Assembly (NCBI GenBank): GCA_003151495.1
Contig: PLXR01000020.1
Location: 265-52,516 of the forward strand
Direction: 5' to 3'
DNA: 52,252 bases
DNA from: Opitutaceae bacterium
GTDB taxonomy: Bacteria; Verrucomicrobiota; Verrucomicrobiia; Opitutales; Opitutaceae
In this document: positions 1-52,252 of the stretch, in pieces
Position numbering within the stretch: position 1 is the stretch's first letter
Layout of the letters: the number at the start of each line of letters is the position of its first letter
The notes under the pieces: generated by a model
The model's input: only the letters and a program-made list of their open reading frames with translations
The model's database searches: none
What the model was told of the DNA's origin: nothing
Made by a program: the position numbers and the translations under genes

Positions 1-2
1 TC

Positions 3-350
3 GACCTGGTCAACTGGCTCGAGGGTAGGGGCTTCGACCCCTCAAGGCCGGGAAACGAGGTCCTGCTCACGGCCGGGCTCACGGCGCTGATGGGCAACGC
101 GCCCGCCGTCATGCTCCTCGTCAAGCTTGTGCCGATCACCCAGGCGTCGGTGGCGCAAATAATGAGTTTGGCCAACAGCTTCGGCGGAAACGCCATCATG
201 ACCGCAAGCGTCGCGAACATCGTCGTGGTCCAGCAGGCGCGCCGGCAGGGGATAGTGATCTCCTTCGGCAACTTCGCGCGGATCGGCGTGCCCGTTGCGC
301 TCGCCTCCCTGGGCGGCCTGGTCGCCTGGGCCGCGCTCGTCGGGAAATAG
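3..350 (+). CDS. ArsB/NhaD-type (SLC13-like) anion permease, C-terminal fragment
   Basis: The frame is open from base 3 and ends at a TAG, so only about the last 115 residues of the protein are in the window. The fragment is hydrophobic, with a glycine- and asparagine-rich turn (LANSFGGNAIMTASVANIVV) followed by a cytoplasmic QQARRQG loop and a final membrane helix. This end pattern is known from the ArsB/NhaD/citrate permease superfamily of inner-membrane ion transporters. The transported ion cannot be told from this part. The true start lies upstream of the window. The family call is moderately sure, the substrate unknown. Confidence 0.6.
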   Translation, partial: DLVNWLEGRGFDPSRPGNEVLLTAGLTALMGNAPAVMLLVKLVPITQASVAQIMSLANSFGGNAIMTASVANIVVVQQARRQGIVISFGNFARIGVPVALASLGGLVAWAALVGK

Positions 351-357
351 GTGTGCC

Positions 358-579
358 TCAGGGCTGGGGCGCCTCGGTGCCGCACCCCTGGTTGGACAGG
401 CTCCATAGCCAGACCGACAGGAGGGCGCAGATTACCACGGCAAAGAGGCTCGGGATGTGGCCGAATTGGTGCACGCCCACGGTCACCTCCCATCCCGCCC
501 ATAGGCGGACAACATGAGCAAAACAGACAATGCCGAAGATGAGGCTGGCGACGCGGAGTCCGCACTTTTGAGATTTCAA
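358..579 (-). CDS. Small two-helix membrane protein, unknown function
   Basis: A 73-residue protein with two hydrophobic stretches, around residues 10-28 and 42-60, joined by a short loop with WAGWEV and HQFGH. It has no recognisable catalytic motif. It converges with the permease end, 7 bp away. Similar short proteins of this make-up occur in verrucomicrobia from what I recall, but I assign no function. The start at 579 gives a short polar lead-in before the first helix, which suits an inner-membrane protein. It could be spurious, but its amino-acid make-up looks like a real membrane protein. Confidence 0.55.
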   Translation of the reverse strand: MKSQKCGLRVASLIFGIVCFAHVVRLWAGWEVTVGVHQFGHIPSLFAVVICALLSVWLWSLSNQGCGTEAPQP

Positions 580-639
580 GACAATCCTTTTCTCGCTTCC
601 TTAACAGTGGGTGGGGTGAAGCCTTGTACGTTCCGAAGC

Positions 640-745
640 TATTACTTCAATGCCGGGAAGACTCGTCATTTCTTGGCAAATCCAGCGCAGCTTTTGCGTA
701 ACGCCACCCGTGCCTATAGCAAATGGGGTGCAACACCGGGTAATA
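640..745 (+). promoter_or_regulatory. Candidate structured RNA leader of the DUF3494 gene
   Basis: The untranslated region before the gene at 785 can fold into nested helices that I paired by hand: 640-645 with 740-745 (TATTAC/GTAATA), 667-671 with 721-725 (CATTT/AAATG), 674-677 with 703-706 (TGGC/GCCA), 686-689 with 695-698 (CGCA/TGCG), and a side hairpin 727-730/734-737 (GGTG/CACC). Size (~105 nt) and the GGCAAAtCC segment recall a c-di-GMP-I (GEMM) riboswitch, and a surface protein would be a fitting target, but the match to that consensus is poor. A different RNA, or chance pairing, remains possible. Confidence 0.25.
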
Positions 746-784
746 CCCCATAAAGAATACGGCCCCCCCGGCTACGATAGGTTC

Positions 785-2884
785 ATGATGAACGACCACT
801 CCGCCGGCCATGCCCTCCGGCTGGCCTCCCGTACCTCCACCTCCGCGGGTCCCACGACTCCCAAGAACCTGAGCCGCCGCCACATGGCGCTCTCGGCCGC
901 CGCGGCGATTGCTGCGCTATCGGGCCTTTCCAGCTCGGCATCCGCCCAGTCGATCCTGAAGACCGCGGGCAACTACTCGGTCCTCGCCAGCCAGGCGATC
1001 ACGGTTGCCGGCACCGGATTCTCGGTCGTGGACGGCAACGTCGGGCTCTACCCCGCCGCGACAAGCAATATCACGGGCTTCCCCCCGGCCACGGTATCGG
1101 GAACCACGCTCCTGGGAACCGCCGCCGCGATCATCAGCACCGGCGGGGCCACCCAGCAGGCGGAGGCGGACCTGCAGGTCGCCGCCACGGGTCTTGCGGC
1201 CATGGCGCAGACCGCGAACTACTCGAACGTCGATATGGCCAACCTCGGGCCCCTTCCTCCCGGGGTGTACCGGTGGAATGCAGCCGCGACCCTGACCGGG
1301 GCGCTCATCCTTGACGCCCAAGGGCACAACAACGTGTCCTGGGTCTTCCAATTTGGAACCGGGCTCACAACCGCGTTGAATTCTTCGGTGAAGGTGATCA
1401 ACGCCGGATCCAACGGGGGGAGCGATGACGGGATCTTCTGGAACGCGGCCACGGGGGCCATCGTGATCGGCGACAACAACACGGTCCTCGGAAACTACAT
1501 TGCGTACACGAGCATCAGCTTCACCGGTAGCACACTCCTCCTGGCAGGCACCGGCACCCGGTTCCTGGCGCTCAACGCCGCGATCACCTTCGCCGGGCCC
1601 GGCACGATAGACGCCCTCGGAGGAACCCAGGGTAGCGACTGGACCGGGGGATTGACCCTCAATGGCGCCACCGTAGTCGCCACGTCGGGCAGCGGTTCCG
1701 GCTCCGGCACAGGCGGCACGGGCGGCTCCTCAGGTGGCACAGGCGGCACGGGCGGCTCCTCAGGTGGCACGGGCGGCACGGGTGGCTCAGGTGGCACGGG
1801 TTCCCCGGTGATCACCAGCCCGGGCACCGCCTCGGGCTCCCCGGGTTCGCCCATCACCCCCGTCGTTATCACGGCAACGGGCACTCCCACCAGCTACACC
1901 GCAACGGGGCTGCCGCCGGGCCTGACGATCGACCCGGTGACCGGGCGGATCACCGGCACGCCAACGGCATCTGGCAGCTTCACCGCGACCATCACCGCCA
2001 CGAATTCGAGCGGCACCAGCAGCAGCACTCTCAACTTCAACATCACCATCGAATCGAGCCGCATCGTCAATTTCTCGGCTCGCGCCATTTCCGGCGCCGG
2101 GGCCGACACGCTGATCCTGGGCTTTGTCGTCTCAGGGGACGGGAAGAACGTCCTCATCCGCGGCATCGGCCCGTCCTTGGCGGCGTTCGGGATCTCGAAC
2201 TTTCTCCAGGATCCCGTCCTGACGCTGGACGACGGCGCCGGCACGATGATCGCCTCAAATGACAACTGGCAGGTCAACAGCTCCGGCCAGAACGACGGAG
2301 TGATGATCGCAGCCACGTCAGCCACGGTGGGCGCTTTCTCACTCCCCGACGGCAGCAAGGACTCGGCCCTGATGGCCACTCTCGACAACGGCGCACACAC
2401 GACCGGGCTGGTCAACGCCAATTCCACGCCCGGAGTAGCCCTCGTCGAGATCTACGACAACGGCGGCAGTTCCGGCTCCTCCCTGATCAACGTGTCGGCG
2501 CGCATGAACGTCGCCTCGGGCGACGGGGTGCTGATCGCGGGCTTTGCCATTGCAGGCAATGGTCCGAAGACCGTCCTCATACGCGGGGTGGGCCCGGCCC
2601 TCGCGCAGTTTGGCGTGACCGGCGTCCTGGCTGATCCGCAGATCGCGGTCTTCTCCGGCTCCACGCAGCTTGCGTCCAATGCCGGCTGGGAGATCGACGC
2701 AAGCGACACCCCCGCGCAGATAATGGGCGCGGCAACCCAGGTTGGGGCGTTCCCGCTGCCTTCCGGCAGCAAGGACTCGGCCCTTCTCCTGACGCTTCAA
2801 CCCGGCGCCTACTCGGTCGTCGTCACCAGCGTCAGCAGCTCCACGGGTGTCGCTCTGGTTGAGGTGTACGACGCCGGTCCCTGA
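785..2884 (+). CDS. Secreted DUF3494 (ice-binding-like) protein with Ig-like domain and two C-terminal repeats
   Basis: A 699-residue protein. Residues ~29-54 form an export signal with a twin arginine (LSRRHMALSAAAA) and an ASAQ cleavage site. Residues ~55-300 are a DUF3494 domain, the fold of bacterial ice-binding and adhesive proteins. A Gly/Ser/Thr linker follows (~305-340), then a putative Ig domain of the He_PIG type (~341-420, with LPPGLTIDPVTGRITGTP). Two copies of a ~130-residue repeat follow (~424-560 and 561-699), marked by LIRGIGP and SKDSAL. Known family roles are ice binding or surface attachment; here a surface protein is inferred. ATGs at 785 and 788 both fit, and a longer upstream reading would put the signal too far inside. 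Confidence 0.75.
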   Translation: MMNDHSAGHALRLASRTSTSAGPTTPKNLSRRHMALSAAAAIAALSGLSSSASAQSILKTAGNYSVLASQAITVAGTGFSVVDGNVGLYPAATSNITGFPPATVSGTTLLGTAAAIISTGGATQQAEADLQVAATGLAAMAQTANYSNVDMANLGPLPPGVYRWNAAATLTGALILDAQGHNNVSWVFQFGTGLTTALNSSVKVINAGSNGGSDDGIFWNAATGAIVIGDNNTVLGNYIAYTSISFTGSTLLLAGTGTRFLALNAAITFAGPGTIDALGGTQGSDWTGGLTLNGATVVATSGSGSGSGTGGTGGSSGGTGGTGGSSGGTGGTGGSGGTGSPVITSPGTASGSPGSPITPVVITATGTPTSYTATGLPPGLTIDPVTGRITGTPTASGSFTATITATNSSGTSSSTLNFNITIESSRIVNFSARAISGAGADTLILGFVVSGDGKNVLIRGIGPSLAAFGISNFLQDPVLTLDDGAGTMIASNDNWQVNSSGQNDGVMIAATSATVGAFSLPDGSKDSALMATLDNGAHTTGLVNANSTPGVALVEIYDNGGSSGSSLINVSARMNVASGDGVLIAGFAIAGNGPKTVLIRGVGPALAQFGVTGVLADPQIAVFSGSTQLASNAGWEIDASDTPAQIMGAATQVGAFPLPSGSKDSALLLTLQPGAYSVVVTSVSSSTGVALVEVYDAGP
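1706..1792 (+). repeat. In-frame 30-bp minisatellite coding the Gly-rich linker
   Basis: Two full 30-bp units, 1706-1735 and 1736-1765, are identical and a third degenerate unit runs to about 1792. Each encodes GTGGTGGSSG. The unit length is a multiple of three, so copy-number change would alter only the linker length between the DUF3494 and Ig-like domains. Confidence 0.85.
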
Positions 2885-3121
2885 TAGGTGGGCCGTGAAT
2901 TCCCGTCGCGGATCGGCACCTGCGACGGGGCCGCGGGGTAGGGGCACCTTGGCGCAGCGTGTGGAACGCCGAATCCGATATCTGTTTCCCCGGGGCCTTT
3001 TTGCGGCTGGCGTGCTTCGGGTGAGTGGCCAGCGAAGGATTCTTCCTTTCGGGCCTGAAAGGGAATTTCCGACGGCACCACCGGGAACTAATGCCGGCGT
3101 GGGGGTTCGGTATCAATTCGC

Positions 3122-3817
3122 ATGAAGACACCCAAACTAAAGCTGGCCGCCTTGGCCCTGGCCGCAACCCTGTCAGCCTCCGCTCAGAGGGTGGACCAGA
3201 TTCCCGTGACCCAGGCGGGCTTGGTTCCAACGGGCGGGTTTAGCAGCGCCACTGCGGTCCACTATGGCACTTCGGACGCAAAGGGCGCCCAAGTCCTCCC
3301 GCTGACGGGACCGGCGTTGCTCGTTGCACAGCCCCCGGCGGCCACACCCGACTTTAGCCGTGATGAGAGTTCCCTTGAAACAGACCAAAACCTGGTTCCG
3401 CGGCGCCCCCCCCAAATCCTTTCCAAATACGTGGTACGCGACGGAAATGCGCCGCAGTTCCGCCTCCGGGACACCTACACGAAACGGGGCTTGGGGCACC
3501 TGGAGCTTCACGACCATCCCGGACTCCATGTTGGGAACTTCCGCCACCGGAACGAGGAGGCGGGATACGGGATGTTCCTAGAAGAGGAGCATAAAGATAA
3601 CGTCGACGACTTCACGGACACGGCGCTCGCCATGGAGGCCGGAGGGGACCCGGCTGAGGCCGGTGCAATCCTCGATGCGACCGACAAGGCATTTCATCGG
3701 GACGAGTACAGTCCCAATCCGATAAATAGCATCTTGGATGCACCCCAGCCAAAGTCGGGCACTCTGCTGATGAACCTCGAGCAGCTGCGTCTCACGCTGA
3801 TAGAGCGCCAATTCTAA
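3122..3817 (+). CDS. Secreted protein of unknown function
   Basis: A 231-residue protein with a clear signal peptide (MKTPKLKLAALALAATLSASA, cleavage near residue 21). The middle carries a conserved-looking patch, VPRRPPQILSKYVVRD then FRLRDTYTKRGL, of a type I associate with short exported proteins in Opitutaceae. The C-terminal third is acidic and mostly helical. No catalytic motif or membrane span is seen after the signal. It stands alone, 237 bp downstream of the DUF3494 gene. I do not know its function. Confidence 0.6.
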   Translation: MKTPKLKLAALALAATLSASAQRVDQIPVTQAGLVPTGGFSSATAVHYGTSDAKGAQVLPLTGPALLVAQPPAATPDFSRDESSLETDQNLVPRRPPQILSKYVVRDGNAPQFRLRDTYTKRGLGHLELHDHPGLHVGNFRHRNEEAGYGMFLEEEHKDNVDDFTDTALAMEAGGDPAEAGAILDATDKAFHRDEYSPNPINSILDAPQPKSGTLLMNLEQLRLTLIERQF

Positions 3818-3932
3818 TTTCCAGCTCCGCCCGGGGTCGCGGGCCGAACCCCGGGCGTGGGCCGGTGAGCCGGACCCAATGTCAGCGGGCAGCCTCCGTC
3901 ACCAGCGCCGCCGATCGACTCGGGCTCAGGCG

Positions 3933-4661
3933 TCAGCTCTTCTCGTGCGCCCCATGAAGACGCAGTTCGGCCTCAACTTCCGGAAAATGCCTTTCGACGG
4001 CAAACTTGAGGGCGGACTTCCCGAAGCCGTCAGGAACGTTGGGGTCGGTGACCCCGTTCTCGAGCAGCCATTTCGTCATCGGCAGATGGCCATCTCGCGC
4101 GGCGGCGCTGAGCGCCTGATTGTAGTCTTTGGCTTCTGGCTCGAGGAGAGGTTTTATCTCCTCGGCGACCACAACGTCGCCGCTGATGGCCACATGGTAT
4201 AGGAGAGTGTAGCCGTGAGGCCCTTTCGTGGTCGCGACAGTCGGGTCGGCCCTCAGCAATGCCAACATCACATCGCGCTCTCCGAGCATCGCAGCACAGA
4301 AGCTATCGATGCGCGCGCCTCTTGAGAGAAGATATCGTGCAATATCGCGTCTCCCCACATGGGATGCCCCGCCCAGCGCGGTCTCCCAATCACCCTGTCC
4401 CCAATCCCAAGTGGCGATTGCGAATTTTGCATCTAGATCCAGCATCTCTTTGACCTTCGGGAGATCGCCGTGCCCAGCTTGCACAAAATGGAGGACTTGC
4501 GTCAGATCTTGCGGAGGTGGCCGTTTCCTTTCAATGGGCGCGGCCCTTGGTGCTGCCGGGAGAGTGCTCTTGCTTGGATCTTCGGCAACGAGACGCGGCA
4601 CAATGACCGCACCCACCGCGGCCAGGCCGGTTGCGATAAATTTGCGTCGTTGGAGGTTCAT
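3933..4661 (-). CDS. Exported ankyrin-repeat protein with Tat-like signal
   Basis: A 242-residue protein. The N-terminus, LQRRKFIATGLAAVGAVIV, is a good twin-arginine signal (RRKF followed by a hydrophobic stretch). From about residue 55 onward there are ankyrin-type repeats, seen in phrases such as GHGDLPKVKEMLDLD, GRRDIARYLLSRGARID and DGHLPMTKWLLENGVTDPN. Ankyrin repeats bind other proteins; export through Tat suggests a folded periplasmic binding partner. No enzyme domain is attached. It is divergent from the GH127-like gene, with a 320-bp gap. Confidence 0.75.
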   Translation of the reverse strand: MNLQRRKFIATGLAAVGAVIVPRLVAEDPSKSTLPAAPRAAPIERKRPPPQDLTQVLHFVQAGHGDLPKVKEMLDLDAKFAIATWDWGQGDWETALGGASHVGRRDIARYLLSRGARIDSFCAAMLGERDVMLALLRADPTVATTKGPHGYTLLYHVAISGDVVVAEEIKPLLEPEAKDYNQALSAAARDGHLPMTKWLLENGVTDPNVPDGFGKSALKFAVERHFPEVEAELRLHGAHEKS

Positions 4662-4981
4662 GGGCGATGCTTGGTTCTTCTCTTCTAAGTCATGCAGATG
4701 CGCCTCGTATCCCAGGTGCGGGGGATCCTCTCGGTGGCGTGGCGAAGCAGGGATTCCGGGGCGGTCATGCGCATGCGATCAGCAAGGTTGTTCGCACGTA
4801 ACCATCGTGTGCTATCGATGGGCTGACAAATACAAAGCTGCAAGGAACCATCACGGCACCGATGAAACCGAACGAATGCCATCGATGGGCGTTCGCGCCA
4901 TGGGGCCCGGACCTGCAACCTTAGCCCCTGGCAATTGGTTGTCGCGGTGGGCCCGGAACCGACCATAATGAGAGGCGTCCG
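4662..4981. other. Intergenic region between divergent ankyrin and GH127 genes
   Basis: No gene is supported here. Just before the GH127 start there is a CATAAT hexamer (4964-4969), a possible -10 box, and a GAGAGG ribosome site (4970-4975). No convincing -35 box at standard spacing is visible. The rest shows no clear structure. Confidence 0.4.
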
Positions 4982-6898
4982 ATGAGAACACGCCCCTGCG
5001 TTCACCTCCATTCCATCGGGTGCCTGGCGCTGCTCGCGCTCACGGGCTCCTGCGAGGGCCAATCCGCCCGTGCGGCAGAAATCGCGCCCCCCCGCGTCAT
5101 CGACGTCCTGTCGCCGCTGCCACCCGGCGCGGTGCACCTCGGCGGCTACGTCGGGGACCAGATCGACCGCGGCCTGCGCGCTCGTGTAGCCGCACAGGAC
5201 GTCGCCGAGATCGTCGCTCCTTTTAGGGAGCGCCGCGACACGACCGAATGGCGCAGCGAGTTCTGGGGCAAGTGGATCACGTCCGCGATTGCAGGATGGC
5301 GCTATTCCGGGGATCCCGTCCTTCGGACTTTGGACGAACGCGCCGTTTCCGATCTGCTGCGGACACAGACGCCCGACGGATACATAGGCGCGTACCCCGA
5401 CGGCGGACACCTTCGCCGCTGGGACGTCTGGGGCCGCAAATACGTGCTGCTCGGCCTGCTGGCATGGCAGGAGGCTGCAGGCGACAACCGCGCTCTCGAC
5501 GCAGCGCGGCGGGAGGCGGACTTCCTGCTCGGCGAGGTCGGGCCGGGTCGGGCGAAGCCGTTCACCGACGACATGTGGAACGGGATGGCGACGAGCTCGG
5601 TGCTGGAACCGATGCTCCTGCTATATCGGCGCACCGGGGACCCGCGCTACCTGGAGTTCGCCAACTACATCGTCAGCGAGTGGCCGACGCCGGAGGGACC
5701 CGACCTGCTGCGAATGGTGCGCGCCAACATCCCCGTCTTCAACATGTTCCCCGGGCCGGCCAGGGAGGTGAAGGAATACGCGGACGGCGGGCACTCGAAG
5801 GCGTACGAGATGATGTCGTGCTTCGAGGGGCTCGCCGAATTCTACCGCACGACGGGCAATCCGGACTACTTCGACGCGATCAGGAAGGCCCACGACAACA
5901 TTCGCGACAACGAGATCACAGTGATAGGGTCGGGTTCCGACTGGGAACGGTGGCACAACGGCCATACCCGCCAGACCGAGCCCTGGGTCAAGGGCATGGA
6001 GACCTGCGTCACGGTCACCTGGATGAAATTCGCTGGCCAGCTTCTGCGGCTCACCGGCGACCCGGCCTATGCCGACGAGATCGAGCGCACGACCTACAAC
6101 GCGCTGCTGGGCGCGCAGGCGCCCGACGGCACCTGGTGGTGCAGCCACAGCCCACTCGCCGGGACAAAGGAGCGCGCGCCCGAGCAGTGCGAGCTTCACC
6201 AGAACTGCTGTGTCGCGAACGGGCCGAGGGGCCTGATGCTCATACCTCAGCTCGCGGTGATGCAGGGCGCCGGCGGCCCGGTCGTGAATTTCTACGGGCA
6301 GGTGAGGGCCCGGGTCCCGCTGCCGGAAGGCGGTGACGTCGGCCTTGAGCAGGTCTCGGATTACCCGATGGACGACACGATACGCATCACGATGGGCCTG
6401 GACCGTGACAGGAAGTTCGTCCTCAAGCTCAGGATTCCCGCATGGAGTCAAAGGAACACCCTGGCGGTCAACGGCGCGCCGCAGCCAAGCCCCGTTCCGG
6501 GCACCTACGCCTCGATCGACCGCACCTGGCGAAACGGGGAAACGGTTATCCTGCGGTTGGACCTTCGGGCCCGCGTCGTGGGGGCCCCGGGGCATCCGGA
6601 ATACGCGGCCATTGTCCGGGGACCGCTGGTTCTAGCGCGTGACGCCCGTCTTGAGAACGGAGCCGATCTGAATGCTCCGATATCGCTGGCGGCCGATGCC
6701 GACGGCTGCGTCGGGGCAGGGCCAGTTCGCGGTCAGGCCAATTTGGGTATCTGGCAGGTGTTCAGGGTCCAATTGGGAGAAAGGACGGCGACTTCGGTGC
6801 GGCTCTGCGACTTCGCCTCGGCCGGGAACACCTGGGACGCCGCATCCATGTATCGCGTCTGGATGCCGGTGGCGGGCCTCAAGGCTCCCGGTGATTGA
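4982..6898 (+). CDS. GH127-like glycoside hydrolase (beta-L-arabinofuranosidase type, DUF1680)
   Basis: A 638-residue secreted enzyme; the N-terminus has a signal peptide, possibly lipidated at LTGSC. The body is the (alpha/alpha)6 barrel of the DUF1680/GH127 family followed by beta domains. In characterised GH127 enzymes a zinc-bound Cys is the nucleophile, held by a Glu-x-Cys and a Cys-Cys pair. Here E340-T-C342 and N408-C409-C410 match this arrangement. Related families (GH137, GH142, GH146 and unassigned DUF1680) share the fold, so release of L-arabinofuranose is likely but not certain. A GAGAGG ribosome site precedes the ATG. It is transcribed alone; kduI and apiosidase-like genes 4-6 kb away also fit plant cell-wall breakdown. 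Confidence 0.8.
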   Translation: MRTRPCVHLHSIGCLALLALTGSCEGQSARAAEIAPPRVIDVLSPLPPGAVHLGGYVGDQIDRGLRARVAAQDVAEIVAPFRERRDTTEWRSEFWGKWITSAIAGWRYSGDPVLRTLDERAVSDLLRTQTPDGYIGAYPDGGHLRRWDVWGRKYVLLGLLAWQEAAGDNRALDAARREADFLLGEVGPGRAKPFTDDMWNGMATSSVLEPMLLLYRRTGDPRYLEFANYIVSEWPTPEGPDLLRMVRANIPVFNMFPGPAREVKEYADGGHSKAYEMMSCFEGLAEFYRTTGNPDYFDAIRKAHDNIRDNEITVIGSGSDWERWHNGHTRQTEPWVKGMETCVTVTWMKFAGQLLRLTGDPAYADEIERTTYNALLGAQAPDGTWWCSHSPLAGTKERAPEQCELHQNCCVANGPRGLMLIPQLAVMQGAGGPVVNFYGQVRARVPLPEGGDVGLEQVSDYPMDDTIRITMGLDRDRKFVLKLRIPAWSQRNTLAVNGAPQPSPVPGTYASIDRTWRNGETVILRLDLRARVVGAPGHPEYAAIVRGPLVLARDARLENGADLNAPISLAADADGCVGAGPVRGQANLGIWQVFRVQLGERTATSVRLCDFASAGNTWDAASMYRVWMPVAGLKAPGD

Positions 6899-7196
6899 GG
6901 CCTTTAAGCTCTGATTCGAGTGCCGGGGGGACGTCAGGGTGGTGGTTCGGGGCCCTCGGAATGCGGTGTTTTTTGAGCGTTCTCCCTCTGAAGATCATTA
7001 CTTAACATAATGTATATTGTGCGATCCTTCAGCCCTTGTCCCTGCTCGGCAACTTCCGAAAGTCATTTCGAATGAGCCACGGCGAATGGGTTCTTCCTTT
7101 CAAGCTATCCCATGGGGACATCCGATCAAATTGCACCTACCAAGAAGCGCTTTCTGCCGCCTTACGGGCACAGCACGGACGGCCCGGAGGCCAAGT
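6899..7196. other. Intergenic region with an AT-rich patch
   Basis: About 300 bp with no supported gene between the GH127-like gene and a small convergent membrane protein gene. An AT-rich stretch at about 6999-7020 (ending in ATGTATATTG) stands out from the GC-rich surroundings and may hold a promoter, but nothing convincing is transcribed from it. A frame that is open across 7036-7428 overlaps the opposite-strand gene and has no recognisable content. Confidence 0.4.
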
Positions 7197-7373
7197 CTAC
7201 TTCTTCTCCGATGCGCTGGTCGGTGACGCCGTCTTGTGGGAAATCATAAACGCCGCCACGCCCCCCACGATGAAGAACGCCAGAACGGCCACGATCATCC
7301 ATAGATTCACCCTCGTCGTGCGCCTGTGCACGTTCACCTCGGGGATACCGTTGCTCTCTTTGTCGATCGACAT
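7197..7373 (-). CDS. Small single-helix membrane protein, unknown function
   Basis: A 58-residue protein. A polar N-terminus (MSIDKESNGIPEVNVHRRTT) is followed by one strong membrane helix at about residues 25-43 (WMIVAVLAFFIVGGVAAFMI) and a short lysine-ended tail. The ATG at 7373 is preferred over longer readings because the upstream extension is Pro/Trp/His-rich and unlike protein. The likely topology is N-in with one membrane anchor. No partner is suggested by the neighbours. Confidence 0.5.
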   Translation of the reverse strand: MSIDKESNGIPEVNVHRRTTRVNLWMIVAVLAFFIVGGVAAFMISHKTASPTSASEKK

Positions 7374-7677
7374 GCGAATACTGACACCATCCACCTGCGC
7401 AAGTGCCTGCATGGGGGCCGAACTATGACCGCCAGTCATATGCGGCCACGGGCATTGGTCTCCAGGCCAAGGCTGTCCCATTGGTATCCCTCGTTTCACG
7501 AGTGCGATCCCGCGGCGGTACGACGGCAAAGACCGAAGGAGCGGCTCCTCCTATAGGAGTCGGGTAACACCCCATGGCCCCCACCCGTCTTCGAGCGTAG
7601 GCTTGGGTGCACGGCACGGAAAGGCCGGAGGACCGGCCCCTCAAGCAAATGGACCGGGTAGGCCGAACAGACCAACA
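7374..7677. other. Intergenic region upstream of the small stress-type gene
   Basis: No gene is supported. There is a compact hairpin-forming stretch at about 7537-7549 (AGGAGCGGCTCCT) followed by CCTATAGG, and then CGGGTAACACCCCAT (7561-7575). A very similar 15-mer occurs at 737-751 before the DUF3494 gene, which may be coincidence. A promoter for the gene at 7678 should lie here but I cannot point to it with confidence. Confidence 0.35.
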
Positions 7678-7857
7678 ATGCCTCAAGGCGATAAATCCAG
7701 CTACACTGACAAGCAAAAGCGTCAGGCGGAGCACATCGAGGCCGGCTATGAGAAGAAAGGGCTCAGCTTGAGGACGGCGGAAGCGCGGGCATGGGCGACT
7801 GTTAACAAGCTCACAGGCGGGGGAAAAAAGAGCGGGTCCGGCAGAAAGAAGGGATAA
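7678..7857 (+). CDS. Small basic stress-type protein (of the kind often named plasmid stabilization protein)
   Basis: A 59-residue hydrophilic protein beginning MPQGDKSSYTDKQKRQAEHI, with a central EAGYEKKGLSLRTAEARAWATVNK and a Gly/Lys tail (GGGKKSGSGRKKG). This pattern is known from a widespread family of tiny bacterial proteins that databases often label plasmid stabilization protein without functional proof. The ATG at 7678 matches the family start; longer readings add a Pro/Gly-rich segment. The stop is 7 bp before the CBM48 gene, so the two are probably co-transcribed. A DNA- or stress-related role is only a guess. Confidence 0.7.
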   Translation: MPQGDKSSYTDKQKRQAEHIEAGYEKKGLSLRTAEARAWATVNKLTGGGKKSGSGRKKG

Positions 7858-7864
7858 GACGAGG

Positions 7865-8194
7865 ATGCCAAAGCCAATCCAACCGATCTCGGAGCGCTTT
7901 CCCGCTATGGAGGAACAGGAGATTACGTTTACGTTTTATGCTCCCGAGGCAATGAGCGTCGGGCTGGCCGGCACCTTCAACGGCTGGCACCCGGAGGCCA
8001 ACCCTCTTGAACGCTTGGAATCCGGAGATTGGGCCGCACGGCTGATGCTCCGATCAGGCCAGTATCAATATAGGTTCGTCGCGGATGGAATCTGGACCCA
8101 CGATCCGGAAGCTCAGACAAGCGCGGCGAATCCTTACGGAGAACTAAATTCGGTTCTAACCGTGGGGTTGGAAGACAGTACAGATCTATTGTGA
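7865..8194 (+). CDS. Stand-alone CBM48 (isoamylase N-terminal / AMPK-beta glycogen-binding) protein
   Basis: A 109-residue protein consisting of almost nothing but a CBM48 domain: FYAPEAMSVGLAGTFNGW, then a GDWAARLML strand, GQYQYRFVADGIWTHDP and a closing NSVLTV strand. In the family these motifs form the glycogen- or starch-binding beta sandwich found in branching enzymes and AMPK beta subunits. No catalytic domain and no signal peptide are seen, so it is probably a cytoplasmic glycogen-binding adaptor. It follows the small stress-type gene by 7 bp and is likely translated from the same transcript. Confidence 0.8.
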   Translation: MPKPIQPISERFPAMEEQEITFTFYAPEAMSVGLAGTFNGWHPEANPLERLESGDWAARLMLRSGQYQYRFVADGIWTHDPEAQTSAANPYGELNSVLTVGLEDSTDLL

Positions 8195-8285
8195 TGCCCA
8201 TCCACGGCCATCGCGAAGTGCTCGTTTCTATTGGACGAACTGTGCCGTTGCAGAGAACCTTCACCCAGGTAGGCATTCTCTCACC

Positions 8286-9113
8286 ATGCGGATTTCTGGA
8301 TTCGGCCATACTCTATTCGGAATCGCGGTTGCAGGACTCGCCATACTCAGTCTGGTCTACGGAAATTTCGCCCCACTAGCGGAGCCGTTTACCGCCCCGC
8401 TTCCCTGGCCGGGAGTTTGGACCTTTGTATTGGGGGCGACCCTGCTGGCAGCAAGCGCCGGGCTGTTCTTCGCGCGCTCGGCTTCGGTCTGCGCGATGGT
8501 CATCGGATTATTTGCCTTGGCCTGGACCGTGACACGCTGCCGCCCCGTCTTCCTCAATCCCAAGGTTGTCGGTTCCTGGGACGGCGTTTGCGAGGCCCTG
8601 GGCCCGCTCGTTGCCACATGGATCCTCTATGCCATGCTGCGACGCCAATCGGGCGCGCATACGGCCACGGTGATGACCGGCGACCGCGCCCTAAGGGTTG
8701 CGCGAGTCGTTTTCGGTGCGGCTTGCGTGGTGTATGGCGCCGCGCATTTCGCATACGTAAAGTTTACGTCGTCCATGGTGCCGACGTGGCTTCCCGATCG
8801 TACGGGTCTGGCCTACCTAACCGGGGCCCTTCACGCTGCCGCGGGCATCGGCCTTCTCTTCGGGGTCCTTCCCCGGCTCGCGGCGACACTGGAGGCCATC
8901 ATGATGAGTCTTTTTGGGGGGTTGGTCTGGTTGCCGAGTTTCTTCGCCCAGCCGGCTCCTGAATGGGCTTCCTCGGCACAGTTTCAATGGTCGGAGACCC
9001 TGTTGACCTTCCTGCTGGCGGCGTCCGCATATATCGTGGCCGCTTCGCTGAGGGGCACCCCGTGGGGCTTAGCTCCGGCCGTACCCGTCAATTCGGCATT
9101 GCCGGCCAAGTAG
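8286..9113 (+). CDS. DoxX-like multi-pass membrane protein
   Basis: A 275-residue integral membrane protein with about seven or eight hydrophobic helices. The second half has the character of the DoxX/DUF4267-type fold (RVVFGAACVVYGAAHFAYVKF, then TGALHAAAGIGLLFGV). Members are poorly understood; some take part in quinone or redox-linked functions. No catalytic motif can be named here. It is transcribed alone and converges with the luciferase-like gene. The family call is moderate. Confidence 0.65.
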   Translation: MRISGFGHTLFGIAVAGLAILSLVYGNFAPLAEPFTAPLPWPGVWTFVLGATLLAASAGLFFARSASVCAMVIGLFALAWTVTRCRPVFLNPKVVGSWDGVCEALGPLVATWILYAMLRRQSGAHTATVMTGDRALRVARVVFGAACVVYGAAHFAYVKFTSSMVPTWLPDRTGLAYLTGALHAAAGIGLLFGVLPRLAATLEAIMMSLFGGLVWLPSFFAQPAPEWASSAQFQWSETLLTFLLAASAYIVAASLRGTPWGLAPAVPVNSALPAK

Positions 9114-9245
9114 TTGCTGCCTCGGGAGATTGATCCCCGGTTGCGCCGACGCGTCGCAAGGTCAGTATCCCAACGCACCCAGCGGGCCACGCATCGCTCG
9201 CGGCTGTGGCTGAGCCGGGTGCAATTCGCCCTTCCGGCCTTTTCG

Positions 9246-10253
<1,008 letters not shown>

Positions 10254-10373
10254 GAAACAATCTGCTCAGGAGCGGCCATTTTGCCAGCGGGAGCCGCACA
10301 CGGGAACAAATCCCCTGGCTTCAACACCACTGGACTATCGACGCAGCGGATCACCTCGCGCTGCGCGCCACCC

Positions 10374-10574
10374 ATGGACAGCCCCAAATTCCAACAACAC
10401 GGCGGTCCGACCCCCGCAAAGCGACCCTACTGGAAACGGATTCACCACAGCCCGTTCTTCTGGCTGTCCGCGGCGTTCATCATGCTCGCGATGACGATCT
10501 ACGTGCTCACGGGAAACCTTGCGTACCGGCCGGGCCGCTCGGCACAGCCGCCCGTGCCCGTCACGGCCCCCTGA
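10374..10574 (+). CDS. Small single-helix membrane protein, conserved type
   Basis: A 66-residue protein: polar N-terminus, a KRPYWKRIHHSPFFW motif, one membrane helix (WLSAAFIMLAMTIYVLTG) and a Pro-rich tail. The KRPYWKR-HHSPFFW motif is a pattern I associate with small verrucomicrobial proteins. The ATG at 10374 is chosen because the motif begins shortly after it. The gene ends 16 bp before the convergent kduI stop. Function is unknown. Confidence 0.6.
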   Translation: MDSPKFQQHGGPTPAKRPYWKRIHHSPFFWLSAAFIMLAMTIYVLTGNLAYRPGRSAQPPVPVTAP

Positions 10575-10590
10575 GGGGCCGGTCGGTTCC

Positions 10591-11421
10591 CTAGCGCACG
10601 ACCTTCGGGTCGACGGGATCCATGTCGGAGAAGACCTGGTTCTCCCCTCCCATTCCCCAGACGAACGAATAATGGGTGCTCCCCGAGCCGCAATGGATCG
10701 ACCAGGGCGGTGACAGCACCGCCTGCCTGTCGCGCAGGCGCAGCTTCCTGACCCGGCTGGGCGGCCCCATGAAATGGGTCACCTCCCCACCCGCCGGCAG
10801 GCCAAAATAGAGATAGGCCTCGGATCGGCACGCATGGGTGTGCGGGGGCATCGTATTCCACTTGCTCCCTGGGGCGATGATCGTGAAGCCCATCACCAGC
10901 TGGCAGCTCCTGATTCCATCCGGGTGAATGACCTTGTTGAGAACGCGGCGGTTCTGGGTCTCCGGCGCCCCAAGGACGATCCCGGCGCCCGGGGCATAGC
11001 GCGCGAGGCGCGTCGGATAGGCGGCGTGTGCGGGATAGCTCAGGAGATAGAACTGCGCCGGTCGCTTCGCGTTGTCTGACCTGAAGACGACCCTTGTCGC
11101 GCCCCGGCCCACGTAGAGGCAGTCGAGCGTGCCGAGCTTGAAGTGGCGGCCGCCGACCCGCACCGAGCCCCCTCCCCCAATGTTGATCACTCCGAGTTCC
11201 CTGCGGTCGTTGAAATGCTCGGCCTTGATTCCCGGAGGCGCCTCAAGAGCGAGTTGGCTCCCAAGCGGGATCGCGCCTCCCACCACCGTGCGGTCGGTCT
11301 CCCATTGCCTTAGAACCACCCTCCCCGGCTTGAAAAGGCCCTCGACGACGTAGGCGCTTCTTAGTTCACGGGCGGACATTCGGGAATAAGTCCCGATGTC
11401 ATGGGCAGGTAGGGATTCCAT
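10591..11421 (-). CDS. kduI: 5-dehydro-4-deoxy-D-glucuronate isomerase (4-deoxy-L-threo-5-hexosulose-uronate ketol-isomerase)
   Basis: A 276-residue cytoplasmic cupin enzyme that isomerises 5-keto-4-deoxyuronate to 3-deoxy-D-glycero-2,5-hexodiulosonate in pectin and other uronate breakdown. The zinc ligands of the family are all present: H194-x-H196, E201 and H243, in PPHTHACRSEAYLYF and SPPWSIHCGSG. The C-terminus (WGMGGENQVFSDMDPVD) is also typical. Length equals the family norm (about 278) when the ATG at 11421 is used; longer readings add 68 residues without homologous character. It diverges from the apiosidase-like gene with a 124-bp gap. No kduD is adjacent. Confidence 0.92.
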   Translation of the reverse strand: MESLPAHDIGTYSRMSARELRSAYVVEGLFKPGRVVLRQWETDRTVVGGAIPLGSQLALEAPPGIKAEHFNDRRELGVINIGGGGSVRVGGRHFKLGTLDCLYVGRGATRVVFRSDNAKRPAQFYLLSYPAHAAYPTRLARYAPGAGIVLGAPETQNRRVLNKVIHPDGIRSCQLVMGFTIIAPGSKWNTMPPHTHACRSEAYLYFGLPAGGEVTHFMGPPSRVRKLRLRDRQAVLSPPWSIHCGSGSTHYSFVWGMGGENQVFSDMDPVDPKVVR

Positions 11422-11545
11422 GGGCGGCGCGGGTGTGGCCCCGCATGGGAACGCTTGTTGGACGGCCCTCAAAAGGCAAATCGGATGCCACGGCTGGGTG
11501 CGTTCGATTTTGACCGCCGGGCGAATCTGCCGATAATCCGGAGCC

Positions 11546-12892
11546 ATGCCCCGGACCCGAACGAACTCCAGGAGATTCACGGCGGGCCCCTGGCGGGCGA
11601 TCGCGGGCCTCCTCCTCGCGGCCATCCAAGCGCCCGCGCAGGGCGTCGACGCGGACGCTCCCCTTCGGGTTAGCGAGAACCACCGCTACCTGGTGGACAG
11701 GGCCGGAACCCCCTTCCTGCTGCAGGGCGACGCGGCATGGTCCCTGATAGCGAACCTGACCAAGGAGGACGCAGAGACCTACCTCAGGAACCGCAAGGCG
11801 AAGGGATTCAACGCCGTCCTCGTGAACCTGATCGAGCACAAGTTCGCGAAGAACGCCCCCCGGAACCTCTACGGCGAGGCCCCCTTCCCCGATCCCGCCG
11901 ATTTCTCCGTCCAGAACGAGAAGTACTTCGAGCACGCGGACTGGGTGATCCGGAAGGCGGCCGAGTACGGCCAGACCGTGCTCCTAGCGCCGATCTACCT
12001 GGGATACCCGGGACTGGACGAGGGATTCTACAACGAGGTGATGGCCGCCGGGCCAGAGAAGTGCCTCGCCTACGGTCGGTTCCTCGGCAGGCGCTACAAG
12101 GATTTCGACAACATCCTGTGGGTCATGGGAGGCGACCGGGATCCGGGCGACGCCCGGGAGGACGTGGACATGGTGGCTTACGGGATCCGCGAGTCCGATC
12201 GCCGGCACCTCATGACGGCCCATTGCCACACGGAATCCGCCGTCGCCGAGCAGTACCCGGGCTCCTGGCTCCAAGTTGGGACGTCGTATGCCTATGAGAT
12301 CGTCCACCTCCGCCTGGGCTGGGACTACGACCGAAAGCCGGCGATTCCCCTCTTCCTCATCGAGTCCATATACGAGGGGGAGCACAACTCGTCGGAGGTT
12401 CAGGTGCGGCGGCAGGCGTACTGGGCCGTCCTGTGCGGGGAATTCGGCCACGTCATGGGAAACCTCCCCATATGGAGCTTCAATGCCGGCTGGCAGGCAG
12501 CTATGGAAAAACCTGGTTCCGCCGGGATGTCCCACTGGGGCCGGCTGTTTCGCTCGAGAGCCTGGGAACGCCTTGTGCCGGACAGGGAGCACAAGGTCGT
12601 CACCGGGGGACTTGGCGAGTTCTGGGGCCTCGATTACCTCGCGGCCGCCGCGACGGCCGACGGGAAATTGGTGATCGGCTACATGCCCTCGGCGAGGCCC
12701 ATAACGGTCGACCTGTCGAGGATGGCGAAGGGGCGCGCCAATGCCTGGTGGTTCAACCCCCTATCGGGAGAGGCGCTCCCTGCGGGGACCTTCGCCACGG
12801 ACGGGACCCGGCAATTCTCGCCTCCCGGCGAGGGCGACTGGGTGATCGTCCTGGACGACGCATCAGTCACGCTGCCCCCCCCAGGGCAATAG
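11546..12892 (+). CDS. Secreted apiosidase-like glycoside hydrolase (DUF4038, GH140-related)
   Basis: A 448-residue protein with a signal peptide (WRAIAGLLLAAIQAPAQG). The body is the DUF4038 TIM barrel: RYLVDRAGTPFLLQGDAAWSL near the start, then KAKGFNAVLVNLIEH, FDNILWVMGGD and LFLIESIYEGE, where the Asp and Glu of the last two are candidates for the catalytic pair. The C-terminal ~90 residues form the beta-sandwich often paired with it. Characterised relatives (GH140) remove apiose-containing side chains of rhamnogalacturonan II; others act on different glycans. Its position next to kduI supports a pectin-related role, by inference. Confidence 0.75.
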   Translation: MPRTRTNSRRFTAGPWRAIAGLLLAAIQAPAQGVDADAPLRVSENHRYLVDRAGTPFLLQGDAAWSLIANLTKEDAETYLRNRKAKGFNAVLVNLIEHKFAKNAPRNLYGEAPFPDPADFSVQNEKYFEHADWVIRKAAEYGQTVLLAPIYLGYPGLDEGFYNEVMAAGPEKCLAYGRFLGRRYKDFDNILWVMGGDRDPGDAREDVDMVAYGIRESDRRHLMTAHCHTESAVAEQYPGSWLQVGTSYAYEIVHLRLGWDYDRKPAIPLFLIESIYEGEHNSSEVQVRRQAYWAVLCGEFGHVMGNLPIWSFNAGWQAAMEKPGSAGMSHWGRLFRSRAWERLVPDREHKVVTGGLGEFWGLDYLAAAATADGKLVIGYMPSARPITVDLSRMAKGRANAWWFNPLSGEALPAGTFATDGTRQFSPPGEGDWVIVLDDASVTLPPPGQ

Positions 12893-12980
12893 GAGGCCCG
12901 GCATCGCTGCAGGGCGCACCCCGGGGCGAAACGGGGCGTTGGACTTGTGTTTTCACGCTCCGGCGGCGAGCTTCTCAGGC

Positions 12981-14867
12981 ATGGCGCGCCACGATAGAAA
13001 GGGGACCGACATCGCACTGGACCGGCTGCCGAAGGCTCCAATCACACGCGAGAGCGTCCGCGAGATGCTCTCCTTTGCGCGCTACGTCCTTCCCTATAGA
13101 AAACGGTTCATCGGGGGCCTCTGCACCCTGCTCGTGAGCGCCTCGTGCGGCCTCGTGTTTCCGCTCCTGGCGGGCGGGCTGATCGACGCGGCAGTCCGCC
13201 CGGGCGGGGCCGTGCTGCCCCTCATCGGCGCGCTCAGCCTCAATGGCCTCGCCCTGGCACTGATATGCTCGGTCTCGCTGCAGGCGCTGATGTCCTTCAA
13301 CAGCTCCCTGTCATTCAACCGCGTCGGCCAGGGGGCCCTTGCGGACCTGAGGCGGGACACCTACCAGCGCCTCATCGCGATGCCCATGGCCTTCTTCGGG
13401 CGCCGCAGGGTCGGCGAGCTCACGAGCCGGGTCTCCACCGACATCGCCCAGCTTGAGGGGGCGCTGATCGACGCGTTGCCCCAGATGTTCCGCCAGACGC
13501 TTTTCCTCCTGGGTGGCATTACGATGATCGCGGTCACCTCGGGAAAGCTGACGCTCGTCATGCTCGGCACGCTTCCGATCCTCATCGCGGCGGCGATGTT
13601 CTTCGGGCGCAGGCTCCGGCGCTACTCCCGGGAAACCCAGGACCAGCTCGCGGCAGCCAACACGATCGTAGAGGAGACGTTCCAGGCGATCGCCAGCGTC
13701 AAGGCGTTCGCCAACGAGGAGTTCGAGGTCGAGCGCTACGGCGCTGCCAATTCCCGCGTGCTCGCCGCCGCGTACAACACCGCCCGCTGGCGCGCCGTGT
13801 TCGTGGCCTTCTTCATCATCGCGCTCTTCGGGGGGATCGTGATCGTCCTGTGGTTCGGCGCCGGCCTCCTTCAGAGGGGCGTGATCTCGGCGGGAGAGCT
13901 GACCCGGTTCGTGCTCTACACGACTTTTGTGGCCGGCGCGATGGGCCAGTCGGCGGAGCTCTTCAGCCAGGTGCAGAAGACCGTCGGTGCGAGCCAGAGG
14001 GTCCGCGAGATCCTGAGGGAGCCCGTCGAGGAGGGATTCGGGCCGCTCGGGGCCAAGGAGCCCGGCGGCCTGCCCGCTAAGCTGCGAGGCGAGGTCTCCT
14101 TTGAGTCCGTCGGCTTCCGGTACCCTTCCCGGCCCGAGGTGCCCGTCCTTCGGGACGTGAGCCTCACCGCCCGCCCGGGCGAAAGGATAGCCCTCGTGGG
14201 CCCAAGCGGCGCCGGAAAGTCGACCATGACCGCCCTCCTGCTAAGGTTCTACGACCCCGAATCGGGCAGAATCCTGTTCGATGGGCGCGACGCCCGCAGC
14301 TATCCCCTGCGCTGGCTGCGGCACCAGATGGCCATAGTGCCGCAGGACGTCCTCCTGTTCGGCGGCACCATCGCCGAGAACATCGTCTACGGACGCCCGG
14401 GAGCGGATGACGCGGAGGTTCGGAGGGCCGCCACGCTCGCAAACGCAGACGATTTCATACGCGCTTTCCCCGAGGGTTACGCCACGGTGGTCGGCGACCG
14501 CGGGATCAAGCTCTCGGGCGGGCAGCGGCAGAGGGTGGCGATCGCGCGGGCCATCCTCAAGGACCCGGCGGTCCTTATCCTGGACGAGGCGACGAACTCC
14601 CTGGATAGCGAGAGCGAGCAGCAGGTTCAGCTCGCCCTTGACCGCCTGATGCAGGGGCGCACGAGCTTCATCATAGCCCATCGGCTGGCCACGGTGCGCA
14701 ATGCCGACAAGATCGCCGTGGTCGACGCGGGCCGGATCGTCGAGGTGGGCACCCATGACGAGCTGAGCCTCAGGCCGGACGGCCTTTACCGACGCCTGAG
14801 CACGCTGCAGTTCGGAGACACAGCCGGCGCACGCCCCCCAGGCGTGGACCCGGCGGTCGTCGCCTGA
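12981..14867 (+). CDS. MsbA-type ABC exporter (fused permease and ATPase)
   Basis: A 628-residue half-transporter that works as a homodimer. Residues ~30-320 carry six membrane helices; the nucleotide-binding domain has Walker A GPSGAGKST (about residue 406), a Q-loop, the signature LSGGQRQRVAIARA, Walker B VLILDEATNSLD and a switch histidine in IIAHRLATV. This is the layout of lipid A flippase MsbA and of multidrug or peptide exporters; the cargo cannot be told from sequence alone. The ATG at 12981 places a short basic N-terminus before the membrane domain; one at 12939 is possible. It stands 150 bp before the adenylate kinase gene on the same strand. Confidence 0.85.
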   Translation: MARHDRKGTDIALDRLPKAPITRESVREMLSFARYVLPYRKRFIGGLCTLLVSASCGLVFPLLAGGLIDAAVRPGGAVLPLIGALSLNGLALALICSVSLQALMSFNSSLSFNRVGQGALADLRRDTYQRLIAMPMAFFGRRRVGELTSRVSTDIAQLEGALIDALPQMFRQTLFLLGGITMIAVTSGKLTLVMLGTLPILIAAAMFFGRRLRRYSRETQDQLAAANTIVEETFQAIASVKAFANEEFEVERYGAANSRVLAAAYNTARWRAVFVAFFIIALFGGIVIVLWFGAGLLQRGVISAGELTRFVLYTTFVAGAMGQSAELFSQVQKTVGASQRVREILREPVEEGFGPLGAKEPGGLPAKLRGEVSFESVGFRYPSRPEVPVLRDVSLTARPGERIALVGPSGAGKSTMTALLLRFYDPESGRILFDGRDARSYPLRWLRHQMAIVPQDVLLFGGTIAENIVYGRPGADDAEVRRAATLANADDFIRAFPEGYATVVGDRGIKLSGGQRQRVAIARAILKDPAVLILDEATNSLDSESEQQVQLALDRLMQGRTSFIIAHRLATVRNADKIAVVDAGRIVEVGTHDELSLRPDGLYRRLSTLQFGDTAGARPPGVDPAVVA

Positions 14868-14928
14868 CCGGAAGGGCGTTGCGGAGGGCGTCCCGACGGC
14901 GCCCCAGGACTTGTGCCACAGGGCAGAT

Positions 14929-14957
14929 TCCGCATAGTTTAAATCAATAGATGCGGA
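14929..14957. promoter_or_regulatory. Inverted repeat upstream of the tandem adenylate kinase gene
   Basis: Perfect 7-bp arms TCCGCAT (14929-14935) and ATGCGGA (14951-14957) flank a 15-nt AT-rich spacer. It lies 60 bp before the ATG at 15018, where a promoter or operator would be expected. The AT-rich centre contrasts with the GC-rich surroundings. The bound protein, if any, is unknown. Confidence 0.35.
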
Positions 14958-15017
14958 GCAATTTCAGGCGATCGGGAGCAGATTAGCCGGAGCTCATATT
15001 CCAAGTTCACAATCCCC

Positions 15018-16439
15018 ATGAACATAGCCCTTATCGGCCCTTCCGGTGTTGGGAAAGGCACCCACGTTGCAAATCTGTCGGCCCGCTACGGGCTTCGGCA
15101 CGCGGCCACCGGGGATCTGTTCCGGAGCAACCTGCGGGATCGGACGCCCCTCGGCGTGCTCGCGCGGAAATACATGGAGGCGGGCGCCCTGGTGCCCGAC
15201 GACGTCGTGGACTCGATGATAGAGGCCTGGGCGGACTCCCTGGCGTATGAGGATGGCTTCCTCCTCGACGGCTTCCCCAGGACGACCTGCCAGGCGGATT
15301 TCCTCGATGACCTGTTCAACCGCCTCGGGCGGCGGCTGGATGCCGTTGTCTACCTGCGCGTCTCCGACGATGCGGTCGTCTCGCGGCTCTCGGGCAGGCT
15401 CATCTGCCGCGAATGCCAGACCCCGTTCCACACGCGGTTCAACCCGCCCCAGGTAGCCGGCATCTGCGATTGCTGCGGCCGGCCCCTTTATCACCGTCCC
15501 GACGACTCGCCCGAGATGGTCCTAAGGCGCCTCCACGTGTTTCACCGCCTGACGGGGCCGCTTCTGGAGCGTTACGCGCAGGAGGGAAAGCTTGTCATCG
15601 TCTCCGGCGACGGGACGGTCTCGGACGTGCGCTCGCGCCTTGTCGACGCCCTGGATGCGGTGTCCGTCGGCCGCTCCCAATTCGTCGGGCGGGAGGAGTT
15701 CGCCAAGCTTGTTGCCCCGATGGAGCCAGCTTCCCGACCGCCCGCAGTCGGAACGGACCTGGTCCTCCTCGGCGGCCCCGGGTCGGGAAAAGGCACCCAG
15801 GCCGAGCTGCTGGCGTCCAAGCTGGGACTTCCCCACATCTCCACCGGGGACCTTTTCCGCGAAAACCTGAGACGGGAGACTGAGCTTGGAAAGATGGCCC
15901 GCGCCTTCATGGACCGCGGCGAGTTGGTCCCGGACGACCTGACCGACCACATGGTCGAGGACCGGCTTGGCCGGCCGGACATCCGGGAAGGCTTCATCCT
16001 CGATGGGTATCCGCGCACGCTGGCGCAGGCGGTCGCACTTGAGGAGATCCTCTCGCGCCTGGGTCGGCGTATCACGGGCGCGCTAAACATCGACGTCCCC
16101 GACTCGACGATAGTGGCGCGGCTCTCAGCCAGGCTCATATGCCGCAGCTGCCAGGCGCCCTTCCACCTTCATTTTCACCCGCCAAAGAAGCCAGGGGTGT
16201 GTGACCACTGCGGAGGCGAGCTCTTCCGCCGCTCCGACGACAACCCGGCAACCATAAGGACACGTCTTGCGACTTTCCATCGGCAGGCCGCGCCCCTCAT
16301 TCACTACTACCGTGAATGCGGCGTCTATCGGGTGATCGCGGGCGACGATGCAGTCGAGGCGGTCTCCTCACGGTGCATCTATGCGGCCAAGGAGCTTGCG
16401 CCGCGCCAGGCCCTGGCCTCACCGACCGCAAGGGCCTAG
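15018..16439 (+). CDS. adk: Tandem adenylate kinase: two complete domains in one polypeptide
   Basis: A 473-residue protein, about twice the normal length. Domain 1 (residues 1-~220) has P-loop GPSGVGKGT, GDLFRSNLR, DGFPRT and a zinc LID with C130, C133, C150 and C153. Domain 2 (~247-465) has P-loop G252-GPGSGKGT, TGDLFRENLR, DGYPRT and LID cysteines C375, C378, C395 and C398. Each half therefore keeps the nucleotide-binding, AMP-binding and Cys4 LID elements, and both may be active in ATP + AMP = 2 ADP. The PPK2 gene follows by 29 bp. Domain 1 is the more divergent. A role in using or making ADP with the polyphosphate enzyme is inferred. Confidence 0.9.
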   Translation: MNIALIGPSGVGKGTHVANLSARYGLRHAATGDLFRSNLRDRTPLGVLARKYMEAGALVPDDVVDSMIEAWADSLAYEDGFLLDGFPRTTCQADFLDDLFNRLGRRLDAVVYLRVSDDAVVSRLSGRLICRECQTPFHTRFNPPQVAGICDCCGRPLYHRPDDSPEMVLRRLHVFHRLTGPLLERYAQEGKLVIVSGDGTVSDVRSRLVDALDAVSVGRSQFVGREEFAKLVAPMEPASRPPAVGTDLVLLGGPGSGKGTQAELLASKLGLPHISTGDLFRENLRRETELGKMARAFMDRGELVPDDLTDHMVEDRLGRPDIREGFILDGYPRTLAQAVALEEILSRLGRRITGALNIDVPDSTIVARLSARLICRSCQAPFHLHFHPPKKPGVCDHCGGELFRRSDDNPATIRTRLATFHRQAAPLIHYYRECGVYRVIAGDDAVEAVSSRCIYAAKELAPRQALASPTARA

Positions 16440-16468
16440 CCGCCGGGCTTCAACGGGTTTCCCCCACG

Positions 16469-17965
16469 ATGGAGCGGCCGAGACCCATCGAGATGCTGGA
16501 GACCGCGGAACTCGGCCATAGGGTCACGCCCAAGGCGTACAGTGAGGAACTCCCACTCCTCCGGGCTAAGCTGCTCGACGCCCATTTCGCGCTTCGCTCC
16601 GAGCGATTCCCCGTGATTGTCATCGTCTCCGGAGCCGACGGTGCAGGGAAAGGAGACCTGGTCCACCGGCTCAACGAATGGCTCGATCCCCGCGGGGTTG
16701 AGACGCACGCGTTCGGGGAGCCGAGCGACGAGGAGCGCGAGCGCCCGCCATTCTGGCGCTTTTGGCGGGCCATGCCCGGACGAGGACGGATTGGCATCTT
16801 CTTCGGCTCCTGGTACACCACGCCCATAGTCCAAAGGGTGTACGGCGACATCAAGGAGCGGTCGATGTGCGGCGCGCTCGAACGGATCGCCTCACATGAG
16901 CGAATGCTCGCCGACGACGGCGCCCTCATCGTAAAGCTGTGGCTCCACCTGCCGAGGAAGGAGCAGCGCAGGCGCCTGAACAGGCTCGAGTCGGAGAACA
17001 GGATCGCGCCGAGCGACTGGAAGCATTTCAAGCTCTACAACAAGTTCACAAAGGTCTCGGAGCGCGCCCTCCAAAGGACTGACACGGCGCATGCGCCTTG
17101 GCACATCATAGAGGCGACGGACCGCAGGCACCGGGAGCTGGCCGCGGGCAAGATCCTCCTCGACGCCCTCTCCTCCCGATTGAAGGCCGGAGCCGCGGCA
17201 AGGGCCCTCGTGGCCGCGGAATTGCGCGTGAAGAACCGTCCCGGGAGGCGCCCCAGGGCGGTCGTCGACCAAATCGACCTCAATCGGCGGCTTCCCGACG
17301 CTCAGTACAAGAAGCGGCTCGAGCGCGTGCAGGCCCGCCTTAGCAAGCTCGCATGGGCCGCCCACTCAAAGGGGATGTCGATGGTGCTCGCCTTCGAGGG
17401 CTCCGACGCCGCGGGAAAGGGAAGCGCCATCAGACGGGTGACGCAAGCGATGGACCCCCGGCTCTACCGGGTCGTGGGCATCGCCGCCCCGACGGACGAG
17501 GAGCGCGCCCAACACTACCTCTGGCGCTTCTGGCGGCACCTCCCCCGGGCCGGCATGTCGACGATATTTGACCGTTCCTGGTATGGCCGCGTGCTCGTCG
17601 AGCGCGTGGAGGGCTTTGCCCGCGAATCGGAGTGGAAACGGGCCTATGAGGAAATCAATGACTTTGAGGAGCAGCTCAGCGATCACGGCATCGTCCTCGT
17701 CAAGTTCTGGCTCCAGGTCGGGAAGGCCGAGCAACTGCGCCGGTTCAAGGAGCGCCAGTCCGTCGCCTACAAGCGGTACAAGATCACCGAGGAGGATTGG
17801 CGCAACCGCAAGAAATGGTCGGCCTATCAGTTGGCAGTGGACGACATGGTCACCCGCTGCGGGGCCGCTTCCGTGCCGTGGACCCTTGTTCCGGCCAACG
17901 ACAAGAAATTCGCCCGGGTGCAGATCCTGGAAACAATCGTCGCCCGCCTGGAGGAGGCGCTCTAG
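16469..17965 (+). CDS. pap: Polyphosphate:AMP phosphotransferase (two-domain PPK2, class II)
   Basis: A 498-residue cytoplasmic protein with two PPK2 domains. The C-terminal domain (about 270-498) has an intact P-loop EGSDAAGKGS and lid/Walker B segment FDRSWYGRVLVERV (D368, R369). The N-terminal domain (about 25-250) keeps SGADGAGKGD but reads FFGSWY at the matching place, so the Asp and Arg are replaced by F112 and G113. Two-domain PPK2 proteins are known to phosphorylate AMP to ADP with polyphosphate, usually through the C-terminal half. Directly after the tandem adenylate kinase gene (29 bp), it suggests AMP to ADP to ATP recycling driven by polyphosphate. The ATG at 16469 gives the family length. 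Confidence 0.9.
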   Translation: MERPRPIEMLETAELGHRVTPKAYSEELPLLRAKLLDAHFALRSERFPVIVIVSGADGAGKGDLVHRLNEWLDPRGVETHAFGEPSDEERERPPFWRFWRAMPGRGRIGIFFGSWYTTPIVQRVYGDIKERSMCGALERIASHERMLADDGALIVKLWLHLPRKEQRRRLNRLESENRIAPSDWKHFKLYNKFTKVSERALQRTDTAHAPWHIIEATDRRHRELAAGKILLDALSSRLKAGAAARALVAAELRVKNRPGRRPRAVVDQIDLNRRLPDAQYKKRLERVQARLSKLAWAAHSKGMSMVLAFEGSDAAGKGSAIRRVTQAMDPRLYRVVGIAAPTDEERAQHYLWRFWRHLPRAGMSTIFDRSWYGRVLVERVEGFARESEWKRAYEEINDFEEQLSDHGIVLVKFWLQVGKAEQLRRFKERQSVAYKRYKITEEDWRNRKKWSAYQLAVDDMVTRCGAASVPWTLVPANDKKFARVQILETIVARLEEAL

Positions 17966-17986
17966 TCCGCGTTAGCCCACAACCCC

Positions 17987-18787
17987 ATGAAAAAATACTC
18001 TGTCTTGTTTACAGTGGTACTCATAATGCTCTCGTCTGTTGGTAGCGGAGCCGTCTCAAGCCTGACGAACGGAACTGCTTCCAACATATCAAACCGCGCA
18101 CTGAGCGGCTCAGGGGACAACGCTTCGATATGCGGATTTGTGGTCAAGGACGCCGCTACTTTTTTGCTGATACGGGCGGTCGGTCCCGGCTTGTCTAGAT
18201 TCGGCGTCGCGGGCTATGCGACCGGCACAGCGTTCGACGTGGTGGATGCAGACGGCGTAAACCTGAGCTCGGGGATCGCGTTTGCGGATTACACGCCCGC
18301 ACAGCAAGCGAACATCAACACCCAGTATCTCGCTTTGGGAGCATTTCCGCTCCCGGCGAACAGCGCAGATTCATTTGCCTATCTTTGCCTGAACCCGGGT
18401 AACTACACGGTAGTAGCTCGGTCCACTGGCTCTAGTCCTGGAATCATTTTGACCGAGATATATTTCGACTCTGCCGGGATTGGTGCCTTGGAGCCGACTT
18501 CCTTCGATTCATCAGGAGCAGCTGACAATTATGCGAACCAACTCTTTGCAAGTGGGAAGGTGGACATCCTCGGCACTCAACAGGATGTTTTGGTACTGCA
18601 AACTTTTGGTTCGGGAGTTCCGGTCATTTCAATAGGCATCTATCGCTTCACAGGCGAGGGGTGGCAATTGGCCTCGGAGTGGCGGCCTCCGGATTTTCAA
18701 CGGTCCTACACAGTCAAAGAAGAAAACGGTAATGTCGTCGCGGTGGGTAGCACCACCGGCGAGAAATGGGTGCTGTTGACCTTATGA
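17987..18787 (+). CDS. Small secreted protein with one copy of the Opitutaceae-type repeat
   Basis: A 266-residue exported protein with a signal peptide (KKYSVLFTVVLIMLSSVGSG). Residues ~30-165 are one copy of the same ~130-residue repeat that ends the DUF3494 protein at 785-2884: shared marks are the S.RA..G start, LIRAVGPGLSRFGV, LGAFPLP..SADS and a closing EIYFDSAG. The last ~85 residues are a separate beta-rich segment. It starts 21 bp after the PPK2 stop, but its lower GC content and secreted nature make a shared function doubtful. The repeat's role is unknown; I infer cell-surface location. Confidence 0.65.
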   Translation: MKKYSVLFTVVLIMLSSVGSGAVSSLTNGTASNISNRALSGSGDNASICGFVVKDAATFLLIRAVGPGLSRFGVAGYATGTAFDVVDADGVNLSSGIAFADYTPAQQANINTQYLALGAFPLPANSADSFAYLCLNPGNYTVVARSTGSSPGIILTEIYFDSAGIGALEPTSFDSSGAADNYANQLFASGKVDILGTQQDVLVLQTFGSGVPVISIGIYRFTGEGWQLASEWRPPDFQRSYTVKEENGNVVAVGSTTGEKWVLLTL

Positions 18788-18926
18788 CAGGCACGGCCAA
18801 CTAATCGTCGCAACCGACGCCCGCCTCAGCCACGCCTTGTGCGGGGCACAAGACGCGCCTTCGTTGGCGCGGCTGACCTCAATATTCCCGGGCCGCAGCG
18901 CCCGCGCTTCGCACCCACCCCACCCC

Positions 18927-19652
18927 TCACGGCGCCTGTGCTCCCCCGTGCACCGCGGGGATGTCCGTCCTCATCTGGTGCGCCACCACGAGCGTGTAGA
19001 AGCAGAGGATGATGTTCTGCAACGGGACCTGGAGCGGCGTCGGCAGGGCGTAGATGATCGCCACGGCCGGCACCCAGACCCCGATGTTCGAGATCAGGAT
19101 GGGCAACACCCGTCTCAAATACCAATGCGGGGACCTGACATCCCCCGCGAAACCGGCCCAATCGTAGCCGCTGTCGACAAGCTGGTAGGCTGCGGCCGTC
19201 AGGGGCACGGCCAGCACCGGGCAATATCCGAACTGGTCCACCACAACCTTTGTCGCGATCGTCGCGACGTCGTGGCCCGTCCCGAAAAAGTGGGCCTGGG
19301 CGCGGTACCAGAGATCCACCTCCAACCCCTTGTAGGACCAGAATGCCGTCAAGCCGAGACCCTGTCCCCACCGGTACCTGGGGTTGCCGGAATTGTCGCG
19401 CCGCCCGAAATGGAGGTAAAGGAAGGGAAGGACGCCTCCGCAGATGCCGGTCGAAAGGATCGCGAACGCGAATCCCGATTTCTGCCGGACCTCGAGGAGC
19501 CGCGTGAGGGCCTCGTGGACGGAAGGCACGAAGTAATACCCCATCACCACCATGAGAGCGGCGAGCTGCAACCCAATGCCGGGCAATAAGTTGGCCCTGG
19601 CACCGCGAAGACCGGACTGCCACGGGGCGGGCTTGGAAACGGAGGATTCCAT
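18927..19652 (-). CDS. Mpv17/PMP22-like integral membrane protein
   Basis: A 241-residue membrane protein with four or five helices. The C-terminal half shows the Mpv17/PMP22 pattern: TKVVVDQFGYCPVLAVP, a helix, then SPHWYLRRVLPILISNIGVWVP and YALPTPLQVPLQNIILCFY. Eukaryotic relatives are organelle membrane channels; bacterial ones are uncharacterised. The ATG at 19652 is preferred to an in-frame TTG four codons earlier. It diverges from the export operon with a 120-bp gap. The family call is moderate because the match is by eye over about 90 residues. Confidence 0.55.
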   Translation of the reverse strand: MESSVSKPAPWQSGLRGARANLLPGIGLQLAALMVVMGYYFVPSVHEALTRLLEVRQKSGFAFAILSTGICGGVLPFLYLHFGRRDNSGNPRYRWGQGLGLTAFWSYKGLEVDLWYRAQAHFFGTGHDVATIATKVVVDQFGYCPVLAVPLTAAAYQLVDSGYDWAGFAGDVRSPHWYLRRVLPILISNIGVWVPAVAIIYALPTPLQVPLQNIILCFYTLVVAHQMRTDIPAVHGGAQAP

Positions 19653-19772
19653 CAGGATCGCCAATTCTCGCAGGGGAGCGCCTCGGCCCGCGAGACCTAT
19701 TGCTGCGCGCCCGAAGGACGCAGTGGATTTCGTTCGCCAAGGTCGGATTCACGAACCCAATAGACCCGTCCC

Positions 19773-20819
19773 ATGAAACGGAAGCGCACATTGATAGTCC
19801 TCGCCATCGTGCTGGTCGCGGTTGCGATCGTCCTGATTGCAGTTGGCCGCAAGTCCCGCCTGGTCCTGACCGGCATCGTGACCACGGACGAGGTCATCGT
19901 CAGTCCCGAGATCCAGGGACGGCTGCAGGAGATCAACGTGAACCAGGGCGACCACGTGAAGCGCGGGCAGCTGCTGGCAGTCATCGCTCCCGCGGAGTGG
20001 AAGGCGGACCTGGCCTTCTTTGAGAACGGCGAGCGTGCCGCGGCGGCCCAGACAACGCAGGCCGAGGCCGACCTGACCTTCCAGGAGAAGCTCACCGGCG
20101 AGCAGGTGAAGCAGGCAGAGGCCAATCTTGCCTCCAGCCGCGCGATGGTGGCACAGGCGGACGCCGACCTTGAGATCGCCCGCCTCAACTTCGAGCGATC
20201 CGAGGCGCTCCACCAGAAGGAGACAAACTCGGTCCAGGACTACGACCAGGCGCGGACGTCGTACGACGGCGCCAAGGCGCGGGCGACGTCTGTCGGCAAG
20301 CAGGCCGTCTCGGCCGAGGCGGCCCTCGAGATCGCCAAGGCCGGCACTGAGCAGGTCGCCGGCCGGAAGGCTGCCCTTGCGGCCAGCCGCGAGCAGCTTG
20401 CGGCCGCATCGTCCCAGAAGGACAAGGCCGGCGTGCGCTACGGCTACACCGAGGTCCGGGCCCCCGTCGACGGCATCGTGAACGTGCGCGCAGCCCTCGC
20501 GGGCGAGGTGGTCAACCCGGGACAGCCGATCGTGACGCTCATCGACCCCGCGAACCTCTGGGTCCGGGCGGACATAGAGGAGAGCTACATCGACCGCGTG
20601 CGCCTCGGCGACACGTTCACCGTGCGGCTTCCCTCGGGCTCGGAGCGGACGGGCGTTGTCTTCTTCCGCGGCGTAGACGCAGACTATGCAACCCAGCGCG
20701 ACGTGAGCAGGACAAAGCGCGACATAAAGACCTTCGAGGTGCGCCTGAGGTGCGACAACACCGACCAGAGCCTGGCCGTTGGAATGACGGCCTATGTCGT
20801 CCTGCCGATCGCGCGGTGA
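19773..20819 (+). CDS. HlyD-family membrane fusion (periplasmic adaptor) protein
   Basis: A 348-residue protein with one N-terminal membrane helix (LIVLAIVLVAVAIVLIAVG). A split biotinyl-lipoyl domain surrounds a long alpha-helical hairpin: first half VSPEIQGRLQEINVNQGDHV, coiled coil about residues 70-215, second half YTEVRAPVDGIVNVRAALAG. A beta-barrel domain follows (VNPGQPIVTLIDPANLWVRA). It links an inner-membrane pump to an outer-membrane channel. It starts an operon with the ATPase and permease genes that follow; the combination resembles YbhG-YbhFSR. No TolC-type outer-membrane factor is in the window. Confidence 0.88.
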   Translation: MKRKRTLIVLAIVLVAVAIVLIAVGRKSRLVLTGIVTTDEVIVSPEIQGRLQEINVNQGDHVKRGQLLAVIAPAEWKADLAFFENGERAAAAQTTQAEADLTFQEKLTGEQVKQAEANLASSRAMVAQADADLEIARLNFERSEALHQKETNSVQDYDQARTSYDGAKARATSVGKQAVSAEAALEIAKAGTEQVAGRKAALAASREQLAAASSQKDKAGVRYGYTEVRAPVDGIVNVRAALAGEVVNPGQPIVTLIDPANLWVRADIEESYIDRVRLGDTFTVRLPSGSERTGVVFFRGVDADYATQRDVSRTKRDIKTFEVRLRCDNTDQSLAVGMTAYVVLPIAR

Positions 20820-20843
20820 CCGACGGAACCCCTGCTGCACTAC

Positions 20844-21830
20844 ATGTTCGATGTCGAAGTCCAGAACCTCACCAAGCGGTTTGGCGATTTCTGCGCCGTC
20901 GACGGCCTGAACTTCAGCGTGAGCCACGGCGAGGTGTTCGGGCTCCTGGGCCCGAATGGCGCGGGCAAGTCCACGCTGCTGCGCATGCTCACGACGCTCG
21001 TTCCGCCGACATCCGGCACCGCACGGGTGAACGGTTTCGACATCGTCGCCAGGCCCAACGACGTTCGGAAATCCATCGGAGTCATCCCCCAGGCCCTCAC
21101 GTCCGACCTGGACCTCAGCGCGGACGAGAACATGCGCATCTATGCCAAGCTTTACAGCATCCCGACGGAAAAGAGCCGGCGGGTCATCGGGGAGCTTCTC
21201 GAAGCGGTCGATCTCCTGCCCTGGCGTGACAAGCCCCTGAAGATGTACTCCGGCGGAATGCGGCGGCGCCTCGAGATCGCCCGGGGCTTGGTCCATGAGC
21301 CCAAGATGTTCTTCCTCGACGAGCCGACGACGGGCCTTGACCCGGCCTCGCGCACGGCCGTCTGGGTCATGCTCGAGCGCCTCAAGCGGGAGCGTGACCT
21401 GACCATAATCGTCACCACCCACTACATGGACGAGGCGGACAAGCTCTGCGACAGGATCGCCATCATCGACCACGGCAAGCTCGTCGCGCTCGACTCGCCC
21501 CTCAAGCTCAAGGCGTCGATTCCCGGCCGGAACATCCTGGAGGTCTGCTTCACCGGCGCGCCCCCGCAGTGGGAGGGCACCCTCCGCAGCCTACCCGACG
21601 TGGCGGAGGTCAAGTCCGACCCGCCGGTCTTCAGGATCTCGTCAAACAACGGCCCCCAGACGACGCTCGCCGTCATGGAGGCGGCAAAGGCCGCGGGGAT
21701 CGGTATCGCCTCGCTGTCGGTGCAGAGCACGACGCTGGACGACGTGTTCATGCACTACACGGGCCACCAGCTTCGCGACGCGCTCCAGACCCCCGCGCCC
21801 GTGCGGGACATGGCGAGGGTCGGACGATGA
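20844..21830 (+). CDS. ABC transporter ATPase (DrrA/YbhF type)
   Basis: A 328-residue cytoplasmic ATPase. Walker A GPNGAGKST, the signature YSGGMRRRLEIARGL, Walker B MFFLDEPTTGLDP and switch histidine VTTHYMDEAD are intact. The C-terminal ~90 residues (after LKLKASIPGRN) form the accessory domain common in ATPases of drug exporters of the daunorubicin-resistance type. It begins 24 bp after the HlyD-like gene and ends 13 bp before the permease gene, so the three are one operon and probably one pump. Cargo unknown. Confidence 0.9.
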   Translation: MFDVEVQNLTKRFGDFCAVDGLNFSVSHGEVFGLLGPNGAGKSTLLRMLTTLVPPTSGTARVNGFDIVARPNDVRKSIGVIPQALTSDLDLSADENMRIYAKLYSIPTEKSRRVIGELLEAVDLLPWRDKPLKMYSGGMRRRLEIARGLVHEPKMFFLDEPTTGLDPASRTAVWVMLERLKRERDLTIIVTTHYMDEADKLCDRIAIIDHGKLVALDSPLKLKASIPGRNILEVCFTGAPPQWEGTLRSLPDVAEVKSDPPVFRISSNNGPQTTLAVMEAAKAAGIGIASLSVQSTTLDDVFMHYTGHQLRDALQTPAPVRDMARVGR

Positions 21831-21843
21831 GCAGGGAGGCAGC

Positions 21844-22956
21844 ATGATCCGGATTTGGGCGATCATCGAGAGGGACCTGAGGCGGTTCCGCCGCAGTCCG
21901 GCGCTGATCGCAATGTCCGTGCTGATGCCCCTCATCCAGCTTGTGTTTCTAGGCTACGCCTTCGGCGGGCAGGTGAAGAACCTGCGGCTCGGGGTGGTCG
22001 ACCAGGACCACGGGTTGCCGGCCGTGAAGCTCAAGGAGATGTTCCAGGCCGTTGCGGCCAACGCGCGCACGTTCCAGACCGTTGCCTATGGTGACATGAC
22101 CGAGGCAGTGCGGGACCTCAGGGAGGGCAAGATCAACGGAGTGCTCAACATCCCGCCCGAGTTCTCGCGCAAGCTCCACGCCGGAGACGCGCCCAAGGTT
22201 TCGCTCGTCGAGGACAACACGGACCAGTTCTCGTCCAACGCTCTGGGCGGGGTACTCCAGCAGCTGGTGGCGAGCTACAACCAGCCCGCAATCCCGCCGC
22301 GCGTGGCCGCGGGCGCCACGCTCTCGGTCGTCGAGATCTATCCCTACGTTCCCTACATCCAGTTCCTTCTCCCCGGGACGATCGTGCTGGCGATCTTCAT
22401 CTCCGCGATGATCGGGGGCGGAATCATCTACATTGACGACAAGGCGCGCGGCATGCACGAGGGCTACCTGGTGACGCCCATCTCCAAGTTCGAGCTTATC
22501 CTTGGGTTCAATCTCTCCGGGGTGATCAAGGCCGTCATATCCGGCGTGGTCCTGATCACCCTCGGCTCGCTGCTGGCCGGGATCCCGGACCCCTTCAACG
22601 CCGCCCGCCTGGCCCGGCTGCTCCTCCTCGTGGTCGCGACCTCGCTCGCCCTTATCAGCATGATGTTCCTCATCGTCGTGAGGATAAACGACCCGCTGCT
22701 GCCGAGGGCAATCTTCGGTATGCTGAACACGGTCCTGTTCTTTCCAAGCGGCGCAGTCTACCCGATCGAGGCCTTCCCGGCTTGGATGAGGGCGACTACC
22801 GCGATCAATCCATTCAAGTATGCCGTCCACGGCTTCAAGGAGCTGCTGCTCAAGAACACCAGCCTGCTCGCGATAGACTACGACCTGCTGTTCCTGTTCG
22901 GGTTCGCAGGACTCTCCATGGGGGTCGCCACCTGGCTTTTCCGGCGCACGCTCTAG
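21844..22956 (+). CDS. ABC-2 type permease
   Basis: A 370-residue inner-membrane protein. One helix at about residues 20-40 is followed by a large periplasmic domain (~45-165) and a block of five helices from about residue 175 to the end, the standard ABC2_membrane_3 layout. Motifs include MIGGGIIYIDDKARGMHEGYLVTPIS and FPSGAVYPIEAFPAWM. It completes the HlyD/ATPase/permease export operon. A single permease gene suggests a homodimer, whereas YbhS/YbhR form a pair. Confidence 0.88.
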   Translation: MIRIWAIIERDLRRFRRSPALIAMSVLMPLIQLVFLGYAFGGQVKNLRLGVVDQDHGLPAVKLKEMFQAVAANARTFQTVAYGDMTEAVRDLREGKINGVLNIPPEFSRKLHAGDAPKVSLVEDNTDQFSSNALGGVLQQLVASYNQPAIPPRVAAGATLSVVEIYPYVPYIQFLLPGTIVLAIFISAMIGGGIIYIDDKARGMHEGYLVTPISKFELILGFNLSGVIKAVISGVVLITLGSLLAGIPDPFNAARLARLLLLVVATSLALISMMFLIVVRINDPLLPRAIFGMLNTVLFFPSGAVYPIEAFPAWMRATTAINPFKYAVHGFKELLLKNTSLLAIDYDLLFLFGFAGLSMGVATWLFRRTL

Positions 22957-22969
22957 CCCGACGGAGGGG

Positions 22970-24094
22970 TCAGAGCCTCAGGAAGATCTTGCGCCGGTAC
23001 AGGAATCCCGCGGCAAGCATGCAAAGGACGATGCTCACGACAGCCAGCACCAGGGCGCCGAGGCCCGTCCAGACACCGTCGAGGGCGGCTGCGACGGCAC
23101 CGCCGGCGAACCGCTCCGAGAGGCCGTTGAAGTCCAGGATGTTGCTCAGGATGTAGATGGCCAGAGCGTTGGAGCCGAGCCACACGAACGGCGTCAGCCA
23201 GCGGCTCTGTTTCCACACGTCGGCTACCAAATAGAAGGCCGCAAGCAGCATCATGCTCCAGCCCCCGGCGACCAGGACGAAGGAGGAGGTCCAAATCTTC
23301 TTGATGACCGGGAACGGGATGCCCCAGGCGAAGCCGCCCGCGAACAGCACGGCGCCCGTGATCCCAAGGACCCCCACCCTGCCCCATTCACTTCGGCCGG
23401 GATCGCGCAGCCAGCGGCCGGAAATGACCCCAAGGAGGCAGCTTGCGACCGCGGGAAACGTGCTCAGGAGTCCCTCCGGGTCGTGGTCCCCGTCCCATTT
23501 CCTCAGCGGTAGGAAGCGGGCATCCAGCCAGTTGGCCAGGTTGTGGCCCTCCCGGAAGTCGCCGGCGCCAAATCCCGGCACGGGCACGAATGTCATCAGC
23601 GCCCAGTAGCCCGCGAGGATGCCCGCAACGACGAGGGCAAGGTGGCGCGGCTTCAGCCAGAGGTACAGGACGCTCGCGCCGCAGTAGCAGAGCGCCATGC
23701 GCTGGAGCACACCCAGGAGGCGCACCTGGTCGAGCGCCGTTGCGAACCCGCCGTAGTAGAACAGACCTAAAAGGTACAGGAGGACGGTCCTGCGGGCGAC
23801 GCGCGCAAGGGCTCCTCGCCGGCCGGAGTCGGCCACGATTCGGTCGAGGGAATACGGGATCGCCACCCCCACCATGAATACGAACAGCGGGAAGATCAGG
23901 TCGTAGAAATGCACCCCTTCCCAAGGCACGTGGTCGAGCTCCCTCGCGGCAAACCGCGCGGGCGCCCCCCCGTTTAGGTGGGCAAACGCGCCGCCGAGGG
24001 CGTCCGCCCCCATGATCCACATCATGTCAAAGCCGCGCAGGGCGTCGAGCGAGACGAGGCGCTGGGAGGGGGCCTGGGGGATCGGCGGGGTCAT
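22970..24094 (-). CDS. HGSNAT-like membrane acyltransferase (DUF5009 / heparan-alpha-glucosaminide N-acetyltransferase family)
   Basis: A 374-residue membrane protein with about ten helices. The N-terminus shows the family hallmarks: RLVSLDALRGFDMMWIMG, then DHVPWEGVHFYDLIFPLFVFMVG, where H55 matches the histidine thought to carry acetyl transfer in human HGSNAT. The human enzyme acetylates terminal glucosamine of heparan sulfate so that NAGLU can cleave it. Here the ATG overlaps the stop of the GH89 (NAGLU-like) gene in ATGA, so the two are translationally coupled. The same functional pairing is therefore plausible, but bacterial members are also common beside other sugar genes and the acceptor is unproven. 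Confidence 0.8.
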   Translation of the reverse strand: MTPPIPQAPSQRLVSLDALRGFDMMWIMGADALGGAFAHLNGGAPARFAARELDHVPWEGVHFYDLIFPLFVFMVGVAIPYSLDRIVADSGRRGALARVARRTVLLYLLGLFYYGGFATALDQVRLLGVLQRMALCYCGASVLYLWLKPRHLALVVAGILAGYWALMTFVPVPGFGAGDFREGHNLANWLDARFLPLRKWDGDHDPEGLLSTFPAVASCLLGVISGRWLRDPGRSEWGRVGVLGITGAVLFAGGFAWGIPFPVIKKIWTSSFVLVAGGWSMMLLAAFYLVADVWKQSRWLTPFVWLGSNALAIYILSNILDFNGLSERFAGGAVAAALDGVWTGLGALVLAVVSIVLCMLAAGFLYRRKIFLRL

Positions 24095-26439
24095 GGGTGT
24101 TCGGGGGCCTTTGGTTTGCTCCATGCGTATCCGGGATAGGTCTCCAGCATCAGGGGCTTCCATTTCCCGTAGAGGCGCCGCGAGACCGCGACGGAGTCGC
24201 CCTCCGGCTTCGGCGGATGGTGCTCATGCCCGTCGCACCAGGCGTATTCCCACGTGGAAAGGCCCTTGTAGAACTCATTCGACTCGTCCCCAGGCCGGCC
24301 CATGACCCGGAAAAGCCTGTCCTCGCTGTAGCCCGCGGGCTGCGTCTCCAGGAAGGCGAAGAATCTCCGCCACCGCTCGCTGTAGAATCCCTTGATGAGG
24401 CCGGACCACTGCCTGCAGGCATAGTCGTGGAGGTATGCGTCCCTGCCGGGCGGCCCCCACAGCGTAATGAGCAGGCGCGCGTTCCGCTCGTAGAGCTCAC
24501 GCTCCGCCTCAGTGGTGCCCCACCGGCGTGCGTCGGCGAGCCAGGCCCCGAGGAGGAATTCACGCCGGGTGCCAAGGAGCGTGTCGAGATCGTCCATCAG
24601 CTCCGTGAATCGCGCCTTTGCGTCCCCGAATCGGGCGGCGTCGCCTGACCTGTAGGCGGCGACCAGATTCCCGTACACGGGGAGCGACAGGTCCGCCAGG
24701 GCCTGGCGCGCGACGTCTACGAGGTCATAGCGGTAGGGGTCCACGGATCCCAGCTCGCGGGAAGCGGACTGCAGCTCATCCCAGGCCGTCCAAACCTCGC
24801 CCGCGTCGTAGTCGCGCTCGAAGCTTCCCCAAGGCGTGGCCTTTGTCAGGTCGAGCCCAGGGGCCGCCGTGATGGGGCTCTCCATCGCGGGTGACGGGTC
24901 ATGCTGGGCGTACACCGATCGGCTCAGGTGCCGCCACGCCGACAGCGCCTTCGGATCTGCCCGCCCATACCGGGCCCCCACATATCCCTCGATCCACTCC
25001 GTCAACACGGGCGGGCTCTTCCTCCACCCGAGGTCGAAGGCGAGGTCGTAGACCACGGGGTTCTGCTCGATGCCCTCCGGAAACGCGCCGATCCCCACGA
25101 GGTTGCCGGCTGAGGGGTTGGCCAGGAGCGTCGGGGCATTTGCCGCGATCGCCGGCAGATTGGCCCCTAGGCTCGTCTTCCCCCCGAAATTGTGGAGAAC
25201 GCCGGCGATCCAGGGCCGGCCCCAGAAGGCCTGGGTCTCCCGCCACTTCTCCCCGGTGAGGTCCAGCACAAGGAGCCGATCGGTGGGAATCCCGCTGACG
25301 ATGCCCTCCCGGATTGTCCACCCCTGCATCACGATGGTCGCCCTTGGGTCGAAGCCGCTCGTGACCGCAAAAATCTTAGCACCCACCGACGTCAGGTAGG
25401 CCCCACCCTCCTTCGGGGGCTCGCCCTCGTGAAAGGGGTCGGCGGCGTACAGGTGGTCGGTGCCGAGGAGCCTTGTCTGCTCCTTCAGGAAGGCCTGCCC
25501 TATCCTTGCGAAGAGAGGGTCCTCAGGATCGAGCTGGGCGGTTCCCGGCGGGACCTCGCACCACACCTTCTTCGGCTGGATCGCCGCCTGCGGGAATTTC
25601 TTCAGGAATGCCAGGGGAACGCACCCCGAGAAGCCCTGAAGGATCGGAGTCATCCCGAGCTCCCGCTCCCGCCGGAGGATGAACTGCCCAAGCTCGAGGT
25701 GCGAGTCGATCCACGTCTGCGGCAGGGGCCCGGCCCACTGCTCTATGTTGGTCAGCCACTGCCAGCCCGAGAATGCCGGACCGACGAAGAACTGCCTGAT
25801 CTCGGTGTCGCTCATCTCGAACTGGCGCAGCGTCGCCTGCCACACGGCCTCCTGGCCAGTGGTGGCGAGCGGCATCGTGATCCCGTGAAGCGCCATCCAG
25901 TCGATTTCCCGCTCCCAGCGCGCGCGATTCCACCACGACATCGTGTAGTTGAAGGTGCAGTAGTTCAGGTATGCCCTGTGTCGGTACGGCGACTGGATCC
26001 TCACCGTTGCGGGCACGGCCGGCAGCCGGCCGGGAATATCGAGGTTGTCGCCGTCCCACGAAAGCTGGGCATGGGCCACATTTCCCAGGTACCAGCCCAG
26101 CGCCGAGGCGATCGATACGCCCGTATTGCCCCTCAGCTGGAGCCTCCCGCCCCGGGTCTCCACCTCGAAGAGGTCGGCCCCGTTATCCCCGGCTGGGATC
26201 TGGACCACGTCGATCTCCGCCGCGTGGGCCGGGATCACCCGCTCCACCACCCCGCGCGCGGCGGACTCCGCCGGCGTGGAGCGCCCTTCGGACGCGAGGG
26301 CCACCAGGAGCAAGGCGGCCGAAGCCGCATGCACTCCGCGCGCTGCCAGGGAGCAACCCGCGACCAAGGCCCGCCTCCGGTGCCGCTCCTGCACGACCCA
26401 TACGGAAGTCCTCTCGCCGAGAGGGGTTACGCTCAGCAT
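24091..26439 (-). CDS. GH89 alpha-N-acetylglucosaminidase (NAGLU-like), exported
   Basis: A 782-residue enzyme. After a basic, hydrophobic export segment (to about residue 55) come an N-terminal alpha/beta domain, the catalytic barrel and a helical C-terminal domain. GH89 marks are YRHRAYLNYCTFNYTMSWW, ADPFHEGEPP with E338, DLTGEKW with E397 and LHNFGGKTSLG (H416). E338 and E397 occupy the places of the two catalytic glutamates of human NAGLU. The ATG at 26439 is chosen because AAAGGAGA lies eight bases upstream; an in-frame TTG at 26478 and ATG at 26469 would run through the operator. Substrate: terminal alpha-linked GlcNAc, source unknown. A LacI-type site sits just before the ribosome site. 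Confidence 0.88.
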   Translation of the reverse strand: MLSVTPLGERTSVWVVQERHRRRALVAGCSLAARGVHAASAALLLVALASEGRSTPAESAARGVVERVIPAHAAEIDVVQIPAGDNGADLFEVETRGGRLQLRGNTGVSIASALGWYLGNVAHAQLSWDGDNLDIPGRLPAVPATVRIQSPYRHRAYLNYCTFNYTMSWWNRARWEREIDWMALHGITMPLATTGQEAVWQATLRQFEMSDTEIRQFFVGPAFSGWQWLTNIEQWAGPLPQTWIDSHLELGQFILRRERELGMTPILQGFSGCVPLAFLKKFPQAAIQPKKVWCEVPPGTAQLDPEDPLFARIGQAFLKEQTRLLGTDHLYAADPFHEGEPPKEGGAYLTSVGAKIFAVTSGFDPRATIVMQGWTIREGIVSGIPTDRLLVLDLTGEKWRETQAFWGRPWIAGVLHNFGGKTSLGANLPAIAANAPTLLANPSAGNLVGIGAFPEGIEQNPVVYDLAFDLGWRKSPPVLTEWIEGYVGARYGRADPKALSAWRHLSRSVYAQHDPSPAMESPITAAPGLDLTKATPWGSFERDYDAGEVWTAWDELQSASRELGSVDPYRYDLVDVARQALADLSLPVYGNLVAAYRSGDAARFGDAKARFTELMDDLDTLLGTRREFLLGAWLADARRWGTTEAERELYERNARLLITLWGPPGRDAYLHDYACRQWSGLIKGFYSERWRRFFAFLETQPAGYSEDRLFRVMGRPGDESNEFYKGLSTWEYAWCDGHEHHPPKPEGDSVAVSRRLYGKWKPLMLETYPGYAWSKPKAPEHP

Positions 26440-26441
26440 TG

Positions 26442-26484
26442 CAAAGTCTCCTTTTGACCACGTTTTCATTGCAAACAAAAAGGA
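26442..26484. repeat. 43-bp regulatory repeat, copy A
   Basis: This segment before the GH89 gene matches 37792-37834 at 39 of 43 positions in the same orientation. It contains CAAAGTCTCCTTTTGAC, the LacI-type palindrome, CATTGCAA and CAAAAAGGA. In copy A the AAAGGAGA on the minus strand serves as the ribosome site of the GH89 gene; in copy B no start codon follows, so the shared sequence is likely kept for transcription control or reflects a recent copying event. Confidence 0.85.
26455..26468 (-). promoter_or_regulatory. LacI-type operator, site A (GH89 operon)
   Basis: Read on the minus strand the 14-mer is TGAAAACGTGGTCA, a LacI-family style palindrome with central CG, preceded directly by TTGCAA. 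It lies 15 bp before the GH89 ATG and touches the ribosome site, so a bound repressor would block transcription at or just after the promoter. It is the most divergent of the five sites, with TGGTCA in place of TTGTCA. Confidence 0.6.
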
Positions 26485-26673
26485 CGCCCTCCGGACTCGG
26501 ACAACGCCCTTGGGTCCCTAGAATTCGGACTGGGATGCCGACCATGCAAAACCTCGAAGCCAAGACCGGGAAGTTGTATCCCGGCGTGCGCTGTGCAATT
26601 GCCAAGGGGACGGCATCCCGCGTGTTCCCGCCTTCCGTCGGGTTGCCGACGACCTAGCCCAGGCGGCTTCCCC

Positions 26674-29031
26674 ATGCACTCACAGTCCACAGGCAAGGCC
26701 CCGGGATCCTCCCGCGCATTGTGGAAGCGTGGCCTCCTGGGCGCCGTGGCCACGGTGGCCTTCTTCTGCGCCCTCGAGGCAGTCCTGCGTCTCCTCGGAT
26801 ATGGAGCGCCCTCGACCCTCTTCATACCCGATGAGAGGACGGGCTATGTCAGGACCAACCCGCGATTCACGGAATCCTTCCTGCCGCCCCAATTCGACAT
26901 CACCCCGTTGAGCTTCCGGCTGAGCCGCCACAAGGAACCTGGACACATCCGTGTCTTTGTTCTCGGGGAATCCGCCGTGCGCGGTATCCCCGAGCCGGGC
27001 CTTTCGTTCGTTCCCCTGGTGAGGGCGCACCTTCAGCAGGCATTTCCCGGCCGGCAGATAGAAGTCTATAACCTCGGCATAGTCGCCATCAATTCACATG
27101 TCGTCCGCCAGATGGCAGAGGAGGCCGCGGACCTCGAGCCGGACCTGATGGTGGTCTACATGGGGAACAACGAGGTCGTGGGCCCCTTTGGACCGGGGTC
27201 TGCCACGCGCTCGGGAATGCCTCCGCTCTCCCTCATCAGGGCCTCCATGTGGACATCCCGCACCCGAACGGGGCAGCTGGTCTCGAGGTTGCTGGGTTGG
27301 ATTTCCGGAGAATCGAACCACGCGATTCAGTGGCGCGGGATGGGCACCTTCACAGACAGCACCGTCAGAGGCAACGATCCCAGGCTTGACGGCGTCTATA
27401 GCAACTTTCGGGCGAACCTCACCGACATCGTCAGGATTGCCCGGCGCCATTCGATCAAGGCGGTTGTCTCCACGCTCGTATGCAATCTAGAGGATAACCC
27501 GCCCTTCGCGTCACTCCACAGGGCGGGGCTGTCAGCAGCTCAACTTGAACGCTGGACCACCGCATACGGAATAGGTCTCCGGCATTGGGAGCTACGCCAC
27601 GGGGCCCAGGCAATCGGCCCCCTGAGGGAGGCGATCGAAATCGACCCGGAATATGCCGAAGCACACTATCTGCTGGGGCAAGCGCTCGCGATGGCGGGCG
27701 AGCCCCAAGGGTCCCGCGTGCAGTACCTGGAAAGCGTTCACTGGGACGCCCTGAGGTTTCGCCCGGATCCCCAGATAAATTCGATCATAAGGGAGGTCGC
27801 GGCAGGCGAGCCGGGGACCGTCGTCCTGGAGGACGCAGCCCTCGAGCTGGGTTCCGATCCCTTGTCAAAGGGGCCGCCGACCGGCCGCGAGCTGCTCTGG
27901 GAGCACGTCCATTTCAACTGGGAGGGCAGCAAGCGGGTTGCGCGACTGCTTGCGCGGGGCTCATCCGAGGCGTTGCTCGGCGACGCCAAACCCGCCGGGC
28001 GGCTGCTAGACGACGCCGGGTGCGCAGCCGCGGTCGGCTACTCCCCGCTTTGCCAGGTCCGGATGCTCCGTGAGATGAACTCCATAGTGGCAAAGCCCCC
28101 CTTTACCCGCCAATTGACGTTTGGCGAGGATCAGGTGAGATACGCCCACGATCTGGGAATCGCCGCTTCGGAAGCCGGAAAGGAAGGCCAGCAAGAGGAG
28201 TCTCGGGATCGGTTGGTGTCCGCCATGAGGCGCGATCCGGACAATGCCGACCTTGCACTTCGGCTCTCGGAGCTGGAATTCGAGTCAGGTCATCCCGAGC
28301 GCGCCCTCGGCTCCATTGACCATGCCCTCGAGATTGAGCCTCCCTCTCCCGACCTTCTGGTGCGAAGGAGCCGTACCCTGGCAGCGCTCAACAGGATCGA
28401 GGAGGCCCAATCTGCAGTCGTCGAGGCAATCCGGCTCGGGCCCCATCACTTTATGGCCTACACCGAGCTCGTGGAAGTATTGAGGAGAACCGGAGACTTC
28501 CGGACGGGCCAGGAGATTCTCGGGCATGCGCTCGCAGCCAACCCTTCGAGCGACTACCTTCGGCTCACGCACGCGGACCTTCTCTTCTATCACGGCGACC
28601 AAAAAGAGGCCCTGCGCGAATGCCAGGCCGTCCTGGCGGCCAATCCGCAGAGCGCGGAGGCGCTGGGGCGCCTCGTGTCATTCTTCACTCGAGAGGGCCG
28701 CAAGGATGAGGCGATGTCGCTTATGTTGAGGGCCCGGGAAGAACAGCCGCTGAATTTTGCGAACGACATGGCGCTGGCCAGGGAATATGAACGCCGGAAC
28801 GACGAAGCGAAGGTGGCGGAGTGCCTCGGTCTCGCGGAGCTCTGCGGACCGGCGGAACCGGAGGTCCATGTCTTTCTCGCGCGCCGCCTGGTACACCTCA
28901 ACAGGAACGATGAAGCTCTGGTCGAGTTTGCCCGCGCAAGGCGCGTCGCGCTGCTGGAGGGCAAAGCTGAAATGGCAGATGCGGTCTCAAGGATGATGGA
29001 GCCGCTGTCGGACGGAGCCGTCCACAGGTAG
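26674..29031 (+). CDS. Membrane-anchored SGNH-hydrolase-like protein with TPR repeats
   Basis: A 785-residue protein with one N-terminal membrane helix (~20-38). An SGNH/GDSL-like domain begins with VFVLGESAVRG (block I, about residue 97) and has VVYMGNNEVVG (block III). Before its final block (LWEHVHFNWEGS) a TPR-like segment, AIGPLREAIEIDPEYAEAHY, is inserted. After it come about six more TPRs to the C-terminus (for instance LALRLSELEFESGHPERALG). SGNH domains are esterases or acetyl-modifying enzymes; TPRs bind proteins. Such fusions occur in planctomycetes and verrucomicrobia from what I recall. It diverges from the GH89 gene. The ATG at 26674 places the helix normally. Confidence 0.7.
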   Translation: MHSQSTGKAPGSSRALWKRGLLGAVATVAFFCALEAVLRLLGYGAPSTLFIPDERTGYVRTNPRFTESFLPPQFDITPLSFRLSRHKEPGHIRVFVLGESAVRGIPEPGLSFVPLVRAHLQQAFPGRQIEVYNLGIVAINSHVVRQMAEEAADLEPDLMVVYMGNNEVVGPFGPGSATRSGMPPLSLIRASMWTSRTRTGQLVSRLLGWISGESNHAIQWRGMGTFTDSTVRGNDPRLDGVYSNFRANLTDIVRIARRHSIKAVVSTLVCNLEDNPPFASLHRAGLSAAQLERWTTAYGIGLRHWELRHGAQAIGPLREAIEIDPEYAEAHYLLGQALAMAGEPQGSRVQYLESVHWDALRFRPDPQINSIIREVAAGEPGTVVLEDAALELGSDPLSKGPPTGRELLWEHVHFNWEGSKRVARLLARGSSEALLGDAKPAGRLLDDAGCAAAVGYSPLCQVRMLREMNSIVAKPPFTRQLTFGEDQVRYAHDLGIAASEAGKEGQQEESRDRLVSAMRRDPDNADLALRLSELEFESGHPERALGSIDHALEIEPPSPDLLVRRSRTLAALNRIEEAQSAVVEAIRLGPHHFMAYTELVEVLRRTGDFRTGQEILGHALAANPSSDYLRLTHADLLFYHGDQKEALRECQAVLAANPQSAEALGRLVSFFTREGRKDEAMSLMLRAREEQPLNFANDMALAREYERRNDEAKVAECLGLAELCGPAEPEVHVFLARRLVHLNRNDEALVEFARARRVALLEGKAEMADAVSRMMEPLSDGAVHR

Positions 29032-29046
29032 ATTCGCTCGGGCTGC

Positions 29047-30159
29047 TCAGCCCTTTATCCCGGTGAGGGCGATCCCCTCCACAAACTTGCGCTGCGCGAT
29101 GAAGAAGAGGGCAATCACGGGCAAAATGACAAGGGTGCTCGCCGCCATCAGATAGGGCCATTCCGTTCCTCCCGACTCGCTCGTCTTCATCGCGTCAAGA
29201 CCCAGTGCAAGAGTGAAGTCCTTTTCGTCCGTGAGGTATATCAGGGGTCCGAGGTAGTCGTTCCACGCGCCTAGAAAAGTGAACAGACCCACAACGATTA
29301 GCGCGGGAGTGCAGAGGGGAAGAATAATCTGCCAGAAGATCCTGAATTCGCTGCAGCCGTCGATCCGTGCCGCCTCCGAGAGGTCCTTCGGAATCGTCCT
29401 GAAGAATTGCCGCAGGAGAAACACGTTGAACGCATTTGCAAAGAACGAGCCCACCCAGAGGGGCTGAAGCGTGCCCACCATGCCCAGCGAGCGGAACAGA
29501 CCGTAAAGCGGCACCATGACCACAGGGAATGGGATCATCATTGTCGCCAGCATGAGGCCAAAAAGGGGCTCGCGCCCCTTCCACTCAAGGCGCGCAAAAC
29601 CGTAGGCGACCATCGCGCTCGATAGCACCGTACCCACGACATTGAGGAGGCAAAGGATCAGCGTGTTGCCCAGATAGCGGGAGAAATGTCGCATCGAATG
29701 AACGGCCCTGGGAAAATTTTCCCAGCGGAATGAGACCCGCGAAGTGATCTCTGAGACGGGCACGACATCCTCGAGGGTCCCATCCAGGCTCCCAATCTCG
29801 CACCATGGCCGCGTCTCGGAGGATGGAACGTCGCGGACTATCGCGACGTCAACAGGCCCGCCGACGGCAGGATGCCACGCCCCGTCCCACACTGCGCTCT
29901 TCGGAACCACGACCGGTCGCTTCGCCCCGACTGCGAGCACCCACAGGCTGCTCCCGGTGACGAGCGCGCCGGGCCGAACCTCCTGGCGCCTTCCGCCGAT
30001 CTGCGCCTCGTAGCGCCGCGGCAGCCACGAGTGCGGTTGCGAGAGGGTCTGGTCGATCGGCTTCAACGCGGTCAGCACCATCCAGGCAAAGGGCAGGACA
30101 AACATCGCGGCTCCCGCTATAAGGACGAGGTAAACCAGAATCTTGTATCGGGCTCTCAT
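29047..30159 (-). CDS. Sugar ABC importer permease (MalG/CUT1 type) with an enlarged periplasmic loop
   Basis: A 370-residue inner-membrane protein. TM1 is at residues ~8-30 and five further helices follow from residue ~160; the cytoplasmic EAA loop reads SEAARIDGCSEFRIFWQIILPLC. MalG-type permeases are normally about 275-280 residues; here about 95 extra residues (~50-142), rich in beta-type sequence (GSSLWVLAVGAKRPVVVP), sit in the first periplasmic loop. The ATG at 30159 lies 5 bp after the partner permease stop; a longer frame upstream is just overlap. Last gene of the GH3 operon. It should import the sugars captured by the lipoprotein encoded just upstream. Confidence 0.88.
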   Translation of the reverse strand: MRARYKILVYLVLIAGAAMFVLPFAWMVLTALKPIDQTLSQPHSWLPRRYEAQIGGRRQEVRPGALVTGSSLWVLAVGAKRPVVVPKSAVWDGAWHPAVGGPVDVAIVRDVPSSETRPWCEIGSLDGTLEDVVPVSEITSRVSFRWENFPRAVHSMRHFSRYLGNTLILCLLNVVGTVLSSAMVAYGFARLEWKGREPLFGLMLATMMIPFPVVMVPLYGLFRSLGMVGTLQPLWVGSFFANAFNVFLLRQFFRTIPKDLSEAARIDGCSEFRIFWQIILPLCTPALIVVGLFTFLGAWNDYLGPLIYLTDEKDFTLALGLDAMKTSESGGTEWPYLMAASTLVILPVIALFFIAQRKFVEGIALTGIKG

Positions 30160-30164
30160 GTCTC

Positions 30165-31052
30165 CTAGTCCCCCTGATAGTGCACAAACCGCCGTGCGAT
30201 TCGCGAGGCCAGCAGCGTCAGGACCAGGATGAGCATGCAGAGAATCCATGCCATAGCCGAGGCATACCCCATGTGGCGGTACTCGAACGCATTTTGATAG
30301 ATGTATATCGCGTAAAAAAGAACCGAACGCTCGGGACCCGCGCCGCCCATCATGATGAACGCCGAAGTGAAAACCTGTAGGCCCCCGATGATCCCGATGA
30401 GGAGATTGAAATAGATCACGGGTGAAATTGCCGGGAGAGTCACGTGGACGAGCCTCCTCCACGGCGAGGCTCCGTCGATCATGGAGGCCTCGATCAACGA
30501 CTGAGGGACGCCTTGCAACGCCGCCAGGTAGATGACCACCGTATTCCCGCATCCCCAGAGAGAGACAAGCGCAAGAGACGGCTTCGTCCATTTCGGGTCG
30601 ACAAGCCATTGCGGGGGATTGCTGAATCCCAACGCATCGAGAGCTTGGTTGAGCAGGCCCAGGCGGCCGTTCAGGATCCATAGCCACACCATGGCGCCCG
30701 CCACGGCGGGCACGAGCGACGGCAGGTAATAGATCGCCCTGAACGTACCCTTCAACTTCACAGGCTGATTTAGGAGGAGTGCGAGCAAGAGCGCCGAGAC
30801 AAGGCCCAGGGGGAGTGCCATCAAATTGAAGACCAGCGTGTTCCTCACCGATTGCCAGAAGACGCTGTCCGAAAGCATGTCCTGGTAATTGAGAAACCCG
30901 ACCCACACTGGCTTGGACAGGACATCATAGTCGCAGAACGAGAAGTAGATCGACGCGCAGACAGGATAGAGCGTAAAAACGACAAAACCCAGAAGCCACG
31001 GGCTTACAAACGCCAGTCCCGCGACGGATTGCCTGCGCTCACCAGGCGTCAT
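30165..31052 (-). CDS. Sugar ABC importer permease (MalF/UgpA/CUT1 type)
   Basis: A 295-residue inner-membrane protein with six helices and the EAA loop IEASMIDGASPWRRLVHVTLP. It starts inside the end of the binding-protein gene (14-bp overlap) and stops 5 bp before the second permease gene, so the three are translated together. It forms a heterodimer with the larger permease. No ATPase gene is present in the operon or window, so a shared MsmK/MalK-type ATPase encoded elsewhere is presumably used. Confidence 0.92.
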   Translation of the reverse strand: MTPGERRQSVAGLAFVSPWLLGFVVFTLYPVCASIYFSFCDYDVLSKPVWVGFLNYQDMLSDSVFWQSVRNTLVFNLMALPLGLVSALLLALLLNQPVKLKGTFRAIYYLPSLVPAVAGAMVWLWILNGRLGLLNQALDALGFSNPPQWLVDPKWTKPSLALVSLWGCGNTVVIYLAALQGVPQSLIEASMIDGASPWRRLVHVTLPAISPVIYFNLLIGIIGGLQVFTSAFIMMGGAGPERSVLFYAIYIYQNAFEYRHMGYASAMAWILCMLILVLTLLASRIARRFVHYQGD

Positions 31053-32460
31053 ATGCCCTCCATTCGGACAAGCGCTCGTTGCCGACGATGTCCCACCGTC
31101 TCATGACCCTGTCGAACTTCCACTCCACCCTGCTTTGCACTTCCGCAAGTGCCTCCGCCGGCGTCATTCGAAGGTTCAACACCCGCTCACGTGCCACCGC
31201 GAGCTCGGCGTCGTACTCATGCCAAATGGGAATGCGCGGAACATATCGGGCTCCGGGACTGCGCGAAATCTCCATGAACAGCTTTATGGCCGGGTTTGGA
31301 TGCCCAACCAAGAATCCATCGGACACCTCGCGCAGCGCCGTGAACTTCTGCTGGGACTTTGCGAGCTTCTCGGCGACATCCTGACGCTGGAGGTAACAGA
31401 TGAATTCGAGCGCCTCGCGCGGGTGTGGGGCTCCGTGGGGGATGACTACGACGTCGCATTGCGCCAGCGTCACGGGCGCCCCGCCGCCCACCCCGTCGGC
31501 CGGGGGGCACGCCGCGGCCCCCCACTCAAGGCCTGGCGCAAACTTCGAGATGAAATTCGGCATCCAAGGACCCTGGACCACCATGGCCTCTGCGCCCCCA
31601 AGGAAGGGGGTCTGTGCAGACTGGGCCACGCCGAAACCCTCGATGAAGCCTCGAAGATTCTCCACGCCATAAATCTCGGCGGTCCTGCGCATCCACTCGT
31701 ATGCCGCCAAATTGCCATCGTCATTCGCAACGATTCGCCGGTCGCCGTCGTAAAAACGGGCACCAAACCAGGCGCCCCATCCCGACAGGAACATTCCCGC
31801 GTCCTGCGGCAGGTGCCCAACTTGCACCAGCGAGTATTTCCTGCCCTCGCGCTCGGCGGGGGTAAGGTCCTCGAAGGAGACATGCACACGTCGGTTGGCA
31901 CGCTCTATCTCAACGAGCGTCAGGCGTCGGCTCATGCTCTCGAACTCGCCAAAGGTCCTTGGGGGCCGCTCGGGATCCAATCCCGCCGCTCGGAATAGCT
32001 TTTTGTTGTAGAATAAGGCAACGCAGCCGGGTGTGGTCGGCAGGCCCCAGGTGAACCCGCGGTGGCGGCACAGATCCCAGAACAGGGGAATATATCGGTC
32101 AGCCCCGATTCCCGCCTTAGCGAGGCCCCGATCCAGTGGCGTTAGTGCTCCCTTCTCAGAGAAATCCGGGATATTCTCCGACCAGAGTCCCGCAACGTCT
32201 GGCGGGTGCCCGCTCGAGGTCGCCAGGAGCAGCTTCGTGTCGACGCCGCTCACCGAAAGGAACCTCACCTCTATGCGATCCTGGCTGTGGTTGAAGTCGT
32301 CAACGACCGCCTGCATCGAGTCGGCCTCAAACCCACTCCATTTCTCCCAGTAGTTAACGATCACCCGCCCACCCGGTTCCGGCATCGCAGCGTGCCGCGC
32401 GCAGCCGGCCGTGCAAACGACAACGGCCGCAAGGAGCCAGCGATGGAGGGGTTCGGACAT
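31039..32460 (-). CDS. Sugar-binding lipoprotein of the ABC importer
   Basis: A 473-residue extracytoplasmic solute-binding protein of the sugar (CUT1) type. The N-terminus LLAAVVVCTAGC is a lipoprotein signal with Cys at residue 20. The mature part opens with VIVNYWEKWSG and continues with DDFNHSQDRIEVRFL and PPDVAGLW, typical of family 1 sugar-binding proteins. ATG at 32460 is preferred because it puts the lipobox at the right distance. It lies 31 bp after the glycoamylase-domain gene and overlaps the first permease gene by 14 bp. By context it should bind beta-1,2-gluco-oligosaccharides, which sequence alone cannot prove. Confidence 0.88.
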   Translation of the reverse strand: MSEPLHRWLLAAVVVCTAGCARHAAMPEPGGRVIVNYWEKWSGFEADSMQAVVDDFNHSQDRIEVRFLSVSGVDTKLLLATSSGHPPDVAGLWSENIPDFSEKGALTPLDRGLAKAGIGADRYIPLFWDLCRHRGFTWGLPTTPGCVALFYNKKLFRAAGLDPERPPRTFGEFESMSRRLTLVEIERANRRVHVSFEDLTPAEREGRKYSLVQVGHLPQDAGMFLSGWGAWFGARFYDGDRRIVANDDGNLAAYEWMRRTAEIYGVENLRGFIEGFGVAQSAQTPFLGGAEAMVVQGPWMPNFISKFAPGLEWGAAACPPADGVGGGAPVTLAQCDVVVIPHGAPHPREALEFICYLQRQDVAEKLAKSQQKFTALREVSDGFLVGHPNPAIKLFMEISRSPGARYVPRIPIWHEYDAELAVARERVLNLRMTPAEALAEVQSRVEWKFDRVMRRWDIVGNERLSEWRAYDAW

Positions 32461-32491
32461 TGCTGACAGATGTAGGCGCTCGCCTATCCTC

Positions 32492-35353
32492 TTACTCGAG
32501 CCGTACGGTTCCCAGACCAAATCGGTCATCTGCACGGACATAGTACCGCCAACTGAGCTCGAGGGAGGGATCCCATTCGTTGTTTCCTCCGGCGGTCACA
32601 CTGGCCGTAGCGTCGAACTCCAACCCAGGGCGTGGCACCAAGCCAAGCTCGGACCAATTGATGTCAGCATCCACGCGGTAGCCGTCCCTCGTCCTTCTGA
32701 TTCGGGCGATTGTGGAGTGCTTGTGAAACCATTCCATGGCAGTGCCGTCGGGCTTGAAAGCGAATTGGAAGTCGTTTGGAGAAAGCCAGACCAACCCATC
32801 GCGCTTCGGGTTGATGAACAATTCCACGGAGCGCCGGCCAGCGGGTTCGGTGAACCCCTGCGGCACATCCAGGACCTCGGCGTGGAAATGGAGCGCATCC
32901 TTGTCCCATGTCAGCGCAAAACGCAGCGCAAGATCCGGGTCCCCGGGGCGAACGTCCGCCGCGGAGTACCTGTACTCGGCTCCCTTCACAAGTATCCAAT
33001 TCCACTTGTCGCGCGCCAAGGTCGACCTGACAGCACTGGTGTGGCGTTCCGGGGGCACCACCGCTGGAACGGCAAGCTCGTTTCGAGCGAACACCGAGTT
33101 GTCCCCGCCGAATGCAGCCCTCTGGAACTCCTGGATTTCCGTGCGGCCGTTCTGGACAAGCGGGTCCTGCTGGAACCATTCGCGAAAGCAGTCTGGAGCC
33201 AGGAGGTTCGCCACGCTGAGGAGCAGTATGGCGCGATCTTCCACGGTCGACTGGTCCAGCCAACCTGCCGGAAGCGGCGCGAGCTTCAACGCCGCCGCAG
33301 CCTCCGCTGGATAGTGCTCAAGAAGCAATGCCGTGTTCTGGACACCATAGGGGAACACCGCCGTCGATGTCTTTCTGTTCTCGACCGCGATCGCGTAGGC
33401 GAGCTGCGAGGCAGAGGCGCCCGTCACAATCGATCTTTCGTCGAGCCAAATGCCGGGTACCAGCTGGTCCCGCACTTGAGCGGGCTGCAAGACATAGACG
33501 TGCCCCACGGCCTGCGACGCCCTCTTCAATCCCGTCCAGGCGGTGGGCGCCTTTGCACCGGTGGCAACCTGGAAGAACACCGCGAGTCGGCTGGCCGACC
33601 CGAGCTGGTTGGATTCGATGACCAGGTTGTTCCAGTTGAGTTTCGCGAGACGCCTTGTGGCCTCGGGAGAAAACGAGGGTATCGCCTGCCGGATGGTCGC
33701 GAGGCTCGCCGCGTACGGAGCAATCGCCCGCTCGCCGGTCGGCTCCGGGGTTGACTTCAGCATGAGCGATATGCGGTTTGCTGCCTCATCCGACGGGATA
33801 AGGCCAAGCGTGCTGGCGGCCAATATTGCCGATAGCCTCACCCCAAGCGTGTCGCCACTCGCAGGGGCCGACTCTATTGATTTCCAGGCGCTGGAGGCCA
33901 TTTCATGGAATTTCCGCTTGTCGGTTAACGGCAGGTCACGTTTTTGGGAGACGAATCCGGCGCGTATGAGTGCGCGCTGAACCTCGGGCGCCTGCATAAA
34001 GACTGCCCATACAAACCCGGTCCTTGCATTCTCGGCCTGGAGGAGCGTTATGCCCAGGTCGATCCCGATCACGTCGCTGTTGACCCATCCCGTGCCCGGA
34101 TTGAATGCGTCCACGAAGCCATAGCGGCTCCATATCCGGTCGCCGAACGCGGCGCGCATGTAGCGCAGCGTCTCCATGGCCTCGGCAGGCACAAAGGCCA
34201 CCGAACCCGCAGCCGCGCAGGGAACTATTGTTCCGTCCAGGGCATTGTCCTCATCTGTCCGCGGAGGGCCGCCCCACGCCTTGTATCCCGACGCCGAATC
34301 CGAGGCCGTTATCCCCCAAAGCCGCTCACCCCATGAAGGGAACTCGCTTCTCAGGTCCGTGCAAAACTGCCGTTGGGCCAGCGATGCGAGGACCGAGTTG
34401 TGGTAGTAATCCGCGTAGGCGTCGCGCAGGTCACGGAAGTCCACGTGAGCGTGAGTGAACTGGTGGATGAACAGCTGCGGTCCCTCGATGAAATGGTACC
34501 CCGCGTAGCTGTCCACAGGCGTTCGAGACCATGCGTCCCAATAGCCCACCGGGAGCGGGCGCTCCAGCGCGCCCATGCCCAGGAACCCAAGCATCATGTC
34601 CTCCGCGTACTTGTCCCAGCGATAGCGCGAGAAGCCGTGTTCGTCATGCCAGCCCATGGCCAGGGTAGATCCCCCGTTCAAAAACCACTCCCAGTCGACA
34701 TCATGGAAGAGGCGGTCGACGAGCGCCGTGACTTCCTCATCGGCAAAGAACTCCCTGGCGACTATCGCTCCTGCAAAGAAGAGACCGGTATCGATCGGCG
34801 AGAGCTCGCACTTCCACGCACGCTCCCCAGTACCCATTTCCATGAAATGGTAAAAGAAGCCGTGTCGCCGCGGCGCCTTGTCCACAAGGAATCTGAGGGC
34901 GATCCGCACGTGCCTGAGCGCCGTCTCGCGGTCGGTCCAACCGCGCTGCGTGGCCACCGCCCAAGCGCTCAGAGCGAAACCCGAGGCCGCGATGCTCGCT
35001 TTCCCTTCACTCTGAGAGCCGCTGGCCCGGGCGCGGTCGCGGACCAGGCCGGTCTTGGGGTCCGCCTGCTCGACAAAATACCGAAACGCGGACTGTTGGA
35101 GTTCGTCCAGGACCGCATCGTCCTCAGGCGACAAGACCGCCGACGGCCGGGCGCCGGGCCACGGCGGCAGGCCCTTTTCCGCGCGTGCCGGCAAGGCGAG
35201 CGCAATGAGGATGATCAAGGCGAGCCCGATTGGGTGCACCCCCCCAAGGCGCTTCACGGACGGAAGCAGCAGCAATGCGCGCCCGTTCAGTCTGCAGTTA
35301 AGAGTTCGTGCGGAGCCTCGGGTTGCGTGGGGTCTTTGCTTCGTCACGACCAA
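32492..35353 (-). CDS. Glycoamylase-domain (PF10091, GH144-related) protein with C-terminal CBM9-like domain
   Basis: Up to 953 residues. A signal helix (HPIGLALIILIALALPARA) ends near residue 58. Residues ~75-480 are a glycoamylase-type (alpha/alpha)6 domain: FRYFVEQADPKTGLVRDRA, SIAASGFALSAW, HDVDWEWFLN, YHFIEGPQLFIHQFTHAHVDFR, DGTIVPCAAAGS and YGFVDAFN. Where GH144 enzymes have D-L-V-E, this one has D188-T-G-L, so the chemistry may differ. A linker-like region (480-750) and a CBM9-like beta sandwich (~760-953) follow. The start is unsure: 35353 is TTG; a GTG at 35257 would place the signal at the N-terminus. Second gene of the GH3 operon. Confidence 0.75.
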   Translation of the reverse strand: MVVTKQRPHATRGSARTLNCRLNGRALLLLPSVKRLGGVHPIGLALIILIALALPARAEKGLPPWPGARPSAVLSPEDDAVLDELQQSAFRYFVEQADPKTGLVRDRARASGSQSEGKASIAASGFALSAWAVATQRGWTDRETALRHVRIALRFLVDKAPRRHGFFYHFMEMGTGERAWKCELSPIDTGLFFAGAIVAREFFADEEVTALVDRLFHDVDWEWFLNGGSTLAMGWHDEHGFSRYRWDKYAEDMMLGFLGMGALERPLPVGYWDAWSRTPVDSYAGYHFIEGPQLFIHQFTHAHVDFRDLRDAYADYYHNSVLASLAQRQFCTDLRSEFPSWGERLWGITASDSASGYKAWGGPPRTDEDNALDGTIVPCAAAGSVAFVPAEAMETLRYMRAAFGDRIWSRYGFVDAFNPGTGWVNSDVIGIDLGITLLQAENARTGFVWAVFMQAPEVQRALIRAGFVSQKRDLPLTDKRKFHEMASSAWKSIESAPASGDTLGVRLSAILAASTLGLIPSDEAANRISLMLKSTPEPTGERAIAPYAASLATIRQAIPSFSPEATRRLAKLNWNNLVIESNQLGSASRLAVFFQVATGAKAPTAWTGLKRASQAVGHVYVLQPAQVRDQLVPGIWLDERSIVTGASASQLAYAIAVENRKTSTAVFPYGVQNTALLLEHYPAEAAAALKLAPLPAGWLDQSTVEDRAILLLSVANLLAPDCFREWFQQDPLVQNGRTEIQEFQRAAFGGDNSVFARNELAVPAVVPPERHTSAVRSTLARDKWNWILVKGAEYRYSAADVRPGDPDLALRFALTWDKDALHFHAEVLDVPQGFTEPAGRRSVELFINPKRDGLVWLSPNDFQFAFKPDGTAMEWFHKHSTIARIRRTRDGYRVDADINWSELGLVPRPGLEFDATASVTAGGNNEWDPSLELSWRYYVRADDRFGLGTVRLE

Positions 35354-35379
35354 TTGTTGAGAATCTCGGCGCCTCCCTC

Positions 35380-37683
35380 TTACTCAGTGATATCGACCCG
35401 AAGAGGATCGCCAACAGAGGAATCAGACGCCACCCACACGTAAAGGGTTCCCTGCTCCACCACATTTTTCATATCGAGGTTCCAGAACGACAGTTCCTCG
35501 CGGTCGAGGTTAAACGCCAATTGGCTGCTCTCCCCGGGCTCTAGATGGACCCTCTTGAAACCCTTCAATTCACGCACCGGCCGCGCCACGCTGGTGCCCC
35601 GCAACCGGATATAGAGTTGCGCCGTCTCCGTGCCCACCCTTGTCCCACTGTTGCGGACGTTCGCGTTCACCGTAAGCTGCGCCCGGCCCGCGTTTACCGC
35701 ACTGGCACTGATGCTCGCTGCGCTCACCTTCACCCCTGAGATCTCAAAGGTGGTGTAGCCAAGTCCGTACCCGAATGGGTAAAGAGGCGTGTTCAATTCG
35801 TCGATGTAACCCGATACGTAGTAGGGATCTGACTTGGTGCTCCCAAGGCCTATCGGATCCACCCGCGGTCGCCCGGTATTTAGCCGATTGTAGTACATCG
35901 GTACCTGCCCGACAGACCGCGGCACCGACACTGTGAGACGGCCGGATGGCTCAGCCTCACCAAACAGGGTGCGCACAAGGGCCGGTCCTCCCTGAAGCCC
36001 GGGGAACCAGGCCATTAAGATGGCAGGAACATTTCGCGACGCCCATTCTACGGCAAGCGGGCGCCCGCTGAAGAGAATCAGCACCGTCGGCTTCCCCGTT
36101 GCGACGACCGCCTCGAGAAGTTCCTCTTGGTGTCCTGGCAGGTCAATTCTGGAGCGTGCCGAAGCCTCGCCGGAGCTGTGCCCACTCTCGCCCAGTGCCA
36201 GGATCACTAGATCTGATTGACGGGCTGCCTCCACAGCAGCGGCGATCCCCGATGTCTCCGATCCTGCCGCATTCATACCTTGTGTCACGGTGAGGCCCAC
36301 GTGCAACCGCTCCAATCGCGGCGCCAGGGCCATCCTCAGGGTGACTACGTCGCTAGCCCTCCCCTCTCCCGACCACGGACCCAGCATGTCGCCCGCGCTG
36401 TCCGACAACGGTCCGATCAAGGCGACTCGCTGTCCGGCCACCGGAGCGATCGGAAGTAGCGGGAAGCCCGCCACCTTTCGGTTCTCGAGCAGGACAAAGG
36501 ACTCCTCGGCCGCCCGCCGGGCGAGTTCCCTGCTTGCGGGAACCTCCGTGGGATTTGCGTCGACGACCTCGGGCACATAGGGACGCTCGAACAGACCAAG
36601 CGCGAACTTGATCCTCAAAACTCTCCGAACGGCATCATCCAGCCTGCCGACCGGAACCCTGCCCGATTTCACCAAGTCCGGGAGATGCGGCAGGTAAGCT
36701 GCGCTTTGCATGTCCATGTCAACACCAGCCAGGAAACTCTTTTGCGCCGCGGCCTCATCGTTCTCCGCTATACCGTGGAGCGTGATCTCATGCACGGCGG
36801 TCCAGTCGCTGTCCACGAAGCCCTGAAACTTCCATTCGTTGCGCAGGACCTCCGTTAGCGTGAACGCATTCGCACTCGACGGCACTCCGTTGATAGAATT
36901 GAACGCCGACATGATCGTCCCCGCCCCTTCGCCCACGGCGGCGCGGAACGGAGGAAGGTAGACATCCCTGAGCGTTCGCTCGGAGATCTCGGTCGTGTTG
37001 TAGTCGCGTCCACCCTCAGCCGCTCCGTAGCCCACAAAATGCTTCGCGCACGCCACTATGGACGAGGGATCATCGAGTCGCCTTCCCTGATAGCCCCGGA
37101 CATAGGCCCTCGCGAAGGCCGACCCTAGGTATGGATCCTCGCCCGCGCCCTCCGCTATCCTTCCCCACCTCGGGTCTCGAGCGATGTCCACCATCGGCGA
37201 GAATGTCCAGCGGACTCCCTGACTCGACGCCTCTTGCGCGGCAACGCGCGCCGTCTGCTCGACCAGGTCGGTATCCCAGCTCGAGGAAAGCCCGAGGGGA
37301 ATTGGGAAGGTGGTCCGAAAGCCGTGGATCACATCGAGCCCGAATAGGACGGGAATGTGAAGTCGCGAACCCTCGATGGACTCCCTCTGGTACGCGTTAG
37401 TCTCCTTCCAAGTCACGGAGTTGAAGAGGCTGCCTACCATTCCCGTCCTGATCAGGGCGTCCCCATCCCTCACGACACTCGAAGGACCTGTTAGTGAGCC
37501 CGAGGACAGCTGGTTCAGCTGCCCCACCTTTTCCTCGATGGTCATCTTCGCGAGAAGCGCGTCTATCTTCTGCTCGGTTTGAGGAGTGCTCAGGGAAGCC
37601 CCCTGAGCCTCAGCTCGAAAAGGGACGACGGCCAATTGGACGGCTGAGACGACCGTCAGAGTGAGGATTTTGGTACGGTTCAT
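35380..37683 (-). CDS. GH3 beta-glucosidase (BglX-like), exported
   Basis: A 767-residue enzyme with a signal peptide (KILTLTVVSAVQLAVVPFRAEA). The GH3 N-terminal barrel shows RWTFSPMVDIARDPRWGRIAE (split here for brevity), CAKHFVGYGA and the nucleophile D293 in GFVDSDWTAVHE. The C-terminal alpha/beta domain has LALGESGHSSGEA, and a fibronectin-III-like domain ends the protein. BglX-type enzymes remove glucose from the non-reducing end of beta-glucans; many cleave sophorose (beta-1,2). First gene of a five-gene operon with the PF10091 protein and the ABC importer. A LacI-type site lies 122 bp upstream, shared with the divergent GH144 gene. Confidence 0.93.
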   Translation of the reverse strand: MNRTKILTLTVVSAVQLAVVPFRAEAQGASLSTPQTEQKIDALLAKMTIEEKVGQLNQLSSGSLTGPSSVVRDGDALIRTGMVGSLFNSVTWKETNAYQRESIEGSRLHIPVLFGLDVIHGFRTTFPIPLGLSSSWDTDLVEQTARVAAQEASSQGVRWTFSPMVDIARDPRWGRIAEGAGEDPYLGSAFARAYVRGYQGRRLDDPSSIVACAKHFVGYGAAEGGRDYNTTEISERTLRDVYLPPFRAAVGEGAGTIMSAFNSINGVPSSANAFTLTEVLRNEWKFQGFVDSDWTAVHEITLHGIAENDEAAAQKSFLAGVDMDMQSAAYLPHLPDLVKSGRVPVGRLDDAVRRVLRIKFALGLFERPYVPEVVDANPTEVPASRELARRAAEESFVLLENRKVAGFPLLPIAPVAGQRVALIGPLSDSAGDMLGPWSGEGRASDVVTLRMALAPRLERLHVGLTVTQGMNAAGSETSGIAAAVEAARQSDLVILALGESGHSSGEASARSRIDLPGHQEELLEAVVATGKPTVLILFSGRPLAVEWASRNVPAILMAWFPGLQGGPALVRTLFGEAEPSGRLTVSVPRSVGQVPMYYNRLNTGRPRVDPIGLGSTKSDPYYVSGYIDELNTPLYPFGYGLGYTTFEISGVKVSAASISASAVNAGRAQLTVNANVRNSGTRVGTETAQLYIRLRGTSVARPVRELKGFKRVHLEPGESSQLAFNLDREELSFWNLDMKNVVEQGTLYVWVASDSSVGDPLRVDITE

Positions 37684-37791
37684 GGGATGGTATCCCCGGC
37701 GGTTTCAACTGGCATATCGCATGAATCCAAGATGAATCCGTCGGGAGACTTCGGGGCCAAGAGCAAACGCCATGGGGATGGCCCCGCGCCC

Positions 37792-37834
37792 CAAAGTCTC
37801 CTTTTGACAACATTTGCATTGCAACCAAAAAGGA
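37792..37834. repeat. 43-bp regulatory repeat, copy B
   Basis: Second copy of the segment found at 26442-26484 (39 of 43 identical, same orientation), located between the divergent GH3 and GH144 genes. It encloses operator site B. Outside these limits the two regions differ, apart from scattered matches, so the conserved block is sharply bounded around the palindrome. Confidence 0.85.
37805..37818 (-). promoter_or_regulatory. LacI-type operator, site B (GH3 operon and GH144)
   Basis: On the minus strand the 14-mer reads TGCAAATGTTGTCA and is preceded by TTGCAA; on the plus strand TTGACA at 37804-37809 resembles a -35 box. It lies 122 bp from the GH3 start and 60 bp from the GH144 start, so one site could control both divergent units. 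Confidence 0.65.
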
Positions 37835-37877
37835 GGTCTCCCGAAGTCCAGCAACGGAATGTAACCGAAGCGAAAGA

Positions 37878-40127
37878 GTGATCGCCCCACTCCGAAGTGC
37901 CACCCCTTCAAACCCAGTCTCTCCAGTGCGCGCCTCCCTCTTGATATCGCTCCTCGTCATTCCCGCCGCAACGGCCGCCGAGCGGGGGACCGCCGAAAGC
38001 CTCTATGATAGGCACGTGGTCTTCGACCATGGGCCGCCAACAGATTCATACTTTCAGAGCGCAGGAGTGCTCACGGCACCGAGTACTCTGGAACTGATCG
38101 ACTCCCGACTGCCGCTGGATTCACGGCATTACCTGGTGCCGTCCAATTCCTTGCGTCTGACTTGGAAGTCTTCCCCAGGAGGGGATTGGAGAGCAACGCT
38201 CAAGACCCGCTCCCATTATGGACTCATAGATGACTTTGACGGGGACGCCGTCTCGTTTTGGTGTTTCTCGGACACTGGGTTGAAACCCGAGGACGCGCCG
38301 AGAATCCATCTCGAGGATGTCGACGGAAATGGGACGTTCACGATCAATGTCCTTTCGGGCAGAGGCCCCCTTCCCGCGGGCCAATGGATTCAAGTTCGAC
38401 TGGCACTATCGGACTTTCGAGCGATCTATCGCGGCACGGACGACGAAAATTTCAAGCTTAAGCATCTTGCGGGCATTGTCTTTGAGCAAGGTCTGGATGA
38501 CGGAGCGCAGCACACCCTCTACATAAGCGATTTCCAAGTGGGCAGGAGCAATGCTCCCCACAGTGAGCCGCCTGTGGCGCCTCAAAGCCTCTCGGTGCAG
38601 CCAGGTGAACGCCACTTCGACTTGAAATGGACACCCGGCGGGAACCAAGAGGTACTGCGCTACAAGGTATACAGGTCCCTCGACGGGAAGCCCTTTGTAG
38701 CCGTCGGTATCCAGCAGGGTGACTTCAACCGTTATGTGGACTTTGTCGGAAAGCCCAATGTTACGGCATCCTATAAGATCAGCGCTGTCTCACTCTCGGG
38801 CGCCGAGTCGCCTCTGTCGGCTGTTGCCGGGGCGACAACACGGGAATTCAATGACGAGGAACTTCTCACGATGGTGCAGGAAGGATGCTTTCGGTACTAT
38901 TGGGACGGAGGGCATCCCAACGCGGGCATGGCGTTAGAGGTTCGTCCCGGTGATGAAAACCTGGTTGCGCTCGGGGCTTCCGGCTTCGGGGTGATGGCAA
39001 TCGTCGTGGGCACCGATCGCGGTTTCGTCTCCCGCGAGCAGGGTGCAGAGCGCATCCTTAAAATCGCGCGCTTCTTGACCCATGCAGACCGCTTTCACGG
39101 TGCTTGGCCTCATTTCCTGGACGGCCGAACAGGGAAGACAGTCGCATACTTTGGGCGCTACGACGACGGGGGAGATCTCGTTGAAACAGCCTTCCTTATG
39201 CAGGGCCTTCTGACGGCGAGAAGCTATTTTGGACGCGAGAACCCTTTGGAGAAGGACATCCGTGATACAATTACCGCCCTTTGGAGAGGCGTTGAGTGGG
39301 ATTGGTACCGCAAGGACTCCAACAGTGATTTTCTCTACTGGCATTGGTCGCCTGACCATGCCTGGCACATCGGCCACCCGTTGGTCGGCTGGAACGAGAC
39401 CATGATCGTGTACCTTCTAGCTATCGCTTCCCCCACCCACCCTGTGCCCCCGTCTCTCTACTACTCGGGCTGGGCGGGACAGTCCGAAACAGCTGTACAG
39501 TACCGGCAGGGATGGAGCCGCACCACAGCGGGCGACCACTTCACGAACGGCAACAGGTATTCGGGCATCAAGCTCGATGTTGGGGAAGGATCGGGCGGAA
39601 ACCTCTTCTTCACCCAGTTCTCCTTCCTCGGTTTCGATCCACGAGGCCTCAGCGACCGCTACACCAGTTATTTCAACAACAACCGGAATCTCGCGCTCAT
39701 TAACCGGGCATATTGCGTCGCTAATCCACTGCATTTCGAGGGATACGGGGCCTCGTGCTGGGGCCTTTCCGCCGGCATTAATTCCGGCGGTGGCACACCT
39801 CAGCCAAGCGGCGATAACGGAACAATATGCTGCTCGGCCGCCCTCGGTGTGTTCCCCTACACCCCGGTGGAATCCATGGCCGCATTAAAGCATTTCTACC
39901 GCGATCTGGGGGCCAAGACCTGGGGAATCTACGGCTTTCACGATGGATTCAACGAAAGCCAGCGCTGGTTTCAACCCGTCTGGATGGGGCTCAACCAGGC
40001 GCAGATTGTAGTGATGATCGAAAACCACCGCACCGGTCTGGCCTGGAAGCAATTCATGGCCAACCCCGAGATCCGCCCGGCCCTCGAGTCTGTGGGTTTC
40101 AAATCCAACACAAATCCTGTAAAATAG
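37878..40127 (+). CDS. GH144 endo-beta-1,2-glucanase with N-terminal binding-like and fibronectin III domains
   Basis: A 749-residue secreted enzyme. After a signal peptide ([13 protein letters not shown]) come a beta-sandwich, possibly carbohydrate-binding (~35-230), a fibronectin-III-like domain (~235-325, [19 protein letters not shown]) and the GH144 (alpha/alpha)6 domain (~330-745). GH144 marks are [52 protein letters not shown] (D433 and E436, the D-L-V-E pair of the family) and [22 protein letters not shown]. The family cleaves linear beta-1,2-glucan, mainly to sophorose and short oligomers. The start is GTG at 37878 behind a GAAAGAG ribosome site; a second GTG at 37926 is possible. Divergent from the GH3 operon, with LacI site B between. 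Confidence 0.88.
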
Positions 40128-40223
40128 ACGGCTCAAAATCGGGTCGCTTGGGCTGAAAACGGATGCGCTTCCAATCGGGTCCGCGCCTTTTTTAGAGGAG
40201 AAATGATGGTCTCTCTTTTTTTA

Positions 40224-40250
40224 TTGCAATGACAATGTTGTCATTACATT
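40224..40250 (+). promoter_or_regulatory. Putative promoter with LacI-type operator, site C (TonB receptor)
   Basis: TTGCAA (40224-40229) as a -35-like box and TACATT (40245-40250) as a -10-like box are 15 bp apart, slightly short. The spacer is almost exactly filled by TGACAATGTTGTCA (40230-40243), a perfect TGACAA/TTGTCA inverted repeat, extended by one A/T pair. A repressor bound there would exclude RNA polymerase. The operator is well supported; the -10 box is weak. The leader to the ATG at 40333 is about 75 nt. Confidence 0.6.
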
Positions 40251-40332
40251 TGTTCTGGAATCCCTACCCCCGGAGCGGCTCGCAACGAACCCCTATTTCG
40301 CCGCGCATCGCAGCAACTCGGACATCACTACA

Positions 40333-43197
40333 ATGCACACCCTACAAACAAGCAGATTCGCGCTGGCCACCATCCTGGCGCTTGGCCTTGGAAGTTACCT
40401 TAAATCGCAGGACGCCACGCCGCCAGCCGTCGCAGTGGACAACAGCAAGGTTGGAAACGAGGAGCCGATTGTCCTCAGCACCTTTACGGTGGATACGACG
40501 ACGGACGTCGGATACACCGCGGTAAATTCCCTCGCAGGCGGGAGGAACAATACACCGCTGGCGATCACGCCATCAACGGTCACGTCCCTGACGAAGGAGT
40601 TTCTTGACGATCTCCAGCTCACCAACGCGACAGACGCGATGAAGTGGACGATGAACGCGATTCCGGCGAACTTCACGCCGAACGTCGGTAGTGGAAATGA
40701 ATTCAACTCGTGGGCCGACAACATTCGCGGCGCCGGAGCCGGGGCCCAGGGCGGCACGCCTCCGACGGTGAACTACTTTCCGATCTACGCGGTGAAGGAC
40801 TTTTTCAACGTCGACCGCTATGAGCTGGACCTCGGGCCCAACTCGATTCTGTTCGGCGTCGGCAACCTGGGCGGAGTAGCGACTTCCTACACGAAGATCC
40901 CTCGTTTCGACAAGGACTTCATAGAGATGAACCTTCTCCTGAACAGCTATGGCGGTGCGCGCGCCACCTTTGACGTCAATAATCTCCTTTCCCTGATCAA
41001 GAAGAACGACTTCGGCATGCGCATCAACATCCTCGCGGACCGGGACGCAAGCTGGAGAAAGGACGATGTGACGAAGAAGCTCGGCGTGTCGCTCGCTACG
41101 ACACTCAAGCTCTCGGACAAAACCTCGGTCCGCCTTGATCTCGAAGCCTACAAGCAGATAACGCCGATGTTCGTCGAAAACCAGACCGACCAGTACTCCC
41201 AGTGGGATGGGCAGACAAACTCACCGACATGGGGAGCCGCACCGGTGACCTCCTCCGGGGCTCCTGCACCCCAGAACAGCTATAACTCAATGGCAGCCTG
41301 GGGAGGCCCCGCCTCGTTCCAACTTTGGATTCCCCAGGAGGGGAAGATTGCGAACTGGGGCGCTGGATACCGGGCGTCGGGTCTTGGCGACGGGCCCTAC
41401 TACACCAACACCGTTATGCGGCCCTATTCTTACACCTTGATCGGCACCAACTTGGTTGTGCCCGCCTTGCCAAGCAGGGACTTCACAGTGGGCCCGCAGG
41501 ACGGCATCAACACTCTGAAGTACTACACCGCCACCGTCTATTTTGACCAGAAGATCAACAACAACTCTGAATTTGAACTCTCTGCCTATCGTTTCTCCGA
41601 CAACGAGGACTCCAAGAATTTCGAGTCACCGAGCAACGTATCGATCGACATCAACAAACAGCTGCCAGATGGCTCAACGAATCCCGAGTACGGCCAGCGC
41701 TATTCGGACATGTTCCTCGACAGGCAAATTCAAGACCACAGCGTCAATGAGTTCCGTGGACAGCTTAACTACCATTTCGACACGGTCGTCTTCAACATTC
41801 CGGTAAAGGAGTGGATGAGTGTCTCCGGTGGAGACGAGTTCCACCTTCTGAGCACCCGTGAGTACAACGGCAGCTTTGTAAGTTATCCGCTGCCGTGGAA
41901 CGGAAACAACTGGACCCAGGACATGATCTGGGCGCGGGAATATTGGAACGATCCGCATGTCTCGGTCAATCTGCCTTCGATACTCAACGGACAGCGCACA
42001 ACCTACCAGGCCCTCCCCTTCAACTGGTTCGACCACGACCTCAGCGAGCAAATACAATACCTAGGAGCCGTGTCGCAGACACGCCTTTGGGATGATCGCC
42101 TCAATGTAACCCTCGGTGCTCGCCACGACCAATACAAGAGCGACATCTTCAGCGTTCGCCCCCCGATTGGACTCCCGTTTCCCGGTGGTCACACCTATGA
42201 GAACGACAAGGGCAACACATACTCCGCCGGCATTGTCGGGTTCGTCACCAAGTGTCTGGCATTGACCTACAACTTCTCGGAGAATTTTGCGCCCATCGGA
42301 GGCGGCGTGGCCCCGGGCCTTTCGGGCGCCGCGTTCGGACCTGCAAAGGGCTCGTCGAGCACTGTCGGCGTGCGCCTCTCGACCGACGACAAGCGCTACT
42401 ACATATCGGCCGACCTTTATAGGGATAAGTCGAAGGGCCGCATAAGCGGCGACAACATTCCCATCCAAGGAATCTGGAACGATTACTTCCTGGCGGGAGG
42501 AACGGCCACGAACATAGGGCCGGCGGGGACGCTATCAGGCACAGCCCCGAACCTGGCCACGCAGTTCAACTATGCGGACACGGAAGACATCAAGGACAAC
42601 GGATTCGAGATCAGCGGTACAGCGAACCCGACGCCGAACTGGCGCTTTCAGGCTTCGTACGCCACGCCGAAGTCGCAATCCGCCAACGACCTGCCTGGGT
42701 CGCGTGCCTATTTTGCGGAACACCTTGCGGATTGGCAGGCGATCGCGAGTGGCGGGACAAAGCTTGATGGCCAGGTGGCTACCGACCTCACCAACGCAGA
42801 GCGGACTCTCAGCAACACCTCGGCCAGCCCCGACAACGCGGGTGTCGTGAAGTCGACATTCAATTTCGTTGCCGCATACACGTTCACCGACTCTTTTGCC
42901 AAGGGCCTCTCCATCGGCGCAGGCGCCACGGCACTCGGCGAACAGCGGATCTCGACGGGGGGAACCATGTTCTCACCCGCGTACACCACCTACATCGCGT
43001 TCCTCAGTTACTCTACCTCATACAATCTCATGGGCCAGCGGGTGCATGTGCGCTACCAGCTCAATGTGGACAACCTGACCGACAACCGAAACCTGGTCTT
43101 TACGCAATTCAACCAGGTTGGCACCCAGACCCAGGGATCCAACTACTACCTCATCGATCCCCGGAAATTCACGTTGGGGCTCACGGTGAAGTACTAG
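40333..43197 (+). CDS. TonB-dependent outer-membrane receptor
   Basis: A 954-residue protein. A signal-like N-terminus (FALATILALGLGSYL) is followed by the acidic TonB-box-like region IVLSTFTVDTTTDVGY, a plug domain (about 65-190, with NIRGAGAGA and DLGPNSILFGVGNLGGVAT) and a large beta-barrel ending in FTLGLTVKY, whose C-terminal aromatic residue is usual for barrel insertion. The VDTTTDVGYTAVNSLAGG start is typical of the expanded receptor family in Opitutaceae. Such receptors import oligosaccharides or chelates; the gene context points to beta-1,2-glucan fragments. LacI site C lies upstream and a strong terminator follows. Confidence 0.9.
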   Translation: MHTLQTSRFALATILALGLGSYLKSQDATPPAVAVDNSKVGNEEPIVLSTFTVDTTTDVGYTAVNSLAGGRNNTPLAITPSTVTSLTKEFLDDLQLTNATDAMKWTMNAIPANFTPNVGSGNEFNSWADNIRGAGAGAQGGTPPTVNYFPIYAVKDFFNVDRYELDLGPNSILFGVGNLGGVATSYTKIPRFDKDFIEMNLLLNSYGGARATFDVNNLLSLIKKNDFGMRINILADRDASWRKDDVTKKLGVSLATTLKLSDKTSVRLDLEAYKQITPMFVENQTDQYSQWDGQTNSPTWGAAPVTSSGAPAPQNSYNSMAAWGGPASFQLWIPQEGKIANWGAGYRASGLGDGPYYTNTVMRPYSYTLIGTNLVVPALPSRDFTVGPQDGINTLKYYTATVYFDQKINNNSEFELSAYRFSDNEDSKNFESPSNVSIDINKQLPDGSTNPEYGQRYSDMFLDRQIQDHSVNEFRGQLNYHFDTVVFNIPVKEWMSVSGGDEFHLLSTREYNGSFVSYPLPWNGNNWTQDMIWAREYWNDPHVSVNLPSILNGQRTTYQALPFNWFDHDLSEQIQYLGAVSQTRLWDDRLNVTLGARHDQYKSDIFSVRPPIGLPFPGGHTYENDKGNTYSAGIVGFVTKCLALTYNFSENFAPIGGGVAPGLSGAAFGPAKGSSSTVGVRLSTDDKRYYISADLYRDKSKGRISGDNIPIQGIWNDYFLAGGTATNIGPAGTLSGTAPNLATQFNYADTEDIKDNGFEISGTANPTPNWRFQASYATPKSQSANDLPGSRAYFAEHLADWQAIASGGTKLDGQVATDLTNAERTLSNTSASPDNAGVVKSTFNFVAAYTFTDSFAKGLSIGAGATALGEQRISTGGTMFSPAYTTYIAFLSYSTSYNLMGQRVHVRYQLNVDNLTDNRNLVFTQFNQVGTQTQGSNYYLIDPRKFTLGLTVKY

Positions 43198-43238
43198 GCC
43201 GATAGCGAACCATCCCGACGTCTCCCAGGCGTCGAGCC

Positions 43239-43275
43239 AAACAGCCAACGGCTTCACCCGTTGGCTGTTTTTCTT
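43239..43275 (+). terminator. Rho-independent terminator after the TonB receptor gene
   Basis: A perfect 13-bp stem (43239-43251 with 43258-43270), core AGCCAACGG/CCGTTGGCT, with a 6-nt loop CTTCAC and a T-rich tail (GTTTTTCTT). It starts 41 bp after the receptor stop codon and separates it from lacI. Confidence 0.92.
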
Positions 43276-43369
43276 GGCTGATATCCCCAAAACGGAATTG
43301 ACCGCCGTCGACATCGCCGCGCCCCATATGATTTGCAGCGACCTTGTCATTTCCTTTCTACTTGATAGA

Positions 43370-43386
43370 CAGGTCCTAGCGACCTG
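43370..43386. promoter_or_regulatory. Inverted repeat upstream of lacI
   Basis: CAGGTC (43370-43375) and GACCTG (43381-43386) form a perfect 6-bp inverted repeat around a 5-nt spacer, four bases before operator site E. It may be a second operator of another type or part of the promoter; TTGTCA at 43344-43349 could be the -35 box. Significance is uncertain because the arms are short. Confidence 0.3.
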
Positions 43387-43390
43387 CCGC

Positions 43391-43404
43391 TGCAAATCTT
43401 TGCA
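43391..43404 (+). promoter_or_regulatory. LacI-type operator, site E (lacI itself)
   Basis: TGCAAATCTTTGCA is a perfect TGCAAA/TTTGCA inverted repeat with a 2-bp centre, 15 bp before the lacI ATG. It shares the TGCAAA half-site with sites B and D. Its location suggests autoregulation of the repressor gene. Confidence 0.55.
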
Positions 43405-43419
43405 ACAGATTGCTTGCAG

Positions 43420-44538
43420 ATGAAGCCTTCGATCGCTGTCTTCCATCGTCCAACGTCGATGCCCCTCTCAAACCGCACTAAGAAGCCGAAAGACGGCATT
43501 GTTCAAATAGCGACTCGCTTGGGAGTTTCGCCATCGACGGTCTCCCGCGCGCTGCGGCCCGAGACGGCGCATCTTGTGAGCCCCGAGCGACGGAAAGAAA
43601 TTCTCGATCTCGCGGACCGCCTTCGCTTCTCGCCCAATCCGGGAGCGCGCATCCTTCGTAGGGGGCTGAATACGACTCTGACCGTCGTGGTTCCGCTCGA
43701 TGAAAATATCTTCTTTTCAGAGTTCTACGGGCGTTTCCTGGCAGGATCTCTCCATGCCGCTGCCGCCCGCGGCTGGGACGTTCACATCTGCACGCTGCGA
43801 AAGACAGTCCGCTCTGACTTTCGGGAGGCCTTGCAGCACCTTGGCCTCAACTCGTCTGGAATCATCTATTTCGCGGAACCCCTATCCGAAAGCGACGTGC
43901 AGAAGCTGGAGGGCTACCGCAGGCCTCTGGTTCTAACGAAATCGGTGCTTCCGCCCCTCGTTGACCTCTCCTTGATCGGAGCGCCGGTGGTCGGCATCGA
44001 TAACCGGGCAGGCGCGCGCGCAGCCGCTTCGCTCCTGTTGCAGCTCGGCCACAAGAAGATTGGTCTGATTCTCGGCCCGCAGAGTTCCAGGGATGCCCTT
44101 GAGCGAAAAGAGGGTTACCTCGAAGCCCTCACACTGGGCGGGGCCACCTCTAAACCGTCATGGATGTTCGAAGGGCCCTTCAATGCGGAGACCGGCCGGG
44201 CGGCAATGGCTGCTTTCCTGCGCACAAGTGACCGACCGACAGCGGTATGTTGTGCGAATGATGAAATCGCCTTCGGGGTGATAGATGCCGTGCGCACGGC
44301 CGGCCTGCGGTGCCCGAATGACCTTTCAGTGGTCGGCTTCGATGACGGTATGTGGGCCACCGCGTGCAGACCCGCGCTGACAACGGTGCGCCAGCCCCTG
44401 GCGGACCTTGCCGAACGTGCCGTGAGCCTGCTGGTTGAGGCTGCGACAAGGCCCCCCTCGCCCCATTCGCGGATAGCCGGCGACATGCCCGCGGCATTGG
44501 TCATCAGGGATTCAACGCGAGTTTTGGCTTCTGGTTAG
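43420..44538 (+). CDS. LacI-family transcriptional regulator
   Basis: A 372-residue DNA-binding regulator. The helix-turn-helix is near residue 30 (IVQIATRLGVSPSTVSRAL) with the hinge region at NPGARILRR, followed by a periplasmic-binding-protein-like sensor domain (VVGIDNRAGARAAASLLLQLGHKKIG, then CANDEIAFGVIDAVRTAG and LSVVGFDDG). Family members repress sugar genes until an inducer, here probably a beta-1,2-oligoglucoside, binds. ATG at 43420 is used; an in-frame ATG at 43459 closer to the HTH is also possible. It lies between the TonB receptor and GH94 genes; five matching palindromes nearby are its probable targets. Confidence 0.92.
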   Translation: MKPSIAVFHRPTSMPLSNRTKKPKDGIVQIATRLGVSPSTVSRALRPETAHLVSPERRKEILDLADRLRFSPNPGARILRRGLNTTLTVVVPLDENIFFSEFYGRFLAGSLHAAAARGWDVHICTLRKTVRSDFREALQHLGLNSSGIIYFAEPLSESDVQKLEGYRRPLVLTKSVLPPLVDLSLIGAPVVGIDNRAGARAAASLLLQLGHKKIGLILGPQSSRDALERKEGYLEALTLGGATSKPSWMFEGPFNAETGRAAMAAFLRTSDRPTAVCCANDEIAFGVIDAVRTAGLRCPNDLSVVGFDDGMWATACRPALTTVRQPLADLAERAVSLLVEAATRPPSPHSRIAGDMPAALVIRDSTRVLASG

Positions 44539-44705
44539 CGCTACGCCCAAGACAACGATTGCAGCCGACCCGCCCTGGAAGGGTGCCATGGGAGAATTGG
44601 GTCGGCACCTGCTGGGGGTTTCGCAGTCGATGCGGTTTGCTGTGCGGGGCTTCCGCTATCCATACAAGCGGGCCAGCTTTGCACGGCCTCGCAGGGGGAA
44701 TTTGT

Positions 44706-44733
44706 TTGTCTTGCAAACGTTGTCATCTATATA
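44706..44733 (+). promoter_or_regulatory. Sigma-70-like promoter of the GH94 gene
   Basis: TTGTCT (44706-44711) and TATATA (44728-44733) are separated by 16 bp, and the spacer is filled by operator site D. This is the best promoter-like pair in the window and its layout (operator between -35 and -10) implies direct repression. Confidence 0.6.
44712..44725 (+). promoter_or_regulatory. LacI-type operator, site D (GH94)
   Basis: TGCAAACGTTGTCA, with the classical central CG of LacI-family operators. It differs from site B (minus strand) only by C for T in the centre, and shares the TTGTCA half-site with B and C. Confidence 0.68.
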
Positions 44734-44954
44734 GGAACCAAGTTTTGACGGCCATTCCTTGCCCAACGGAAAGTGAGTCCCCAGAGACCGCGGTCTGGCG
44801 CGCCTGATTCCCTATCTTTTCCTGCCCAATCCTTTAGCAAATGACCCGAGAGCCGAAAACAGAATGTCGTTTCAGACCCATCCTTCGCTCGGACTCGGGC
44901 GCGGGCGCGATGCTCCCGAGATCGGCGTCCCGGAGCGACCGTTGACGAGCCTCC

Positions 44955-47900
44955 ATGAGCGGAACGAATGCGATGACACCCCCAGCGCCCTCATTCCGGT
45001 CGCCCGCGGATTTGACTCTCGGCACTACGGCCACATTTGGGCTGACCGAGCTGAGTTCCCCTTCCGGGCTGTCGATTCAAGTCACCCCAGCTGGAGCCAT
45101 TTACGCGGTTCGCCATGCATCGACCCTCATCAATCAGTTCATCCCGGGGCCCGCGGAGGATGGGCTCTGCCGACTGCTGATCAGGTGGCGTTGCTCCGAC
45201 GGGGGCTCGGGCTGGTCTCCCCTGATCGGCCCCACCGTGTCCCACCGGCGGATAGGAATTTTAGCCATGGAGTGGATTTCCATCGTTGGGCCAGGTTTGT
45301 CGTGCCGTGCATGCCTCACGCTCCATCAGGAGCTGATGGCCTGGTCATGGCGTGTCCTGATCGGGAATGCCACTCCAGCCCCGGTCAAGGTCGACGTACT
45401 CTTCGCCCAGGACCTCGGTCTGGCCGATGCTGCCGCGGTTCGAAACAATGAGGCGTTCAACTCCCAGTACATCGACCTGCTTCCTGTGGAGGACGAGCAC
45501 CTGGGTTGGACAGTTCTCGCCCGGCAGAACCAGGAGGCGGGCGGGGGCCGGCACCCGTGGCTGGCCGTCGGATGCGATAAGGGAGCCGTCGCCTACGGCA
45601 CCGATGGCACCCAGTTTTTTGGCGAGGACCATAGGCTTGTGGGAGTGCCCGCTGCCGTGCGCACCGAGAACCTTCCCAAGGTGCGGCTGCAGTCCGAGTG
45701 CGCCATGGCCTCACTCCAGAGCCGCTCCGCGAGCCTATACCCCGGGTCCTCAACCGAGATCGATTTCCTTGTCCGTTACATGGCCGACCATCCTATGCCC
45801 TCCTCCCGGTCGGACCTTGCGCGACTCTGGGAGATTGCGCCGGCGAATTGGTCTGCGACCCATAGGATTGGGGCGTTGGAGACACCGGTGCTGCTCGAGG
45901 CCCCCTGCCCCTCCCTCTTCGTGAACGCCCCATGGGCTCACGGAGACGCGCCCTCCAACGAGGATCTGGCAAAATTGTTTCCCGGGGCGACCCGCCATGA
46001 GGAAAGGGACGAGGACGGGCACCTGCTGGCGTTCTTTCACGGTTTGGACAGCCATGTCGTGTCGCGCGCAAAGGAAGCGGTCGTCGCCCGGCCGCATGGC
46101 CACATTCTGCGGAGCGGCACGTGGCGATGGATCGACAATGAGCAGTTTGGGACCACCTGCTATGCGGCGGGGGTATTCAGCGCGCAGACCTACCTCGGGA
46201 ATCCCACCTTCGGAAGGTTGCTGTCTGTCGTCCGAAATGCCCTCGGGTTGGGCCGCGCGGCCGGCCAGCGCGTATTCGTCCGCCGGCTCGGCGCCTGGCA
46301 CCAGCTGGGCATCCCGTCCGCCTTTGTGATGACGCCGTCGGAGGTCCGGTGGGTCTATCTCCTGGGAACCGATGTCATCGATGCGCGCGTGTGGTGCTCT
46401 CAGGAATGCGCGGCGTCATTTCTCGACTTGAGCGTGAGATCGGGCGGCGCGGCGGCTGAGTTTCTGGTCACTCACACGGTCACCCTGGGCACCAACGAAT
46501 TTGACGCTCCGGGCCGGCTGCGGTTCAGCCATGACGAGGGCTGGGTCGCCTGCGAGCCCGACCCGGCGGGCATGCTGGCAAAGAGCAACCCCGGGGCCTG
46601 CTTTGCGATAGCCTGCGCGCAGGCCGGGGGGTGCGCGCAGCTCGGCGCCGACGAGATGGTATTCCCGGACGAGATCTCTCGTGGACACCCGTGCGTGGCC
46701 CTGCGTTCGGGCATCGTGACTCGCTTCGGGGTGATCCTCTGCGGGACGACCGAAGGCGCCGTATCGATGCAAAAGCTCCTCGAGGATGCCCGGAGGGAAT
46801 GGTCCGACGGCGGCTCGTGCTCGGCCCCGCCCCCCACGCCCGTGCGCCTGTCGGGCGCCGCCGGAGGCGCGCGGGCCGTTTCCCGGCTCGACGAGGTCCT
46901 CCCTTGGCTTAACCACAATGCCGCCATCCACTTCTCCGCGCCGCACGGCCTGGAGCAGCAGGGGGGCGCCGCGTGGGGGGTCCGTGACGTGTGCCAGGGC
47001 TCCGTCGAATGGCTCCTATCGGGATGCCAATGGCCGCTCGTCCGGCGCCTCCTCCAGAACGTCTTTGCGCAGCAATACGCTCCGGGGGGCACGTGGCCCC
47101 AGTGGTACATGCACCCCCCTTATCAGTCGGTGCAGCATTCCCACAGCCATGGTGACGTGTGTCTTTGGCCCGTTAAGGCGCTGTGCGACTACGTGGAGGC
47201 CAGCAACGACTTTACTTTCCTGCATGCCAAGGTCGGCTATACGGATCCCGGCCGATTTGAGGCGTCTGGACCGGAGGAATCCCTGCTCCAACATTGCGAC
47301 CGGGTCCTGGACCATTGCGAATCCCGTTTTGTGAGGGGCACGGCCCTTGTGAATTTCGGCGACGGGGACTGGGACGACACCCTTCAGCCCGCGAACGCTG
47401 AGGTCCGCACCCGGATGATCAGCAGCTGGACTGTCGCACTGGTCTATCAGGCATTCCGCCAATTCTCCGAAGTGTGCCGGAGGTCGGGCGAGACGGAGCG
47501 CGTGGCCCGGCTCGACGGGCTGCTGGGTCGAATTCGAAAGGACTTTGCTGATTGCCTGATGCCCGGCAGCATCGTCGCCGGCTTCCTGGTCACGGAACCC
47601 AACGGGGTCTCGCGCCCCCTGCTCCACCCGAAGGACACCGTCACCGGCATCCGCTATCGGCTGCTACCCATGACACGGGCGATCCTGGCGGAGCTCTTCA
47701 CCCCCGAGGAGGCCGTCCGCCACAAGGCCGTCATCAGCCGCGAACTCCTCTACCCGGACGGGGCGCGCCTCATGAGCGAGCCGGCAACGTACCGGGACGG
47801 ATGCGAGTACCTCTTCAAGCGGGCCGACACTGCTGCAAGCGTGGGTAGGGAAATTGGCCTGCAGTACGTCCATGCCCATCTCCGGTATGCCGAGGCCATG

Positions 47901-48443
47901 GCCAAGATGGGTGACGCCGAGGGCCTCTGGACGGCACTCCAGGTGGTCAACCCGGTCGGCCTGCACGAGGTGCTCTCGAATGCGCTGCCCCGGCAGAGCA
48001 ATGTCTATTTCTCGAGCTCCGACGCCGATTTCAGCGATCGTATCGAGGCCTCCCGGCGGTGGACCGAATTGCGGACCGCATCCGTGGGGGTGCGCGGGGG
48101 CTGGAGGCTCTACTCGAGCGGACCGGGCATCTACATCCACACGGTAAGGGCGTCCCTGCTCGGGCTGAGGGAATCCTTCGGCGAAATCGTCTTTGACCCC
48201 GTGATCCCCAGCGTCCTGGACGGGCTCTCTGCCCGGGTCACACTGTGTGGCAGGCCGGTGGAACTCCGGTACCGGGTTGGCTCCTCCCCGTTTTCGCCGC
48301 GGGAGGTCCTTGTAAACGGAGCCAGACTCGCCGGCGGACGGCGCGAGCACAATCCGTACAGGGCGGGCGGCCTATGCTTCGCGCAGGCGGCCATAGAAGG
48401 CCTCCTCTCAGATGGCGAAAACGTCGTTTTCGTGCACCTGTAG
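44955..48443 (+). CDS. GH94 phosphorylase of the 1,2-beta-oligoglucan phosphorylase type
   Basis: A 1162-residue protein without signal peptide, so probably cytoplasmic. N-terminal beta-sandwich domains precede an (alpha/alpha)6 barrel (from about residue 620) and a C-terminal beta domain. Barrel marks are FAQQYAPGGTWPQWYMHPPY, HSHGDVCLWPVKALCDYV and NFGDGDWDDTLQP. In GH94 the general acid is the last Asp of a DWND-like motif; here that is D808. The great length and the TWPQWYMHPPY segment fit 1,2-beta-oligoglucan phosphorylases (about 1100 residues), which convert sophoro-oligosaccharides and phosphate to alpha-glucose 1-phosphate. Cellobiose phosphorylases are shorter (~800). Start: first ATG after an in-frame stop at 44943. 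The upstream promoter overlaps LacI site D. Confidence 0.88.
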   Translation: MSGTNAMTPPAPSFRSPADLTLGTTATFGLTELSSPSGLSIQVTPAGAIYAVRHASTLINQFIPGPAEDGLCRLLIRWRCSDGGSGWSPLIGPTVSHRRIGILAMEWISIVGPGLSCRACLTLHQELMAWSWRVLIGNATPAPVKVDVLFAQDLGLADAAAVRNNEAFNSQYIDLLPVEDEHLGWTVLARQNQEAGGGRHPWLAVGCDKGAVAYGTDGTQFFGEDHRLVGVPAAVRTENLPKVRLQSECAMASLQSRSASLYPGSSTEIDFLVRYMADHPMPSSRSDLARLWEIAPANWSATHRIGALETPVLLEAPCPSLFVNAPWAHGDAPSNEDLAKLFPGATRHEERDEDGHLLAFFHGLDSHVVSRAKEAVVARPHGHILRSGTWRWIDNEQFGTTCYAAGVFSAQTYLGNPTFGRLLSVVRNALGLGRAAGQRVFVRRLGAWHQLGIPSAFVMTPSEVRWVYLLGTDVIDARVWCSQECAASFLDLSVRSGGAAAEFLVTHTVTLGTNEFDAPGRLRFSHDEGWVACEPDPAGMLAKSNPGACFAIACAQAGGCAQLGADEMVFPDEISRGHPCVALRSGIVTRFGVILCGTTEGAVSMQKLLEDARREWSDGGSCSAPPPTPVRLSGAAGGARAVSRLDEVLPWLNHNAAIHFSAPHGLEQQGGAAWGVRDVCQGSVEWLLSGCQWPLVRRLLQNVFAQQYAPGGTWPQWYMHPPYQSVQHSHSHGDVCLWPVKALCDYVEASNDFTFLHAKVGYTDPGRFEASGPEESLLQHCDRVLDHCESRFVRGTALVNFGDGDWDDTLQPANAEVRTRMISSWTVALVYQAFRQFSEVCRRSGETERVARLDGLLGRIRKDFADCLMPGSIVAGFLVTEPNGVSRPLLHPKDTVTGIRYRLLPMTRAILAELFTPEEAVRHKAVISRELLYPDGARLMSEPATYRDGCEYLFKRADTAASVGREIGLQYVHAHLRYAEAMAKMGDAEGLWTALQVVNPVGLHEVLSNALPRQSNVYFSSSDADFSDRIEASRRWTELRTASVGVRGGWRLYSSGPGIYIHTVRASLLGLRESFGEIVFDPVIPSVLDGLSARVTLCGRPVELRYRVGSSPFSPREVLVNGARLAGGRREHNPYRAGGLCFAQAAIEGLLSDGENVVFVHL

Positions 48444-48467
48444 CCCGAGTCCGCGCCGAGGAATTCA

Positions 48468-48537
48468 GGGTCGCTTTTGCGACCCAGAGACTCATTCCGC
48501 ACGGCCCCGGCCGGAATTCCGGGGGCCCGCCGGGGCC
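48468..48537. terminator. Two hairpins in the convergent GH94/modA gap
   Basis: GGGTCGC (48468-48474) pairs with GCGACCC (48479-48485) around a TTTT loop, and GGCCCCGGC (48503-48511) pairs with GCCGGGGCC (48529-48537). Neither is followed by a clear T-run, so they are not textbook Rho-independent terminators, but the position between convergent genes suggests a two-way transcription end or mRNA 3' protection. Confidence 0.45.
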
Positions 48538-49341
48538 CTACCTGGGCAAGCGATACCCGAATGCCTCGAGGATGGAACCCGCGTCCTGGCTTCCAAGAAA
48601 GCCTATATAGTCCCGCGCCGCGGGATTCGCCGCCCCGCGCGTGGTGAGGACCGCCACCTGGGAGAGCGGAAGATAAAGGCCGGCGGGGACCTCGATCCAG
48701 CGCCCGCGGTCCCTGAGCTTCGGCGACATGAGGAGTGACAGCGCAACGAAACCCGCGTCGGCGTTGCCCGTCTCCACGAACTCGGCCGCCTGCGAGACGT
48801 TCTCGCCGCGGACGAGCCTGGGCTGCACCGTATCCCAGAGTCCAAGCTTTTCCAGGGCCTGCCGGGCGGCGAGCCCGTAGGGCGCCGTCTCGGGATTCGC
48901 GAGGGCAATCCTCCGGACGGCAGGATCGAGAACCGCCCTGTCCACGGCGCCAAGGTCTAGGCCCGGCCTCGTCGTCCACAGGGCCAGCCGTCCTATCCCA
49001 AAGACGCGCAAGGTCTCTGCCTTGGCCTGCCCCCCCCTTACCAACCTCTCGGCGAAGTCCCGGTCGGCGGACAGAAAGACGTCGTACGGGGCGCCGTTCC
49101 GGATCTGCGCTACGAGGTTGCCGGACGCCCCGGTAGAAGTCGTGACCGCCACGCGCGGGTGCAGCTCCGTGAAACGCCCGTCGAGGGCTTCAAGGGCGTA
49201 GATCAGGTTTGCCGCAGCCGCGACGCTCACGGCCTGTCCCGGCTCCCTAGCCTTGCCCTCGGCCGCAGGCAGCCTCCGCGGGCTGGCGCACGCCCACAGG
49301 GTCAGGCCGAGGCACAGGATTCGAGTGCGGGCGCGACTCAT
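48538..49341 (-). CDS. modA: Molybdate-binding periplasmic protein ModA
   Basis: A 267-residue extracytoplasmic binding protein. A signal region, possibly lipidated (GLTLWAC), precedes the mature start VSVAAAANLIYALEAL. ModA marks are STGASGNLVAQIRNGAPYDVFLSAD (a phosphate-loop-like oxyanion site), IALANPETAPYGLAA and GNADAGFVALS. It captures molybdate or tungstate for an ABC importer. No modB or modC is next to it; it stands alone between convergent GH94 and divergent ABC-F genes. ATG at 49341 is chosen for the signal peptide; the open frame beyond it runs antisense to the ABC-F gene and is not protein-like. Confidence 0.88.
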   Translation of the reverse strand: MSRARTRILCLGLTLWACASPRRLPAAEGKAREPGQAVSVAAAANLIYALEALDGRFTELHPRVAVTTSTGASGNLVAQIRNGAPYDVFLSADRDFAERLVRGGQAKAETLRVFGIGRLALWTTRPGLDLGAVDRAVLDPAVRRIALANPETAPYGLAARQALEKLGLWDTVQPRLVRGENVSQAAEFVETGNADAGFVALSLLMSPKLRDRGRWIEVPAGLYLPLSQVAVLTTRGAANPAARDYIGFLGSQDAGSILEAFGYRLPR

Positions 49342-49510
49342 GGTTTTCAGGTTGCCCGTGCCGCGGGCGGGTCCAACCAAATAGTGGCCCGGCCCCCCCT
49401 CGGGCCCTCCCCCGAGCCTACGGCCGCCGTCTCTGGCGTCCGCCAGCTCGGCAAATAAGTCGCTCTGGAGGGTTGCACGCCGGGGCCGCCGCGCCCACTT
49501 TTGGCCGCTC

Positions 49511-51322
49511 ATGTCGCTCTTCAGCCTCCTAGACGTAAACCTGTCCTTTGGTGGACCGGCGATCCTGGACAAGGTCAACTTCCAGGTCGATCCGGGAGAG
49601 CGCGTCTGCCTGCTCGGGCGCAATGGCGAGGGGAAGTCGACGCTCATAGGCGTCATAGCGGGCGAGATGAAGCCGGATTCGGGGGACGTGTTCCGCCAGC
49701 CCGGCTCGCTCTTCGCCCGGCTGACCCAGGAGGTGCCGAAGGCGATGGACGGCACGGTCTTGGATATCGTGACCTCGGGCCTTAGGCCCCAGGGGGAGCA
49801 TGAGGAGGACTGGGAGCGCGACGTCCTCGTGCATGACCTCATCGACCACCTCCAGCTGGCGGCCGGCTCGGAATTCGCGACGCTTTCCGGGGGCCTCAAG
49901 CGCAGGGTCCTGCTTGGCCGCGCGCTCGCGGCCAAGCCCGACCTCCTGCTCCTTGACGAGCCCACGAACCACCTGGACCTCGAGTCGATCCTCTGGCTCG
50001 AGGAGTTCCTACTCGCCGAGAAGATCACCCTGTTCTTCGTGACCCACGACCGGGCCTTCCTCCGGCGGCTCGCCACGCGCATCGTCGAGCTCGACCGCGG
50101 GCGCCTGTCGGGCTGGGCCTGCGACTATGACACCTACCTCCTGCGCAAGGAGGAGGTGGTCGCGGCGGAGGAGAAGCAGCAGGCCGCCTTTGACAAGAAG
50201 CTCGCGCAGGAGGAGGTCTGGATCCGCAAGGGCGTCCGGGCCCAGCGCTCCAGGGCCCAGGGAAGGATACACGCCCTGATGAAGATGCGCGCGGAGCGGT
50301 CCGCCAGGCGGGCGCGCGTGGGCAACGTCACGATGCGCCTCTCGGAGGCCGAGCGCTCGGGCATCAAGGTGATCGACGTCGAGGACATGTCCTTCGCCTA
50401 CCCCGGCGGCCCCGCGCTTGTGAGGGGCTTCACCACCACGCTCACCCGCGGCGACAAGATCGGGATCATCGGGCCGAACGGCTCGGGCAAGTCGACCCTG
50501 ATCAAGCTCCTCCTCGGGCAGCTGAAGCCGACGAGCGGCTCGATAGAGCACGGCACCCAGCTCGAGTTCGTCTACTTCGACCAGATGCGCGCCCAGATCA
50601 ACGACTCGAAGACCGTCGCCGACAACATCGCCGACGGCAATGAGACCGTGACGATCGACGGCCGCACGCGGCATGTGATCAGCTACCTGCAGGACTTCCT
50701 CTTCACGCCGGATCGGGCGCGAACCCCGGCGCGCGTCCTGTCCGGCGGCGAGCGCAACCGCCTCCTGCTCGCGCGCCTCTTCACCAAGCCGGCCAACGTC
50801 CTGGTCATGGACGAGCCCACCAACGACCTCGACGCCGAGACCCTCGACCTGCTGGAGGACCTGCTCGTCGAGTACAAGGGGACGCTCCTCATCGTGAGCC
50901 ACGACCGCGACTTCCTGGACAACGTCGTCACGAGCACCCTGGTCTTCGAGGGAGACGGCCGGATCGGGGACTATGTCGGGGGATATGCGGACTGGGTGAG
51001 GGAGAAGGAGAAGGCCGCGGTGGCGCGGGCCTTCCAAGCCGCGCGGGAAACCGTGAAGCCGCGGCCCGAGCCCCCGAGGGGCAAAGCCGGGCGCAAGCTC
51101 ACGAACAAGGAGCGTCGCGAGCTGGAGGGCCTTCCCGCCCAGATCGAGGCCTATGAGGCCGAGCAGGCGGAGCTGGGTGCGAAGCTCGCCGACCCCGTGT
51201 TCTACCAGAAGGAGCGGACGGCCGCCGCCGCTGTGAAGGCGCGCCTGGACGAGCTGGACCGCCACCACGCCACCGCGTTCGCAAGGTGGGCCGAGCTGGA
51301 GGCGCTCCGCCTTGGGGAGTAG
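49511..51322 (+). CDS. uup: ABC-F family ATPase Uup
   Basis: A 603-residue cytoplasmic protein with two ATPase domains in tandem and no membrane part. Domain 1 has Walker A GRNGEGKST (36-44), signature LSGGLKRRVLLGRAL and Walker B LLLLDEPTNHLD. Domain 2 has GPNGSGKST, LSGGERNRLLLARL and VLVMDEPTNDLD. The P-site-tRNA-interaction linker lies between (about 215-275, EEVWIRKGVRAQRSRAQGR). A C-terminal coiled coil (~510-600) is typical of Uup. ABC-F proteins act on the ribosome; Uup is also linked to transposon excision and DNA branch processing. Possible single-gene unit. Confidence 0.92.
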   Translation: MSLFSLLDVNLSFGGPAILDKVNFQVDPGERVCLLGRNGEGKSTLIGVIAGEMKPDSGDVFRQPGSLFARLTQEVPKAMDGTVLDIVTSGLRPQGEHEEDWERDVLVHDLIDHLQLAAGSEFATLSGGLKRRVLLGRALAAKPDLLLLDEPTNHLDLESILWLEEFLLAEKITLFFVTHDRAFLRRLATRIVELDRGRLSGWACDYDTYLLRKEEVVAAEEKQQAAFDKKLAQEEVWIRKGVRAQRSRAQGRIHALMKMRAERSARRARVGNVTMRLSEAERSGIKVIDVEDMSFAYPGGPALVRGFTTTLTRGDKIGIIGPNGSGKSTLIKLLLGQLKPTSGSIEHGTQLEFVYFDQMRAQINDSKTVADNIADGNETVTIDGRTRHVISYLQDFLFTPDRARTPARVLSGGERNRLLLARLFTKPANVLVMDEPTNDLDAETLDLLEDLLVEYKGTLLIVSHDRDFLDNVVTSTLVFEGDGRIGDYVGGYADWVREKEKAAVARAFQAARETVKPRPEPPRGKAGRKLTNKERRELEGLPAQIEAYEAEQAELGAKLADPVFYQKERTAAAAVKARLDELDRHHATAFARWAELEALRLGE

Positions 51323-51334
51323 GCCCCCGCAGCG

Positions 51335-52252
51335 CTACAGGCTCTCGCTCGCCGCGGAGTTCGCGACCGAGCGGTCCGGGACCCCGGCGCACGACTGCGC
51401 CGAGAACTCGGACACGCCCCGAAGCGCGAAGGTCCTCGCCCCGGGCGACGGGAGGGCGGTCAGGTGCTCGAAGGCGGCGCCCCGGACGTCCTCCAGGAGG
51501 ACCGAGGGGCGAAGGTCGTCGTCATCGTGCCGCAGGACGACATGGTGCACCGTGAGGTTCGCGGCGTGGCGGACATAGAGGCCCCACGACGGCAGGGTCC
51601 CGAAGTTGCCCGGCTCAGGGTACTCGTGGACAAGCTCCGGAACGACGCGGCCCGCCTGGTCGGCGGTGCCCCCGCCGACAAAATCCATCTGGATGTTGTC
51701 GAGGGTGACGTCCTCGACGGGATGGTTCTCGAGCCCCGCGACCAGGATCCCCTGCCCGCTTGCGACCTCCTCCGCGACCACGCTGCTGATGATCACGTGA
51801 CGGAGGACGCCTACCGGCGTCTTTTCCGGCCCGCGCATCCGTGCGCCTATCCGCAGGAAGATCGGTGCGTTGAAAATCCGCCGCATCGTGAGGTTGGAGA
51901 TGGTCACGTCCTGCAGGAACGCACCGTCCACCGATTCCAGGGCGAGGCCCCGGCAGCATTCGAAGACGCAGTTAGTGATCGTGACGGCCTTGAACCCGCC
52001 GTTCGACTCCGTGCCGAACTTGATCCTGCCGGTCGGGGAGGGATTCGACGCGGCCGTGTGCCTGCGGGTTCCGTCCAGGAGCGTCCCCTCGTCATACCCG
52101 CTCACGAGGCAGTCCGAGACCGTCATGTTCTCGGTGGAGCGGAACTGCCCCAGGCCGAAGGAGCTCTTCAGGCAGATTCCGTCGTCGAACGGGGAATTCA
52201 CTGAGCAGTTTGAGACCCGCACGTTGTGGCAGCAGTCGATGTCCATGCCGTC
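51335..52252 (-). CDS. GH28 polygalacturonase-like beta-helix protein, C-terminal part
   Basis: The frame stays open to the window end, so the N-terminal part (start and signal peptide) is missing. The visible ~305 residues form a right-handed parallel beta-helix. Catalytic-region motifs of GH28 are present: DGMDID right at the window edge and FDDGICLKS, which supply the conserved aspartates, then KFGTESNGGFKAVTITN. Polygalacturonases hydrolyse alpha-1,4-galacturonan; this bacterial subgroup also includes enzymes for modified pectins. It converges with uup (12-bp gap). It fits the KduI, GH127-like and apiosidase-like genes elsewhere in the window. Confidence 0.85.
   Translation of the reverse strand, partial: DGMDIDCCHNVRVSNCSVNSPFDDGICLKSSFGLGQFRSTENMTVSDCLVSGYDEGTLLDGTRRHTAASNPSPTGRIKFGTESNGGFKAVTITNCVFECCRGLALESVDGAFLQDVTISNLTMRRIFNAPIFLRIGARMRGPEKTPVGVLRHVIISSVVAEEVASGQGILVAGLENHPVEDVTLDNIQMDFVGGGTADQAGRVVPELVHEYPEPGNFGTLPSWGLYVRHAANLTVHHVVLRHDDDDLRPSVLLEDVRGAAFEHLTALPSPGARTFALRGVSEFSAQSCAGVPDRSVANSAASESL

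Follow-up and report, generated by a model that had tools for sequence, protein, structure and literature searches.

A predicted LacI-controlled locus for the import and degradation of beta-1,2-glucans in an Opitutaceae bacterium

Bacteria produce beta-1,2-glucans, which play a part in symbiosis, infection and osmotic adaptation according to the parts of PMC12102758 that were covered; how these glucans are broken down is poorly mapped. The Listeria innocua cluster lin1838-1843, as described in the covered parts of PMC3960220 and PMC4757417, shares with the locus analysed here a LacI regulator, a GH94 1,2-beta-oligoglucan phosphorylase (SOGP), a GH3 enzyme and an ABC importer. No outer-membrane receptor is expected in that organism. 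With the Ignavibacterium album cluster around IALB_1185 (PMC8861115, covered in part), the present locus shares a pair of GH144 genes, a GH94 SOGP homologue and an ABC binding protein; the authors of that work also suppose a TonB step. Only the I. album cluster contains a GH35 glucosyltransferase, and the paper identifies the binding protein of that cluster as a homologue of Lin1841. The covered text is inconsistent on the presence of a GH3 enzyme and describes no LacI operator. Because a similar route was already speculated for I. album in that text, the general concept is not new; the reading given in the first-pass annotation of the present locus was partly supported. A literature search through titles and abstracts, with subscription papers mostly outside its reach, returned no account of verrucomicrobial SOGP loci, of the operator, of the importer exchange or of the second barrel described below. 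The operator, the exchangeable importer and the hidden second barrel look new.

The window, i.e. the whole stretch of 52,252 nucleotides that was analysed, is C21:265-52516 of a 4.1-Mb assembly (165 contigs, 80% complete). The nine genes named in the first-pass annotation were confirmed at the coordinates given there, 29047-48443 (Table 1). Two arms diverge from 37684-37877. The left arm contains the genes for GH3, a GH144 enzyme (the in-operon GH144), the binding lipoprotein, MalF and MalG; the right arm contains those for a second GH144 enzyme (the divergent GH144), the TonB receptor, LacI and SOGP. The open reading frame of the downstream permease (29047-30906) is over-long, and the match and the sequence place the start near 30159. 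Between membrane helices 1 and 2, this MalG-type permease is enlarged by about 100 residues; its relatives vary, several being as long (370-393 aa) and others having 280 aa. The TonB receptor is weak by Pfam (Plug, 23.5 bits for a cut-off of 23.9) and was also identified from its orthologues in related loci. The combination of an outer-membrane receptor and an inner-membrane importer in one locus is supported, as is the verrucomicrobial host. The Pfam scan found no SusD family among the nine genes, in contrast to a SusC/SusD locus of the Bacteroidota type. The gene after SOGP (48538-50082, minus strand) has a ModA match in its last 225 residues, and the approximately 280 codons ahead of this part resemble a non-coding extension of the reading frame.

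Table 1. Genes, domains and predicted operators of the locus (positions in the window)
Feature	Position	Strand	Basis
MalG-type permease	29047..30159	-	PF00528 9.7e-20; start chosen by eye
MalF-type permease	30165..31052	-	PF00528 6e-19
Sugar-binding lipoprotein	31039..32541	-	PF01547 1.9e-19; start probably 32460; lipobox-like TAGC by eye
GH144 enzyme, probably endo, with second GH-S-like barrel and CBM9 fold	32492..35353	-	PF10091 1.2e-62; 8xul match; models and fold matches
Second GH-S-like barrel, residues 474-745 of in-operon GH144	33119..33934	-	No Pfam match
CBM9-fold domain, residues 770-953 of in-operon GH144	32495..33046	-	
GH3 beta-glucosidase, signal-like N-terminus	35380..37683	-	PF00933, PF01915; NCBIfam BglX; Lin1840 residues kept
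Predicted LacI operator TGACAACATTTGCA, divergent promoter region	37805..37818	.	
GH144 of BDI_3064 type, predicted sophorose release	37878..40127	+	5z06 E 1.5e-199, residues 42-739
Predicted LacI operator TGACAATGTTGTCA, before receptor gene	40230..40243	.	
TonB-dependent receptor	40333..43197	+	Plug just below cut-off; orthologues in related loci
Weaker operator-like site, one mismatch, before lacI	43391..43404	.	
LacI-family regulator	43414..44538	+	PF13377, PF00356
Predicted LacI operator TGCAAACGTTGTCA, before SOGP gene	44712..44725	.	
GH94 protein with SOGP domains	44955..48443	+	Pfam domains; LpSOGP PDB match; residue check

The nine genes are considered, with a probability of about 0.8, to form one LacI-controlled regulon for the import and degradation of beta-1,2-glucans. 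Gene content, conserved residues, operator distribution, the mutual exclusivity of ABC and MFS importers in the loci examined and the predicted folds were observed directly; from these we infer substrate, transport, inducer and activities. The glucan or its fragments would pass the outer membrane through the TonB receptor. Chains would be cut internally by the in-operon GH144, sophorose would be released by the divergent GH144 and the exported GH3 would convert sophorose into glucose. Longer oligosaccharides would enter the cytosol through the ABC importer, driven by an ATPase whose gene lies outside the locus, and SOGP would phosphorolyse them to glucose 1-phosphate, with sophorose left over. 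LacI would control the locus at TGACAAYRTTTGCA-type operators.

The GH94 protein carries four SOGP domains (PF21958, PF21250, PF17167 and PF21270). Its sole full-length PDB match is LpSOGP (5h3z), over residues 40-1155 (E 1.1e-178), and 16 of the 17 LpSOGP positions named in the covered parts of PMC5309861 are identical. The exception, Y141, is F in the locus protein, which counts against the regulon reading; it is also F in 5 of the 12 other aligned homologues. That the locus serves another beta-glucan, e.g. beta-1,3-glucan, was nevertheless judged very improbable. The Y141F change does alter a residue of the LpSOGP pocket, and the related GH3 enzyme Lin1840 also accepts laminaribiose (PMC4757417, covered in part), but the two GH144 proteins, the SOGP-specific domains and the 16 conserved residues point to beta-1,2-glucan. 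The PDB search gave three matches, LpSOGP and two sequences of cyclic glucan synthases. No cellobiose or laminaribiose phosphorylase was among them, and these two assignments were set aside. Both the substrate class and the choice of SOGP over other GH94 phosphorylases, as first annotated, are supported. A SOGP-like protein of another genome (G305, L022:8258-11668, plus strand) has N at the position of the catalytic acid (D760) and changed residues in the +1/+2 pocket; it may thus be inactive or have another role. Many SOGP homologues (e.g. P0016, P0018 and P0019) are named 'CRISPR-associated protein Csx3' at source, which looks like mis-annotation.

The in-operon GH144 combines a PF10091 match with the GH144 fold. 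Its best PDB match is XcSGL (8xul, E 9.6e-56), by a small margin over 4gl3 (E 3.9e-55). By hand count, E251 and F295 align with E239 and F286 of XcSGL, so that the catalytic Glu position seems kept (8xul itself carries E239Q); opposite Y367 the alignment shows a gap. The enzyme is probably endo-acting. Assignment to GH193 or GH194 was rejected, GH144-like chains scoring far above 8xuk. The divergent GH144 matches BDI_3064 of Parabacteroides distasonis (5z06) over its full length (residues 42-739 on 5-700), with both the GH144 domain and the N-terminal region. BDI_3064 is presumably the sophorose-releasing exo enzyme meant in the I. album paper. The covered parts of that paper describe an SGL homologue that has an N-terminal region and acts in exo fashion, with sophorose as its product (PMC8861115). 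Sophorose release is likewise predicted for the divergent GH144. The endo role that the first-pass annotation gave to it was set aside on the full-length 5z06 match; endo-like character belongs to the PF10091 protein of the left arm.

The in-operon GH144 extends about 480 residues beyond its XcSGL-like part. Models and fold matches place there a second GH-S-like barrel and a CBM9 fold, whereas the C-terminal addition of XcSGL is called disordered in the covered parts of PMC12102758. The second barrel is invisible to Pfam. Its clan GH-S fold was assigned with VIA-align; with Foldseek alone, no hit passed E<=0.001, the best one (1.8e-3) being GH144-like. In a weak profile alignment (Prob 3.8%, E 0.011) the catalytic Glu lies opposite a gap, and this barrel is predicted to be catalytically inactive. 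If the assignment is correct, this is a GH144 enzyme with a previously unrecognized second barrel, which may suit cyclic glucans.

By hand count, the GH3 enzyme keeps D270, E473 and R572 of Lin1840 (nucleophile, acid/base and specificity arginine) as D293, E506 and R605. It is named plain BglX by NCBIfam (726.8 bits vs 666), which counts against the beta-1,2-glucan reading. A signal-like N-terminus was recognized by eye on this enzyme and on the GH3 of five loci of the same genus, and the enzyme seems to be exported; Lin1840 was judged cytosolic in the covered parts of PMC4757417. Export would leave the cytosolic sophorose produced by SOGP without a sink encoded in the locus, and this was also counted against. 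A GH3 enzyme without an evident signal peptide, encoded on contig C56, is a candidate for this sink. GH3 proteins of a second class occur in several MFS-type loci, and many of them likewise show no clear signal peptide. The likeness to the Listeria cluster, on which the first-pass annotation had relied, extends to the GH94, GH3 and ABC importer genes; it does not extend to the apparent location of GH3 or to the binding protein.

Among PDB entries, the binding protein matches 4r9f best (MBP1, E 2.4e-37). Lin1841, to which it is distantly alike, matches residues 61-207 only (E 4.7e-12), so Lin1841 is not its closest solved relative, and this too was counted against the regulon reading. No ATPase was found among the nine genes; the whole assembly has one OB_MalK match, on contig C158, which would be the ATPase of the importer. 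The closeness to MBP1 would suit an importer that is a bystander for another sugar, the pathway being made up of the other six genes only. Among 20 stretches around relatives of the importer, 18 lack a GH144 match (present in 2/20) and SOGP is found in 0/20. The importer family is thus not confined to the beta-1,2-glucan pathway, and this was counted against the beta-1,2-glucan reading. The importer genes are, however, tightly packed behind GH144 in an arm that starts at an operator. The importer is also found next to GH144 and/or SOGP in four genomes outside the family, which are more distant (G206, G309, G367 and the Kiritimatiellae locus L074), and SOGP is present in 5 of the 11 other genomes with its closest relatives (E<=1e-137), compared with 27 of 387 sampled genomes. 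Together with its alternation with MFS carriers in 26 of the 32 loci of the family, this makes a bystander role unlikely. The genome of the window has another binding protein together with another MalG-type permease from this importer family (G000:C26, L179:9687-13116), and the stretch around them has no GH144 match.

SOGP_N was detected in 27/387 sampled genomes of the phylum and in 31/250 genomes of the family, with 32 loci in the latter. By tblastn, seven of these loci have the ABC importer (the window, five of its genus and G393), 19 have an MFS carrier, none has both and six have neither. Of the last, G467, G526, G474b and G539 lie near contig ends, and G560 and G569 have a divergent SOGP. 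Five MFS carriers were scanned, four from the family and another (G134) from the order, and all have PF13347. Since the MFS carrier occurs in the locus of sister lineages where the ABC importer is absent, the two doors are likely interchangeable. If so, two importers can be compared on one core. The SOGP tree, built with a quick method, requires two changes of importer type, G393 being placed beside the MFS locus G143 (support 99). Two swaps were not accepted as proven, the in-operon GH144 tree forcing no more than one change and the binding-protein tree grouping the seven ABC loci in one clade (support 100), next to G309/G344. With this clade, a single origin of the ABC loci or a transfer of the module may also account for the pattern. 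The SOGPs of G309 and G344 adjoin the Opitutaceae clade on the SOGP tree as well. An ancient ABC importer that was replaced by MFS in most lineages would fit. Several MFS-type loci enclose GH31 enzymes (L040:11575-13737, L033:3036-5378 and L059:15112-17283, all on the minus strand); none was found in ABC-type loci. A wider comparison was made with the best 80 of 589 named SOGP loci. A TonB receptor model trained on Opitutales, which may miss distant receptors, matched in 11 of the 15 Verrucomicrobiota loci and in 0 of the other 65. The 49 Bacillota loci among these 80 have a GH3 in 37 cases and a MalG-type permease in 40.

A shared operator did not emerge from a search for strict palindromes, but did from counting k-mers ahead of the locus genes. 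The motif TGMMAAYRTTKKCA occurs exactly at 37805, 40230 and 44712 of the window, and with one mismatch at 43391 and 26455. No further exact site occurs in the 4.1-Mb, 80%-complete assembly, all three lying within the locus (control, 0); the incompleteness of the assembly was counted against. An exact site was present in 25 of the 27 loci with a LacI orthologue (at least 58% identity), with 44 sites for 0.05 expected from shuffles. The two remaining loci (G476 and G566) have one-mismatch sites, and their lack of an exact one was counted against the regulon reading. Among the 23 loci without a LacI orthologue, the site was found in one (G474a), whose genome has a LacI orthologue in a second locus. 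Because the motif had been learned from the same loci, the count was repeated without the genus. The top 14-mer was then TGACAACGTTTGCA, present in 17 of the 21 other loci. Its exact copy in the window is at 44712. The site at 37805 differs from it at one position and those at 26455 and 44550 at two; the site at 40230 has more than two mismatches to it, which counts against the regulon reading. In 23 whole genomes, TGACAAYRTTTGCA was found in 13/13 with a LacI-SOGP locus and 0/10 without; one of these ten (G099) has SOGP and no LacI orthologue in the stretch fetched. Of the 23 TGACAAYRTTTGCA sites in the 13 genomes, 20 are in the locus and three elsewhere, each of these beside a GH144-like gene (33-37% match); the one in G375 has a TonB receptor next to it as well. 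As G181 and G169 are closely related, the off-locus sites represent two lineages. Judging from this distribution, LacI probably acts at predicted operators of the TGACAAYRTTTGCA type before three transcription starts. If this holds, a short operator points to further beta-1,2-glucan genes across the family.

The locus might instead mainly recycle cyclic beta-1,2-glucan made by the host itself, rather than use the glucan of other bacteria. A cyclic glucan synthase-like gene is indeed present on contig C129 of the same assembly. In the 250 family genomes, such a gene (E<=1e-40) was found in 37 and SOGP in 31, with both in 10 for about 4.6 expected if independent; within the genus, 5 of the 8 genomes with SOGP combine the two. 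Conversely, 21 of the 31 SOGP genomes, many genomes being incomplete, lack the synthase-like gene at E<=1e-40, and none of the three operator sites lies at the synthase gene. Foreign glucan is therefore the likelier food. The TonB receptor and the secreted enzymes would also point outward, and recycling as the main role was judged quite unlikely. CBM9 domains grip reducing ends. A speculative and rather unlikely extension of the preferred reading is that the in-operon GH144 is a purpose-built opener of cyclic beta-1,2-glucans, in which the dead GH-S barrel would hold the ring, the live barrel would cut it and CBM9 would grip the new end; it would belong to an operator-defined Opitutales regulon with ABC and MFS importers exchanged on one phosphorylase core, in a host which also makes such rings.

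Outside the locus, an alpha-N-acetylglucosaminidase (NAGLU) gene overlaps a DUF5009/acyltransferase-like gene (22970-26478, minus strand). The pair was rejected as a member of the regulon, the one-mismatch site at 26455 having no counterpart near NAGLU in the three relatives with that gene nearby. NAGLU lies near the SOGP locus in G436, G498 and G143, accompanied by DUF5009 in G436 and G498.
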